Of a stretch of DNA of 64,000 nt, positions 1-64,000 are shown in pieces. The DNA is from Hansfordia pulvinata (taxonomy: Eukaryota; Ascomycota; Sordariomycetes; Xylariales). Under the pieces are notes generated by a model. It saw nothing but the letters and a program-made list of their open reading frames with translations, did not search any database and had not been told where the DNA came from. Positions within the stretch are counted from its first letter, which is position 1; each line of letters opens with the position of its first letter. The position numbers and the translations under genes were made by a program. The DNA lies in the NCBI GenBank assembly GCA_006538405.1, contig BJKQ01000044.1, forward strand, positions 1 through 64,000. Direction: 5' to 3'.

Positions 1-1061
1 CTTCCCCTCCTCCCGCCCTTTTCTTTTCTCCCCCTGCCTCCGCCTTCCCTTCTTTCCTTCCCCCTCCCCCTTTTCCCGTTCTCTCTCTACCCTCCCCCTC
101 CTTTCTCCCCGTGTCGCTTTCCCCCCGCCCCTCTCGTGCTGTCTCGTCCTCTCTCTCTTCCCCTTCGTCCTCTTCCTTTCGTCCTTTTCCTCTTCCTCTT
201 TCTGCCTCCCGCCTGCTTCCGCCTGGGTCCCCCCCCTCCCTCTGCCCTTTCCTCCTCCCCTTGTCTGCCGTCGGCGCGCTCTCGCTTGCCCCGGCGCGTC
301 CCCTTCCCCCCCCCCTCGTCCTGCCCGCTTCCCGCTCCTGTTCTTTCGTTCTCGCCCCGCCCCCCTTTCCGTCTTCTTTCTTGCCCTTGGCTTCCTTGCC
401 CCCCCCCTCCCCGTTTCCTCTCTGCCTCGCCCCTTTGCCGCGTCTTTTTTTTTTTCGTTTCCTTTCTCGGCTGTGTCCGGTGTCCCCGGCCCGGTCCCTC
501 TCGCCCCCCTCGCTCCTCCTCCTTTCGCCTTCTTCCCTCCCCCCCGTTCCCGCTCCCCTCCTGCGCTCGGTCCCTTTTCCTCGGCGCGGGTGGGCTCTCC
601 TTCTTCTGGGCTCTCTTTCGCTGCCTCCCCTCCGCCGCCGTCCTCCCCTTCTCTGTGTGCCTGGCGCGCGGTTCCTTGTCGGGCGCCCGCCCCCCCCCGC
701 GCCCTGCTCTCGGGTTCCGGTCTTCCGCCCGCCGGTGGTCTTTTTTCTGCGCCGCGCCCCGTGCTGTGTCCCCTGCGCTGTGTCCCCTGCCCCTCTCTTT
801 CGTTTCCGCGGGGCGGGCGGTCTCGCTTCGGCCGCCCTCGTCCCGCCGCGCTTGCGGCTCCGGCGGCTCTGCCTCCCGCCTTTCGCCGGTTTCCCCCTCT
901 CTCCCCTCCCGCTTCCTTCCCCTCTTCCTTTCCCCGTCCTCCCGCCCTCGTCTGCCCCGTGTCTGGCTCCCTTGCCTTTCCTTCCTTTCCGTTTTTTTCG
1001 TTCCGTCCCGTCCCTCCTTGCCCCTCTTGGTCCCCCTCTTCTTTCCTCGTTCCTGCGTCGT
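1..1061. other. Upstream spacer, no gene resolved
   Basis: C/T-rich sequence ahead of nad3. From about 560 to 890 it contains GC-rich element fragments of the kind found in all spacers here. In related genomes nad2 precedes nad3, and 900-1060 is T-rich enough to be coding, but I could not read nad2 with confidence. The only A I noticed in the window lies here, at about position 89. Confidence 0.4.
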
Positions 1062-1405
1062 CTGCCTTTTTTCTTTTTCTTTGTCTCTCTCTTCGCTTTC
1101 GTTTTTTTCGTTGTCCCTTTCCTTCTTGCGCCGCCTCCTCCTTCCCCGCCCCTCTTCTCTCTTTGCCTGTGGTTTTCCCCGTTTTTTCGGCCCCCTCGCC
1201 CTCCGTTTGGTGTCCCCTTTTTTCTCTTTGCTTTCGTTTTTTTTCTTCGCTTTCGCCCTTCTTCTCCCTTTCCCTTTTGCCTTCCGTGCCTCTGTTCCTG
1301 CTCTCTCTGGGTTCCGTCTTGCCTTCTTCTTTCTCCTTCTCCTCCCTCTCGGTTTTGTCTTTGCCTTCGGTCCCGTGCTTTCCCCCTCGCTCGTCGCCCC
1401 CTTGT
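1062..1405 (+). CDS. nad3: NADH dehydrogenase subunit 3
   Basis: Membrane subunit of respiratory complex I. Reading C as A or C, the frame from ctg (ATG) at 1062 gives a hydrophobic N-terminus, then the APHNP loop and the signature FECGFHSF (about 1162-1188), followed by FGV, FxFAxVFFLFDLE (about 1205-1260) and a C-terminal GFVFELGK...ALKIASR. Length fits the family (about 115 residues). At least three single bases seem missing: in the C run after GQN, near LFDLE, and after LGK. The start is the ctg nearest the family start; the stop is not resolved, so the end is approximate. It stands alone, about 730 bp before atp9. Confidence 0.82.
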
Positions 1406-2138
1406 GCCTTTCTTTCCTGTCCCTCTTCTCCCGTTCCCGCCTTCTTCGGTCCCCGCCCTTTCCCTTTGGCCGGCGTTCGCCGCCTTCCTCTTGGCTTCCC
1501 CCCCCCGCTTCCCCTGTCCCCTTCCTGTTCGGTGCCCGCTCTTCCCTTCCTCCCTCGTCCTCGCGTTCCTCCCTCTCCCTCCTCCTCCGCTGGTTCGCTT
1601 TTTCTTCTCTTCGCTCTCTTTCTTTTTCCGTCCTCGCTTGCCCCTCCGCTTCCTCCCGCCCCCTTTCGCCCGCCCTCTCGTCCCCTTTTCTGTCCGGTCT
1701 CTTGCTCCCTCCTTCTTTTTGGTCTCCCGCCCCCGCCCCCGCCCCTTTGGTTCCGGTTCCGGTTCCGGTGCCGGTTCCGGCTTCGCCGCTCGCCTCCTGC
1801 TCCTTTGGCTCCCCCGCCCGCTCGCCTCCTGCTCCTTTGGCTCCCCGCCCGCTCTCCCTGCGCTCCGCCCCCCCCCCCCCGTCCCCCCGCCCCCCCCCCC
1901 CGGCGCGCTCCCCTCTTCGCCCTTTCCCCTCCTCCCTGTTCCGGTCCCCTTCCTCGGCGCCTTTTCCGGCGCCCCCCTCCTGTCCGCTCTCGCTCGTGTG
2001 TCGCGTTCTCTCTTCTCTTCCCTTCCTTCGCGCTCCGCTTCCCCGTTTGTCCGCTCCTCCCGTGCTGCCCTTTTGGTCTCTTCCCTGCTTTCGCCCTTCC
2101 CGTTCTGCCCTCTTCCTGCCTCCCGCTGCCCTTTCTCC
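1406..2138. other. nad3-atp9 spacer with GC-rich elements
   Basis: No gene found. Holds a GGTTCC hexamer array (1719-1790), two tandem copies of the block reading gctcctttggctccc (about 1798-1850) and C-run hairpin-like sequence at 1868-1905. Confidence 0.5.
1719..1790 (+). repeat. GGTTCC-array element (family R1), copy 1
   Basis: A C-rich arm with G every six bases (gccccc units), then a short spacer, then about four GGTTCC units with one degenerate GGTGCC, then a GC-rich tail. Confidence 0.75.
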
Positions 2139-2361
2139 CTGCTCCCCGTTGCCCCCCTCCTCGGCCCCGGTTTCGCTCCCCCGGTTTCCTCGGGGCTGGT
2201 GTCGGTCTCGGTGTTGTTTTTGGTGCCTTCCTTTTCGGCGTCGCGCGCCCCCCTCCCTTCCGCGGTCCCTTCTTTTCTTCTGCTCTTTCGGTTTTGCTTT
2301 TTCCGCCGCTCCTGGCTTCTTTGCCTTCCTGCTGGCTTTTTTCCTTTTCTCTGTGGCCTCC
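2139..2361 (+). CDS. atp9: ATP synthase subunit c (ATP9)
   Basis: Forms the proton-carrying c-ring of mitochondrial ATP synthase. The recoded frame starts at ctg (ATG) 2139 with MLQVAKLIGTGLAT, continues GLIGAGVGIGVVFG, then RNPxLRGQLFSYAI, GFAFSEAxGLFALMMAF and ends LILYVA with tcc (TAA) at 2359-2361. The glycine-rich first helix and the conserved Glu in FSEA (the proton-binding acid) are present. Span is 223 nt; 74 residues plus stop need 225, so exactly two bases are missing: one in the C run after GLAT (about 2183) and one T before GF (about 2287). The match to filamentous-ascomycete ATP9 is very close. Without the two bases the frame breaks twice. Confidence 0.93.
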
Positions 2362-4600
2362 TCTGCCTCCCTTCCGTGGTTCTTTCTCTCGTTCGGTCGT
2401 CTCTGCCCCTCGCTTCTCTTTCCCTCCTCGCCGGCTGGCCGCCCTTTCTCTTTTTCGTCTCCTTCCTCCTCCCGGGCGGGCTGGCGCGTTTCCGCCGCCC
2501 TCCTCCCGCCTGTTTCCGGCTGGGTCCCCCGTCGCCCTCTTCGTCGTCTCGGGTGCGGTTTCGTCGGGCGCCCGCTCTCCCGCTCGCCCCTTGCCCTGCT
2601 CCGCCCCCTTCCCTTCTGTTCGCTGTCCCCTCGCCTCGTTGGTGTTTTCGCCGTCTGCTCGTTTTCCGTTCCGTGCTTCTTTCGTCCCCCCTCTCTCTTG
2701 CTCCCTTTCCCTGGCTTCGTTCCTTTCTCCCCTGTGTTTGTTTCTGTTTCTCCTTCTTCGTTTCCGGCTCGCTTCCTGCCTCCCGGGGGGGGCCGTCCCT
2801 CTCTCGGTCGGCGCGCTCTTCCCCTCCCCCGCGCGTCTTGCTTCCTTCTCCCGTCGTGCGTTTCGTCGCCGCCCTCGTTCCCTCCGTCCTCTTTCTCGGG
2901 TCTCTCCTCCTCTCTTTTCGTTCCCTTGCTCCCTCGTTTCTTTTCCGTCCTCTTTTCCCCCTTCCTTTGCCTCTCTTCCCTCGTCCGGGCCCCGCCTTTC
3001 TTTTTCTGCGGCTCCTTTCTTCGGCGGCGTCTCCTCCGGCTCCGCCCGCTCTGCTTGCGGCTCCCGCCCCGCCCCCGCCCCTTGGGTTCCGGTTCCGGTT
3101 CCGGTTCCGGCTCCGCCCCCCTCGCCTGCTGCTCCTTTGGCTCCCCGCTTCCTTTCTGTGTCCCCTGCGCGGGTGGGCGGGTCCCCTCCCGCGTCTGCGC
3201 GTTTCCCCTCGCCGCCCTCCCTCCCCCCCCTTCCCCTTCTCCCCGCCCGGTCGCGGGCCGGCCCCGCCCCTCTCGTTCGCGTCTCGCGCGCTGCGCCGCT
3301 TTCCCTTTTCGTCTTCTGTTTCCCCTTGTTTTCCCCCTTTCCTTTCCTTCTTTGGCGGCTTCCCCCGCTCTCCTTTCCTTTTTGCTGCCCCTCCTCCTTG
3401 CGGTCTCTCCTTCCCCGCTCGTGCTCCCCTCCCTGGCCGGTTTCGTCGCCTTCCCTGCTCCTCTCCTGTCTTCTTTCGTTGTTCTTTTCTTCGCCGTTGC
3501 CTGCCTCCTGCTTTCCCTGCTCCGCCCTTCTCTTTCCCCTCCCTCGCCCCTTTCTCCCCCTCTTTCCCTCCCGGTCCCTTGTGCCTCCTCCCCGTGTTTT
3601 CCGTTTCCTCCTCTGCCTTTTCTCCCGTTCTCTCGTCCCTCTTCTGCCGTTCGTGTTCCGTTCTCCGCCGCTGCTTTTTCTCTGCGCCCTTCCTTCTCCC
3701 GGCTCCTCCCCTCCCTCCGGTCTTTCTCGCTGGCGCCCTCCCCTTCCCCCTGCTCTCTCTCTTGGCCCCTCTGTCGCTTTGGCTCCCCGCTTTCTTCGCT
3801 CTTTTCCTCTTCGTTCTTTCCCCCCTCGCGCCCCTCTTGTTCTCCGTCGCGCCTTCCTCCCCTCCGGCTCTTCTCCTTTTTCCTTCGCTCTCCTCGCCTC
3901 TTGTGCTCTCGCTCCTTTCCCCGCCCGCGCCCCTCTTCTCTGGCTCCCTTCCCTCCTCGCTCTCCTCCTTTCCCCTCGCTGGTCGTTCTTCCGGTCCTCC
4001 CTTTCTGCCGCCCCTCCCTCCCCCTTCGTCCCGCTTTCCCCGGTGTTTCTGTCCCCGCCCTTCCCCTCTCTTTGGTCGTCCTCCCCCTGCCGCCCTCCCG
4101 CCCTTCTGTCTTTCCCTCGCTCTCCGCTTCCTTTCGGTCCCTTCCTCCTGCCGCCCCCCGCGTTCCTGCCGCCCCGCTTTCGGCCGCCCCTCCTGCCGCC
4201 CTTTCTTCCCCTGCGTGCTCTTCGCGGTTCTCCTGTCCCCTTTCCGCCCCCTGTGCTTCCGCCGCCTTTCCCTTCCTCGGGCGTTTTCTTTCCCTCCGCC
4301 GCGCTGCTCCTTTTTCGCTCTTCGCCGTCCTCGTCTCCGCCTTTGTCTCCCTTCTGGCCCCCTTTCTCCCGCTCGGTCTCCCTTCCCCGGCGGCTCTTCC
4401 TCCCTTCCCCTTCCCTTCCCCCCCTCTGCGTCCCCTTTCCCTGTCTGCTGGCCCCTCCTCCCGCCTTTCGGTCCTCTCCCTCCTTCCTCCCCTTTCTCCG
4501 TGCTCCCCTCCCGGCTGTCCCCTGGCTTCTCCGCCGGCCCCCCCGTCTGGCCTCGCCGTCCTTCCGTCGGTTCCTCCGCGCCTCCCCGTGGCCCCTTCTC
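2362..4600. other. atp9-cox2 spacer
   Basis: Contains an R1 array (3062-3125), GC-rich blocks at 2460-2580 and 3160-3300, and C-rich sequence from 3300 to 4600 that may be an intron or an A-rich reading frame in the 5' part of cox2. I could not find the cox2 N-terminus (the FQDSATP region) here. Confidence 0.4.
3062..3125 (+). repeat. GGTTCC-array element (R1), copy 2
   Basis: Arm of gccccc units, then four GGTTCC units and the shared tail beginning ggctccg. Confidence 0.8.
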
Positions 4601-4627
4601 TCCGGTCCGCTCTCGTCCCGTTCCGTC

Positions 4628-5161
4628 TGCCCGTCCTTCTGTGTTGCCCTTCCTTGCCTTCCTCTGCCCCTCCCCCGGCTGTCCTCTTCCTCTTCCTCGC
4701 TTTCCCTTCTTTTCCCTTCTTCTCCCTCCTGGCTGCCGTTCCCGCTTCTTCCCTGTCTGTTTTCGCTGCGGGCCCCCCTGCTCCTGCCGTTCCCCTCTCC
4801 TGCTTTCTTCCCTCGTGCTGCTGCCTTCCTCGCCTTTGCTTCTTCTTTCGTCCCCGCCTCTGCCTTCGCCGCTGGGGCTTTCCGCCTGTTCGCCGTCGCT
4901 CCTCGCGTTCTTGTTCCTGCCTTCCCTCCTGTTCGCTTCCTCCTCCCTCTGGTGCTGTTCTCCCTTCCTTTTCTTGTCCTGCCTTCGGTCTCCCGTGTGC
5001 TGCCTCCCCCGGTCGCTTGCCTCCCGTTTCTGTTTTTGTTCCTCGCGCCGGGGTTTTTTCCGGTCCCTGTTCCGCCCTCTGTGGGCTTTTCCCCGTTCCC
5101 TGCCTCTCGTGCTCGCCTCCGTTTCTTTGGCCCCGTTTTTGCCCTGCCTGGCCGCCCCTCC
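4628..5161 (+). CDS. cox2: Cytochrome c oxidase subunit 2 (5' end not found)
   Basis: Carries the dinuclear CuA centre of complex IV. Recoded reading gives LIELIWTITPAVILIL, AFPSFKLLY, MDEV, then HQWYWSY, FIEFDSY, VPESDLEDGALRMLEVDNR, HVRFI, SGDVIHSFSCPALGIKCD, SPGRLNQVSVFVNREG, VFYGQCSEICGILHSSMP and IVIESVSLEKF, ending in tcc (TAA) at 5159-5161. CuA ligands are visible: His of GDVIHSF, Cys-x-E-x-Cys of GQCSEIC, His and Met of HSSMP. Trp in HQWYW is written tgc, i.e. TGA. At least six single bases are missing, nearly all inside C runs (for example near 4644, 4772, 4790, 4946 and 5157). The N-terminal third is unresolved and may lie beyond an intron. Confidence 0.9.
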
Positions 5162-7383
5162 TCGCTTGTCCTCCGGCCTTCCCCTGCTTCTCCCTCCCTT
5201 TCGCCGCCTGCCGTTGCGTCTTCCTCCTCCCTCCCCTCTCTCTTTCCCCTCCCCTGCGTCCTGGGCCTCCTCCCTGCCTTTTTCCTCCTCTTCGCCCCCT
5301 GCGGTTCCGCCTTCGTCGCCCCCGGTTCTCTCTCTCGTTTCGCCTCCCTCGGCCTCGGTTTCGTTTTCGCCCCCCCCCCTCTTTCTCTCTTCCTCCTCCT
5401 CCTGCCTTTCCTCTTCGTGTTCTTTGTGTTCGTTCTCTGTTTCTTCTTGTTCTTCCGGTTCCTCCGCCCTTCCGTCCCGTCTTTGCGTCGCTCTTCCCCT
5501 CCGCCGCTTCTCCCTCCCTTTCTCCTCTCGTGTTGCTCTCTCTCCCGCTTGTCTCCCTGGCTTTTTTCCCCGCCCTCTCTTTTTCTCTCTGTCCGCTTCC
5601 TGGGTCTGCGCCTTTCTCCCTTCTGGCTTGCTTTTCTCGTTTCCCTTGGCTTTTCTCTCGCTTCCGCTTTCTCGGTTCTGCCTTCGGCGCCTGCTTGTCT
5701 GCCCCGTCTTCTTCCTCGTGGCTCCCGCCTCTCGTTTCTTGCCTCCGGTCTTCTTCCCGGTTGTCCCCTCTTTCGCTTTCTCCGGTTTCCCTCCCCCCTC
5801 GGGCCTCGCCCTCTTTTCGCTGCCCCTCCTTTGTTTCGCGTCTGCTTCGCCTGCTTTCGCCCTCCCTCTGGCTCTCTCTTTCCTGCTTCTTTTCCCCGTG
5901 CTCTTCCTCCTTTCCCTCGTGCGGGCTCTTCTCCGGCCCCGTCCTCCCCTCTGGCTGTTGTCTCCCCCTCCTTTCTGGCCGCTTCTGGCTCTCCTCCCGC
6001 CGGTCCTCGGTCCCCTGTCCCCCCCCCGCGCCTCCCCTCCTTGCCCTCGCCCTCTCTCCCCTTTCGCTCCTTTTTTCGCTGCGCCTCCCGCTTCCTCTCC
6101 CTTTCGCGTCCGCTTGCTGGCCGGTCCTGCTCGTCCTCCTTCTCCTCGTCGTTTCCTCTCTGCGGTCCGCCTGCCCGGTTTTGTTCCTGCGTGCCCTCCT
6201 GCTGCGCCCGGTCCCCGTCCCTTCGCGGTTCCTTCCGGCGTTGCGGCTTCTCGCGCCGCTCCCCTTCGGCGCGCCTTCGCCTCTCCTTTTTTCGCCGCTT
6301 TCCCGCCTGCTTTTTTTGTCCGGGGTCCTTGTCCTCCCCCTCCTCGTCTCCCGCGCCTCTTTTCCCCGCTCGTCCTTCTCCTGCTTGCTTCCCCCCTTCT
6401 CCCGTCGTCCTCTCCCTCCCGGTCCTCCCTGTTTTCCTTCTGCCCCCTTCCGCTCTTCTTTCGCTCCCTCTTCTCCCCCGGCGGTTCTCCTTTTGCGCCT
6501 CTCCCTCCCGTCCCCTCCCTGGCCGCTCGTGGCTCCCGGGTCCTCCTGGGGGTCGTGGCTCCGGCGGTCCTGGCTCGGGCGGTCCTGGCTCCGGCGGTCG
6601 TGTCCCTGGGGGTCGTTTCCCTCGCGGCCCTTCGCCTCCCGCTCCTTTCTTCCCCCTTCTCGGGTTGCGCCCCGTTTTGCTGTCTGTCTGCTGGCTCCTC
6701 CCCCCGCCCTTTCCCCTCTGTTCTCCCTCCGCCCGGTGCTCCGCCTGCGTGTGCGTCCCGTGTCCCTGCTGTTCCCCGCGCCCCTCCTTCGTCGTTGCTG
6801 CCGCGGTCCGCTCCGCTCGCGCTGCCTCTTTCCGCCCCGCCTTTCGTCCTCCTCTTTTGGCCGCCTTCGCTCCTGCTCTCCTTTCTCCCCCTCGCGGTCC
6901 TCCTCTTCCCCTGCCTGGTTTCGCTGCCGCTGTTCCTGGTTGCCCCGCCTCTTCTTCCCCGCCCCTGTCTCTGGGCCCCCGCGTCTTCTCCTCCTCCTCC
7001 GTCTCGCGCCGCCTTCCGTGCCTCTCGCCGCCCCGGTGCTCCCTTTTTTTTTCCGCTCCTTCTCGCCTCCGTCCTCTTCCGTCGTTTGCTGCTCCTGTTC
7101 CCTCTCCCTCCTTGTGGCGTTCCTCTCCGCGCGGCGGGGCGGGGGCTCTCCTTCTCCCGCCCTCCCTCCCCTCCTCCGCCCGCGCTTGCTTGGTTTGCCG
7201 TCCTTCGCGCCCGCTCGCCTCCGTCCCCGCCCGCCTCCTTCTTCGCTTCCCGCCTCCCTCGCCCTTCGTCTCCTTTGTCCCCCTCTCCTCTGCGCGCTTT
7301 CTGGTGTCCTTTCGGTCGGTCTTCCGCTTTCTCTCTCCTTCTCGCCGCTCCCGGGGGCCGGTGTTGCCCTTTCCCTTCCCTCC
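5162..7383. other. cox2-trnR region with unknown A-rich sequence
   Basis: No known gene recognised. C-rich (A-rich when recoded) sequence at 5900-7200 could be a reading frame of unknown function; it includes a glycine-rich repeat at 6536-6615 (separate entry). GC-rich blocks near 7130-7150 and 7350-7380. Confidence 0.35.
6536..6615 (+). other. Glycine-rich repeat in possible unknown ORF
   Basis: In one frame the sequence repeats GGC-TCx-GGC-GGT-xCT, i.e. Gly-Ser-Gly-Gly-X three times, flanked by GGT-CGT (Gly-Arg or Gly-Ser). The strict three-base periodicity suggests coding rather than hairpin DNA. X and other C-containing codons are ambiguous under recoding (Pro, Thr, Asn or His). A similar Gly-Ser-X-Gly-Gly-X repeat sits at 31203-31258. 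No family recognised. Confidence 0.4.
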
Positions 7384-7454
7384 TTCTCCTTCGCTCCCTG
7401 GTCGCGCCCGCTCCTTCTCCTCTCTGTCTTTTCGTTCGCCTCTCGCCTGCGCCT
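7384..7454 (+). tRNA. trnR: tRNA-Arg(UCU), less likely tRNA-Ile(UAU)
   Basis: Complete cloverleaf when C is read as A or C. Acceptor 7384-7390 pairs fully with 7447-7453; D stem GCTC/GAGC with loop AATGGTA; anticodon stem 7409-7413 / 7421-7425 pairs fully; T stem 7430-7434 / 7442-7446 around loop TTCGAAT. Anticodon is T-C(A)-T in a CTTxTAA loop, so UCU (Arg) or UAU (Ile). Discriminator T, variable loop 4 nt, 71 nt in all. No base is missing. Between cox2 and nad4L. Confidence 0.85.
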
Positions 7455-8200
7455 CCCTCTGTGTTTGTGGGCTTCCCCGTGGCGGGGGGGGGTCCCCCGG
7501 CCCCGGGCGGGGTCCCTTCTTGTGTGCCCCGTGCGCCCGCTCTCCTTTTCTTGCGGTTCCGGGTCCGCCCGCTCTGCTCTCCTGCTCGTCCCCCCCCTCC
7601 GTCCCCTCCGGTCTCTCTCCCTCTTTCTCCCTCCCGGCGTCTTCGCTCCCTTGGTCCCGCGGCCTGCTCCGGCCCTTCCGCTTCTCCGTTCGCGTCTTCT
7701 CTCCTCTTCGCCCCTCTCCCCTGGCCCTCGTCTCTCCTCCTTCGTCTGTCCTTTTCCCCCTTCTTTTTCGGCCTCGTCTCGGTCTCTTCGCGCGCCGGGT
7801 GGTCGGGTCGGGTCCTCTCCCCCCTCCCTCCCGCGCCTTCTCCCTTTTTTTTTTTGTCTTCCCTTCCCGCGCTGTCGCTTGCTTGGGGGGGGGGGGTGCT
7901 GCGCCCGCTCTGCCTCCTTCTTCGCTTCCCGCCTCCCCCGCTTCCCCGTTTGTCCGCTCCTCCCGTGCTGCCCTTTTGGTCTCTTCCCTGGTTTCGGCCT
8001 TCCCGTTCTGCCCTCTTCCCTGGGCGTTCCTCTTCCCCTCCCCTTTCTCCCTGCCTCCTTTTTTTTTTTCCCTTTTTCGCTTTCTTCGGCCTCCCTGTTT
8101 TGGTTTTCCTTTTCCGTCCCTTTTCCTGTGTGGTTTCTTGCTCTCCTGGTTTTTTCTCTTCCGCTTTCTTCCGCTGGCGCTCTCTTCCCTTCGCCCCGCT

Positions 8201-8234
8201 GGGGCGGGGCGGGGGGTCCCCCCCCCCCCCCCGC
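8201..8234. repeat. G-run/T/C-run hairpin
   Basis: Runs of G (interrupted once by C) meet a single T and then at least 15 C. It would form a near-perfect GC stem with almost no loop. Confidence 0.7.
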
Positions 8235-8486
8235 GCCTCCTTCCCGGTGGTTGCGTCCTCTCTTGGTTCTTTTCCCGGCCTTCCGCCCGCTTGTGTTTTC
8301 TCTGGGGGTGGGCCGGTGGCCGGGTCCTTTCTTCGGCCCCTCGTCTCTCTCCCTCCCTCCCTCGCCCTGCGCCCCCTCCCTTTCGGTTCCCTTCTTCGCG
8401 GGCGGGTGGGCGCCCTCTTCCCTCTCCCGCCCTGGCTCCCGCCCGCCTTTCTGCCGGCTTGCTGGGTTTTCTGTGTCCCCCTGTCC

Positions 8487-8522
8487 GCGCGCTCCGCGCT
8501 CCGCGCTCCGCGCTCCGCGCTC
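8487..8522 (+). repeat. Seven-base tandem repeat
   Basis: Five consecutive copies of the unit gctccgc just upstream of nad4L. Confidence 0.85.
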
Positions 8523-8559
8523 CGCCCCCCTGTCCTCCTTCCTCGTCTTCTCTCCGTCC

Positions 8560-8806
8560 CTGCCTTTCCCGTTCCTCCTTTTTTTCCTCGGTCTTTTCGG
8601 TTTTGTCTTCCCTCGCCCCCCCTCCTCTTCCTGCTTCTTTCCCTCGCCCTCCTGCTGTTCGCTCTCCCTTTTTCCTCTTGGTCCGTTCCCTTCCTCTTGC
8701 TGCTCTCTTCGGTCCCCCTCCGCTCTTTCTCTCCTTGCCGTCGCCGGTGCCGCCTCTGCTCTCGGTTTCGGTCTTCTCGTCGCTTTCTCCCGCTTCCCTT
8801 CCTCCT
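8560..8806 (+). CDS. nad4L: NADH dehydrogenase subunit 4L, exon 1
   Basis: Small membrane subunit of complex I. From ctg (ATG) at 8560 the recoded frame reads MNLxLILFFIGLFGFVLNRK, then IILMLLSIEIMLLA, FFLLVRS, DD, GQT and AxAGAESAIGFGLLVAF to about 8806. The SIEIMLLA and AGAESAIGL signatures are diagnostic. One base is missing near GQTY (about 8722). The frame stops making sense after AFYR; the expected C-terminal residues appear 620 bp downstream, next to nad5, so an intron is inferred. nad4L followed directly by nad5 is the usual fungal arrangement. Confidence 0.88.
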
Positions 8807-9427
8807 TTCCCTTCTCTCCTTCTTCCGCGTCCCGCCCCCTCGCCCGCTCCCTTCTTCTGTGCCGCGGTCTTCCGCGCTTGCTCGGGCGCGCGGGTGGCGG
8901 GCTTCTCTGTGCGGCGCGGGTGGGGGGGTCCCCCCCCCTCCGCTCTCCTGCTCCCCCTTTCCCCCTTCCGCCTTCTCGCCGCCGTCGTCCGCGCCGCTCG
9001 CCTCCGTCCCCGCCCGCTCTCCTTCTCCGCTTCGTGTCCCCCCCGCCGCGCGCCTGCGCGCTTGCGCCTCCCGCCCTCCCCCCCTCGCTGGTGTCCCTCT
9101 TCCCCTCGCTCCCCGCTCTCCTTCCTCCGGCCTCCTTTCCCGTTTTGCTCCCCCGCTCCCGTGCCCCTTTCTCTCGTTCTCGTTTTCCCTGTCGCTCCCC
9201 TTTCCCCTTGCGGGCCCGCCTTCCCGCCCCCTCTCCCCCTTCCTCTGGTCCCCTCGTTCCTGGCCTCGGTCCTGCCTCCTGGTCTGGTCCCCCGCTTTGT
9301 CTCTGTCGGGCCTCCGCCGCCCCGCCCCTCTCCCTCCCGGTGTGCCGTTCCTCGCCTCCCCGGCCGTTGGTTTCTTCCCCCTCGGCTTCCGCTCTCGTCC
9401 GTTTCCCCTTCCCGTGTTGGCGTCCCG
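8807..9427 (+). mobile_element. Intron in nad4L (inferred)
   Basis: Separates the AFYR end of exon 1 from the RGSIAIEY end of the gene. It is about 620 bp, contains GC-rich element sequence (8875-9075) and shows no endonuclease motif that I could find. Boundaries are set from protein alignment only. Intron type is not proven. Confidence 0.5.
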
Positions 9428-9457
9428 CCGCGGCCGTCTCGCTCTTGCCTCTCCTCC
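9428..9457 (+). CDS. nad4L: nad4L exon 2 (C-terminal residues)
   Basis: Recoded frame reads RGSIAIEY followed by one short codon and tcc (TAA) at 9455-9457, immediately before the nad5 start. This matches the usual nad4L C-terminus and its abutment with nad5. The exon is only about 30 nt, so the call leans on position. Confidence 0.5.
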
Positions 9458-10160
9458 CTGTCTTTGCGTCTTCTCCTTTTCCCTTTCTTCGGCTCTCTGG
9501 TTTCTGGTTTTTTTGGTCGCCCGTTGGCGTCCCTGGCGCCCCGTTTCTTCCCTCTTTCCGTGTCCTCGTTCCTCCCTTCTTCGCCTCCCTGCTTTCTTTG
9601 CCGTCGGGTTTCCTCCTCTTCCTGTTTCCCTCGCCCTCTTTCGCTGCCTCGCTCGTGCCTGCTTTCCTCTTCCCTGCGGTTTTGCCTTTGCCCGTTTCCC
9701 TGTTGCTCTGTTCCTCCCTGTCTTCCTCCTCCGTTCTTTCGTTCCTCTTTCTTCTCTTCGTTCCCTGCGTCCCGCTCCTCCTGTGCCCCGGTTTTTTCGT
9801 TCTTTCCGTTTCTTCCCTTTTCTGCTGCTTCTCTTCGTCCCTGCCCCTCCTTCCTTCTTCCTGTTTGTCGGTTGCGCCGGTGTCGGCGTTTGTTCTTCCC
9901 TTTTCGTTCGTTTCTGCTTCCTCGCCTTGCTGCTCCCCCGTTCTCTTTCTGCTTTTTTCCCTCCCCGCGTCGGTGCTTGTTTCTTCCCTGTCGGTCTGTT
10001 TGCTCTCTTCTGCTCTTTCGGTCCTTTCCCTTCTGCTCCTGTCTTTTCCTTCGCTCCTTCCCTCCCGCCCCTGTCCTCCCTGTTCTCGGTCTCTGTTTCT
10101 TCCTCGGTGCTCTGGCTCCCCGTTCTCCCGTGGGTCTTCCCCTCTGCTCCCTCTGGCGCT
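9458..10160 (+). CDS. nad5: NADH dehydrogenase subunit 5, exon 1
   Basis: Proton-pumping core subunit of complex I. From ctg (ATG) at 9458, directly after nad4L, the recoded frame reads MYLSILILPLLGSMVSGFFG, then AFFEVGFNNIPVSI, FRWIDSEWFNI, GFxFDSLTV, LIPVLI, LVHIYS, FFSYLSLFTFMM, NNYLLMFVGWEGVGVCSYL, AFLTNRVGDC and GxCLLIGAMAKSSQVGLHIW. Four tryptophans are tgc (TGA). Frame holds for about 85 codons without correction in the middle, but single bases are missing near 9529, 9590, 9920 and 10152, and two near 9945. Ends in T at 10160 within LPMAMEGP. Confidence 0.94.
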
Positions 10161-10898
10161 TCCTTTCTCGTCGCCGCCGCCCCCCTCCCCGTCCTTTTTG
10201 TCGTCGGGTCTCCCTCTTCCCGTCTCGCCCGGCTTCCCCCTCTCTCCCCTCTCCGTCGCGCTTCCCCCTCCCGTGCCCCGGTCCCCCTCTTTGTCCTTCC
10301 TCCCGCCCGTCGGCCGTTTCCTCTGTCGCTCCCGCCTGGTTCCCTTCGGGGTCCCTGCCCTGTGGCTGCCTGTCCCGTCGCCCCTTGCCCCTCCTTTCCT
10401 CGCTCCCCTCCGTCTTTTTTTCCCCCTTCCGTTCCTTTCCTCTTCGTCCTCCCCTCCTCCGGCGCGCTTGCTGCTCCTTCCCTTCCCTTCCCGGCCGGCG
10501 CGTTTCCCCGGCGCGTTTCCCTCCGGCGCGGGGGTGCGCTTGCGCCCCCCCCCCCGCCCGCCGCCGTCCTCCCCTCCTCCCCTCTTCGTTTCTGCCTCTC
10601 CGCTTCCCGCCCTTCCGGTGGCTGCCCCTTGGGCCTGTTTCCCCCGCCCGCGCCCCGCCGTCTTGTCTTCTGTCTCCTCTCCGCGCCCGTCCCTTGGGCC
10701 CTCCCCGTGTCTGCCGCCTTTCTCTTCCGCCTCTCGTTTGGCTCGTTTTCCTCCGTTCCTTCTCCCTTCCCTGCTCCCCGCTCTGTTTCGCTTCCTCCTC
10801 CTTTGGCTGGGTCCCCCTCGCTCGCTCCTCCTTCGGTTTTCCGGGCGCCGTCCCTCCGCGCTCGTTCTCCCTCTTCTTCCTCCTTCCCTTTCCTGTCG
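10161..10898 (+). mobile_element. Group I intron in nad5 (inferred)
   Basis: Interrupts the codons for MAM-EGP. The exon before it ends in T and the intron ends in G, as group I introns do. About 738 bp. Contains a GC-rich element cluster (10460-10570). No endonuclease motif recognised. Confidence 0.65.
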
Positions 10899-12085
10899 GG
10901 CCGGCCCCCTCCCGTTTCCGCTTTCCTCCCCGCCGCTCCTCTGGTTCCCGCGGGTGTGTCCTTCTTCCTCCGTTCCTCTCCTTTCCTCGCCTCCCGTTCG
11001 CCTGTCTTCTTCTTCTGTTTCTGCTTCGGTGCTCTCCCTCCTGTCTTTCGTTCTTTCGTCGGTTTCTTCCCCCCCGCTCTTCCCCCGTTCTTGCCTCCTC
11101 TCCCCTGTCCCCCTGGGCCTGCTGGTTCTCGCTCTCGGGTTCTCTTCCTCCCCTGTCGCTTTCTTCCCTTTCGTTCCTCCTGCCTTCTCTCCCGGCTTCT
11201 TCTTCTTGGGGGCCGGTGCCGTCCTTCCCGCTGTCGCGGCTCCCCGGCTTTCCGCCCCTCTGGCGGGTTCCTCTCTTTCTTCCCTTTCCCTTCTTCTGTT
11301 CTCTTGCTCGCTCGTCTCCGTTTCGTCGCTTTCCCTTTCCTGCCCGGCTTCTCTCGTCCGCTTTTCTCCTCGCCTCTGCCTTTGGTCCCTCTTCTTTTCG
11401 TCGTCTCGCTGTCTCTGTTCTCGCCGTCCTCGGTGCTCTCTTCCCTCCTTTCTCCTCTGTGCCCGTTTTCTCTTTCCCTTTCTTCCCTCCTCCTCCTGGC
11501 CCTCCCCTCTCTTCCCCCCTGCGCCTGCGGGTGCTCTCTTTTTCCGTTTCCCCTTCGTTCTCTTCGCCCTCTTTTCTCTCTTTTTTGGTTCTCTCCCTCC
11601 CGCTGTGTTTCTCGGTTTCGGTTCCGGCTTTTTCCTTGCTCCTCGTCTTTTCCTCCCTCCTGCTCCCGCGCTCCTGTTCGCTCCTGCCTTTGCCGTCCTG
11701 TCTTCTTTCCCCTCTTCCCTTTCCTCTTCCCTCTCTCCTTTCGTGTCTTCGCTCTTCTCTTCTCCGCCTTTTTCCCTGCCTCTTTCCTCCGTTTTCCGTT
11801 TCCTCCCTTCGGTTCTCCTCTTTTTGGTTTCTTTCCCCCCGCTTTTTCGTTGCCCTGTTTTCTCCTCCCTCTCTCCCGCCTTTCCTTTTCTCTTTCGGCG
11901 GCCCCCTCCTCCCGTTTTCGCTCCCGGCCGTCTCGCCTTCCTTGGGCCTTTTGGTCTTGCCCCTGGTTTCGTTCCCTCCGTCCCCTCTTTCCTCCTTCCG
12001 TCCCGGTGTTGTCCCCGTTCTGCTTTCTCTCTCCTTCTGGGTCTCGTCTTCTCTTTCCTTCTCCCTTCTTTCCCTCTCCTCCGTG
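10899..12085 (+). CDS. nad5: nad5 exon 2
   Basis: Continues nad5: EGPTPVSALIHAATMVTAG, VYLLIRSSPLIEYS, LWLGAITTVF, QQDIKKVIAYST, ALFHLVNHAFYKGLLFLGAG, DFRKYGGLISFLPLTY, VAFPFMTGFYSK, GALFTTLYSVKVLYL, AHEGDIF, IFSIFFGYITKD, FIGLGSGFF, then GPFGLE and TGVVTSYALYIL near the end. The His/Lys residues of the antiporter-like core (HAATM, KxVIAYS) are visible. At least six single bases missing, mostly in C runs (near 10909, 11083, 11113, 11237), one G near 11363. The stop lies near 12085 but was not fixed. Confidence 0.93.
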
Positions 12086-12397
12086 TCGCTTTCGTTCTTT
12101 TCTTTCTTCTCGTCGGCTTTGCTCGTTCTCCCCCTCCGTCGCTCTTCTTTTCCGTGCCCGTTTCCCTGGGGCGCGGCGGGTCGGGTGGGCGCCCGCTGGC
12201 CTCCGTCCCGCCCGCTGCCCCCCGGTCGGGGTCCCCCCCCCCGCCCCCCCCTCCGCCTTTCGCCCCTTTCCCCCGCGGGCGCTTCCTGCTCCCGCTGCTC
12301 CGCGCTGGGGTGGGTCCCCCCTCGCCTCCTCCGCCTTTCGCCTCTCCGGGCCTCCCTCTCTCTCTTTCTCGCTCCCCCTCCCTGTTTTGGTTCGCGC

Positions 12398-12468
12398 CTC
12401 TCCTTCCCTTCCCGGTCCCGTCCCCTCCTTCGTGTCTTCTCCTTTTCGTTCCCCTCTCCCCTGCGCTC
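12398..12468 (+). tRNA. tRNA, anticodon unresolved (UCG or UAG)
   Basis: Recoded acceptor 12398-12404 pairs fully with 12461-12467, D stem 12407-12410 / 12418-12421 pairs, and T stem 12444-12448 / 12456-12460 encloses a TTCAAAT-type loop. The anticodon stem has four pairs and one mismatch, and the loop reads CTTxGTG, with a T at position 37, which is unusual. The arms resemble those of the tRNAs at 7384 and 31896. Lies between nad5 and cob. Confidence 0.65.
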
Positions 12469-12655
12469 CCTCCCTCGCCCCGCGTTCTCCTCCTTCGGTC
12501 TTCTTGTTGTGCTCCTCCCTTCTCGCCCCCCCTCTCCTCCTTTCTTCCTTTGGCTGGCTTCTCCTTTGGTCGGCGCGCTTGCTGTGCCTCCGTCCCCTCC
12601 CCGCCCGCTCTTCCTGTGTGGCTCCCTTCTTCGGGCGCGTGGGCTCCCCCCCCTG

Positions 12656-12676
12656 CGCGGGGGGGGGGTCCCCCCC
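12656..12676. repeat. G-run/T/C-run hairpin
   Basis: About ten G, one T, six to seven C; potential tight GC hairpin. Confidence 0.6.
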
Positions 12677-13049
12677 TCGCCTGTTTCCCCCGCCCTCTCG
12701 CGCTTCTCCTCTCGCTCCGGCGGGCGGCGCTTGCCTGTTTCCCCTTCCCTCCCTCGCCTGCGCGCTTGCTGTCTCTCCCTGTGTGCGGGTCCCTCGGCGC
12801 CGGCGGCTTCGCCCCCCGCCCGCTCGCCCCCCTTTCCCCCGGTTCCGGCTCCGTCGTCCCCCCCCGCCCTCCCCCCCCCTCCCTCCCCTCTGCCCGCTCC
12901 CTCCCCGGTTCCGGCTCCGCCCGCTCTTCTTCTGGGGTGGCCGGCGGCCGCGCTTCCCTCGCCCTCCTCCCGCTCCGCTCCTCCGCCGCGCGGTTCTGCT
13001 CTTCTGGCTCCGCGCGCTCCGCCCTGCTGCGCGGGTCCCCCTCTCCTCG

Positions 13050-13305
13050 TCTCGCCCCGCCGTGCCTCCTCGCTTTGTCTGCGTCCTCCCCCTTGCTGGC
13101 TCCTCTCTTTCCCTGCCTCCTCGCTTGCTCTGCCTCCTCGCCCTTTCTGGCTCCTCGCTTGCCCTGCCTCCTCCTCCCCTGCCTCCTCGCTTGCTCTGCC
13201 TCCTCGCTCTTTCTGCCTCCTCGCTTGCCCTGCCTCCTCGCTTGCTCTGCCTGCTCGCCCTTTCTGCCTCCTCGCTCTTTCTGCCTCCTCGCTTGCCCTG
13301 CGTCC
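13050..13305 (+). repeat. Tandem repeat, 17-18 bp unit
   Basis: About a dozen copies of a unit close to tgcctcctcgcttgctc, with alternating variants in the second half (cttgctc, ctctttc, ccctttc, cttgccc). The most regular tandem array in the window. Confidence 0.85.
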
Positions 13306-15048
13306 TTTCGTTTTTTTTTGTCGGTCGGCGGCCTCCTTCCTCCTCCCCCCGCGCGCTTCCTCCTCGTTTCGCCCCCCCGCCCCTGCCCCCTTCTCCCTCC
13401 GCCCGGTCCGTCCCTCCTCCCTCTGGCTTTTCTCTGCTTCTCCCCCCTTTTCTTCCCCTGCCCTTGCTTCTTGCCGCCTTTGCCCTCCCCTTTCTCCCTT
13501 CCTCTTCCCCCTCTTTTTGTGCCGGTGTGCGCCCGCTCTCCTCTCCTGCTCCTCCTCTTTCCCCTTCCCCCCTGTCTTCTCCTGTTTCCCCCCTCGTCCT
13601 TTTCTCGGGTGCCCCCTTCTTGGTCTTGTGCCCCCCGTTTGCTCCTTCGCCCTCTTCTTCTCTCCGCCCTTCCCTCTTTCTCCCCTCTTCGCCGTCCCCC
13701 GCCGCTCTGGCTCCTTCGGGCCGCGGCCGCCCCGCTGCCCCCTCGCGGCGCCTCCCGCCCCCTTCCCCGTCTTCCGTTGCCTTCTGCGCCTCGGCCCGTG
13801 TCTTTTGGGCTTTTTCTCCCCCTTCTGCCGGCCGTGCGGGGTCTCTGCTCGGTGCCGGTGGCGTTCCCCCCTGCTCTCCGCCCCCCGCGGCTGGCCTGCC
13901 TTCGGCTCCCGTTTCCGCCGGCCTCTTGGCCTCCGGGCTCCGCTCCCGCGTTTCTGCCCGCTTTCCTCCCTTTTTGGTGTCCTTTGCCCCGTCCGTCTGT
14001 CGCTCTTGGCGTCCCTTCGCGTCCCGTGGCCTCTCTTGTTCCCGGTGCCGGCTGTTTCCCCCGCGCGCGGGTTTGTGCTTGGCCTCCTCCGGCTCCTGTG
14101 GCTCGTCCGCCTGTGTTGGCCCGGCCGGTTTTGCGCGCTTTCCTGGCTTCGCGGCGGCGGCTGCTGCCTTGCTTCCTTGGCGCTTTGTTTTCTCGTTGCG
14201 GGGGGGGGGGCGGGGCCCGCTCGCCTCTGTCCCCGCCCGCTCCGCCCTCTCGCGCTTCTTCTCTGCCTCCGCTCGCTCCCCTCGGCGTTCTTGTGTCTGC
14301 CTTCTCCTTCCTCCTCCTTTCTGGCTTCCCCCCCCGCCGGGCGGTCCCCCTCTTTTCCCCCCCCCCGTCTCCTCCGCCCCCCCGCGGGTGTCGGTTGCTC
14401 GGTCCTCGTTTCCTGTCCCCTGTTTTCTTTCCTTTTGCTTCTCGTGTCCCCTCTTGCCTCGGCCCGGTGTTTCCTTCTCCTCTTCCCGCCTTTCGTTCCG
14501 CTCTTTGTTTCTGCCGCGTTTGTCGTCCCCCTGCTTCCGCTGCCCCCTCTTCCTTGTTTTTGCTTTCGGCTCCTCCGGCTCTGTGTGTCGGGGCCCTTTC
14601 TGGGTCCTCGGCGGCTTCCGCGCTTGCTTGGGGGCCTCTCCCGCCCCTTCGCTTCCGGCTCCGCCCGCTCTGCCCCCCCCCTTCCCGGCTTCGTGTCCCC
14701 TGCCCGTTTTCCTCCCCCCCCTTCCCTTCCCTCCTCTCCGCTCGCTCTCCTCGGTCCCTTTTCGTCTTTCTCTGCCCCCCTGTCGCTTTTTTGGCTCCCT
14801 TTTCGTCGGCTGGCTGGCTGGGTCCCCCTCCTCTCCCCGCTGCGCTGGCGCTTGCCCGCGCGTGGTCCCTTGCGCTCTCTCTCCCCCTCCCCCTCCTCGT
14901 CGGGGCTCGCTTCCTCCTTGTCTCCTCTTCTTTTCGGTCGCGGGCTTTTTTCGCCCGCTCCGCCTTCCTCGCCCTGTCTCCCTTCTCCTTTCGCGTTCTT
15001 TGCCCCTCTCTCCTTTCCCCGCCCTTCCCTTTTTCTTTTTCCTCCTCC

Positions 15049-15442
15049 CTGCGCCTCTTCCCCCGTCCCCCTTGTTGCCGCTCCTTCCTGCCTCTTTCCT
15101 TGCTTCCTCTGCCCCTCGTCCTCTTCGTTCCTTGTGCCCTTTTGGCTCCTTGTTCGGTTTCTGTCTTGTTCTCCCCCTTGTCCCCGGTGTCCCTTCGCCC
15201 TGCCTTCCCGTCCCCCGTCTTCGCCGCCTTTCCTTCTGTTGCGCCTCTTCTGCGCGCCGTCCCTCCCGGCTGCTTCCTTCGTTCCTTCCCCCGTCCCCCT
15301 GCTTCTGCTTTCTTCTTCTTCGTCTCCTTCCCCCTCGGTCGCGGTCTCTCTTCCGGCTCTTCTCGCGCTCCTCGCCCCTTCCCCTGCGCTCTTGGTCCTG
15401 TTCTCCTTCTCTTCCTGCTGGGTCCCGCTTTCTTGGGTTCCG
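15049..15442 (+). CDS. cob: Apocytochrome b, exon 1
   Basis: Haem-b subunit of complex III. From ctg (ATG) 15049 the recoded frame gives MRILKSHP, then SNISYLWNFGSLFGFCLV, VTGVTLAMHY, VLEAFNSVEHIMRDVNNGW, LIRYLHSN, ASAFFF, YLHIGRGLYYG, RAPRTLTWAIG and LMMGTAFLGY. Two of the haem-ligand histidines (AMHY and YLHIGR regions) are present. Trp codons are tgc (TGA). Single bases are missing in the C runs near 15073, 15189, 15208 and 15298. Exon ends inside GYV-LPYG. Confidence 0.94.
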
Positions 15443-16884
15443 CCTCTCGCCCCCTCTGCCCTCCCTCTCTCCGCGCTTGCGCCTCCCCTTCTCCCCTTCC
15501 CTTTGTGCGTGCCGCGCCCTTTCCCCTTGCGCCTTCTTCTCCCCTCCCTTTCCCCGTCCCTTTCGCCGTTCTTCGTGTGTCCCCCGCTTGCGTCTGCTCG
15601 CTTTCCTCCTCCCCGTTCTGCGGCTCCCTTTCTTCGGGCGCCCGTTCTCCCTGCGTTTTTCTTGCCTCCCCCTTCCCCCTGTCCTGTGTTCTGCCCCCTT
15701 CCCTCTCGCCGCCCCCCCCCTCTCCCTGCTTCTTCTCCCGGTCGCCGTGGTGTCTCTTTCCTCCTTCCTCCCCCTCCCTTCGCCTCTTCTGTCGGTTCCG
15801 CTTCTCCCGCTCCCCTCTCTTCCCGCTTTCCTCGCCCTTTCTTGGGTTTTCCTGGTCGTCCCCTCGTCCCCTTGCCGTCCCCCGTCCCCTTCTCGCCTTT
15901 TTCTTTTCTTCTCTTCGCGGCCTTTCCTCCTCTCGTTCCTCCCGCCCCCCTCCCCTGTTGTTCGCCCTCGCCGCTTTTTCTTTCCCCCCTCTTGCCTCCT
16001 TCTCCTCTCCTCCCTGCCGCCGGTCCTTCTTTTGGTTCTCCCCTCCTGCCCTCGCTCGTCTCCCCCTGCCCCCGCCTTCCCGTGCCGCCCGTCGCTTCGC
16101 TCTCGGTCCTTTCCCTCGCGGTCCCTCTTTCCGTGCGGCCCCTCCGCTCCCCTCCCCGCCCCCGCTTTCCCTCGCCTCCCTCGCCCCTTTCCTCCTGCCG
16201 CTTTCGGTCCTCTGCCCCCCGCCCGCCCCCTCTCCTCCTTTCTCCTCCCGCCGGTCCGGTGTCTGGTGCGTCTTCTTCTCTTCCCTTGGCCCGTTTCGGT
16301 TTCCCTTGCGCCCTGCCCCCTCTTTCTCGCGCGTTCCCTCGTGCCCGTCCGCTGTTCCCCCGCCGTTGCCTTGTTCCCTTTCCCCCTCTTCGTTTTTGCG
16401 CGGCGCTCGGCTCCGTCTCTCTTTCTGTTCTCGTCCCCCGCGTCCCCCTCTCTTTGCCCTTTTTCTCCCGCCCTTTCTCCCCTCCGCCGGGCGCGCTTCG
16501 CGCTTTTTCGTTTTTCCTGTTCGTCCCGCCTCCCCCGTCCCCTGGCGGCGGCCGGTTCCCCCGCCTCCGCTTCCCGTGGTCTCTCTTGCCCGCGCTCTCG
16601 CCTCCTCCCGCGTCCGGTCCCTCCCCTCCGCTTCTGCTTCTTTGGCCCTCCTCGTGCCCCCGGTTCCCCTTTTCTTGCTCGCTTTTCGCTTTCCTCTGCC
16701 CCGCCCGTCGGTTCTCTCCCTGCTCGCTCCCGCCTGGGTCCCTGGTGGGTGGCTGCCCTGCTGCTTCCTGTCCCGTCGGCCCTCTTCCTCCCGGCCCTCC
16801 CCTCGCGGTTTCTTTCTTTCTTCCCCGCCTCTGTGCCTTCCCCGCTCTTCTGGCCTTCTCCTTTCTTCTCCTGTCTGTTTGTCT
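15443..16884 (+). mobile_element. Intron in cob (inferred)
   Basis: Interrupts cob between FLGY and LPYGQ, a classic intron site. About 1.44 kb of mostly C-rich (A-rich) sequence, so it could hold an endonuclease frame, but I did not find a LAGLIDADG motif. GC-rich blocks at 16480-16560 and near 16730. Confidence 0.6.
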
Positions 16885-17630
16885 GTTCTTCCTTCCGGGC
16901 CCCTGTCTTTCTGCGGTGCTCCCGTTCTTCCTCCCTTCCTTCGTGCTCTCCCTTGCCTCGGTCCCGCTCTTGTTGCCTTTCTCTGCGGCGGTTTCTCCGT
17001 TCCTCCCGCTCCCTTCCCCGCTTCTTTGCCTTCCCTTTTGTCTTCCCTTTTGTCTTCGCTGCTTTCGTTCTCCTGCCTTTCCTCGCTTTCCCCGCCCCCG
17101 CTGGTTCCCGTCCCCTTTCGGCCTCTCCGGTCCCTCTGCTCGCTTCCCTTTTGCTCCTTCCTTCGTCTTTCCCGCTTTCCTTCCCCTCTTTCTGTTTCTG
17201 TTTGGCTTCCGTTTCTTTGTCTTCTTTCTGCCTCCTTCCTTCGGCGCTTCCGCCCCTTCCCTCCTGGCTCCCCTCTGCCCCTCCCCTGCTCTTGTCCCTG
17301 CCTGCTCTTTCTTCCTTTCTCTGCCCTCTTCCGCTCTCTCCCTCCCCCTTCTTCGGTGTTCTCGCTCTGTTCTTTGCTCTCTTCGCTCTCCTGTTCTTCC
17401 CTCTTCCCGCTTTCGGTCGCTCCCCGGTTTCCCGTTCCGCCCTTTCCGTCCCCTCGCTTTCTCCGTCTTTGTCGCTCCTTTCTTCGTCTTCCTGCCCCTC
17501 GGTGCCCCCCGTTGCCCCTCCCTTTCTCGCCTTTGGCCCCTTCCGTCCTTTCTTCTCCTTTCGTCCTTTTGTCTTTCTTCTCCCTGTTCTTTCTTTCCTT
17601 GCCCCCCCTTCGTTGCCTTCTCTTTTCCCC
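16885..17630 (+). CDS. cob: cob exon 2
   Basis: Continues cytochrome b: LPYGQMSLWGATVITNL, SAIPWIGQDIVEFIWGGFS, NNATLNRFFALHFVLPFVLA, LHLIALHDTAGSS, GNYDRLPFAP, then the ef loop [29 protein letters not shown], LGRS and FVANFLVLM. The PEWY quinol-oxidation motif is intact. Several single bases are missing in C runs (near 17112, 17260, 17283). The last 40 codons are harder to align, so the end is approximate. Confidence 0.93.
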
Positions 17631-18234
17631 TCCTCCCGCTCGTGGTGTTTTTCCCTCCCCCCTTCGCGCGTTTTTCCTTCGCTTGCGGGCCGTCGGGCGC
17701 CCGCTCTGCTCTCCTTCCCCTGCCCCCTCCCTCCTTTCTCGTTCCTCCGCTGGTTCTCCTCGCTTCCCCCGCCCCCGTGTTCCCCCGTTGTCGTCCCTTC
17801 TTCGGCTCTGCTCCCTCTTTCTGCCCTTTTTCTTTCCCCTGTTTGCTCTTTTTCGTTCTCCCTTTCCCCTCTCCCCCGCTCGTGCCCCCTTTGTCGCCCG
17901 GTCTCCCCGTTTTCCTTGCGTTTTTTCTCTCCGCCCCCGTCTGTTTCTTCTCCCTGGCTTGTTTCTTTCTTCTGGTGTTTTTTTGGTTTTCCGTTTCGTT
18001 CTCCCTTTCCGTTCTCGTCTTGCCCTGGCGGCGCCCGCTCTCCCCCCGCTTTGCTTGGTCCGCTCGTGCCGGTCTTTCCTCTTTTCGTCCCTTCCGCCGG
18101 CGTCGGCGCGCTCTCCTTGGCTTCTTTCCTCGCCCCTCTTTCTCTTTTTGTGTGTCCCTCTGCCGCTTTTGTCCTGGCCCCCGCGCTTGCTGCCTTCCCT
18201 CCCCTCTGCTTCCGGCCTTCTCCCCTGGCGTCTC

Positions 18235-18310
18235 CTCCTCCCCTTGCCCTTCCCCTTCCCCTTCCCCTTCCGCGCCGGTTCTGGTTCTGGTTCTGTCGGG
18301 GCGCTTGCGC
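18235..18310 (+). repeat. GGTTCT-array element (family R2), copy 1
   Basis: Arm of cttccc units (period six), GC spacer, then GGTTCT units and a GC-rich tail with gcgcttgcgcc hairpin. Confidence 0.8.
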
Positions 18311-18364
18311 CTCCCCGGCCGCGGGGGTGCGCTTGCTTGGTGTGCGCCGCCTCCTTCTCCGCTT

Positions 18365-18440
18365 TCCCCCCCCCCCGGCGCGTTCCCCCGGCGCGTTCCC
18401 CCCGGCGCGTTCCCCCCGGCGCGGGGGTGCGCTTGCGCCC
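18365..18440 (+). repeat. Tandem ggcgcgttccccc block
   Basis: Four consecutive copies of ccggcgcgttcccc followed by a GC palindrome. The same block occurs singly or in pairs at 10498-10530, 33680-33715 and 61110-61150. Confidence 0.75.
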
Positions 18441-20988
18441 CGGTCCCCCGGCTTCGCTCGCTCTTCTTTGCCCCTTTCTTCTTCCCGCTTGTGTCTCGGT
18501 GTCTTCGCGCGCCTTTTCCCTTTTCCCGCCGGCGCCCTTGCTGCCTTCCGGGTCGGCGCGTTTGCTGCTCCTCCCTCGCCGGCGCGGGCGCGCGCTTGCG
18601 GCCTCTCCGCTTTCCCCGCCCCCTGGCTCTGCCTGGCCTTCCTGCTCCCCTCCTCCCTTGCTTGCCCTTCTTTCCCGGGTCTCCGCGTCGTCCCCCCTCT
18701 CTTCTGCTCGTTTCCCCGCCCTCGGTCGCGTTGCTTTCCTTCCTCCTTCTCCTCTCCTTTCTGCCCTCTCTCCCCGTCGTCGTTCCCCTTGCCCTTCTTG
18801 TGTTCTTCCCGGCTTCTTTGCCTCCCCTGGTCTCGTGCCTCCCGCCCTCTTTCGTCCCCCGGCGTTTTTTCGTCCCGTGGCTCCTGCTCCCGCGTTCGCT
18901 TCTCCTGCCTCTTCGGCGGCCTTTCCTTCCTCTGGCCGTCCCTCGGCGCTTGCGCCCGCTCTGCTCGGGGTCCCCCCCCCGCGCGCCGCGTTTGCTGCTC
19001 CCGGCGCTCCCGCCTCCCCTGGCCGCGGGGCCTCGTTTTCCTCGGGCCGCTCCCCTCCTTCGGGGTGGGGCCCCTCTCGCTCCTCCTCCCTTGCCTTTTG
19101 CCTCTCTTTCTGCTGTTGCCCGTGTCTGTCGTCGTGGGGCTCCCTCTCTCTTTCGCGCCGGCCGTTGTTCCGGGTTTTCTGCTCCTTCTCGTTTCCTCCC
19201 TCTGGCGCGCCTCGCTTGCTGTGCCTCCGTCGCGCTTGCGCCCCCCCTGCTCTTCCGCCTGGTTCTTTCCCTGGGTTTCTTTCCTCTGCTGCCGGCTCTT
19301 TCTTTCGGCGCGCCGGGCCGGGTCCCCTCGTCCCCCGTGCCTGCCTCGCTCTCCCCGTTCTCTTCTCCCTCCTCCTTCTGTCTTCCGTTTCCCCGCCGTT
19401 CGCGCGGTGGCGCGCTTGCGCCCCCCTGCTCCGCCCGGCCGTGCCCTTGCTGCCTTCCGCGTCCCCGCGTTTGGGCCGCCCGGCCTTCCCTCCCGTTTTT
19501 CTCCCCCCTCGCCTGCGCGCCGCGCTTGCTGCCTCTTTGCTTCCCGCCCCCCTCCCTTCGCCGTCCCCCCCGCCCGCCCTCTTTTTGCGGCTGCCCCTCC
19601 GTTTTCTTTCCTTCGTTTGCTTCCGTCCCCGCCCGCTCGGCCCGCCCCGCTTGCCCCCCCTCCTCGGTGGTGTCCCTTTCCCCCCCCGCCGGCTGCGCTC
19701 TCGTTCCTCCCCTGGTTCTGCCCTCTCCTCCTTCTTTCTTTCCTCCTCTTTGGGTTTTTCTGCCTCCCGCGGCTTGCCTTCCTCCTCCTGCTTCTGCTCC
19801 TCCTCGTTCTTCTTCTTCTCCTCCTGCTCGTGCTCCCGCCGCTCCTTGGTCCGCGTTCGCCGGCCCTTTTCGTTCTTTCTCTGCCGCCTTCCCCGGCTTG
19901 CGTCCCGCCCGCCCGGCTCTTCTCCTCGCTTCTCCTGCGCGCGCTTCCTGCGGTGTCCCCTCTTCCTCCTGCCTCTTCTCGTTGCGTTTTTCCTGCTTTT
20001 CTCCCCCTCCTTCGTTTTGTCGCCCCTTTGCCTTGTTCCGGTTCTCTTCTGGCTCGGCTGTTGTCTCTTCTTCCCCCCTCTTCCCTTCCTGCTGCGGCCC
20101 TCCCTTTCCCTCTTTTTTCGGCTCTGGCTTTCGCTCCTCTCGCCCCTCCCGTCCTCGCCCCTCGCCCCCGCCTGCCCCGTGCCTTCGCGGCCTTCTCTTT
20201 TCCTCTTGCGCCCCGTGCCCCCTCTCGTTCCCTTTGGCTCGCGCTGTCCTTGCGCGTGCTCTCCGTGCTCCTCTCCGTGGCTTGCTCCCTGCCCCTTCCC
20301 TTGCCTCTCTCTTTGCTCCCCCTTGCTCCCCTCCTCTCCGCTCCCTGCTCGCCCGTTCTTTCCTTTTCCCCTGTTCTCTCTCCCGCGTTTGGTCCCTTCG
20401 CTTCTCCCTTCCCCTGTCTCCTGTCTTCCTCCGTGCTTTTTTCCTCTCCTCGCCGCCCCTCTTCTTCCTCCCCCTGTCCCCGCTCCCCTTCTCCCGCTTC
20501 TCCTCCTGCTGTCGCTCCTCCGGTTTCCCCTCCTGCTCCTCCTCCTCCCGTTTCCGCGGCTGCTCGTCTTCCTCCCCCTTCTCCTGCCGCCCGTCCCCCT
20601 CCTGCTGCTCGTCCCGGCCCCTCTTCTTCCCTTCGCTCTCCTCCCCTCCCTCCTGGTCCTCGTTTCGCTTCCCCCTCCCTCCTCTTGCGCCCTGGTGCTC
20701 CTTTCTCTCCCGTCGGCGGTTCGCGTCTTCCTTGGTCTTTTCTTCCTTCCTTCTCCTTTCCTCCTCTCTGCTCTCCCTCTCTCGCGTCTGCCCGTCCGCT
20801 GTCTCGCGTTCCCCCGTTCTGTCTCTCGCGTTTCCCTCTCCGCTCTTCGCGTTCCCGCGTTCTGTCTCTCGCGCTTGCCTGTCGGGGGCGGTGTCTCCGC
20901 CTTCCTCCCCCCCCTCTCCGTCTCCCCCCTCCGCCCTGCTGCTCCGCCCGCGCTTGCGCTCCCTTCTTCTCGCGCGCCTCGCTTGCTT

Positions 20989-21010
20989 GGGGGGGGGGGT
21001 CCCCTCCCCC
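20989..21010. repeat. G-run/T/C-run hairpin
   Basis: Eleven G, one T, four C and then C-rich sequence. Confidence 0.6.
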
Positions 21011-21454
21011 CTTCTCCGCTTCCCGCCCCCCCCCCGGGCGGGCGGGTCGGCTGCCGGTCTTTCTTTTTCCCTCTCCTCCTTCCGCCGGCCCGTCCCGGCG
21101 CCTTTCCCCCCCCCGTTCCCGTTTCCCCTTCTCGCCGGCTCTGTTCTTTTGGTTTCTTCCCTCTCCTCCCTCCCTCTGGTTCCTTCCCGTCTCCCCCCTT
21201 TTTTTTTTCTTTTCTCTCTTCTTTTCCCTTTTCTCTCCCCCTCTGCCCTCTTTCGCCTTCCCTCGTTTTTCGGTCCGCTCCCTTCTTTGTTCCGCGCTCG
21301 TCCTCTTGCTCGTTGCTCCTCTGCCGGCCCTCCCCTCCGTGGGTTTCTGCGCCCCCCTCCGCTTGCTTCTCCTGTCTTTCTCGCTTTCTCGGCTCTCCTG
21401 TCCGGCGCTCTCTTCCGGTTTCCCTTTTTGGGCGGTTCCCTTTCCTGCGCGCCG

Positions 21455-21540
21455 CGCTTGCGGCTCCTTCCCCTTCCCTTCCCCTTCCCCCCGGTTCTGG
21501 TTCTGCTTCTGGTTCTGGCTCTGCCTCCCCGGGCGCGCTT
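21455..21540 (+). repeat. GGTTCT-array element (R2), copy 2
   Basis: gcgcttgcggctcc, then cttccc units, then GGTTCT/GCTTCT units and a GC tail. Confidence 0.8.
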
Positions 21541-21876
21541 TTTTCCGCGGGCGCGCTTGCGCCCGTTTCCCCCCCCCGCCCCTCCGCCGCCTCGCCCTCC
21601 CCCCGGTCCCGCTTCTGCCGTCGTTGGTCTCCCTTTGCTTGCCGCTCTTCCGTTTGCGGTTCGCTTCCTCCCTCCTCTTCTCCCTCTCTCGTTCCCCTTG
21701 CCGGCCTCCCGTCTCCTCGCCCCCCTCGCCTCGTTCCGGCCTCGCTGGCTCGGTTTTCTCTTTCCTTCTCTCGCCCCCCTTCCTTCTGCGGCGGCTTTCC
21801 CCCCCCCCTCTGTCTCGTTCTCGGCCTCCCCCTGCCGCCCCTCCGCTTGTTCCCCTCGCTTCCCGCTTCCCTTCGT

Positions 21877-22158
21877 CTGTGCGTTGCCCGCTGCTTCTTC
21901 TCCCCTCCCGCTCCCGCCCTCGGTCCCTTGTCCTTCCTGTTTGCCTTCTTTTCCGGCTTCTTCGGTCCCGCCTTTTCTGTCCTTCTCCGCCTGGCCTTCC
22001 GTGGTCCCGGTGTTCCCTTTCTCGCTGCTCCCCGTTCTCTCCTCGTCTCCTCCCTGCCCCCGCGTTCTTCCTGCTCTTCTTCCTGGTTCTGCCTGCTTTC
22101 CTCGGTGGGTTTGGGCCCTTTTTCCTGCCTTTCCTGGTCGGTGGGCCCGCTCTGGCCC
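21877..22158 (+). CDS. cox1: Cytochrome c oxidase subunit 1, exon 1
   Basis: Catalytic haem-copper subunit of complex IV. From ctg (ATG) 21877 the recoded frame reads [91 protein letters not shown] and M. A haem-a ligand His (ITAHA) is present. Trp is written tgc twice in the first ten codons. One base is missing in the C run of DNQ (about 22031). Exon 1 ends after GGPDM, a common intron site. The whole gene has five exons across about 8.3 kb. Confidence 0.95.
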
Positions 22159-23744
22159 CCTCCCGGCTCCCTTGGGCTCTTCTCTCGTCCTCCCGTTCCC
22201 GCGCGCTTGCTTCCTTCCTGGCGTCCTTCTCCGGCCTTCTCTCCCGCTCTGCCCGTCGTTCGGGCCGCCCCTCCGTGGCTGGCCCCCGCTTCGCTCCTGC
22301 TCGCTTTGCCCGTTCTTTCGCCGGTCTCTTTGCCGGCGCTGGCCCTCTTTGCCTTCCCCCCTTCGTGCCCCCGCCCCCTCCCCCCGCTTTTGTCTTCCTT
22401 TTGGTTTGCCGCCTGCCCCCTTCGCTCCCCCCTTTTCGCGCTCCTCGGTTCCGGCTTTCTCCGGTCTCCCTTCCCCGCTCCTGCTTGTGTCTTCGTTGTT
22501 TCCCCTGTCGCCGGTTTCCCCTTCCTCGTCCCTTGCTTCCCTGGTGCCTTCCGCCCGCCTCCCCTCCCTCCCTTGTCTCCTTTCCTCGCTTGCCTGCCTC
22601 CCCTCCTCCTCCTCTCCCTCCGTTCCCCTTCCCCTCGTCCTTTGTCTCCTGCTGGTTGCTTCCGCGGGTTTCTCGCTTCCGCTGGGCGTTTTTCTGTCCT
22701 TCCTTCTCCCCCTGCCCCTGGCGCCCCCCCCGCCCCCTCTCCTGTCGCTTCCGCCTCGCCCCCGCCTCTTCGCCCCTGTCCCTGGTGCCCCTTCTGGTCC
22801 GTTTTCCCTGCTCTCGCTCCTTTTTTTCCTTGTTCTTTCTTGCCTCCCCCCCCCTCTCCCGGTCCTGCCTCTTCCCCTTTCCCCGCTTCCCGTCGCCTCT
22901 CTTTCTCTCTCGTCCCCGCTTCTTTCGCCCGCTCTCCTTTCTTTTCCCGTCCCTCTTTCGCTTCCCTCGCTTGCCCCGCCCTCGTTCTCTTGGTGTTCGC
23001 TCCTCCCCTTCTCCCGCCCCCGGTTTCCTTCCCCCGGCTCTTGTCCGCCCTCGCCTGCCTCGCCCCCGCCCTTCTTTTGCTTGCCCCCCTTTCCCTCCCT
23101 TCCCTTCCCCTCGTCTGCGGGTGGGCGCCCGCTCCCGCGCCTTCGTCCCGTCCTCCCTTTCCTCTGCTCCTTCTCCCTCCCCCCGGGCCTGCCGTTCCCC
23201 GGTGTCCCCTTTTCCTTCTTCCTTCGCTCTCTGCCTCGCCTCTCTCGCCCTTGGTTTCCTTCCCCCGTCCCCCGCTCCTCGCCCCCTCCTTCGCTTGCGC
23301 CCTTTTTCTCTTCCTTTTCCCGTTGTCTTTTTCCCCTGCCTTCGTTGTCCCCTTCTGTCTCCCTGGGCCGCCTCTGCCGGCCCCCGCGGCCCCCTTCTCT
23401 GCCTTGTCGGCTTTTCCTGTGCCCCGTCCCCCTGCCCCGTGGGCTTTCCTCGGCGCTTCCGCCCGCTCTGCTCTCGTGCCCCCCGGCGGGTGGGTCCCCT
23501 CCTGGCGCGCTTGCGCCCCCCCTCCCTCCCCGTCCTCCGGTGTCCCTTCTCCCGCCCTTCCGGTTCTGGCTCCGCCCGCTCTCTTTGTCTGTTTCCCTCT
23601 CGCCCCCTCCCCCCGGTTGCTTCTTCGGGCTCCTCCGCGCCTCCCCGCGCGGCCCCTTCCCCTCCTTCCGGGTGCCGCCCTCGTCCGTGGCGGTCGGCCC
23701 TCCCCTGCCTCTCTCTCTCTCCTTCTCTCTCTCTCTCTTCCCGC
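22159..23744 (+). mobile_element. cox1 intron 1 (inferred)
   Basis: Between GGPDM and AFPRLNN. About 1.6 kb; C-rich and potentially coding in its first 1.2 kb, with GC-rich elements at 23120-23140 and 23450-23690 and a CT microsatellite (23709-23738) just before the exon. No endonuclease motif was read. Confidence 0.6.
23709..23738. repeat. CT microsatellite
   Basis: Nearly pure (CT)n; original letters could include CA or TA steps. Confidence 0.6.
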
Positions 23745-24075
23745 TTCCCTCGCTTCCCTCCCCTCCGTTTCTGCTTCTTCCTCCCTCGTTTCTTCTTCTT
23801 CGTGTTTTCTGCCGTCCTCGCCGGTGGCGTCGGTCCCGGGTGCCCTCTTTCTCCTCCTCTTTCCGGCGTCCCCCGTCCCCGTGGCCCTCGTGTCGCTTTC
23901 GCCCTCTTTGCCTTCCCTTTCTCCGGTGTTCGTTCCTTCTTCGGTGCTCTTCCCTTTCTTCCCCCTCTTGTTCCTCTGCGCCCCCTGGTCTTCCCTTCCC
24001 CCCTTCGCTTTCTTTGGCTGCGCTGTTGTTCTTCCCGCCGTCTTCTTCTTCTTCTCTTTCCCCGTGTTCGCCGGT
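23745..24075 (+). CDS. cox1: cox1 exon 2
   Basis: Reads [97 protein letters not shown] and SLPVLAG, ending in T at 24075. Single bases missing in C runs of LNN and ITT and nearby. Confidence 0.94.
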
Positions 24076-24306
24076 CCCCTCCCCTGCCGGCTTTCCCTTC
24101 GGCCCCTTGCTCCCCCTTCCCTTCCCGGCTGCTTCGCCGCGTCGTTCCTCTCCCTTCTGTTCCCCCTTTCCGCGCCTTTCCGCCTCCGTCCTTCTTCGCT
24201 TTCGGTCCCCGGCGGGGTTGCTCCTGTCCCTTTTCTGCCTTCCTTCGCTTTGCCCTTCGTCTCCGCTCCCGTCCTCCCCCTCTCGTCCTCTGTTGCTCCC
24301 TCCCTG
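24076..24306 (+). mobile_element. cox1 intron 2, very short (231 nt)
   Basis: Lies between LPVLAG and GITMVLTDR. Exon ends in T and intron ends in G, as in group I introns. At 231 nt it has no room for an endonuclease and is near the minimum for a group I ribozyme. Confidence 0.6.
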
Positions 24307-24421
24307 GGTCTCCCTCTGGTTTTCCCCGCTCGCCCTTTTCCTCCCTCCTTCTTTGCCCCGCTGGTGGTGGTGCTCCTCTCTTCTTCCCGCCTCTTTTCTG
24401 CTTCTTCGGCCCTCCTGCGGT
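24307..24421 (+). CDS. cox1: cox1 exon 3
   Basis: Reads [37 protein letters not shown] and the first two bases of the Val codon. Contains the HPE-VY motif that supplies a CuB ligand and the crosslinked Tyr, split by the next intron. One base missing before AGGG. Confidence 0.94.
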
Positions 24422-25574
24422 TCCCTCTGTCGGCCTCTTCCCGTTGCTGTCTGCTGGGCCTCCTTCGTTCCCCCGTTTTCCCTCCTCCCTCGTCCCCGCC
24501 CTCGTCCCCCGTTCCCCCCCGCCGTCCCTCCGCCGGTCCCTTTTTCTTCTTGTTTTCGCTCCTGCCCTTCGGCGCTCGCCTCCCCCCTGGCCCCTCCGCG
24601 CCTCTCCGCCCCGGCGTCGTGGTCCCTTCCGCCCCTGTCCCCCTCTCTCCCCGCCTGTTCCTCCCCCTCTCCCCCCCTTCCTCCTGCCCCCTTCGGTCCT
24701 TCTTTCGCTGGTTTCCTCGCTGGTGCTGGTCCTTTTCGTCCCGCTCCCCCTTCGTTCTCGTCTTTCGCTCTCCCGCCGCCTTTCTTGCCTCTTTTCTTCC
24801 CGCCCCCTCGGTCCTTGTCCTGTTCCCCCGTGCCCGCTCCCCCTGCTTCTCTTTTCCTCGTGTCTCCCCCGGCCGGCCTCCTCCCTGTGCTTCCCTTCCT
24901 CCCTGGTCCCTTCCGCTCCGCCCCTCGCTTTCCCCCGTCCTTCCTCCTCTCTTCCCTCCTGCTCGCTCTCCCGCTCTCCCTCTTCCTTTCCCTCTGCCTT
25001 TCCCTGCTGCTTTTCCTCCTCCTTGCTTCGCTGGTTTTTCTGCTGCGGCTGCTCGTTTTCCCCTCCCCTTCTTCCCCGTCGCGCTTGCTGTGCCTCCGTC
25101 CCCTCCCGCCCTCCCCCTGCCCTCCGCTTCCCTTCTCCCCTCGCCCTTTCGGCCCCGGCCTGGGTCCCTGGGGCGGGCTTGCGCCCCCGCCGTGGGGTCC
25201 CCCCCTTCCTCTCTTCTTCCTGCCCCTCCCCCTTCTTTCGGCGGTCCCTTGGCTCTCGCCCTCCCCCGCTCCTTCCTCTTCTGGTTCTCCTCGTTTTGGT
25301 CGTGCTCCCCTGTTCTCGCCTCTTTTCCTCCCTTTCCTTTCCCGTCTCGCCCCCCTGTCCGTTCTTTCCGCTGCCGCCCCGTCTCTTTCTTCGTCCCCGC
25401 CCGCGCCCCTTTCCCCGCGCCCGGGTTCCTCCCCTTCCCGCCTCCCCGCCTTCCTTCCCCTCCCGCCGCCCCCCTCCGCCTCCCGCTCCCGTCCCCCCGG
25501 CTCTCCCCGTTCTTGCGCCTTCCTTCCCCCGCCTTTTGTGCCCCCCTCCGCTGTTTTGTTCCTCCCTCTCTTTG
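24422..25574 (+). mobile_element. cox1 intron 3, group I with LAGLIDADG endonuclease
   Basis: Inserted in the Val codon of HPE-V-Y; exon ends in T, intron ends in G (25574). It carries a double-motif LAGLIDADG frame (separate entry). 1.15 kb. The site and the encoded endonuclease type fit well-known mobile cox1 group I introns. Confidence 0.8.
24690..25100 (+). CDS. LAGLIDADG homing endonuclease (core region)
   Basis: Site-specific DNA endonuclease that spreads its host intron, sometimes also aiding splicing. Two motifs are readable: LSGFIDGDGTF at about 24702-24735 and LAGFSDADASF at about 25027-25060, roughly 105 codons apart, the normal spacing for a two-motif monomer. The acidic catalytic residues (the D in GFIDGDG and in GFSDADA) are the third-from-last motif positions. 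The surrounding C-rich sequence is A-rich when recoded. Start and stop could not be set because the recoding hides ATG and stops; the frame probably reaches further both ways. Confidence 0.75.
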
Positions 25575-25944
25575 TTCCCTTTTCCTTGTCCCTGCTTTCG
25601 GTCTCCTTCGTCCCGCTGTCTCTGCTCCTTCCCCTCCCTCTTTGGTTCCCTCGGTCTGGTTTCCGCTCTGCTGTCTCTTGGCCTCTTCGGCTTCCTCGTC
25701 TGCCGTCCCCCCTGTCCCCGTTGGGCTCGCCGTGGCTCCCGCGCTTCTTTCCCTGCTGCCCCCTTCCTCCTCGCTGTCCCTCCCGGTCTTCCCCTCTTCT
25801 CCTGCTTCGCTCCCTGTTCTGGCGGCTCTCTTCCTTCCCCCTTCCCTGTTCTTTGCTTTCGGTTTTGTCTTCCTGTTTCCTCTCGGGGGCTTCTCCGGTG
25901 TCGTTTTCGCTCCCGCCTCCTTCGCTCTCGCCTTCCCCGCTCCC
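25575..25944 (+). CDS. cox1: cox1 exon 4
   Basis: Reads [115 protein letters not shown]. CuB ligands HH of WSHHMYT are present. Single bases missing before RAYF and near PMLF. Ends within HDTYYVV. Confidence 0.94.
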
Positions 25945-26330
25945 GTTTTGCTTGTTTTCCGGCCGGGGTCCCCCGCCGTCTTTTTCTCTTCCGTTTTCTG
26001 GTCCTTCCTTTTCCTTCCGGCGCTCCGTCCCCCCCTTTTTTCGTGGCTTGTCTCTTCCCCTGCTCCCCCCCGTCGCTGCGCGGGCGCGTCCTCCTCCCCC
26101 CCTTCTTCCTGTCCTCCTCCGCGCCTTGCTTCTCGCTCCGTCGCCTCTCTTCCCCTCTTTTGCGTCGGCTTGCTGGCTGGCCCCGGTCGTCTTCCCGTTC
26201 CCCTTCCCGTGCCCCCTTCTTCCCCTCTCGCTTCCTCCTTCCCTTCTCCGCGCTTGCGCCTCTCCCGCCGGTCTCTCCGTGTGTGCGGGGTTGCGCCCCC
26301 TCTCCGTGTGTTCCCTCTCCGTGTGTCCCT

Positions 26331-26370
26331 CTCCTTCCGTTCCGGTTCCGGTTCCGGCTCCGCCCGCTCC
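26331..26370 (+). repeat. GGTTCC-array element (R1), short copy
   Basis: Three to four GGTTCC units plus the shared tail ggctccgcccgctc; the C-rich arm is replaced by gtgtgtccc repeats. Confidence 0.75.
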
Positions 26371-27829
26371 CGCTCCCCTCCTTCTCCCCTGTTGGTTCCC
26401 CTCGCTCCCGTCCTCGGTGGCCCCGTCCGCCTTGTCGGGCCCGGCGGCGCTGTTCTTTGCGTTGTGGCTCCCCGCCCGCCCTCGCCGCCCTTCTCCCCTT
26501 TCTGCCCTTTCCCCTCCTTTCCCTTCCCCTCCCTCTCTCCCCTTGCCTTTTTCCCCCTTGTTTGCTCCTGCCCTTCGGCGCTCCTCCGCCTTCCGTCCCC
26601 TTCTCTCCGGGCGCGCTTCCGCCGCCCTCGCCCTTTCCCGTCTCGTCCGCCCTTCGCTCTTCTCCCCTCGCCTCCCCCTTTCCCCCCCTCGTTCTTTTCC
26701 CGCCTGCTTCTCCGGTTTTCTCGCCGCTGCCGGTTGTTTTTCCCTCCGCCCCTCTCCTCCTCCTTCTTTTTCCCTCGGCCCCCCTGCTGCTGTTTCTTTC
26801 CTTGCCGCTCTTCCCCTTTCTTTTGCCGCCCCTCCTCCCGTTCCGGCGCGGTCCCGGGTGCGCTTGCCCGCTCCCCCTCCCCCTCGCCCTTCCGCTCCCT
26901 TTTCTGCTGTCGCGCTCTCTCCCCGCGCCGTCTTCTTCCCCTCCTCTCTCCTTGTCCTCCTTCTCCTTTCTTCGGTGGCCCGTTCGCGTCCTTCCCCCTT
27001 TCCCTCCCCCCTTCTTCCGTCCGTGTCGTGTTGTCTTGTCCCCCTGCCCCCTTCCTCCGTTTTTCGGTCCCGTTCCCCCTTCCTTTTGCTCCCGGTGCCG
27101 TCTCGGCCTCCCTTGGCCCTTTCCCGGGCGCTTCCTTCTCCCGCGGCTCCGCCCGGCGGGGTCGGGTGGCGGCGTTTCCGGTCTCTCCCCCCCTCCCCGC
27201 CGCGCTGGGTTTCTCGTGCTCCGCTTCGGCTCCGTTTGCCCGCGGTCCGCTCTCCCGCTCTTCTTTTTCCTCCCCGCCTCGCGGTCGGTGTCTCCCTCCG
27301 TCCCGTCGCGCTTGTTTCTCCCGCGCCCGTCCCCCTTCGGCCCCTTGCTCTCCTTCTCTGCTTCGTGTCCCCTGCTCGCTCTCTTTTTTCCCGTCGCCTC
27401 CGCGCCTCTTCTTTTGTTTTGCCTCCGTCCCCGCCCGCCCTTTTTTCGGCCTCCGCTCTTGCTGGTCGTCCTTCTCCCTTCCTTGTTGTTTTCCTGCGCC
27501 TCCCCCGCCCGCGTGCCCCCTCGCTCCTCCCGTGGCCCCCCCGCTCCTTTCTTTTTCGTCCGTCGGCTCCGTCGCGGCTCCCCGTGCCCGTCGCCCGTTT
27601 CTTCCGTTCCCTCCTTCGCTCCGTTCTCGTCCGGTCCCCTGTGTGCCCCGTGTTGTGTTGTCTGCCCCGGGTTTTTCCCGTCCCCTCTCTCCTCTTCTCC
27701 CTGCCTTCCTCTTTCCCTTTTTCTCTGCCCGCGTTCTCTTCCGGCCCGGTCCCCTTCCGCCTTCTCGCCGGTCCCGCTCTTTTGTTCCTTTTCCCTTTTC
27801 GCGTTTTCCTTTTGTTCCTTCTCTCCCTC

Positions 27830-27900
27830 CTCCTGCCCCTTCCCCTTCCCGGCCGGTTCTGGTTCTGGTTCTGGTTCTGCCTTCGCCCGCTCTCCTTCCC
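27830..27900 (+). repeat. GGTTCT-array element (R2), copy 3
   Basis: cttccc units, short GC spacer, four GGTTCT units. Followed directly by GC-palindrome blocks to 28010. Confidence 0.8.
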
Positions 27901-29527
27901 CCCGGCGCCGGGGCGCGCTTGCTTGGTGTGCTGCGCCCGCTCTGCCTCCTTCTCCGCTTTCCCCGCCCCCCGGCGCGCCCGTCCGGGGCGGTGTCCCCCC
28001 CCCCCCTCCGCGCCTTTTCCTGCGGTTGCCGCTTCGGCCCTCCCGCCCCGCTCCGGTTCCTCGCCTCTTTGTGCGGCGCTCCGCCCTCTCCCCCTTCTTC
28101 TTCTTTTTTCGCTGTCTTTTTCCGTCCTCCCCTCCCCCTTCTTCTTTTGTCGGCCGCGCGCTTGCTCGGGGTCCCCCCCGCCGGCTCTGGGCGCCCCTCC
28201 TTCTTCCCCTTCTTGCGGCGTGCCTCTCCCCCGTCCCCTTTTCCCTTGCCGCCCTGTCCTGCCCCCCTTCCTTGCGCTCCTCTCTTCCCCGGTCTTCCTC
28301 TTTTCTTTCTTTTTTCTCTCCTCCGCCCTTCTCTCCTCTCTTGTGCCTGCTTTTTCGTTGCCCTCCGCTTCTTCGCGGCTCTTGTTGTCCCTTTCCCCCT
28401 CTCTCGCGCTCTCTTCCTCGGTTCTCTGGCCGTCTTTCGTCGGTTCTTCGTTTTCGGTTTCTGCCCCGCCCTCTTTGCTCTTTTCTCCGCTGCCCCGCTG
28501 CCTCTCGGTTCTCCTCGTGTCCCTCCTCCCTTCTCCTCTGTGCGTCCCGCTGCCCGTTTCCCTTCCCTTTCCCTTCCCCTGCTCTGGCTCCCGGCGCCCG
28601 TGCTGCCCCCGGCTCCCTCCTCCCCGCGGCCCCTCTCCCCCTCCTCTGGCGCCCCTGCCCTCGCGCGGTCCCCCTGCTCCTCTCGTGGTCTCTCTTTTCG
28701 CGGCTTCCCTCCCCGCCGCCCCTGTCCCCCTTCCTCCCCGTCTTCTCGCTTTCGCTGCCGCCCTTCCCCCTCTCCTGCGTTCTCCTTTGCTCCCCTTCCC
28801 CTTCCCTCTGCCGCTGCCGCCCTTTGTTCCCTTTCCTTCGCCCGCCCCGTCCTTTCTTTCCTCCTCCTCTTCGCCCTCGCCCTCCTTGCGTCGCCCGTCG
28901 TCCTGTTCCCGCTCTCCTCGGTCCCCCCTTCCCGTCCCGGCCCTCCCCTCTGCTTTCGTTGCCCTCCCCCCCCTCTTTGGCTCCCGTCCCCCCTCTCTCC
29001 GTTCGCCCCCCCTCCCCTTCCCCGCCTTTTCTGCTCCTTTCCCTGCCTCTCGCCCTTCTCTTCTTCCCGCCCTCCCCCCGCCGCCCCTCTTCTTTTCGCC
29101 GCTCTCCGCCCCTCTCCTTTCTCTCCGTCCCTCCTTTCCGCCCCGCCTTCCCTGTCGGCTTTGTCCCCGCTCCCCCGCCTTTCCTGCTCCCGCTCGTTCT
29201 TTCCCCGCCCGTCGGCGCCCTCCTCCCCTCCCCCTCCCCGCCCGGTTCTTCGTTTCCGCGCTTGCTTGGGGCGTCCGCTCGCCTCCGTCCCCGCCCGCTC
29301 TCCTTTTTCCGCTTCCCTCCTCGGTTTCCGCCCCTTGTGTGGGCTGCCTGCGCGTGTCCCCCGCGCCGCCTTTCTTCGGGTGCGTGGGCGGGTCGCGGCC
29401 GGCGGGTCTCCCCCCCCTTCCGCCTTCTCGTCGCCGTCGTCCCCGCCCGCTCTCCGTCGTCCCGCCCGCTCTCCTTCTCCGCTTCGTGTCCCCCTCGCCG
29501 CTTCCCCTCCCTCTCCCTCGTCGGCGC

Positions 29528-29550
29528 GGGGGGGGGGGTCCCCCCCCCCC
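29528..29550. repeat. G-run/T/C-run hairpin
   Basis: Eleven G, one T, eleven C: a perfect palindrome around one T. Confidence 0.75.
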
Positions 29551-29739
29551 GCTCTGCCTCTTGCGCTTCGTTTTGCTTCGTTCCTCTCCTCCCCTCTTTC
29601 CCTGGCTCTTTTCTCTGTGTCCGGTCCGCCTTTTTTCTTCTCGCGTCGTTCTCGCCTGCCTGCTTCCCCCCCCCCGTCCCTTCTCCCCGCCCTTCCCCTC
29701 CCCTCCCTTCGGTCTCCCTGGCGCTCCGCGTCCTTCCGC

Positions 29740-30180
29740 CTTCTTCTGTCGTTGCTCCTTTCCCCTCTGTTTTCCGTCTGGGGGCTGTTTTTGCTCTGTT
29801 TGCTGGCTGCTCCTTCTGCGTCCCTCCCCTCTTCGGTTTCCCTTCTCCCCTCTTCTTGTCTCCCGTCCCCTTCTGCTTGTTCTTTCTCGGGGTTCCTTTC
29901 CCTTTCTTTCCTCCCCTTTTTTCGGTTTCCCCGGTCTGCCTCGCCGCGTTCGTGCTTCTCCTGCCGCCTTCGCCGGTTGCCCTTTCCTTCGTCGTTTTGG
30001 CTCCCTCCTCCGTGTTCTTGCTGCCTGCTTCTTCTTCTCCCTTGTCTCCCTCCCCTTCGTCGCCGGTCCCCTGCCCGTCGCCCTCCTTGCCTGCTTCCCC
30101 CCTTTTCCCCTGCTCCCTTCCCGCTCTCTTCCCTCGCCGTTCCGCTCGTCTCGCCTGCGCTTTCCGTCGTCCCCTCCCCT
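29740..30180 (+). CDS. cox1: cox1 exon 5 (3' end)
   Basis: Reads [77 protein letters not shown]. The two His of AHFHYV bind haem a3 and haem a. One base missing in PQH. The C-terminal tail is variable in fungi and the stop was not fixed; end is approximate. Confidence 0.93.
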
Positions 30181-31202
30181 CCTGCCTTTGTCTCTTTCCC
30201 TTTCCCCCGTCCCTTCCCTTTTTTCTCTTTTTCCTTCCTCGCCGGGGGCCTCTCTTCGCCCCCGGTCTGGTTCCCCCTTCCTTTTTTCGTCGTCCCTTCC
30301 GTCGGGTTCCTCCTCCTGCCCCGTCCCTTTTGCCTTCCTTCGCTGCCTTCCCTCCCTTTCGTCTCCCTGCCTTCTTGCTGCTGCTCCGTTTGTTTGGGTT
30401 CGTCGCTTCTCTGTTTTCTCGTGTCCTCTGTCTTTTCCCCGCTGTTTTTGCCGCTCTCCCTTTCCCCGCTCTTTTCCTCGGCGCGTTCCCGCTTGTGCGC
30501 TCCCCCCTTCCCTCTCCCCCCGGGGTGCTTCGCTCCGCCCCCTTCCCCTCCTCCCGCCTCCTTCTTCCGCTCCTGCGTCTCGCTCTCCCTCTGGCGCTGC
30601 CCTCGTGCGCCCTGCTGTCCGTTCCGGTTCCCCGTCCGCCCCTGCTCCCCTTCCCGGTCCGGTCCCGCCCTCGTCCCCCTGCCCGTGCCCTCTCTCCCGG
30701 TCCCGGTCCCGCCGTTGCTCCCTCTCCCGTGCCTCCCCCCCGTCCCTTCTCGGCTCCTCCCCCGCGTCCTCTGCTCGTGCCGGCCTCTCCGCCGCCTCTC
30801 TCCCTCTGGCCCCTGCGGTTTTTCCCCTGCCTCCCTCCCGGGGGTGCCTCTTCTGCCCCCGGCGCCCTTCGCGCCGCCGCTGCTCGCGCCGCTGCGCCCC
30901 CTCCCGCCCGTCGTCGTGTCTCTCCCCTGGCGCCCCTGCTTTTCGTCCTCCCCGTTCTCCGTTCCTTCGCCCTCTCCTGTCGCCGGTTTCTTCCCCCTCT
31001 TCCTCCGCCCCTCGTCTCGCGGCTCTCGCCCCCTGCCGCCTGCCTTGGGTCCTCCCCCTCCCGCCTTCTGCCCGCCTCTTGCTGCCGCTCCTCCTGCCCT
31101 CGTCGCTCCCCGCCTCTGCCCTGCTCGCCCTTGCCGGCCGTTCTTCCTCCCTTGCCCTCCCTTCCCCTTTCCCTCCCCTCCCTTCCCTTTCGCGGCTCCT
31201 TC

Positions 31203-31258
31203 TGGTTCTCCGGGTGGTCCTGGTTCTCCGGGTGGTCCTGCTTCTCCGGGTGGTCGTG
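31203..31258 (+). other. Glycine-rich hexapeptide repeat in possible unknown ORF
   Basis: Three copies of GGT-TCT-CCG-GGT-GGT-CCT with codon phase kept (one first codon is GCT), reading Gly-Ser-X-Gly-Gly-X, where X is Pro, Thr, Lys, Gln, Asn or His by recoding. Downstream codons in the same frame include CCT-TTC-CCT-CCT and then GCC-GCC-GCT strings. Resembles the repeat at 6536-6615. Confidence 0.45.
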
Positions 31259-31745
31259 GCCCTTTCCCTCCTTTTCCTCCTTCTTCTCCTTCTCCTCGTG
31301 TTTCTGGCTCCGCTTTTGGTTCTGCTCGCGCCGCCGCTTTGCCGCTTGCTCTCCCCGCCTCTGTCGCCCCCGCTGCCCCCGCCGCTGCCGCTCGCCCTCC
31401 TCCTCCCGCCGCCGCTGCTCCTCTCGCTCCCTTTCTCCCGCGCCGCTGCCGCTCGCTTGGCTGCTCCGCTCCCCGCTGCTGCCGCTCCCCCGCCGCTGCT
31501 CCCCCGGTGGCCGTCCCGGTTCCTTCCGTCGTCCCCTCCCTGCGTTCGGCCCGCTTCTCTCCCCGCCCTTCCCCGGGCGTCGGGCGCCCGCTCTGCTCTT
31601 CCCTCCTCTCCCTCTCCGTTCCTCCCTCTTTCCGGGGTCCGGCGCCCTGTTTCTCCTTCTTCGTTCCCGGGCGTGTCTCCTCTCCTGCTCCTCCCCTCCG
31701 GCTGTTTCCCCCGCCTCCCCCTGTTGCCCGTCGTTTGTTTCCCCT

Positions 31746-31768
31746 TCGTCGGGGGGGTCCCCCCCCTC
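31746..31768. repeat. G-run/T/C-run hairpin
   Basis: Seven G, T, seven C, ending in tccgcgg. Confidence 0.65.
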
Positions 31769-31895
31769 CGCGGCGGGCTTCTGTTGCTGCTCCGGCTTCT
31801 CCGTCCCCTGCTCGTTGCCTTCTGCCCGGGCCTTTTCGCTTGCTTTTCTTTCTCGCCGTCTCCCTTCTTTTCTCTTCTGGCTTTCCCCGTCCTCC

Positions 31896-31963
31896 TTCTC
31901 CTTCCCTTCCCGGTCGCGTTTCGCTTTTTCCTCTCTCTCTTCGTTCGCCTCTCGTCTGCGCCT
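31896..31963 (+). tRNA. tRNA-like, anticodon UUC (Glu) by best fold; possibly degenerate
   Basis: Acceptor 31896-31902 pairs with 31956-31962; D stem 31905-31908 / 31916-31919; anticodon stem 31921-31925 / 31933-31937 fully paired with loop TTTTCAT, so anticodon UUC; T stem 31939-31943 / 31951-31955 with loop TTCGAAT. Only one base is left for the variable loop, about three too few, and it shares acceptor and T-arm sequence with the tRNA at 7384. Either bases were lost or it is a decayed copy. Confidence 0.55.
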
Positions 31964-33084
31964 CCTTCTCCTCCGTCCTTTCTTCTCCGTTTCTCCGCGC
32001 GGCTGGGCGGCGGGCTCCCTCTCGTGGCCGGCGCTTTCGCTTGCGCCGCCCCTCCGCCTTCTCGCCCTCCGCTGCGCGCGGTCGGGTCCCCCCCTTGTGC
32101 GGCGTCTCCTCCGGCTCCGCCCGCTCTGCTCTCCTGCCTTTTCGCCCCCTCCTCGTCGCTTCCGCCCGGCTGCGCCCTTCTTCGGGTGGGCGCGGGCGCC
32201 CGTTTCGCCCCCCCGCTCTGCCCCCCTCCGTTCGTTTTCTCGTCCCCTGGCTTTTTCCTCGCTCCGCCGCCCCGTCTCCCGGGGGCGTCGCGCCGCGGCG
32301 TCCGTTTTCCTCTCCCTCTTTGCGCTCCCGGCTGTCCTTTGCGCCCTGCTTCCTCCCCTCTGCTGTCCGTTCTGTCGCCGGCTTCCGTCTCCCTCGCTCC
32401 GCTCGCTCCCCCCGGGTGTGTGCTGGGTCCCCCTTCCTGTTTCCCCTGCCCGGCTTTTCCCTTTCGCCTCCCTCCCGTGCCCTCGTTCTCTCGCGCCCCC
32501 CTCTCCCCGCCTCCTTTCTCTCCCTTCGCCTCTTTCTGTTTCCTTTCCGTCTTGCCCCGTGGTCTCGGTTCTGCGGCGGTTCTCCTTTTCCTCGCTCTCC
32601 CTTGCTGGCTCTTTCCTTCTGCTCCCTCCGCCTTCTCCCCTTCTTTTTTTCGTGTCGGCTCCCTTCTTCGGGCGGGCTGCGCCCGCTCCCGCTCCGCCCC
32701 CCTCTCCTGCGCCGGTCGGTCGGTGGGGTCCTCCTCCCCTCCCTCCGCCCCTCCGCCTTCGCGCTCCCCCCCCCGGCTCCCTCGCCCGCTCTCCTTCTCG
32801 GCTGGCGCTCGTTCGCCTTCCCCTGTCCTTTTCCCTGTTTCCTTCTTCCGCCGCTGCGCCGTCCTTCTCTCCGTCGCTCCGCTCGCTCCCCTGCTCCCGT
32901 TGTCCCTCCCCCCTCGTTTTCCCTCCCTCCGCCCGTTCGCCTGCGCGCTCGCTTGTTTTGCTCTGCCCGCTCTCTTTTTTCCGTTTCGCTCCCCCCCTTC
33001 CCTTGTTCCTCCTTGCTCGTCCTCCTTCTCTCCTCTTGTCTTCCTTTTTTCTGGGCCCTCTTCTTCTTTCCCCCTTCGCCCCTT
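31964..33084. other. tRNA-nad1 spacer with GC-rich elements
   Basis: No gene found. GC-rich blocks at 32000-32230, 32280-32300, 32660-32740 and 32940-32970, including two copies of the block beginning ggctcccttcttcgggcggg (also at 33501, 54431). Confidence 0.5.
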
Positions 33085-33235
33085 CTGTTTTCTTTCCCTT
33101 CCCCCGTCCTCTCCCTCGTGGCCGTTTTCTTCGTTCTTGTCCCTGCCTTCTTCCGTGTCGCCTCTGTCCCCGTGGCTGCCCGCCCCCTCTGGCGCGTCTG
33201 CCCCGCCGCTTCGGTCCTCCTGCTGTCGGTCCCCC
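33085..33235 (+). CDS. nad1: NADH dehydrogenase subunit 1, exon 1
   Basis: Membrane-arm subunit of complex I that lines the quinone cavity. Frame from ctg (ATG) 33085 leads into EVLLVLVPALLSVAS, VTVAERK and MASMQRRLGPNAVG. The AERKxMASMQRRxGPN signature is diagnostic. One base is missing before MAS (about 33190). Ends after NAVG, then the reading breaks into intron sequence. Confidence 0.92.
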
Positions 33236-34451
33236 CCTCCGCCTTCGCTTTCCTCCTTTTCCCCCCCCTCGCTTTTCTCCTCCCTCCCCTTCTCCTTTTG
33301 TCTCCCGGCTTCCTCCTCTTCCTTTCTTCGCTTCCGCCCCCGCCGTTTCCCTCCTTGTCCCCTTTCTCGTTCTTTCTCTTCCCTTCGCCTTCTTTCCTTG
33401 TCTCCTGCGTGCCTCCCCGGCTTCCTCGCTGGCTCCGGTTCCTTTGGTGGCGCCTCTTTTGTGTCGGCTGCGCGCGCGTCGGGGGGGTCCCCCTCCTTGT
33501 GTGGCTCCCTTCTTCGGGCGGGCTGCGCCCGCTCCCGCTCCGCCCCCCCTCTCCTGCCTTTCGCGCCCGCTCGGCCCCGCTCCCCCTCTTTCCGTCCCCT
33601 TTGTCTCGTCCCGGGTGCCCCGTGCCGCCCTCCTCTTTCGGGCGGCGCTTTCGCTTGCGGCTTCTTCCCCTTCCCCTTCCCCGGCGCGTTTCCCCCCGTC
33701 GCGTTTCCCCCCGGCTGGGTCCCCCCCGCCCTCCTCCTCCCGCCTCTCCCGGCTTGGCTTTTTCTCGTGTCGCGCTTCGTTTCGTCGCTCTCCCCTCCCC
33801 CCTCCCCGTCCCGCGTGCGCCCCTTTCCTCGGCCTCCGCCCCGTGCCCTTTTGCTCCCCTTGTCCCCTTGCGGGGCCCCTTCCCGCTCTTTTCCCTCCCT
33901 GTCTTCCGTCCTTCCTCTCTGGCTCCGCTCCTGCCTCGCGGTCTCGTCCCCTCCCCTCGCTGTCCGCCCGGCCCTCGGCTCTCCGCCGCCCCGTGCCTCC
34001 TTCCCTTCCCTTCTTCTTCCCCGGTCTGCTGTTCCTCGCCTCCCTGGTGCTGGGTGTTCTTTTCCCCCTCCTGCTTCCCCTCTCGTCCGCCTCTCTTTGC
34101 CCCCCTCCCGGGTCTCCCTCTTCTCCCTGTTCCCTGGCTCGTCTGTCCCGTCGCTCTTTCGGGCGCCCGTCTTCTCTCTTTTCCTGTCTTCTTTCCTTTC
34201 GCGGGTCGGTGGGGCGGGCCCTCCTCCCTCTCGCCCGCCCCTCCTCTCCGCTCCCCTCCCTGGCTCCCCTCCGCTGCCTTCGTCCTCTGGCTTCCTTCCC
34301 GCCTTTGCGGCTGCTTTCCCCCTTCTCTTCCCCGCCTCTGTCGCCCCTCCCCCCGCTCCTCTTCTTTTCTTCTTTCTCGGTCCCGTTCTCCCGTTCCTTT
34401 TTGCCTTCTTCGGTTCCGGGGTCCTCCCTTCCGTTCCTCGGGTCCTCTCGT

Positions 34452-34660
34452 CCCCTCCGGGGCCCTCCTCCCGCTTCTCCTCCTCCGCCCTCGTTGCCCG
34501 GCTCTGCGTGGCTGCCCTCCTTCCTCCGGTCTCGTCCCCCGTTCTCCGCTCCTCCCCCGCTCGGCCCCTTTCGCGCTCCGCCCGGCCCTGGCCCCTCGCG
34601 GCTCTCCGTCCGCCCTGGGTCCCGCTTCTTCTTGTTGTCCCCGCGCCCCGCGCCGCCGGC
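34452..34660 (+). ncRNA. Group I intron core-like segment A
   Basis: One of three segments that share ordered blocks: tccggggccctcctcccgc, then ctccggtctcgtcccc (compatible with a group I S-type TATAGTCC), then gcggctctccgtcc, then ttgttgtccccgcgccccg. Sister segments: 37621-37812 and 41586-41805. Assignment to the ribozyme core is by order and location in introns, not by a folded structure. Confidence 0.5.
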
Positions 34661-34826
34661 TCTCGCTCTTTCTCCTCTCCTTGTCCCCTTTCCGGTGTGC
34701 TCTCCTTCCCTTCGCCCTCCGTTCTCGCCCCTTCTGTGTTCCCTCTCCTCCTGCTTCCCCCTTCCTTGTCCCGGTTGTTGCCCCCTTCCTTCTTCCCGCG
34801 TTCCTTCTCGTCGTCCTTCTTCCCCC

Positions 34827-34935
34827 GCGCCGCGCTTGCTTGGGGGGGGGCCTCTCCCGCCCCCGCCCCCGCCCCTTCGCTTCCGGTTCCGGTTCCGGGT
34901 CCGGTTCCGGTGCCGGCTCCGCCCGCTCTGCCCCC
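34827..34935 (+). repeat. GGTTCC-array element (R1), copy with G run
   Basis: Begins with gcgcttgcttgggggggg, then the gccccc arm, six GGTTCC-type units with two variants, and the tail ggctccgcccgctctgc. Confidence 0.8.
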
Positions 34936-34974
34936 TTCTCCGCTTCCCGCCCCCCCCCGCCTCTGCCTCGGGGG

Positions 34975-35363
34975 CCGCCCTCTTTCCTTCGTCCCTTTTG
35001 CCCTCTGTCTGGCCCCGGTTTCGCCCTTCCTGCTTTTCCTTTCGGTCTCTTTTCCTTCTTCGCTGTCTCCTCTTTCGCTCCCTCCGGCCTCTTCTTCGCC
35101 GGGTGCCGTGCTCCTCGTCCCTCTGCCTTTTTCGGGTCTTTGCGCCGTCCTGCTCCCTTCCTTCGTTCTGCCTTCCTCTTCCGTTCCGCTTTCTTCTTCG
35201 TTCTTCTGCTTCCTGGTCGTTTCCCTTTCCCCGTCCCTGTTGCCTCCCCCGCGCTGTTTGCTTTCTCTTCCCTTTCTTCCCTCTCTTTCTCCTTTTCTTT
35301 CTCGGCTCTCTCGCCGCCCCTCCCCGCCCTCCTTTTGCCTTCGCCGCGGCTCTTGCTCTCGTT
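34975..35363 (+). CDS. nad1: nad1 exon 2
   Basis: Reads GPGLA, DFNLGIFYLLAVSSLATYGI, LLAGWSANSKYAFLGSLRST, AQLISYELMLSSAFLLV, MLTGSLN, FxILPFLPIFILFFIGS, AETNR, PFDLAEA. The SANSKYAFLGSLR and AETNRxPFDL signatures are clear. Ends with T of the Val codon before SGF. The 5' border is approximate. Confidence 0.9.
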
Positions 35364-35985
35364 CTCTCTCTCCTCTTCGCTTTGGCCTCTCTCCCGCTCC
35401 CCTTGCCGGGCCCGCTTCTCGCCTCTCTTCTCCTCCGCCCTCCGCCGGGCCTCTGCCCCCTTTCTTTTTGTTTTCCCCTTCCGCGCCTCGCTGTGCTCCT
35501 TTCCGTGTTGCCCCGCGGGCTCTTCTTCTTCTGCGCCGCCGGCTTTTTTCCTCCCCGCGTGCCTCCTTCCTGCCCCCTCCGCGTTCCCTCCGTCCCTTCC
35601 CCTCGTCTTTCCCGGCCCCGGTGCTGGCGCCCCTCCGTGCCCCGGCTGCTTTTGCCCCTTGCTTCTTCCGCCTTCTCGCGCCCCCGCCCTCTTCCCTCCG
35701 CTCTCGTCCTCTCTTGGTCGTGCGCCGGCGCTTCCCCCCGTCCCTTCCCTCTCCTTTCCCTCTCCCCTCCCGCGCGCTCTCGCTTTCTGCTCGCTTGCTG
35801 CCTTTCGCTCTTCTCGCCTTCCCTTTCTCTCGGCTCCCTTCCTGCGGGTGTGGGCGGCGCTTTCGCTTGCGCCGCCCTCCCTCCGCCTTTCGCCTCCCCC
35901 GGCGGCGTCTCCTCCGGCTCCGCCCGCTCTGCTTGCGGCTCCTTCCCCTTCCCCTTCCCCTCCCCTTCCCTTTCCCTTCCGCGCC

Positions 35986-36029
<44 letters not shown>

Positions 36030-36346
36030 CTCCGCCCCCCCTCTGCCCTCCCCTCTTTCCGGCTGGCTCCCCCCTCTTCCTCTCGTTCGTCGTCTCGCTT
36101 CTTCTCCTCCCCTCCCCCTGCCTTCCCTTCCCCTCTCTTTCCCTTCGTCTTTTCGGGTCGGGCGGCGGTCGGGCTCGGGTCCCCCCCCTCGCCCTCTCGC
36201 TTCTCCTTTCTCTTGGTGCCTGTTTCCGTGCGGCGCTCTCCCCTCTGTCGCTTTCCCCCTGCGCGGCGGGTGGGGGGCGCGTCCTCTCCCCCCCCCTTCC
36301 GCCTTCTCGCCTCCGTCCGGGCTTCCCTTTGGCCTCTGCGTTCGTT
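35364..36346 (+). mobile_element. nad1 intron 2 (inferred)
   Basis: Separates ...LV from SGFMTE. About 980 bp; the exon ends in T. Contains an R2 array (35920-36040) and GC-rich palindromes at 35845-35930, 36160-36190 and 36235-36310. No endonuclease motif read. Confidence 0.55.
35920..36040 (+). repeat. GGTTCT-array element (R2), longest copy
   Basis: gcttgcggctcc, then about seven cttccc-type units, gcgcc, then seven GGTTCT units and ggctccgcccc. Shows the two arms lengthening together. Confidence 0.85.
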
Positions 36347-36780
36347 CGTGGTTTCCTGCCCGCCCCTGCTGCTGTTGTTTTTGTTTTCTTTTTCTTCGCT
36401 GCCTCCGGTCGTCTTGTTTTCCTGTGTCTCCTCCCCGTTTCTTGTTTTTCGGTGGCTCTTTCGCTTTTGCTTTTGCTTTTCTCCTCCCTTTTGTCGCGTC
36501 TTTCGCTTTTGCCTTCTTTTTTCTCCTCCTTCTGCCTTTCTCCTTGTTTTCCCTTTTCTTGTCGCTGCTTTCCTGCCCCCCCTCCTTTCGCCGGGTTCGT
36601 CTCTGGTTTCCGCTTCGGCTTCCCCGTTCTCTGCTGGTCTTTCCCTTTCTTTGCGCTCGCGCTTCTTTCCCTCGCCTCCGTTTTGCTCCCTTCCTGTCTT
36701 TCTGTTGCCCTCTTTTCTTCCCTCTTGTTTTTGCTTTTCTTCTCTTCGTTCCTTGTCTTTTCTCTCGTTTTGCTCTCTTC
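36347..36780 (+). CDS. nad1: nad1 exon 3
   Basis: Reads SGFMTE, AAVVFVFFFLAEYGSIVLM, FLFLGGYL, then a run of Asp/Phe codons and the conserved C-terminal ARASFPRIRFD, FMSFCWTVLFLPLVFAF. The RASFPR motif fixes the identity. Single bases missing after the first GGY-type loop and in RFDQ. End approximate. Confidence 0.9.
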
Positions 36781-37076
36781 CCTCTTCCTTTTCGTTTCTT
36801 CTCCGCCCCTCTGTCGCTGTCCCCTCCCGTCCCTTTTCCGCGCCGCGCTTGCGCCTCCCGGCTCTCCTTCTTCTGGGTGGTGGTCGGGCTCCGCCTCTCC
36901 GCCTTCTCGCCTTCCTTTTCCTCGTTTTCTCGCCCCCTTTCTCTCGCGTCCTTGTTTCCTCTGTTGTGCTTCCGGCGTGTGCTCTTCTGCTCTCGGTCGC
37001 CGTTCTCCCTCGGTCCTTCCTCGGTGCCCGCTGTTCCTTGTCTGGGCCGTTTTTCTCTTTCGCGGTCCGCCTCCCC

Positions 37077-37560
37077 CTGTTCTTCTCCTCTTTCTTCTTC
37101 CTCCCTTTCCTCGGGGTCCTTTTCCTCTCTCGTCCTCTCGTTTCTTTCGCTCCCCTGCCGCGTCCCCCCTCTCGCCCGCTCTTCCCCCTGCCTCGTTTCT
37201 TGCGTCCCCTTCCGGCCTTCCTCCCGCCCCCCGTTCTTCTTCTCCCCTCCTCGCTTTCGTTCCCTCTCTTCTCCTTTCGCTCTTTCTTTCGTTCTCTTTC
37301 TCTTCTTTGCTTTTCGTCCTCCCCCTCCCCCTTTGTCCCCGCCCCCTCTGCTCTGCCTCTTTTTGCTGTTTCTTTCGGTCTCGCTGGTCTCTCTCTTTCT
37401 TTTGTCTTGTTCCCTCCTCTCCTCCTGCCTCTCGCCCTCTTCTCTCCTTGCCCTTCTCTCCCTGCTCCTCTCCCTCTTCTTTCCTCCTCCTGTTCTTCTT
37501 CGCCCCCTTCTTCTTGGCCGTTTTCTTCGTCTTCGCTCTTTTCTTGTTTTCTCTTTTTTT
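37077..37560 (+). CDS. nad4: NADH dehydrogenase subunit 4, exon 1
   Basis: Antiporter-like subunit of complex I. From ctg (ATG) 37077 the frame gives MLxSSLLLLPLIGVLFIS, and later GVDGISIYFVLLTTIIMPIA, ILSNWNS and an LLLET-like stretch with FLFxLF. The GVDGIS and LSNWNS signatures are typical of nad4. Frame corrections are needed in the middle. The exon ends near the FYIFFES site. Confidence 0.85.
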
Positions 37561-38899
37561 GCCTCTCTTTTCCCTCCTGGTTGCCTCTTTGGGCCCGCTT
37601 CTGCGTGGGCTTTCCTCCCCCTTCCGGGGCCCCCTCCCCTTCTGGTCCTCCCCTTCTCTGCCCCTCTCTCGGTGGCTGCCTTCCTTCCTCCGGTCTCGTC
37701 CCCCGCTCTCCGCTCCGTGCCCCGCCCTGGGTTCTCGCGGCTCTCCGTCCGTCTGGCGGCGCTTCCGCCCCGTCCCCTTCCTCCTGTCCCCGCGCCCCGC
37801 GTCTCCGGTCGTCGCCTTCGCCCCCCCTCCCCGGCCTCCTGTTCCGCTGTCCTCTCCCGGCCTTCCCCGCCGTTCTCCCGTCCGCCTCCCTTCTCCCCCT
37901 TTTCCTCCTTTCCGCCTCTCTCCTCCCGCTCGTTCTCCCGGCCCTTCTTCTCCCCTCGCGGCCCTCGCTCGCTGCTCCCTCCCCCTCCCTTTGTTCCCGG
38001 TTTTCCTGCTGCCGCCGGCCGTTTTCTCGTTCGCCTCCGTCCCCTCCCCCCCCCGTCGGTTGCCGTGTCGCCCCTCCCTTTTCGTTCTGTCTCCCTCCCC
38101 CGCTCGCCCGCTTTTCCCCTTCCTTCCCCCTTTTTTTGGTGGCGTCGGTCGCCTTCCTTCTGCCCGCGGCCCCTTCTTCCTTCTCGTCTCGCCTCTCTTC
38201 CCGCTTTCCTTCCTGTTGTCTTCCCCCCTTTTGCTCCCTCTCCTTTCCCTTCTCCCCCCGGCGCTGCTTTTCTTTTCTTCCCGGCCTTGTCTTGCTCCTG
38301 CTCCCTCGCGCCCCTTTCCCTCTTGCGGGTCTCCCCCCTTGTCCCTCTTCGCGCTTCCCTCCCTTTCGGGGCTTCCGCTCGTTTCCCCCCGCTTTCCCTT
38401 CCCCCGTTCCGGTTGCCCGCCCTGTTCTTCCGGGTCTCGTCTTCGTCGCTCCTTCCTGCTTCGCCGGGTTTGCTCGCGGTGCCGCTTGTTTTTCGGTTTC
38501 CCTCTCTCCCTCTCCGCCCCGTTCGGCGCCGGCGTTCCCTTCCCCTTTGCTTTCGCTCCCCCTCTCGCGCTTCTCTGTTCCTTCCCCGTCTCCCCCCCCT
38601 TCGGGTTTGGTTCCCTTCCTCCCCCTTCTTCTCCGCCTGCTGTTCTGCTTCGTGCTCCGCCTTCTCCGCTTTTCTTGCCCCTCTTCTCCCTTTTTTTGCT
38701 CCCTCTCCCCTTTTCGGTGTCCCCTCTCCCGCTTCTGCCGCTTTTCCCCCGTTGCCCCTTGCTGGGGCCTCCGGCTCCCTTCCCTCGGGCCGGGTTCGCT
38801 CCTCTCCGTTTCCTTCCCGCTCCTCTGCCTCGCGGTCGCCCCGCGTTCGCCTCCCCGGGTTCCTTTCCGTCGTCGCTGCCTTTTCCCTTCTTTTTTTTG
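37561..38899 (+). mobile_element. Intron in nad4 (inferred group I)
   Basis: Between the F-rich helix of exon 1 and the ESMLPPLFFL region. About 1.3 kb with core-like segment B near its 5' side (37621-37812). Confidence 0.55.
37621..37812 (+). ncRNA. Group I intron core-like segment B
   Basis: Shares the ordered blocks of segment A: cttccggggcccc, ctgccttccttcctccggtctcgtccccc, gcggctctccgtccgtc, tgtccccgcgccccgcg. Position early in the intron suggests that any open frame follows the core. Confidence 0.5.
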
Positions 38900-39940
38900 T
38901 CCGCTCCCTCTGCTCCCCTTGTTCTTTTTCTTGCTCGGTTTCTTTGGCTCCCGTCCTCCCGTCCGCGCTCGTTTTTCCTTCTTTTTCTCCCCTTTGTTCG
39001 GTTCCTTGTTTTTCTTCTTCTCTCTTTTCCCGCTGTCTTCTCTCCTGGGCCCTCCCGCCTTTGCCGCTTTCTTTCCCCCCTTTTGCTTCCCCTCCCCCCT
39101 CTTTTTCTTCTGTGGCCTCTTTCTCGCCTTTGCTGTTCCCCCTCCTCCCCTTTTTTTCCCTCCTTGCTTCTTCCCCGCTCCTGTCGCCTCCCCCTTCGGT
39201 GGCCGTCTTGTTTTCGCCGGTCTTGTTTTCCCCTTCCGTTTCTCTGGTCTCTTTCGCTTCCTCTTCCCTCTCTTCCCTCCCGCCTCTTTCGCTTCTCCTT
39301 TCCTCGTCTTTGTTCTCGGTGTCCTTCCCCTCCTCTCCGCCCGTTTTCGTCCCTTCCGCCCTCCTGCTCTCCCGCCTTCCTCGCTTCTCGTTCTGTCTCT
39401 CCTGCCGCTGTTTCCTTCCTCGGTGTCTTTCGTCCCGTTGTGCCCGGTCTCGCGGGTGGTCTCCTCCTCGGCTTGGCTCCCGGTTTTGTTCGTTCCGGTT
39501 TCTTTCTTTGTGCTGGCGGCGTCCTTTCCGCCCGTCCCGGTCCTCGCCTTCTCCCCTTCCCGCGGTGTCCCTCCCCTGCTGCCTTTCTTCTCTCTTTTCT
39601 TCTTTCTCTTGTGTTTCGGTCCTTGTGGCGCTCCTCTTCCTTTCCCTTTTGTTGGCGCGTTTTTCCGCTTCTCCGGGGTCTTTGCCCGCTTCCCTCTTTT
39701 CGGTGTCTTGGCCCGTCCCTCTCTTGTGTTCTCCGCTGCCTCCCCTCTCTCCCTGTTTCCTCGCCTCGCTTTTGGCGGTGCCTTTCGTCCCTTCTTCCCC
39801 CCCGCTTCCCTGCTTTCCCTCCCCGCGCCTTCTTCCTGTTCTTGCCTTTCGTTGCTTTCCCTGTCGTTTTCGGTGTTTCCCCTTCTGTTCTCTTCGCCGG
39901 CTTCCCCTCTCGCGTCTCTGGTTTCCTCTCTGGTGCCGGT
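38900..39940 (+). CDS. nad4: nad4 exon 2
   Basis: Reads LPLFFLLGFFGS, KVRASFYFFLYTLFGSLFFL, IMGTTDF, AHVESPLGG, VLAGLVLKL, LYGLFR, SSVSHAA, GGLLLGLAHGFVSSGFFLCA, GGVLYDR, YRG, FVGEF, VFSAAY and AFGG, ending in DGLH. The Lys of VLAGxVLKL and the HGFVSSGLFxCAGG motif are diagnostic of nad4. Several single bases missing. Stop not fixed. Confidence 0.92.
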
Positions 39941-39984
39941 GCTGCTCTCTCCCGTCTGGTCCGGCCCTCCTTTCTCTTTCTCCT

Positions 39985-40070
39985 CCCGCCCCCCCCGCCC
40001 CGCCCCCGCCCCCGCCCCTTGGGTTCCGGTTCCGGTTCCGGTTCCGGTTCCCGCTCCGCCCGCTCTGGTT
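39985..40070 (+). repeat. GGTTCC-array element (R1)
   Basis: Long gccccc arm, ttggg, five GGTTCC units and the gctccgcccgctc tail, just after nad4. Confidence 0.8.
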
Positions 40071-40539
40071 TCGTGCCCCCTGGTGTCCGCCCTTCTCCTC
40101 CCCTCTTCTCTCGGTCCCCGTCCTTGCTCCCCCCCCCGTTCCCTTTTTCGTTTCTCCCTGGCCGCGGTCTCCTTCCCTCTCCGGCTGTTCGGCGCGCTTG
40201 CCCCTGTTTCCCTCGGCGCCGCCGCGCTTGCGCCGCCGCCTCCGTCCCCCCCGCCCGCTCTCGCTCTCTCTTTTTCTCTTCTCCTTCGCTTTCTCCCCGC
40301 GCGCCTCCTTCCCCTGTCGTCTTGCCCCTTTCTCCTCCCTTTTTCCTTCCCCTGCCCCCTTCCTCCCTTTTTCCTCCGTCCCCGCCGTCCCTTTTGCTTT
40401 TGCTCTTCTTTTCTTCCCTCTTTCTCTGTTCTCTCCCTCTCTCTTCCCTCGCTTTGTTCGTTTCTTTTTCGCTCGTCCTTTTCTCTCTCCGTTCTTTCCC
40501 TCCTCCCTTCGGCGCCGGCGCGCTTGCTGGGCCGTCGTC

Positions 40540-40620
40540 CCCCCCGCCCTCCCGGGCGGGCCTCTCCCGCCCCGCCCCCGCCCCTTGGGTTCCGGTGCCG
40601 GTTCCGGCTTCGCCCGCTCC
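40540..40620 (+). repeat. GGTTCC-array element (R1)
   Basis: ctctcccgccccg arm, ttgggttccggtgccggttccgg, tail cttcgcccgctc. Only three units. Confidence 0.75.
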
Positions 40621-40745
40621 CGCTCCGTTTTGGGGGTTCGCTCGCCTCCTGCTCCTTTGTCTCCCCGTCCGCTCTCCTCCCTCCGGCTCCTCCTCTGTCC
40701 TCGCCCGCTCGCCTCCGTCCCCTCCGTTTTTCCTCGCGTTTCCCC

Positions 40746-40912
40746 TTCCCCTTTTCCTTCCCGCCCTTTCGTTCTTTTTTTTTTCGCTCTGTCCTTTTTT
40801 CCGCCTCTCTTTTTCCCTTCCTCCCCCCTCTGTCTCTCTGGCTCGGCGCGGCCGCTCCGCCCCCCCGCTGTTTCTCTTGCCCTTTCGTCCTGCCCTCTGT
40901 TTCCTTTGCCTC
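40746..40912 (+). repeat. Duplicated segment, copy 1
   Basis: About 165 bp nearly identical to 44223-44384, including ggctcggcgcggccgctccg. The copies differ mainly in run lengths (T9 against T6; one C). Copy 1 precedes atp6. Confidence 0.85.
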
Positions 40913-40955
40913 CTCTCCGCCTCCTCCTTTTCGCCTGGCCCTTTTTTCTCTTTTC

Positions 40956-41535
40956 CCCCTGCTCCTGTCGCCGCCCCCTTTTCGGGCTCCCTCGCGCCCT
41001 CCTTCGTCCTTTCCTCCCTTTGCCCTCCGCGCTTTCTTCCGTTTCGCCGCTCCTCTTTTCGGTCCTTTCCCTTTCTCTCTTCCTCCCCTCGGTTTCTTCC
41101 TTCTGCTCGGTGGCTTTTTTCTCTTCCCTTTCCGTCTTTTCCGTCCTCCCTCTCCTCCCTTCGTCGGTCCCCCTGCTCTCTCCGTCCCGCCTCTTTGTCC
41201 GCTCCCTCCCCGTCTTGTTGCTCCTCCCCTCCCCCTCGCCCTGGCCCCCTGTCTTTCCCTTTCCTCTCCGCTTTCTTTCTCTTTCTCTTCCTCCCTCCCC
41301 TTCTTGGTCTGGTTCCTTCCCGTTTTGCTCGTCCCCGTCCTTTTGTCTTCCCTTTGCCTTTCGTTTTCGTCTCGTGTTCGGTGCTCCCCTCTTCGGTTTC
41401 CCCCTCCTGGCCTTCCCTTCTTTTCTTTCTTCGTTCCCGCTGGTTGTCCTTTCGCTTTCTTCCCTTTCTTCGTTTTCCTCGCGTTTCTCTCCTCCTTGGC
41501 CCGCCCTCTTTCCTTCGGGTTCCGCTTCGCCGCTC
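40956..41535 (+). CDS. atp6: ATP synthase subunit a (ATP6), 5' exon
   Basis: Membrane stator subunit that forms the proton half-channels beside the c-ring. Recoded reading shows a first helix near 41060-41120, then YFPFIYAxFIFILI, NLLGMVPYSFA, TSHFVLTFAFSFSIV, GATILGF, then VPAGCPFALLPLLVLIEFIS, YLARN and SLGFRLAAN. The conserved Arg of SLGxRL, essential for proton transfer, is present. The reading stops after RLAAN where an intron begins. Start is uncertain: hidden ATGs look like ctg and several are possible. The downstream exon (GHMLL.. GLELGIA) was not found. Confidence 0.85.
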
Positions 41536-42000
41536 CCTCCCCCGCCGCGCTTCGGTGCCTCCCTCTTCTTGTGTTCCCGCGCCCCCTTCCGGGGCCCTCC
41601 TCCCGCTCTCCTCCCTCCCGCTCCTCCGGCCGGCTTCTCCGGTTCCGGCTTCGCCCGCTCTTCTCTTTTTCTCTGGCCTGCTTCCTGCCTCCGGGTCTCG
41701 TCCTCTCCTTCGCGCTCCTCGTCCTCGCCCTGGGTGCTCGCGGCTCTCCGTCCCTCCTCCGTCCCTCTCTTGTTGTCCCCGCGCCCCGCGTCGCCGGTTC
41801 TTTCGTTCCTTCTCCTTCTCCTCTTCTTCGCGCTTTCTGGTTTCTTTCGGCTTCCGCCTCTCCTCTCCCTTCCTCCCTCTCCGGTCTCCTCTCGTCGCCG
41901 GGCCCGCCGGTTCTTCTCTGCCCTTCCGTCCTCTCCGCTTCCCGCTCCCCCCTCGCCTCTCCTTCCTTCTGGCGTCCGCTCTGTTTTCCTTTGTTTTTTT
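41536..42000 (+). mobile_element. Start of intron in atp6 (inferred group I)
   Basis: Follows RLAAN. Contains core-like segment C (41586-41805). The 3' border was not found, so only the first part is marked. Confidence 0.45.
41586..41805 (+). ncRNA. Group I intron core-like segment C
   Basis: Third member of the set: ccttccggggccctcctcccgc, cctccgggtctcgtcc, gctcgcggctctccgtcc, ttgttgtccccgcgccccgcgtcgccgg. Confidence 0.5.
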
Positions 42001-44222
42001 TTTTCCGTTCTCCGTCCCGCTCTCCCCCCCTCCCTCGCGCCCCGGGGCGGGGGCGGTCCCTCTCTCTTCTTCTGTCTCCGGCTTCCTCTCTTTGTTTCCC
42101 CTTTCCTTGGTTCTTCTCTCCTCCCGTCCCGTCCCCTTTCCCCGCCCTCCTGTGCGCCCTGCCTTTCCCGCCCGGCTCCTTTTCTGGCGGTTCTGCCCCT
42201 CTCCCTCCCTTTCCCGCCCGGCTCCCGTTGTGCCCGCCTTGTCTTCCTTCTGGTGCCCTTTTTCCCCCCTCCTTCCCTTTTCTTTTCTCCTCTTCCTCTC
42301 CCTCCCCTTGCCGCGCTTCTCTGCCCCCGTCGTTTCTCCCCCCTCTTGTCCCTCCCCTTTCGCGCTTGCTGTTTCTCCGGGGCCGGCGCCCGCTCGCGCT
42401 CTGGCTCCTCCGCCCCCCCTTCGGTTCCGCTCCTTGGGGGGGGGGGTTCGCGCGTTTTCCCCTTCCTGTGTCGCCTGTCCCGCTCTTTCTTCTCCCCGTT
42501 CTTCCTGTTTCGTCGTTTTTCCCGCTGCCGCCCCCGCTCCCCTGGCTCTTTTTCCCTTTCTTCCCGGTCCCTCTGGTCTTTCTCTGTGCCCTCCTCCCTT
42601 CCCTCGTCCCCCTCTGTCGGTCGTTCTGTCGCTTTCCCCCGTCGCCTCTTCGCGTCTTCTCCTGTCCCTCGCTTCCTTCCTGCCCCTCGCGGGCGGGGTC
42701 CCCCCCCCGCCTCTTCCTGTTGCCTTCTTCCCCTCCGGCTCCCCTCCCTTTCGCCTTCCTCTTTTCGCTCTTTGTGCTCTCGCTCCTCTTCTGTCTCGCG
42801 CCCCCCTTTTTTGCCGTTTCCTCTCCCGCGTCTCCTCTCTTCCCCCCCTGGCCGCCCTTCTCGCGGCTCTGGGTGCCCCCTTCCGCCGCTGCTCTCGCCC
42901 TCTGCGTCCTGCTGCTCTTCCCCGCTCTCCCGCCCCTTTCGCTCCCTTGTCTGCCTCTCCCTCTCTGCCCTTCCCGTTGCCGTGCCTGCTCTCGCCCCCT
43001 CCTTCTCTGTCCTCCCCTGCTCTCCGCGCGGCTGCTCGTGCCTTCGGTCTTGCTCCCCGCTCTCTCGCCCCTTCTCTTTCCTTCCCCCGCTCCCCCTGTT
43101 TTCGGTCCCTCTCCTTTTCCCTTTCCCGCTCCCCCCCCCCTTGCCGCCCCTCCTGTCGGCCCGGTGCCCCTTGCCCGGCCTGGTTTCTTTCCCGCCGCCT
43201 TCCCCCCCTCCCTCTCGTGCTGGCTTCCCCGTTCCCCCCCTCTCCCCTCGTTGCGGTTCCTCCCGTCGCCCCTCCCCCCGTTCTCCTCTCTCCTTCTCTC
43301 GGTGCTGCCGCTCGCGTCTTCGGGTCCCGTCCGGCTCGTCTCTCTTTCTCTTTGCCCGCCCCTCGCCCTCCTCCTTTCCCGGTCTGTCTCTGTTTCCCTT
43401 CGTCTCCGTTTTGGCGCTTCCCCGGGCGGCGCTTTCGCTTGCGCCGCCCCTCCGCCTTCTCGCCCTCCGCTGGCGCTTGCGCCCCCCCCCGGCTGCCTTT
43501 GTGGCCGTTTCTCCGGGCCTCTGCTCTTCCCCTTTTCGCCGGTTTCCCCTCCCCCTCCTGCCCCGTGGTCTCCTCTTCTTCTTCTTCGGCTTCCTCCCTT
43601 TCTCCTTTCTCCTCGCTTTCTCTGGCTTCGCGTTCGCTCTCGCCTTTCTCCCCGCTCCCGTGTTTGTCGTTTTCTCTCGTCGTTCTCTCCCCGCTGGTTT
43701 CGCTCTTCCTTCCTTCCGCTTGTCTTCCTTTTCGGGCGCCCGCTTTCGCTTTCCCTCTTCCCTCCTTCTCTCGCCTTTTCCTTCTCGCTTTTCGTCCCCT
43801 CCCCTCCTGGCTGGGCTTGCTTCCGCCGGGCCCGGGCTTTTTGGTCGCGTCCCCGCTCTCCCTCCGCTCGTCGTTCTCCTTTCCGGGCGCCCGCTCGGCC
43901 TCGCCTTTCTTCCGCGGCTTGCCGCCCCCTTTTGTTTCCCTCCTTCGCTTCCCCCCGTCCCCCCCCGTTTTTTTCCCTTCTTCTCGCGTTCGGTTCTTTC
44001 CGGTCGGGGCGGTGCGCTTCCTCCTCTCGCCTCCTCGTTCCCCCCTCCGCCCCGGGCGGTGTTTCCTTCTTTTCTTCCTTCTTTTCTCCTTCTTGTTGCC
44101 CCGTTTCTCTCCCCGTCGCCGCCCGTTCTGGTTTCCTCCTGCTCCTTTTTGTTTTCTCTTCCGCTTTGTCGTTTCCCCCTCCCCGCGCGCCGCTTTCTCG
44201 CGTCGTCCTCTCCGCCTTTGGC

Positions 44223-44384
44223 CTTCCCCTTTCCTTCCCGCCCTTTCGTTCTTTTTTCGCTCTGTCCTTTTTTCCGCCTCTCTTTTTCCGTTCCTCCCCC
44301 TCTGTCTCTCTGGCTCGGCGCGGCCGCTCCGCCCCCCCGCTGTTTCTCTTGCCCTTTCGTCCTGCCCCTCTGTTTCCTTTGCCT
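44223..44384 (+). repeat. Duplicated segment, copy 2
   Basis: Near-identical to 40746-40912. Followed by T-rich, possibly coding sequence that does not match what follows copy 1. Confidence 0.85.
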
Positions 44385-45008
44385 CCCTCCTCCCCCCCCC
44401 CCTTCCCTGTTTTTCGCTTTCTCTCTTCTTGCTCCCGTTGCTCTTCTTCTCTTTTGCGCTTTTCCGGTTTTTTTGGTCCTTCTGTTCGCCCGTTTCTGCC
44501 CTTTCTTTTGCCTCCTCTTGTTTTCGCCTCTTTGGTTCTTGTCGGCGCCCGCTCGGTTCTTTGTTTCGTTTTGTCTTTTTTGTCCTTTTTTCCGTCGTCT
44601 CGTTGCCGCCGGGTCTGCCTCGGGCCCTGCTTTCCTTCCCCCCCGTTCCTGTTCCGCTCCTCCTCTTCCTCTTCCTCCTCCCCCTGTTCGTGTCCCGCCG
44701 CTGCCCCGCTCCGGGTTGCCCCGTTTCTCTCCCCCTCGGCTTTCCTCGCGGCCGTTTCGCTTCCTGTGCCGTCGTCGCGCTTGCTGTGCCTCCGTCCCCC
44801 CCCGTCTCCGTCGTCCCCTTCCCGCCCGCCCTTTCGCTCCGCCTCCTCGTCTGTTTTTCTCTCTCCCCTTTCCCGCGCGCTTGCGTCCCTTTCTCTGTCC
44901 GTCCGCTCTTCCTTCTCCGCTTTTGTGCTCCTGCTCGTCCCTCTCCGCGGTCCTCTGTCCCCCTTCCCTTCCTGCCTGCCTTTTCTGTTCCGTCTCGTTC
45001 CTGTTCTT

Positions 45009-45023
45009 TGTGTGTGTGTGTGT
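45009..45023. repeat. GT microsatellite
   Basis: Seven consecutive tg units; both letters are unaffected by the recoding. Confidence 0.8.
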
Positions 45024-45134
45024 CGGTCCCTCTCCTGCCCGCTCGCTTTCGTGTCTCTCCCCCTTTCTGTCCCCGGGGTGGTCGCCCCGTCTCTGCGCTT
45101 GCCCCTCCTGCCCTTTCGGTTCTCTCGGCTGGCC

Positions 45135-45200
45135 GCGCTTGCGGCTCTTTCCCCTTCCCTTCCCCTTCCCCGGTTCTGGTTCTGGTTCTGCCGCGTTTCC
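45135..45200 (+). repeat. GGTTCT-array element (R2)
   Basis: gcgcttgcggctc, cttccc units, then GGTTCT three times and gccgcg. Confidence 0.8.
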
Positions 45201-45208
45201 CCCCGGCT

Positions 45209-45229
45209 GGGGGGGGTCCCCCCCCCCCC
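45209..45229. repeat. G-run/T/C-run hairpin
   Basis: Eight G, T, twelve C directly behind an R2 array. Confidence 0.7.
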
Positions 45230-46224
45230 GCCTTTCTTCCGGCGGCCGGCCCCTCCCCCTCTTTTTCCGCCCTCGTCCTCTTTTCCCCCTCTTTCTCTTT
45301 CGGTCCCGTGTCGCTCCCTCTTGCCCTGTCCGTCTCTCTCTCCTGCTCCCTGTCCTTTTCGGTCTTCCGCCGCCCTTTTTTGCCTTCTTCGCTCCCTTTT
45401 CTCGCCGGTGGGTTCTCCGGGGGGCGGGTCGTCCGCCGGTGGGCTGGTGGCGCGGTTCCTTGTGCGGCGTCTCCTCCGGCTCCGCCCTCTGCTCTCCTGC
45501 CTTTCGCGCCGCCCGCCCCCTTCCGGGCCGCCCCTCTCCCGCCTCCTTCCCTCTTCCCTTTCGCCCGCGCTTGTCCCGCTTCCCTTTTTCGTTTCCTTTC
45601 GCCCGCCCTCGTCCCCGCCCTCGCTTCCCCTTCTTCCCCGCTTTCCTTCCGTGTGCCCCTTTCGCCTCCTTCTGTCGGGGCTCCCCTGGTCGGCCCCTCC
45701 CCCTTCCCCGCCCCCTCCTCCCCCCCCCGTCCGCTCTCGCTTTCGGCGTTTTCTTTTTCTCTGTCTGCTTCTTCCCTCGCTTGCGGCTGTTCTCTCGCCC
45801 GTTTTCGTCTCGCTCGTTTCCCGTTCGCTGCTTCTCTGGTTTTTGGCGTCGGCGCGCTTGCGGTTTCTCCCCCGGCTCCGTCGTCCCCCCCGCCCCCCCT
45901 CCGCTCTGCTCCTCTTCGGCGCCGGCGCGCTTGCTGTGCCGTCGTTCCCCCTCGCCCGCTCTCGTTCCCCCCCCCCCCCCCGTTCTTCTTCTGCGCTCCC
46001 TTCTTCGGGGGCTCCCGGCTTGTCGCTGGCCGGCGGTCCTCCTTGCCCTTCTTTGCCCTCCCCCGGGTTCGTTCGGTTTCTTCTTTTTTTTTTGTTTTTC
46101 CTCTCCCGCTCCTCCTTTCCCTCTTCCGCTCCCTCCCCGCTCTCCTCTTCCCCTTCCTTCCCCTCTCTCGTTTCTCGTCCCGCGGTTTTTCCTTTCCGGT
46201 CCCCCTTGCCTTCCTTTGTTTTCT

Positions 46225-47885
46225 TTTCGCTGCGTTTGGTGCTGGCTCTGCTTGCCCGCTGTCTCCCTGCTTGCCCCCTGCTCCTCGCCCGTTTCCTTTC
46301 CTCCCTCCCGGCTCTCCTCCCTGCGTCGCTTTTGCTTGCTGCTCCTTTGGCTCCCCCGCCCGCTCTGCTCTCCGCCCGCTCTCGCTCTGCCTTCTTTTCT
46401 TCCCGTGGTGTCCCGGTGCGTCTCGCCTTTCGGCCTCCCTTCCCGTCCGGGCCCGCTCCCTTCTCTCCCCCGGTGCCCCTGTCCGCCCCCCCCCTTTGCC
46501 TTTTCTTCCCTTCGCCGCTTTCCGCGGCTCTCCGCCTCTTCGTCGCGCTCCGTCGTTGTTCCCGTTCCTTCCTTCCCCGCTTTCCTTCTCGTCGTCGTCC
46601 CTGCCCGGTTGCTCGCCCCCCTGGGTCTGCCCCCCCCCGGGCCCGTGCGTCCCGCCGTGCGGCCTCTTGGTCCCTGGCCTCCCGGCTGCCCTGGTCCTTT
46701 CGCCGCCTGGCTCGTCTCTTCCCTCGTCCCCTCGCTCGCCCGGTTCCCGGCGTTTCTCCTCCGTCCTCCCTCCTTGCTGCCTCCCTCCCCTTCTTCTTGT
46801 CTTCTTGCTTCTGCCGCTCTCCCTCTTCTGCCTTGCCCCCTTCCGTGCCCGCCGTCGCGGTCCTCCGTCCGCGGCTCGTGTTCTTCCTCCTTCCTCGGTT
46901 TCCCGGGTCCTCCGCCGGTCCCCCGCTCTCCTCCGGGTCCGCTTTTCCTCGCGTTCTCTGTGCGGCGGTCGTCCCTGCGGTGTCGCGTCCCTCTTTGTTC
47001 CTCCTTCGGGCCTGGTCCTTGGCGCCGGCGCCCTCTTCTGTCCTCCCTGCCGTTCCCGGCCGCCGGCCCCGCGCCCCCCGGCTTCGCTCCCCTCGTCGTC
47101 TTTGCCGCCCCTGCTGCCTGCCCTCGCTCCGCTCTCCCTTTTTGTTTCTCCCTGCCCGTGCCCGCCTTCCCCCTCCCGCGTCCTGTGGCCCCGCCGGCCC
47201 TGCCTCCCTCGCCCGTTTCTGCCCCCGCCGTGCCGTCTGTTCTTTCCTTCGCTGCCCCCCGCCCCCCTTCCCCCCTTGCCTGTTCTCTGGCCCGGCCGGC
47301 GCGTGTCCGCTCTGTTCTGCCTCCTTTCCCCGGTTTTCCCTTCCGCCTCCCGCTCTCCCCGTGTTGCCCGGCTGTTTTCCGTTCCTGTTGTGCCCTTGCG
47401 GCTGCGTCCGTGTCCTTCCCGCCTCCCTGCCCTTTCTTTGTCCCTTCTTCCTCTCCCGTGTTCCTTTGCCCCCCTCGCTCGGTCCGGCTCCGCCGGCCTC
47501 CGCCCCGTCCTCCTGGCCTCCCTGTTGTGGGCTCTCGCCGTGCTGCCTCTCCCTCGCCCCCGCGCTGCGCTTCTGCGCGTTTGCGCTCCTCTCCCCCCTC
47601 GGCCCCCCTCCGCCCCTGGCTTGTCGTCTGCCCTTCGGCTGCCTGCCTCCGCCCTTGCTCGTCCTCGTGCCTCCCCCTGTCCCGGTGCCTTCCCCTTCGG
47701 CTTGGTCCTCCCCCTCGTCCCTGCTGCCCGGCGTTTTCGCCCTCCGTTTGCTTTTTTCTTCTCCGTCCGTCCCTGCCCGGCTTTCGCCTTCTCGTCGGCT
47801 TCCTCGTCTGCGCGGCTCTGCTTCGTGTTCCGTCGCCCTCCGGTTCGTGTCGCGGCCGTTGCCCGGGCCTCCTCCCCTTTTCCCT
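46225..47885 (+). rRNA. rns: Mitochondrial small subunit rRNA
   Basis: Scaffold of the mitoribosome small subunit. Recoded landmarks occur in order: 5' end AGTTTGGTGATGGCTCTGAT at about 46233; CGGTGAGTATCGC near 46413; the 530 loop GTGCCAGCAGTCGCGGTAAT at 46845; the 1350-1400 region TTGCTAGTAATCG followed by ATGTCACGGTG at 47655-47690; and GGTACTAACAACTCGTCA about 47703. Length of about 1.66 kb suits a fungal mitochondrial SSU. A GC-rich spacer element (46320-46385) interrupts the first variable region. Followed by trnY, as in many filamentous ascomycetes. The 3' end is approximate. Confidence 0.92.
46320..46385 (+). repeat. GC-rich element inserted in rns
   Basis: ttgctgctcctttggctccc block followed by gcccgctctgctctcc, the same blocks seen in spacers at 1798, 40640 and 54545. 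It sits between the rns 5' end and the CGGTGAGTA helix, so it is transcribed within the rRNA gene. Confidence 0.75.
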
Positions 47886-48676
47886 CCTCGCTTCTCTTTT
47901 TTTTCCCTCTCCCCCCCTTCTCGCTCGGTGCTCCCTCTTCCCCCTCGGCGGCTGCTCCTCTCTGGCTGTGTTGTGCTGTCGTCCCCCTCCGCTCTCCCGG
48001 TGTGTGCTCTCTTTCGGTTCCCTTGTGCGGCGCTCCCTCCCCCCGCTCCCGCCGGCGGCCGCTCCTCGCCCCGTGGCCGCTCTCCTGCCTTTCGCCTCCT
48101 CCCCTTCCCTCGTTCGGTTTTCGCTCGTTTCCTTCTCTCCTTCTTCCGTTTTCCTTCTTTTTCTGGTTCGCTTCCCGCCTCCGTTCTGCTTCCTTCTCTT
48201 TTCTCGCCCCCGTGCTCTGCCCCTCCCTCTTCCGCGGCTGTCCGCGTCCCTCTCCCTCCCCCCCCCTCTCTCTCTTTTCCTTCGCCCTTTCCGCTTCCCT
48301 TCCCCTCCGCCTTTCCCTTTCCCCTTTCCCTTCCCCTGTCCCCCGGCTCCGGTTCTCGTCCTGGCGCGTTTCCCCCGGTCCTGGCCCTGGTTTGGGTTTC
48401 GGTTCTGTCTCGTTTGTTGGTGCCTTCTCTTCCCGGCTCTCTCGGGCCGCTGTCCCCTCTCCTTTTTCGTCTCCCTTCCCCGTGCCTCTCGCCGGCGGTC
48501 TCCCCTCCCTTCCCTCCTCCCCCGTTCTGCCCGTCGCTGTCTGCCTTTTTCCGCCCCTTCCCCCTGTCCTTCTCCTTTCCCCGCCCCTCTCCCCCGTTCC
48601 CTCCCGGGTTGCCTTCTTCCTTTTCCGCGTCCCTGCTCCTTTCGGGGCTTCTCGTTTTTTTTTTTTGTTCCCTTTC
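47886..48676. other. rns-trnY spacer
   Basis: No gene seen. GC-rich block at 48010-48080, a degraded R2-like array (48296-48365) and T runs near 48655. Confidence 0.5.
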
Positions 48677-48762
48677 CGGCGCCTCCCTTTCTTGGCCCGC
48701 CGGGCTGCGCTGTCCCCTCCGTCGTTTCGTCGCCTTTCCGCGTTCGCCTCTCTTGTTTCCTC
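48677..48762 (+). tRNA. trnY: tRNA-Tyr(GUA)
   Basis: Class II cloverleaf, 86 nt. Acceptor 48677-48683 pairs with 48755-48761; D stem 48686-48689 / 48700-48703; anticodon stem 48705-48709 / 48717-48721 fully paired with loop C-T-G-T-A-A-A, so anticodon GUA; long variable arm of about 16 nt; T stem 48738-48742 / 48750-48754 with loop TTCGAAT. The long variable arm is expected for organellar tRNA-Tyr and agrees with the anticodon choice. Confidence 0.93.
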
Positions 48763-49468
48763 GTCTCCCCCGCCTCCGTCGGCTTTTTTTTTTCCTCCTT
48801 GGCCTTTTGCGTTTTCTTTCCTTTCCCCGCCGCTCTTTCGTTTTCTCGCGCGCGGGGGGGGGGCGGGGTTGCGTGTCCCGCTGTTCCCTCCCCCCCCCCG
48901 TTGGCGCTGCCCGTTTCCCCTTCGTCTCTCTCCCCGTCTCTCTCCCCGTCTTCCTCTCTGTGTCTCGCCTTTCCCCTTTTTCTTGTTTTCGTCGGCCCGC
49001 GGGCGGCGCTTGCCTGTTTCCCCTCCTCGTCGCCGGGGTCCCCCCGCCCCCTTGTCTCCCTCCGCCTCTCCGCCTTCTCGCCCTCCGCCCTCCCCTTCTC
49101 TCGTTCGCCCTCCGTGTCTCTCCGCCCGCTCTTTCGCCCTCGGCTTTCGCTGTCCCCCCTCTCTCTTTGTGCTTGCCCTCTCCCGCCCCCGCCCCGCCGG
49201 TTCCGGTGCCGGTTCCGGTTCCGGCTCCGCCCGCTCGCCCTTTCCGTCTTTCCTTTGTCTCTCCTCGCCGCGCCCGCTCCCCTGTTCTTCTTTCCTTTCT
49301 TTTTTTTTTTCGTTCCCCTCTTCCTCTTCGGCTTCCTCCCCCCCCCTTTTTTTTTTGTTCGTTCGGTTTGCTCCCTTCTCCTCTGGCCTTGTGTCCGGGG
49401 CGCCTGGCTGCGCGCTCGGGTCTCTTCCCCGCCTCCTCCCCCCTCCCCGTCCGCTCCCCGCTTCTTTC
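48763..49468. other. trnY-trnN spacer with GC-rich elements
   Basis: No gene. GC blocks at 48845-48915 and 48995-49090, an R1 array at 49175-49235 and T runs near 49300 and 49345. Confidence 0.5.
49175..49235 (+). repeat. GGTTCC-array element (R1)
   Basis: ctctcccgcccccgcccc arm, then GGTTCC/GGTGCC units and the ggctccgcccgctcg tail. Confidence 0.8.
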
Positions 49469-49539
49469 GTCTCTCTCGCTCCCTGGTCGCGCTTGCTCCT
49501 GTTCCTCTCCTGCTCGCTGTTCGCTTCCTCTTCGCGGCG
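49469..49539 (+). tRNA. trnN: tRNA-Asn(GUU)
   Basis: All four stems pair after recoding: acceptor 49469-49475 / 49532-49538, D stem GCTC/GAGC, anticodon stem 49494-49498 / 49506-49510, T stem 49515-49519 / 49527-49531. Anticodon loop is CTGTTAA with G, T, T unambiguous, so GUU. Discriminator is G, the expected base for Asn. 71 nt, no base missing. Confidence 0.96.
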
Positions 49540-49557
49540 TCCTCTCCTTCTCCCTCC

Positions 49558-49629
49558 GGGCTCTTCGCCTCGTGGTCCTGCGTCTGCCTTTTCCTCCTCT
49601 TTCTGTGCGTTCGCCTCTCTCCTCTCCTC
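49558..49629 (+). tRNA. trnK: tRNA-Lys(UUU)
   Basis: Only 18 bp after trnN. Acceptor 49558-49564 / 49622-49628 (one G-T pair), D stem 49567-49570 / 49578-49581 with AGTGGTA loop, anticodon stem 49583-49587 / 49595-49599 fully paired, loop CTTTTAA with three unambiguous T, so UUU. T stem has one T-T mismatch; T loop TTCGAAT. Confidence 0.93.
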
Positions 49630-49842
49630 CTTCCTTCTTCGGCGGCTTTCCCTCCGCCCTCGCTTTTTTCCGTGTGTTCTTCGCGGTGCGCTTGCCTCCC
49701 TTCCCTTTTTTCCCTCCCTCTCGTTCTTCCTTTTTGTGTGGGCTGGTCGCGCCGTTCCTTCTGCGGCTGCTCCGGCGGCTCCGCCCGCTCTGCTCTCCTG
49801 CCTTTCGCGTCGCCCGCCCCCCTCTCTCCGCCTTTCGCGCCC

Positions 49843-49861
49843 GGGGGGGGGGTCCCCCCCC
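49843..49861. repeat. G-run/T/C-run hairpin
   Basis: Ten G, T, seven C, then tccgctc. An almost identical copy lies at 51286-51303, each preceded by the block ctcctgcctttcgcg. Confidence 0.7.
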
Positions 49862-51174
49862 TCCGCTCTTGCCGGCCTTCCCTTTCTTTCCGCTCCCGGC
49901 CCTTTCCCCCTCGCTCGCCTCCTCTCGCTCTTCCGGTGCCCCTTTCCCCTTCTCCTTTTCGTCCTCTCCTTCCCCCGCCCTCTCCTCCTTTCGCGGGTGT
50001 CTGCGGTCCCGTCCCCCCTTTCCCGCTTTCTCCTTCCTCCCTCTTTCCCTCCCCGTCGGCCTCCCTCCCGCTCCTTCTTCTGTTCCCTTTCCTTGTTTCC
50101 TTGCTCGCGTTTCTCCTCTTTCGTCGCCTCCCTTCCTCCGGTCCTCTTTCCCCTCTTTCCTCTTTCCTCCTTCCTTCCCTTTTTTTTTTTCTTCTTCTCC
50201 TGCCCCTTCCCCCCGCGCCTTTCCCCCGTCGCGGCGGCGGCGGCGGTTCCCTTCCGCCTTCTCGCCCCCCCTCCCCGGCTTCGCCGCCTCCCCGCCCCCC
50301 CGCGCCCCGTGCTTCTCCTTTCCTGGTCCCTGGCTGTCTTCCCCCTCGCGTCTGTTGGTTCCCGTCCGCCTCGTCCCTTTCCCTGTCGCTTTTCTTCCGT
50401 GCTCGGTGCTCCCTTCTGCTTTGGTCTCCTTCCTTCTGTCCCGTCGTCCGGTCCGGCCGGCGGCTCCTCCTCTCCCCTCTCCTCCTTTCCCCCTTGCCCT
50501 CGTCGTGCTGTCTTTTTTCTCGTTCCGGTCTCTCCTCCCTCCCTCGCCTCCGTCCCTTCCTTGGTCGCGCGCTCCTTTGTCCCCGTCGTCGCTGTCGGTT
50601 CGCCTCCGCCCTGTTTCGTCTCCCGTTGGCCTTCCCTCCCGCGTCTCCCGCGCCCCCCTCGTCCCCCCGCGGGTGCTGGCGCGTTTCTGCCTCCCTCTGC
50701 CCCCTCTCCCCCCCTTTTTCCGCCTTTGTTTTTTCCGTCTCCCGGCCCCCTCTTGCTGTGCGCCGGCCCTTCCTCCCCGCTCCCCTTGCCCGCTCCCTCC
50801 TTTTTTCGTCTCCTTCCTCCGCGGTTCGGGCTCCCCCTTCCGGCGTTCGTGTCGGCGCTTGGTCTTTTGTCTGCTCCCTCTCTCGCTTCCCGGCGCGCTC
50901 TTTTCGTGCGGCGCTCGTCCCGCTCCCGTTCTCGCTTGCCCCTTCCGCCTCCCGTGCTCCTTTGTTTCTCTCTCCTCCCCTCCTCGCTTTCCTCCCTCCC
51001 CCCCGGGCGTCTTGCCCTCGGTCGGGCGCGTTGTTTGCTCCCCCTGTCTCTTCGCTCGGCGTGTTCGCGTCCCTTTGCTCCCGTTCTCTTTCTCCTCGCT
51101 CTCGCTTGGCTTGTTTTTCGGTGGCGGCCTTTTTTCGCTCCTTGCCCCCCTCCGCCTTCTCGCTCTTTTCCTTT

Positions 51175-51303
51175 TTGTGTGGGCTGGCCGCGCGGTTCCT
51201 TGTGCGGCTGCTCCTCCGGCTCCGCCCGCTCTGCTCTCCTGCCTTTCGCGCCGCCCGCCTCCCCTCTCTCCGCCTTTCGCGCGGGTGGGGGGGTCCCCCC
51301 CCC
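51175..51303 (+). repeat. Composite GC element, 130 bp
   Basis: gtgtgggctggccgcgcggttcc, then cggctccgcccgctctgctctcctgcctttcgcgccg, then a G-run/T/C-run hairpin. A near-copy occupies 49736-49861 in the same order, showing that the blocks move or duplicate as a unit. Confidence 0.8.
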
Positions 51304-51499
51304 CTCCGCTCTTTTTTCTGCGCCGCGCTTGCTTGCGCTCCCCTTCCCTCCCCCCCTTTTTTTTTCGCCCCCCTTCCGCGCTCCTCCTGCCCTTCCCCCC
51401 CCGCGTCTCCTTTCCTGGTCCCTCGGGCGCTTCCCCTCCCCTTTCTCTGTTCGCCTCCGCGTCCTCTTGCCTCCCTCTCTCCCTTTTCCGCTCCCGTTC

Positions 51500-51565
51500 G
51501 CGCTTGCGGCTCCTTCCCCTTCCCCTTCCCCTTCGGTTCTGGTTCTGGCTCTGGCCCGCCCCCTC
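51500..51565 (+). repeat. GGTTCT-array element (R2)
   Basis: gcgcttgcggctcc, four cttccc units, three GGTTCT-type units, GC tail. Confidence 0.8.
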
Positions 51566-52029
51566 GCGTTCGGTTTTCTTCCCCGCGTCGGGTCCCGCTC
51601 GCGTTTCCGTGCTGCCCGTGTCCCGCGTGCTCTTTTTCTCCCGGTGCGCGGCGCGTGGGCCCGCCCCCTCCCCCCCCTTCCCTCTTCCCCTCCCCCTCGT
51701 CCTTTTTTCCCTTCGGCTCTTTTGTGCCTTCCGGGCGGGTCTCGGTCGTCCCTTCCCCGTTTCTCCGGCCGCTGCTCCTGCCGCTCTTCTCGCTCTCGCT
51801 CTCTGTGCTTCTTTCTCTCTTCTCCTCTTCTGTCTCGCGTCTTTTTTTTTTCTCCGCCGTTTCCTCTTCCTTTCTCTCCGGCTTCTGTTTCCCCCGCCCC
51901 GGCGCGCTTGCCTGTTTCCCTTCCTCGGCGCCGCCTCCCTGCCTCCCCGGCCCGTGTTCTCGGTTCTTCTCCTTCCGTTTCCCCTTCTCCTGCTTTCGTC
52001 GCGGCGCGCTTGCCTCTCCGTGTGTCCCT

Positions 52030-52145
52030 CTCCCTCCCCGCGCCCGCCCCCGCCCCGCCGCCGCCCGCCCTTTGGGTTCCGGTTCCGGTCCCGGTTCCGG
52101 TTCCGGTTCCGGTTCTGGTTCCGGTTCCGGCTCCGCCCGCTCTGT
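52030..52145 (+). repeat. GGTTCC-array element (R1), longest copy
   Basis: gcccccgcccc arm of about five units, ttggg, nine GGTTCC-type units (one GGTTCT, one GGTCCC) and ggctccgcccgctctg. It ends 70 bp before nad6. Confidence 0.85.
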
Positions 52146-52214
52146 CTCCCGCTCGTTTCCGTTTCCTCCCTCCCGTTTTCCTCTTTCCCGGTTCCCCTTC
52201 TCCTCTCTCTCGCT

Positions 52215-52880
52215 CTGCCTCCTTTCTTTCCTCTCTCTGCCCTTCCCCCCTGGTTCTCGCCCCGCCGTTTTCGCTCTTCTCTCTTTCTTCGCTCTTTTCT
52301 GTGGCCTCTTTGTCCTTCTCCGTCCCCTCCTCTCGTTTCCGTTTTCTTTTTCCTCGGGTTCTTTGCTCCTCTCTCGTGTTCTTTCCTCTTCCTCGGTTTC
52401 CGCTTTCTCGGTTTCTCTTCTTTCCTTGTCTCCCTCGGTGCTGTTTCCCTCTTCTTTTTCTTTCTTTTCCTGTTCCTCCCTCTTCGCCTCCGCGCCTTGC
52501 CCCGTCCCCCTCGTCCTCGTCTCCCTTTCGCTGCCGCTCTCGCCGTCTCTTTTCCTTCTCCTGTGTTTCCCTTCTTCCCTTCTCCCTCGCTCTTTTCCCT
52601 CGCTCTGGCGCCGGTGGCCGCGCGCTTGCGCCTTCCTCCGGCGGGTTTCCCGGTTTCCCTGCCCTTGCCCCTCCCCTCCGTCCTTTCCCTCCTCTTTTCT
52701 CCCCTCTTTCGCGTCCGCGTCCCGCGGGCGGGGTCGCCCCCTCCGCTCGTTCTCGTTCTTCTTCCCCTCCTTTCCCCCCGTCGCGTTCGGTGGCGGTTTC
52801 CCCGGCGGTGCTCGCTCTGCCGCCCTCCCTTCCCCTCCTGCTCTCTTCTTTGTTCCCCGTCCCTCTGGGCTGGTCCTTTC
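52215..52880 (+). CDS. nad6: NADH dehydrogenase subunit 6
   Basis: Membrane subunit of complex I. From ctg (ATG) 52215 the frame gives MNNLFNIYMN, TGYRTEVLDI, LAILCGIFVIISK, NPIVSVLFLIGLFATIS, YLILLGLSFIGLSYLLV, YIGAVSILFLFILMLINIRI. The GAVSILFLF and LMLINIR signatures are characteristic. One base missing in the C run of SKNP (about 52336). Good reading reaches about 52600; a GC-rich block (52605-52640) then falls where the poorly conserved C-terminus should be, so the end is a guess from family length. Confidence 0.88.
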
Positions 52881-53178
52881 CTCGCCCCCCCTCTTCCTCG
52901 TCTCGGTCCCTCCTGTCTCCTCCTTCTCCTCTGTGCCTTCTTCTCGCTCGTTTTCTCTTCTTCTTCGCCCTGGTCGGCTCTCTCGTTCTCCCTCTCCCCC
53001 CCGTCCCTCCCGCTTTGCTCGCTGTTTCGCCCTCGCGCCCGTTTCCCGTTTCCCGTTTCCTCCTCCCCGGGCCTCGGGGGCCCGTTTTTCTTCGCTCGCT
53101 CGGTCCCCCCCTCTCGCTTTCTCTCTGTCCCGGCTCGCCGCTTCCGCTTCCCCCCTCCCGGCCTGTTCTTCCCCCTCC

Positions 53179-53250
53179 CCGCGCTTCGCTCCCTGGTCGC
53201 GCCCCCGTTTTCCCCCCGGTCGGTTGGGTGTTCGCCTCCCCTGTTTCTTC
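53179..53250 (+). tRNA. trnV: tRNA-Val(UAC), less likely tRNA-Gly(UCC)
   Basis: Acceptor 53179-53185 pairs with 53243-53249 with two G-T wobbles; D stem GCTC/GAGC with loop AATGGTA; anticodon stem ACCGT/ACGGT fully paired; T stem GGGTG/CACCT around TTCGAAT. Anticodon T-C(A)-C(A) in loop TTTxxAC allows UAC, UCC, UAA or UCA. The short variable loop excludes Leu; discriminator A favours Val. 72 nt. Confidence 0.85.
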
Positions 53251-53514
53251 CCGTTCGGCCGTTCTCGGTTCCCTTTCCCCGTCCTCCTTCGTTTTGTCGC
53301 TTCTCTCGTTTTCTTCTCTCTTTTCCCTTCTCCCTCCCCTTTCCCCTCGCCTCCTCGCCCGCTTCGTTGCTCCTCGGCTCGCCGCGCTTGCTGCCCTCCC
53401 TGGGTTCCCCTCCGCTCTCTTCCTTCTCTTCTTTTCGTTTTGTTTTGTCTTTTTCGCTTGTTTCCCTTCTCTCCTTCGTCTGTTTTTTTCCTTTTTGCCT
53501 TTCTTTTTTTCTCT

Positions 53515-54317
53515 CTGCCTCCCCTTCTCCGCCGCCCTTTTCCCCCTCCTCCGTTTCCCTTCGTTTCTCCCTCCCCGTGGCCTTTCCTCCTCGTGTCCGT
53601 TTCCTTCGTTTCCCTCTTCGTGGTGCCTTCCGTCTGCCCTCTTTTCGTCCTGCTTCTCTTCTTCCTTTCTTCTCTTTCTTTGCCGTCCTTTTCTCTCTGC
53701 CCTTTTGCTTTCGCGCTCTCCTCGCTGCGGGTCCCTTTTTCGGTCCCCTCCTTTCGCTGTTCCCCCGGGTTCCCTTTCGGTGTTCTCTTCTTTCTCGTCT
53801 CTGCCGCTTTCTTCTTTCTGGCTCTCTTTTGCGCCTTTTTTCCTCGTGCTCTTCCCCCTCCCGTTGCCTTCGGTGCCCCTGCCCTCCTTTCGGTCTTGCC
53901 TCCGTTCCTGCTTTTGCCCTTCCTTTCTTCCCTCCCTTTCTTTTCTTCGGTCGTGGTGTCCCTCTCCCTTCTTCCCCTCCCTCTTTCCTTCCCGGCCCCG
54001 CCCCGGCGCTCTCTCCGGTTCCTCGCTCCTGTCCTCCTCGCTTTCGTGTTTCCCGTCTTCCCCGGTGTCGCCTCCGCTGTCTCTTCCTTTCCTCTCCGTG
54101 CTGGTGCTTCCGGTTCCTCCTTTTCTTTTCGTCCCGCCTTTCCTGGGTTCCCTGTCCTTCTCGGTCCTCTTTTTCTCGCTGTCGCTTTCTGCCGCCTTCT
54201 CGCCTCCCTTTCCCCGCTCCTCCTCCTTTCGGCTTTGCCCGTTCTCTCTTGTCTTGCCCTTTTGTTGCCGTTGTTTGCTTCTTTCTTTCTGTCTCCGTCT
54301 CTTCCTGCGGTTCTTCC
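53515..54317 (+). CDS. cox3: Cytochrome c oxidase subunit 3
   Basis: Core, non-catalytic subunit of complex IV. From ctg (ATG) 53515: MxNLIRRNFQ, HPFHLVSPSPWP, later EAxFFMAIFWAFFHSAL, PTVELGA, WPPFGIESVN, LLNTFILLG, and the C-terminus LGFE, [20 protein letters not shown], S, then tcc (TAA) at 54315-54317. The FWAFFHS Glu/His cluster and [10 protein letters not shown] are diagnostic. All Trp in the C-terminus are tgc (TGA). Length of 803 nt is not a multiple of three; one base is missing near AQWPP. Immediately downstream is GC-rich spacer. Confidence 0.94.
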
Positions 54318-55399
54318 TCTCCTTGTTCCTCCCCTGTTCTCCCCGCGTCCCTTTTCCGCGTCGCGGCTGTGCGGCGGGCTCCTTCTCCTGGGCTGCGCCC
54401 GCTCCCGCTCCGCCCCTCCCCTTCTCGCCCCTCCTTGCGTCGGCTCCCTTCTTCGGGCGGGCTGCGCCCGCTCCCGCTCCGCCCCCCTCCTGCCTTTCGG
54501 CGCCTCTTTTTCCCGGCGCGCCGCGCTTGCTTGGTTTTGCCTCCTGCTCCTTTGGCTCCCCCGCCCGCCTCCTTCTTCGCTTCCCGCCCCCCCCCTCCTC
54601 CCCCTCGCTTCCCTGTTTCTCCGGTGGCCCCGCTCTCTTCCCGTCTTCCTCGGGCCCGCTTGCTCTGCCGGTCGCCTTTGCGGCGCCGTCCCTCGCTCGC
54701 TCGCGTTTCTTCCCTCTCCTCCTCCTCCTTCTTTCGTTTCCTCGGTCCCCCCTTTTTGCTCGCCCTGTTCTTCCCGTTCCCGTCTTGGCCGCCTTCCCGG
54801 GGGGGGGTGGTTCCCTTCTGCGCGCTTGCGCCTTCCGTCCGCGGCTTTCGCGGCCCCCTCTGCCCTGTTGGTCTTTTTCCCCGCCCGTTCTCCCGCGGCT
54901 CCGCCGTCCTCCCCGGCTCCGCCGTCCTCCCGCCCTTGCCGCGCCTTGCTCGCGTGGTTTCCGCTGGTCCGTTTGCGTTTTCCTTGGCCTTCCGGGTCCC
55001 CTCCGTTCGCCTCGGCTCTTCTCTGTCTTCGTTTGCGTTTCGCTTTCTCCGGCCTGGTGCCGGGTCCCTCTTTCTCTCGGTCGCTTTCTCCTTCTGCGTC
55101 TTTGTTTCTCCTTTTTGTGTGGGGGGGGCGCTCTCCTTCTCGCCCTCCTCCCCCTCCTTCCCTCCTCCCTTTCGCCCGCCCTCTCTCCTCCTTTCGCGCC
55201 CGCTCTTTCTTCTGCGCGCCGGGGCGGGGCGCGGGTCCTCCCTTCCGCTTTCTTTTTCGTCGCCTCTCGCTCTCTCCCCCGGCTCCCCGCCCGCTTTCCT
55301 CCTTCCTCTTTCTTCGGTTCCCCGTCCCCCCTTTTCTCTCCCCTCTTTTCCCCGGCTTCGGGCCGGGTTGGTTCGGCGCCCCTTTTGGGTCGGGGCGCC
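54318..55399. other. cox3-rnl spacer
   Basis: GC-rich elements dominate: 54360-54400, 54425-54600 (includes the cttcttcgggcgggctgcgcc block twice and the gctcctttggctccc block), 54795-54960, 55120-55240, 55360-55400. No gene seen. Confidence 0.5.
54360..54500 (+). repeat. Two tandem copies of the gggctgcgcccgctcccgctccg block
   Basis: The block recurs 80 bp apart here, and again at 32660-32705 and 33500-33550, each followed by a ctcctgcctttcg end. Confidence 0.75.
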
Positions 55400-57949
55400 G
55401 TTCCGTTCGCCTCGTCCTCCTCCGCCCCTCTTTCTTTTTCGCCCTCCCGTGTCCTTGCTCTCGCCCCCGTTCCTCTGGTTTTCTCCTTCTCCCGTTCGCT
55501 CCGCTTGCTGTCCTTCTTCTCTCCTTCTGCCTCCCCCGTCTCCCCGCGCTTCTTCGGGCTCCCTGTCCTTCGCTCTGTCTTCCCGCGTGCCCCCCCTTCT
55601 GTCGCCTCTCGCTGCCCGGCGCGGTTCCCCCTTTCTGTGTCCGGCGGGCGCCCGCTCTGCTCTCCTGCCCGCTCTCGCTTCCCCCTCTTCCTCTCCGCGC
55701 CCTTCCCTCCTCCCCGCCGGCGCCTTGCCCTCTCTTCGTCGCTTCCGGCCCGCCCTCCCCCGCGCTTCTCTCCGTCGTGTGCCTGCCCGTCGCCGCGCCT
55801 CTCTCTTCCTCCGTCCCTCGCCCCCCCTGTTTCCCTCTTCCGGGGCCCCTTCCTCTCCGGCTCCCTCTCCTCCCTCCGCGCCCGCGCCTCGTCCCGTGCG
55901 GGCCCGGGTTGCCCTCGTCGTTTTCTCCGCCGCTCCCGTTCTTTTCCGCGCGCGTCCCTTTTGCCTCCTGGGTCCCCCGTTCCCTTCGCTGCGCGCCCCT
56001 TGCGCCGTTCCCCCTGCTCCCCCCTGCCTTCGTGTCTCCCGTTCGCCCCGCCGCTCGGTGCTCTTCCTCTGGTCCGGCCTCTCCGGTCCGCCCGGGTTCT
56101 TGTTGCCTCCCTCTCCGCCGCCCTCTGGTCCGTTTCGTGCCCGCCCCTCTGCCCTCGCTCGCTGGTTTTCTGCGCCCCTCTCCTCGTCGGCCCTTCCCGT
56201 CCCCTTCTCGCCGGTCCCGCCCTTCCTCTCCGGCCCGCTGTCCTTTCTTTCGGCGGCGTGCTTCTCTGTTGCGGCTTCTCCTCTTCCTCTCCCTTTCCGT
56301 TTGTGCCGCTCGGGGGGTCGTGCCGCCTTTCTCGGTGCGTCTGTCGCCTCGGCCTGGCCTCTCTGGCTCTTGCCTTCTCCGCCCTCGCCTGCTCCGGTTG
56401 TCTGTCCCCGGGCCCCCGCCCGCCCCCGTGTTCCGGTTCCGCCCTTCTTCTTCCGTGCCCTTCCGCCGGTCTTTTCTTCCGTCGCCCCGGCGCTGGGCTT
56501 CGCCGCCGCCCTTCTTTCCCGCTCTCGTCCTCGCGCGCTTGTTCCTCCTCCCTGGCCTCGCCCTTTCGCGGCTCTCCCTCCTCTCCCGCCCCCTTGTCCC
56601 TCCCTTCTCCTGCTCGTTTCTTCCGTCCTTTCCTGGGGTCGCCGCCCTTGCGTCCCCTGCCCCTTCTCTTCCTTTTTCCTCCCTGTGTCCCGTCCGCCGC
56701 GTCCCTCTTTCCTCTCCCGTCCCTCCCGCGCGCCTGGTGCCCTGCGTCCCCCCCGCCGTTTCCGCGCGGGGGCCCGGCCGCGTTTTTGTGTCGGCTCTCT
56801 CGTTCTCCTGTCCGCTCTTGTTTCCCTCCCTCCTTGCCCCCTCGCCTCCCGCTTCTGGTTCCTTTCCCGTCCCCGGCCTCTCCGTTCTCCGTCCTCCCGG
56901 CTGCCGCGCTGCGCCCTCCCCTTCTTCCTTCCCTGCCCCCCTTGCCCCGTGCCCCGTGTGCTGGCCCCTTCCGTCCTCTCTTCCCCCGCTCCCCCCCTCC
57001 CCGCTGCGTTCTTTTTCCTGCCCCCCCGTCCCTCCCCCTGTGCCCCGTCCGCTCGTCGCGTCTCCGCCGGCGTCCCTGCGCTCCCCTCCTCCCGGCCCTC
57101 GGCCCCTGCCTCCCGTCCCTTCGGGCGCCGGCGGGCTCCTTCCTCCGTTCTTGGTTCTTCGCTGCCCTCCTGTTCCTCCGTCCCCCCGCCGGGTCCGCCG
57201 GCCGCCGCCTCCCTCGTGTTGTCCGCCTGTTTCCTTCCCCCCGCCCTTTGCCTCCCGCCTTCCCGTCTCCGTCTCGCGTGTGCTTTCTGCCCGCTCCCGG
57301 CTGGCTCCCGCCCCTCCCTGCCCTTCCTCGGTTGGGTCCTGTCGGCCCCCCGGGCCCTGGCGGCCTTCCCGTGCGGGTCCTCCGGTCGCGGCCTCCCTTG
57401 CCTGTTCCCTGCCGTCTTTGCCTGCCTGCTGTCCCGCTCCCCCCGCTGTCTCTCTGCTTGCCTCCGTGCCCTTGGCCTCCCTGTGCCGCTCCCGTTTCCC
57501 TCTCGTTCGCCGCGCCGCCCTCTGCCGCTTTCCTGTTCCTCCTTCCTCGGTGCGGTTGGGGCCCCTTTTCGTCCCTCCGGTCCTCGCTCCGCTCCCCCTG
57601 TCCTCCCTTTCTTTGGGGCTCGTCCTGTGTCGGTTCTCTTCCCCTTCTTTCTTCGCCTCTCCCGCTTCTTTGCCGGTCCCTTCGCCCGGCCCCTCGCTCG
57701 GCGCCCGTTTCTGCGGGGCCCCGCCCCCCCCGCGTCCCTGGGCGTGTCCCCTTCTGTTCTCTCTTTGTTCCCGCGTGCGCTTCCCTTTCCTCTCCCTGGT
57801 TCCGTTTTCCGTTTCTCTTGCGCTTCCTCCCCGCCGTCTCCCTCTCTCCCTTTTGTTTTGGTCTTTCCGCCTTCCCCCGCCCTTTCTTCTCCTGGCCTCT
57901 CCCTTCTCCCGGTTCCTCCGCTCTCTTGCTCCTGGCTCGGTCCCTTTGC

Positions 57950-60900
57950 CCGCCTTCCCGGCGTCGTCTCGGCCCCCGGTTTCCCGGGTCGTTCCTTCTT
58001 GTTTGTTTGTCCTCGTCGGTCGCGCTGCTCTCTTCTCTCTTCTCTCTGTCTCGCGGTCCCCGCCTCGCTCCGGCCCTTGTTCCGTGTCTCCTTTTGCTCT
58101 TTGCTTTTTTTGTCGTTTCTCCCTTTTCTGGGCTTTCTCCTTTCCTCTCCCGGCGCCCGCCTCTCGCTTGCTCTGCCGCCCGCGGGTGCCGTCCGTTTCC
58201 TTTGCCGTCTCCCGTTTGCTCTCGCTCTCCTTTCGCTCGGTTTCCCTCTCCCCCCCTTTCTGCGGCGCCCTTTCTCCCTTCGGTCCGCTTTTTCCTCTCG
58301 CGCCCTTCGTTGTCCTTCCCCGTTCCGCCGGGTCCTCCTTTCTCCTCCTTTCTTCTCTGTCGCTGTTCTCTGTTTTCTTTTCCGTCCCTCTCTCGTGTCT
58401 CTCCTCCCCTCCCCCGTTCTGGTTCTGTCTCTTCCTTCCCCCGTTTCCTGGCTCCCTCTTGCCTTCCTGTTTGCCCCCCCCCGTCTTCCCGTCGCGTCCG
58501 CGGGCCTCGGCTCCCCCGCCCCTTCCGGCCCGGTCTTGGCTTCTTGGCCCCGCTCCGCTCGGGCTGTTTGTCCTTCCTCTTTCCCTCCCTCTCTCCCCCT
58601 CCCGTCGTCCTTTTCCCTCCTTCGCTTCCTCCCTTTCCTGCGCGGCCCCTTCCCCCTCCCGCTCCTTGCTTGGTCTTTTTTGCGGCTCCCCTTCCTGTTT
58701 CCCCCGGGTGGGGGGGGCCCCCCCCCTTCCGCTCTTTTTTTCGGTCTCTTCTGCCTTTCCCTCTCCGCTCCCGTCGCTTCTCTTTCTTTTCGTCTTTCCC
58801 TCCTTGCGCCTCCTCCGGTTCCCTTTCCCCGCTTCCTTTCTTTTTGCGCTCCCCTCCGCTGCTCTCCTTCCGGGTCCGTCTCCCCGGCCCGCCTCGCTTC
58901 GCGCTCCGCCCCGCTCCGTCCCTTTGCCGCGCCCTTTTTCGGCGTGCCCTCCCTCGCGGGCCTGTTTGTGTGCGGTTTCGCTTCCGGTCGGCGCGCCGCG
59001 CTTTTTCGGGTGCGGTCCCCCGTGCGGCCTCCTGCTCCTTTGGCTGGGTCCCCCCGCCCCCTCTCCTTCTCCTGTGTGGCGTTCCTCGGCGCTTCCGCCC
59101 GCTCTGCTCTCCTCCGGCGCGCTTGCCCCCCCCCCCCCCCGGCCGCTCCCGCTCTCCTGCCCGCTCCCTCCCTCCCCCTTCCGGGCCTCGTTTTGTTTTT
59201 GCGCTGCCCCCTCGTTCCCCGCCTCTTCGGCTGCGCCCGCTCCGCCCTCCCCCCTTCCTTTTTTTTTTGCGCTGGGTGCTGCGGTTTTGCGGCCCCCGCT
59301 CTCCGCGTCCCCCTCTCCCCGCTCCTCTCTCTCTCCCGCCCTTTTCTCCCCCTTCCTCCTCCCCTCTGCCCCCTCCGCCCCTTCCCCTTTCCCTCGCGTT
59401 CGCCCCTTCGGCGCCCGCTCTGCTCCTCCTCTCCCTTCTCCTTCTCTTTTTTCCTCTGCTCGCGGCGGGCGTCCCTCGCCCCTTCTTTCCTTCCGGCCGG
59501 TCCTCCTGCCGCTGTGCCCTTCCCTCCTTTTCCCGTCCTCCCCCCTCGTCGGTGCCCCCGTTCTTTTCCCGCTGTCTCGCCCGCCTGGCCCCCTTCCGTC
59601 TCTCCTTCTCCTTCTCCTCCTCCCCCCCTTCCCCGGCCTCTCCTTTCCCTCTCCCTCCTTTCCTCCCCGGCTCTTTTCCTCTGTCTTTTCCCCTCCCTTT
59701 CTGTCGGCCGGGTGGGGTCCTTCTCCCCGTCCCCCCTCCCTTGCTTTCTCGTCCCCCCGCCTCCTGTCTTTCCCTCCGCTTTTCGTCCGTCCCGCCGCCG
59801 TCCCCCCCCCTTCTCCGCTCTCTCCCTTTTTGTTTCTCCTCGCGCCCCTGGTCTTCGCCCCCCTTCCGTCGTTTCCTCCCTCTTTTTCCTCCCTTCGTTT
59901 TCTTTTTCCTGCCCTTTCCTTTGGCTGCCCGGTTTCGCGTTCGCTTGGGCCCTCGTTTGCCGGGTGCCGTCGGCTCCCCTTCCGTGTTTGCCTCTGTCCC
60001 CGCCCGCTCTCCCCCTCTCCCGCCTCCGTTCCTCGTCTCTTTCTGCCTCCTTTTTTGCCTCCCTCTTTCGCCCTTTCTTTGCCTTCCCCCTTTCCCCCTC
60101 TCCCTCGCTGTCTGCTGCTTTCCTCGGCGCCGGCGGCCGCGCTTGCGCCGCCCCCCCGCCCGCTCTGCTTTCCCGCTTCCTGGGGTTTCCGGCGCCCGCT
60201 CCTGTCCCCTCCCTCCGGCTCCGCGCTTGCGGCTTCCCTTTCCCTCTTCCTTCTCTCCCTTCGTCTCTTCTTCCCCCTCTTCGCCGCTTCCCCTTCCCCT
60301 TCCTTTCCCTCCTTCCCCCTGGCCCCCCTTTTTCTCTCCCTTCGGTCCTTCTCTTCGTCCCTCTTCTGGTCCCGCCGTCGCCTTTCCTCTCGTTCCTTTC
60401 CCCTCTCTCCCCCTCCTTCCGCTCTCTTTCCTCCCCTTTTCCCTTCCCCCTGCCGCCGCCCCCGCCGTCCCTTGCCTTCCTGCCTCTTTTCTTCCGTCCC
60501 TTTCCCTTCCCCGCTGCCCCCCCTTCCGCTCGCTCTCCCGTTCTTCCCTTCGTCGCTCCTCGTTTCGTTGCCCCTCCCTTTCCCCTCTTCCCTCCGTTCC
60601 CTCCTTCGTCCTCCTCTGGGTGTTTCCGGTGCGCGCTCTTCTCCTTTGGCTCCGCCGCCTTCCCCTCGTTCTTTCCCTGCCTTCTTCCTGCCTCTCCCTC
60701 CGCCTCCTCCCTGTCTCCTGCTTCCCGTGCTTCCGCCCTTTCCCTGTCGCCCCCTTCTCTTGCCTCCCTCCCGTCTCCCGCTCCCCGCGGTGTTCGCCTT
60801 CGCGTCCCCGGTCGCTTCCCTCCCCGTTCTCCCGCCGCTCGCGCTCCCTCCCCCTTTCCCTGCCCGGCGGCTTGCCCCTTTCGCTTCCGCTTTTCCCGGC

Positions 60901-61250
60901 TTCTCTTCTGTCGTTTCTCGCGGTCCTTTCGCTTCCCCTGTCGCCCCCTCTCTGCTCGCCCGTCCCCGCCGCCTTGGCTCTTTCGCTGTGTCCGGTTGCC
61001 TCGCTCCTCCGTCCTCCCTCTTCGTCTTGCGCCTTCCTCTCCCTCCCCTTCGTCCCGGGCCGGTCTCTCCCCCCCTTCCCTTCCCTTCCCTTCCTCTTCC
61101 CCTTCCCGCCCGGCGCGTTTCCCCCCGGCGCGTTTCCCCCCGCGTTTCCCCCGGCCCTCCCGCCCGCCGCTCTCCTGGCGGGCTCGTTGCCCTCTCTCTC
61201 TCGCCCCCCCCGCCGCCTCGTCTGCCCCCTTTTGTCCCCGTGGCCCTTCC
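57950..61250 (+). mobile_element. Intron region in rnl (inferred)
   Basis: Extra sequence inside the peptidyl-transferase domain of rnl. In Pezizomycotina a group I intron here usually carries rps3. C-rich, T-poor stretches at 59320-59700 and 60240-60900 would be A-rich when recoded and could encode rps3, but I could not confirm any RPS3 motif. GC-rich elements at 58690-58730, 58970-59150, 60120-60230 and 61070-61150. Exact borders unknown. Confidence 0.5.
58706..58727. repeat. G-run/C-run hairpin without central T
   Basis: gggtggggggg followed directly by nine C. Same context as the other hairpins (followed by ttccgctc). Confidence 0.6.
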
Positions 61251-61700
61251 TTTCCCGCTCCCCTGTTGCCCCGGCTCCTTTGCGCCCGCGTGTGCCCCCT
61301 GCGTGCGCGGTTTGGCCCCTCGCTGTCGGCTTCCCTTCTCCTCCTGGCTGCCGCCCCTCTGTCGGGTCCGCCTGTTCGTCGCTTCCCCCGTTCCTGCGCT
61401 GGGTTCCCTCCGTCGTGCGCCCGTCTGGTTTCTCTCTTCTCGCGGCCCTTCGCCTCTCCTCCGGCCTCCCTCTGTCCGCCCGGCCCTTGGCCTCTTCCTC
61501 TCCTTCCTCTTGCCCTCCCCCCTTGCTCCTCTCTGGTTTCCCTGTTGTTTCTCTGTCTTCGTCCCCTTCTTTCTTCCGCCTCTCCTCCTTTCCCTTGCGT
61601 CGTTCTGCTCGTCTCGGCCCGGCCGGGCCGCTCTGTTCGTCCGCGCTCCGTGCTGCCCGCCTCTCGGCCGCCGCTCCCCTTCCGCTCTTTCTTCCCTCTC

Positions 61701-63130
61701 CGTCCTCGCTCCTTCCCCCTTCCGGGGCGGGTTTTTCCTTCGCTCTTTCCTCTTCCCGCCTCTCGGCTTCCTCTGTCCTCCTCTCGCGCTTTTCCGGCCG
61801 TCCGTCCTCCTTCGCTCCTCCCTGCTCTTCTTTTCTCTCTCTTTCCCCTTTCTCCCCCTCGCTTTCCTTTCGGGCTCCTTCGCGCTCTCTTTGCGGTCGT
61901 TTTTTTTTTTCTGCGTCCGTTCCCGTTTCCGGGGCCTTTTTGGCGCGGCGGTGCCTCCTTCTCGGGCGTTTTCTCCTCTGGCTCCGCCCGCTCTCGCTCT
62001 CCTGCCCGCTCGTCCTGCTGGGCTTTTTTCGTGGCTGCTGCTTCCCTCCTTTCTTCCGTTCGTTCTCCCCTTTTCCTTCCTCTCCTCTCCGCTCCTCCCT
62101 TTCTGTCGTTCCCCGCTTCTCGTTCTCCGTTTGCCCCTTCCGCCTCGCCTGCTTCGCCTCCCCGCCCTGCCCTTGTTTTGTCCTCCTCGCCGGCCGTGCG
62201 CTCCTGCCCTTGGGCTCCCTCTTTCTCGTTCTCGTTTGCTTGGTGTGTCGGCCTTTCTTCTCCGCTTCCGCCCCCTTGCTCCTTTCCTTCTTCTGTGCGC
62301 GCGCGGTTGTTTGTCGGGCTCTCCTTCTTCTGTCGCGGGTGTGCGTCTCCCGCCCCCGCCCGCCCCCGCCCTTGGGTTCCGGTCCCGGTTCCGGTCCGGT
62401 CCCGGTGCCGGTTCCGGCTCCGCCCGCCGCGCTTGCGGCTCCGGCGGCTCCGCCTCCTTGTGTCGGCTCCCTTCTTCGGGCGCTTGCTGCTCCGGCGGCT
62501 CCCCCCCTCCTGCCTTTCGCCTCCCTCCCGTGTCCCGCCCTCTCGCCCCTGGCTGCGCGTTTCCCCCCCCCGCCCTCCCCCCCCTCCCTTCGCCCTCTCG
62601 GGTCTTTTCTCGCTCCGCCCGCTCTCGCTCTCGTGCCGGCTTCTTTCGCCCGCTTCCCTCCTTTTTCCGTTCCCCCTTCCTCCTTTCGTCTTTCCTTCCC
62701 CCTTCTCGGCTTCGTCGTCCCGCGGTCCGCCGTGCCCCTTTCCCCGTCCTTCTCCCCGGGTTCGCCTCCCGTCTCGTCTCTTCGCTGCGGCTTCGTGTCC
62801 TCGTTCCCCTCTTTGGCTCCTGCCCCGCTGCTGCCGGTGCCCTTCCTTTGTCCGCTTCTCCCTCCCCCCCCCCGCGCTTGCCTGTTTCCCTTCCCCTTCG
62901 TGCGTGCTGGCCGCGGGGCGGGCTTTTTTTTTGTGCTGTGTTTTCTCTCCCTGTGTGTGGGGCTCTCCTTCTCTGGGCTCTCCTTCTTCTGGGCGGCGCT
63001 TGCGCCTCCGCCTTCCGCCTCCGCCCCTCTCCTTCGGTTCCGTCTCCCTCCTTCTTTCCGCTTGCCCGGTCGGTCTCCCCCCTGCTCTCCTTCCTCCCTT
63101 TGCGGTGCTCTTCTTTCTTCCTTTTCCTCC
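61701..63130. other. rnl-trnM spacer
   Basis: R1 array at 62345-62450 with further GC-rich blocks to 62590, at 62870-62930 and 62955-63010. A cluster of tRNAs is usual after rnl; I recovered only trnM. Confidence 0.45.
62345..62450 (+). repeat. GGTTCC-array element (R1)
   Basis: gcccccgcccgcccccgccc arm, ttggg, GGTTCC/GGTCCC/GGTGCC units, tail ggctccgcccgccgcgcttgcgg. The array is more diverged than the others. Confidence 0.8.
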
Positions 63131-63201
63131 GCGGCTCTCGCTTCCTTGGTCCGCGTCCTGCTCCTCCGGTCCTTCTCCGTGTTCCCGTCCTTTTGGCCTT
63201 C
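63131..63201 (+). tRNA. trnM: tRNA-Met(CAU), two bases short
   Basis: Acceptor 63131-63137 pairs with 63194-63200 (two G-T pairs); D stem GCTT/AAGC with loop AATTGGT; T stem 63177-63181 / 63189-63193 around TTCAAGT. The anticodon region reads cctg-ctcct-cc-ggt; restoring two bases to the C run gives a paired stem and loop CTCATAA, anticodon CAU. Without them the stem fails. This is the same C-run shortening seen in the protein genes. Confidence 0.65.
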
Positions 63202-64000
63202 CCCCCTCCCCTTTTTTTTTTCTCCTTTCCTTCGTCCCTTGTCGCTTTTCTCCTCGTCGGCCGCTCTTCCCGTTTGCTTTCTCTTTTGTGCCTCCTTCCC
63301 TTTCCCTTGCTGTTCTTCCTCTCTCTCTGGTTTTGGCCGTCCGCTTCCTTCCCGCGGGTCCGGGCCGGGGCCGGCTCCTTGCCTGTTTCCCCTTCTCGGG
63401 GCCGGCGCGCTTGCGGCGGCTCCCTCTCGCTTGCTGTGCCTCCGTCGGTTCTGTTTCTTCCGGGGGTCCCCCCCTCGCCCCCCCCCCCGTTTTGTCTCCT
63501 TCTCGGTCTCCTGCGCTGTCCTCTGCTCTCCCCGTCTCCCGTCGCGTTCGCGTCCTCGCCTCCTTCGCCCCCCCCCTCCGCGTGCTGGCCTCGGTCGCCC
63601 GTGCCCCCTTCCGCTTTGTTGCTGCCTCTCGTGGCCGTTCCCGTCGTCCCTCGGCTCTCTTTCCCTTTTTCTCCTCTCCCGGTCCCTTCCGCTCCCTTTC
63701 TGTTCCGCTCCCCTCGGCTCTCGGTGGCTGCCCCCCCGCTCTTTCTCCTTTTTTTTTCCGTCGGGCGCGCTTGCCTGCGCGCGGCGGCGGGGGGGGGGTC
63801 CCCCCCCCTCCGCGCCTCCCCTCCCTCCTCCGGTTTCTCTTTCCCGTCCGCCCCGTTTCCCTCGCGCGCGCCCCCCTTCGCCGCCCTCCCCCTTTTCCCG
63901 TCTTCCTCGGTGGCGCTTCTCGGCGTCTCTCTTCCCCGCGTTCCGTCCTTTCGCGTTTCCCGGCGTCCGTTTCTCTCTTTCTCGGGGCCCTGGTTTCCTC
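63202..64000. other. 3' end of window, GC-rich elements
   Basis: No gene seen. GC blocks at 63355-63480 and 63760-63815. The last 180 bases show nothing recognisable. Confidence 0.45.
63788..63808. repeat. G-run/T/C-run hairpin
   Basis: Ten G, T, eight C then tccgcgcc, preceded by gcgcttgcctgcgcg as at other copies. Confidence 0.7.

Follow-up and report, generated by a model that had tools for sequence, protein, structure and literature searches.

Two artefacts are well known from single-molecule long-read sequencing, namely the shortening of homopolymers and inverted contigs due to missed adapters. Both have counterparts in the assembly analyzed here (46.8 Mb, 63 contigs): runs are shortened, the four-letter contig C54 is a palindrome centred on position 14,528.5, and the four-letter mitogenome contig C37 terminates in an inverted copy. 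Unlike these artefacts, the window, by which we mean the 64,000-b stretch of contig C44 under analysis, shows the wholesale loss of one base, of which we know no description; a literature search revealed no account of an A-less contig artefact in those parts of the sources that it covered. The window contains 30,187 C, 21,810 T (34%), 12,002 G and one A. Standard annotation is blind to its content: neither Rfam at the gathering threshold nor ARAGORN returned a match on the unconverted sequence. We are highly confident that the window is a plus-strand three-letter assembly of the mitogenome of a filamentous fungus, in which A was called C in a subset of the long reads; its composition is an artefact of sequencing, and the assembly also contains a normal copy.

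The normal copy is C37, a four-letter mitogenome of 99,430 b, in which the distance between two rns copies gives a circle of about 69,854 b. Conversion of A to C in C37 aligned 40,809 b with C44 at 98.0% identity, as compared to 25,181 b at 71.3% for raw C37; the merges A>G and A>T did not rise above the raw value, and the remaining nine single-letter merges gave no alignment of at least 300 b. None of 13 other 10-kb stretches of the assembly, converted in the same way, matched C44 at 95% or more. After conversion, positions 1-48,584 of C37 fell into two blocks that are colinear with C44 (98.1 and 97.9% identity), the second of which extends past the window (C44 64,463 corresponds to C37 21,497). 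Gene order and sequence across these blocks are alike, whereas C44 lacks A, positions 21,498-25,697 of C37 and 852 further bases. In all, the window was compared with C37 over 22,469, 20,610 and 1,475 of its 64,000 b, and comparison with either C37 or C63, an A-less contig of the opposite strand, reached everything but about 7 kb (22,470-23,937; 36,382-39,602; 41,078-43,390). The preliminary description had proposed that each C be read as 'A or C', that an A-to-C substitution in the data and not biology was the cause, and that alignment to converted fungal mitogenomes would prove it. The rule was borne out base by base, the unconverted mitogenome in the same assembly upholds the cause, and the alignment was obtained with the same isolate's own sequence, which is stronger than one with the mitogenome of a known species.

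The conversion is nearly complete and spares the other letters. Among 14,072 A's of C37 aligned to C44, 13,501 appear as C, 565 are deleted, one is G and one is still A, while C, G and T are retained at 6,889/7,129, 8,322/8,346 and 14,809/14,837 positions, respectively. Over all four letters, the deletions add up to 852 in 44,384 aligned bases; apart from the retained A, there were 10 substitutions of other kinds and 10 insertions. Runs of A and C behave like homopolymers: of the mixed A/C runs of 5-9 bases, 329 out of 489 were shortened, as compared to 2 out of 643 for mixed G/T. Where A and C strictly alternate over 4-6 bases, 17 of 74 runs had lost bases, whereas the figure for alternating G/T was 0 of 76. 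Pure runs of five were shortened in 30 of 56 cases for A and in 1 of 101 for T. Some G/T runs were shortened too (pure G5 in C44, 2/16; pure T6 in C56, 2/18), which we count against our explanation. Since A/C runs are shortened and G/T runs are largely spared, A and C must have been confounded before consensus.

Five of the 63 contigs (C44, C55, C56, C58 and C63), together at most 130,314 b, are A-less where sampled. C56 equals the minus strand of C37 after A-to-C conversion (97.5% over 19,820 columns), and C63 matched the minus strand of C44 23,938-36,381 at 96.5% in two letters, as compared to about 72% in wrong registers. Where C44 and C56 were combined over 18,918 shared positions, 18,907 gave the letter found in C37, and the merged reading was 99.4% identical to C37 over 19,809 columns; for this pair, two opposite three-letter strands suffice to fix the four-letter sequence. 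The features of the window are collected in Table 1.

Table 1. Features of the window, with the evidence for each (positions in the window).
Feature	Position	Strand	Evidence
A>C version of C37 25,698-48,584	1..22469	+	98.1% after A>C
Sole A	89..89	+	C37 likewise A at equivalent 25,789
nad3 ORF	1050..1460	+	PF00507
cox2, split: COX2_TM with GIY-YIG intron ORF, then periplasmic domain	3016..5158	+	Pfam
nad4L	8546..8823	+	PF00420
nad5, two ORFs (9455-10167, 10894-12138)	9455..12138	+	PF00361, PF00662, PF06455
cob, two ORFs flanking GIY-YIG intron ORF	15049..17655	+	Pfam
cox1 first part, continuing into weak LAGLIDADG match	21773..22467	+	PF00115
C63, A-less, equals opposite strand	23938..36381	+	A,C / G,T two-letter alphabet, 12,197/12,638 columns agree
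Further cox1 exons	24342..25989	+	Pfam, C44 + C63 decoding
nad1 piece	34909..35376	+	PF00146, C44 + C63 decoding
A>C version of C37 66,001-67,500	39603..41077	+	98.3%
A>C version of C37 1 to ~21,020	43391..64000	+	97.9% after A>C
C56 (19,347 b), A-less, equals opposite strand	45119..64000	+	Contig comparison
rns, small mitochondrial rRNA	46225..47879	+	RF00177, 546.8 bits in C37
trnY, 0 deletions	48677..48762	+	ARAGORN in C37
trnN, 0 deletions	49469..49539	+	ARAGORN, Rfam in C37
nad6 ORF, 12 deleted bases	52189..53007	+	PF00499
cox3 ORF (804 b), 7 deleted bases	53518..54314	+	PF00510
rnl, portion matched by the model (15-2044 of its 2925 positions)	55546..57474	+	RF02541, 589.7 bits in C37
rps3/VAR1-like ORF, 46 deleted bases	59363..61011	+	PF05316

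Apart from nad1 and the further cox1 exons, which Pfam matched in a decoding of C44 with C63, genes were called on C37 with ARAGORN, Rfam and Pfam and transferred to the aligned window coordinates. The cox, cob, nad, rps3-like, rns, rnl and tRNA genes share one strand. Both rRNA genes that had been read from the three letters were matched by Rfam through C37. Seven tRNAs had been described earlier; 17 lie wholly within the window (16 by ARAGORN, 1 by Rfam only), trnY and trnN being free of deletions. Ten of the 12 protein genes named previously were found (cox1-3, cob, nad1, nad3, nad4L, nad5, nad6 and atp9, the last recognised by eye in C37). Neither atp6 nor nad4 turned up in the parts that were examined; the four-letter readings covered the window except for the approximately 7 kb given above. 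The claim that codon phase is kept fails over whole genes, e.g., in cox3 with its seven missing bases; because of the 852 deletions, gene readings are valid only locally. The assignment to a Pezizomycotina mitogenome is in accordance with the fungal mitochondrial gene set and with the nearest named relatives, which belong to this group: among the named proteins listed, cox3 was closest to Pestalotiopsis fici (83% identity), which we take to be a member of Pezizomycotina, followed by Xylaria hypoxylon. Sordariomycetes such as P. fici are represented in this comparison through the cox3 protein only, and judged by that protein P. fici is a different species from the source of the window. Conversion per strand and before consensus, the presence of both strands as separate contigs, the shortening of A/C runs and the probable involvement of rDNA go beyond the preliminary description.

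Following this, we propose that in a subset of the long reads every A was called C, the conversion itself being visible in the contigs, and that A and C were most likely confounded at base calling. The likely source would be a mix-up of A and C pulses in the instrument, e.g., a single-molecule optical sequencer, in which the A and C dyes could presumably share a colour or be adjacent. As such an error follows the reading direction, reads of the two strands would overlap neither each other nor normal reads, and each strand would be assembled separately, with C44 deriving from one strand and C56 and C63 from the other, as the contig comparisons show. A/C runs would then be seen as C homopolymers and shortened, as in the run counts above. 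Only high-copy DNA, i.e., that of the mitochondrion and apparently rDNA, may have supplied enough A-less reads to form contigs. From their sequence, C55 and C58 resemble the sense and antisense strands of nuclear 28S rDNA, an assignment that we base on two motifs and two 300-b samples; rDNA is probably also affected by the loss of A. A four-letter rDNA counterpart to these contigs was sought in the assembly without a match, and a four-letter 28S motif had 0 matches in viral contigs.

Of the alternatives, corruption of A to C in some read files before assembly, with a sound instrument, fares best but is improbable. It would account for assembly per strand and for the shortening of mixed A/C runs; however, pure A runs would then have been called much like T runs, yet among runs of five those of A were shortened far more often, a difference to which a strand asymmetry of the platform possibly contributes. 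Shortening of pure A/C runs could in part arise because the platform or the consensus software handles one strand less well. Text corruption of five finished records after assembly is far less probable still: although it also predicts A-less contigs in either orientation and near-complete conversion, one A survives, and the five contigs concerned are no random draw from the 63, being redundant copies of the mitogenome and probably of rDNA. This explanation was rejected, being contradicted by the shortening of mixed and alternating A/C runs like homopolymers while G/T runs were spared. That the DNA was truly A-free, through deamination or editing of A or a converted library, is practically inconceivable, and nothing was found in its favour: each strand lacks A in its own reading direction, whereas a real duplex free of A on both strands would also be free of T, which makes up a third of the window, and deaminated A reads as G, not C, while a single G was seen at the A positions. 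With both strands A-less and the normal C37 present in the same assembly, the biological reading was rejected. Chance or over-read low-complexity sequence, which degenerate letters and the lack of Rfam and ARAGORN matches in the raw window might have favoured, is equally negligible and is refuted by 98% identity to converted C37 over 44 kb, with none of the 13 controls reaching 95%.

Beyond the miscalled reads proposed here, we consider the chances about even that this is an instance of a little-described single-molecule failure, in which a given read loses one base either completely or not at all, giving rise to strand-resolved three-letter contigs that carry complementary information as well as errors and jointly restore the four-letter sequence, and which may sit unnoticed in other public assemblies as stop-free contigs giving giant false proteins. 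Without A there are no stop codons in the forward frames, and false giant proteins would follow. In prokaryote species contigs, exact patterns of the 16S 530 loop, with A replaced by C or T by G, had 0 matches each; this result, confined to prokaryotes and exact patterns, leaves room for other cases elsewhere. A simple screen would be to look for contigs that are nearly devoid of A (or T). For the fungus itself the biological meaning of the A-less sequence is nil, and its value is that of a warning on assembly quality.

The window is nearly devoid of A (one at position 89, against 30,187 C, 12,002 G and 21,810 T), and in this form it gave no tRNA and no Rfam family at the gathering threshold. 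The source assembly of 63 contigs (46,805,188 b) also holds C37, a mitochondrial contig of 99,430 b with all four letters, which 1 kb of the window matched at 69% in a DNA search. The window makes up bases 1–64,000 of contig C44 (64,463 b). The C37 sequence used comprised 1–48,584, 66,001–67,500 and 89,431–99,430; its comparison with C44 gave the matches listed in the table, and C44 was found to have no counterpart of C37 21,498–25,697. When all 12 single-letter merges were applied to C37 1–45,000, A-to-C was alone in bringing 40,809 b into alignment, at 98.0%; the raw letters gave 25,181 b at 71.3%, the A-to-G and A-to-T merges resembled the raw comparison (about 71%), and the nine remaining merges gave no alignment of 300 b. 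As a control, 13 other 10-kb stretches of the assembly showed no match at 95% or above.

Regions of C37 matched in C44, and the predicted reading frame near rnl
Feature	Position in C37	Position in C44 or window	Observation
Matched segment	1–21,497	C44 43,391–64,463	same order; 97.9% after A-to-C
Matched segment	25,698–48,584	C44 1–22,469	same order; 98.1% after A-to-C
Matched segment	1,500 b at 66,001	window 39,603–41,077	98.3%
rps3/VAR1-like ORF		window 59,363–61,011	VAR1 (mitochondrial ribosomal protein) match, in long stretch after matched rnl

Base by base, the rule of the preliminary description that C stands for A or C was borne out: the 14,072 A's of C37 appear in C44 as C at 13,501 positions, are missing at 565, and are otherwise T (four), G (one) or A (one). 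C was retained at 6,889 of 7,129 positions (239 missing, one T), G at 8,322 of 8,346 (22 missing, one C, one T) and T at 14,809 of 14,837 (26 missing, two C), with 10 bases inserted in C44. The sole A of the window pairs with A in C37 and lies 89 bases from the contig end.

Moreover, zero A was counted in C56 (19,347 b) and C63 (12,423 b), which represent the strand opposite to C44. C56 matched the minus strand of C37 after A-to-C at 97.5% over 19,820 columns and displayed the same spectrum as C44, with C at 6,178 of 6,496 A's and A at none. With A and C, and G and T, each merged, C63 agreed with the minus strand of C44 23,938–36,381 in 12,197 of 12,638 columns, as compared to about 72% in wrong registers. 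The letter pair of C44 and reversed C56 gives the C37 base at 18,907 of 18,918 overlap positions: C,A for A (5,990), C,C for C (3,088), G,G for G (3,631) and T,G for T (6,198). The four-letter sequence merged from both was 99.4% identical to C37 over 19,809 columns (45 mismatches, 80 gap positions), and merging C44 with C63, in a region without C37 sequence for comparison, yielded cox1 and nad1 pieces recognized by Pfam. A was read as C in a strand-specific manner, with a normal copy alongside.

Since contigs in both orientations might also result from editing of finished contigs, the stage of the error is decided by run lengths. Among mixed runs of 5–9 bases, shortening was seen in 329 of 489 made of A and C and in 2 of 643 made of G and T; for strictly alternating runs of 4–6 bases, the numbers were 17 of 74 (A/C) and 0 of 76 (G/T). 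An ACAC-type run is no homopolymer in real DNA, yet it was one to the software, which shows that A was confounded with C before consensus. A text edit of finished contigs is contradicted by this shortening of mixed and alternating A/C runs. The remaining two-letter classes were intermediate (for instance, 20 of 117 nine-base mixed A/T runs and 12 of 60 eight-base A/G runs), as expected because such runs include A or C runs. Furthermore, among five-base runs of a single letter, 30 of 56 A runs and 1 of 101 T runs were shortened, a difference that a mere text change in reads would not produce and from which we infer a poorer A/C signal. The split is not a clean one, since shortening also affected 2 of the 16 five-base pure G runs in C44 and 2 of the 18 six-base T runs in C56.

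Genes were searched in C37 using ARAGORN, Rfam and Pfam. The RNA features comprised rns, rnl, one group I intron and 22 tRNAs detected by ARAGORN in six stretches, 16 of them wholly within the window, plus one by Rfam alone. Pfam recognized nad6, cox3, nad2, nad3, cox2, nad4L, nad5, cob, cox1 and the rps3/VAR1-like ORF, and atp9 was recognized by eye. Apart from nad2 and this ORF, all of these, together with the nad1 found by Pfam, had been read in the preliminary description; atp6 and nad4, which it also named, were unseen in the examined stretches. Due to a 4.2-kb gap, nad2 is mostly absent from C44. Among the named proteins listed, the Pestalotiopsis fici sequence comes closest to cox3 (83%), and a metagenome protein is 100% identical. 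The rnl match ends at model position 2044 of 2925, and therefore rnl may contain an intron holding the VAR1-match ORF. Short repeats are present around the mitogenome in both orientations (window about 35,540–36,150, 45,100–45,900 and others).

The mitogenome is carried redundantly, as the four-letter contigs C51, C54 and C62 also match it. Two direct rns copies in C37 are spaced by 69,854 b, which suggests a circle of about that size, and C37 89,431–99,430 is an inverted copy of the region near 13–23 kb of the same contig. C54 contains a palindrome (about 12,082–16,975) centered on 14,528.5 with rns placed symmetrically on both strands, which fits a missed-adapter chimera. In contig C10, nuclear stretches of 83 and 34 b at about 103,647–103,760 resemble the rns of the mitogenome and may stem from insertion of mitochondrial DNA into the nuclear genome.

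Sampling covered every one of the 63 contigs, for 47 of them with 300 b only, and five lacked A where sampled: C44, C56, C63, C55 and C58. The C58 sample carries a 28S motif, antisense and A-to-C converted, at 72 of 72 bases, and the C55 sample a second 28S motif, in sense with one base missing; in 200 shuffles the highest scores were 49 out of 144 units and 35 out of 62. Both motifs reappear further along the contig in which they lie, at distances of 8,512 and 8,459 b, in accordance with a tandem rDNA unit, and the 300-b queries found no 28S copy with all four letters. Judged from these motifs, C55 and C58 are probably rDNA in sense and antisense, whose unit repeats at a spacing of about 8.5 kb. 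The high-copy DNA of a fungal cell is mitochondrial and ribosomal, and high copy would account for contigs of both kinds being affected, as expected if only a minor fraction of the reads lacked A.

The error most likely originated in base calling in a subset of long single-molecule reads. The PacBio dyes for A and C are spectral neighbors or share the same color, and this proximity would make A/C confusion possible; the inverted contigs (C54 and the end of C37) likewise fit missed adapters on PacBio. Among the papers listed in literature searches, none gave an account of such A-less contigs. Given the normal C37 copy alongside, the earlier observation and its interpretation as a fungal mitogenome with A-to-C substitution in the data rather than biology both hold: the loss of A in the window is an artefact, and its significance is that of a quality-control warning.
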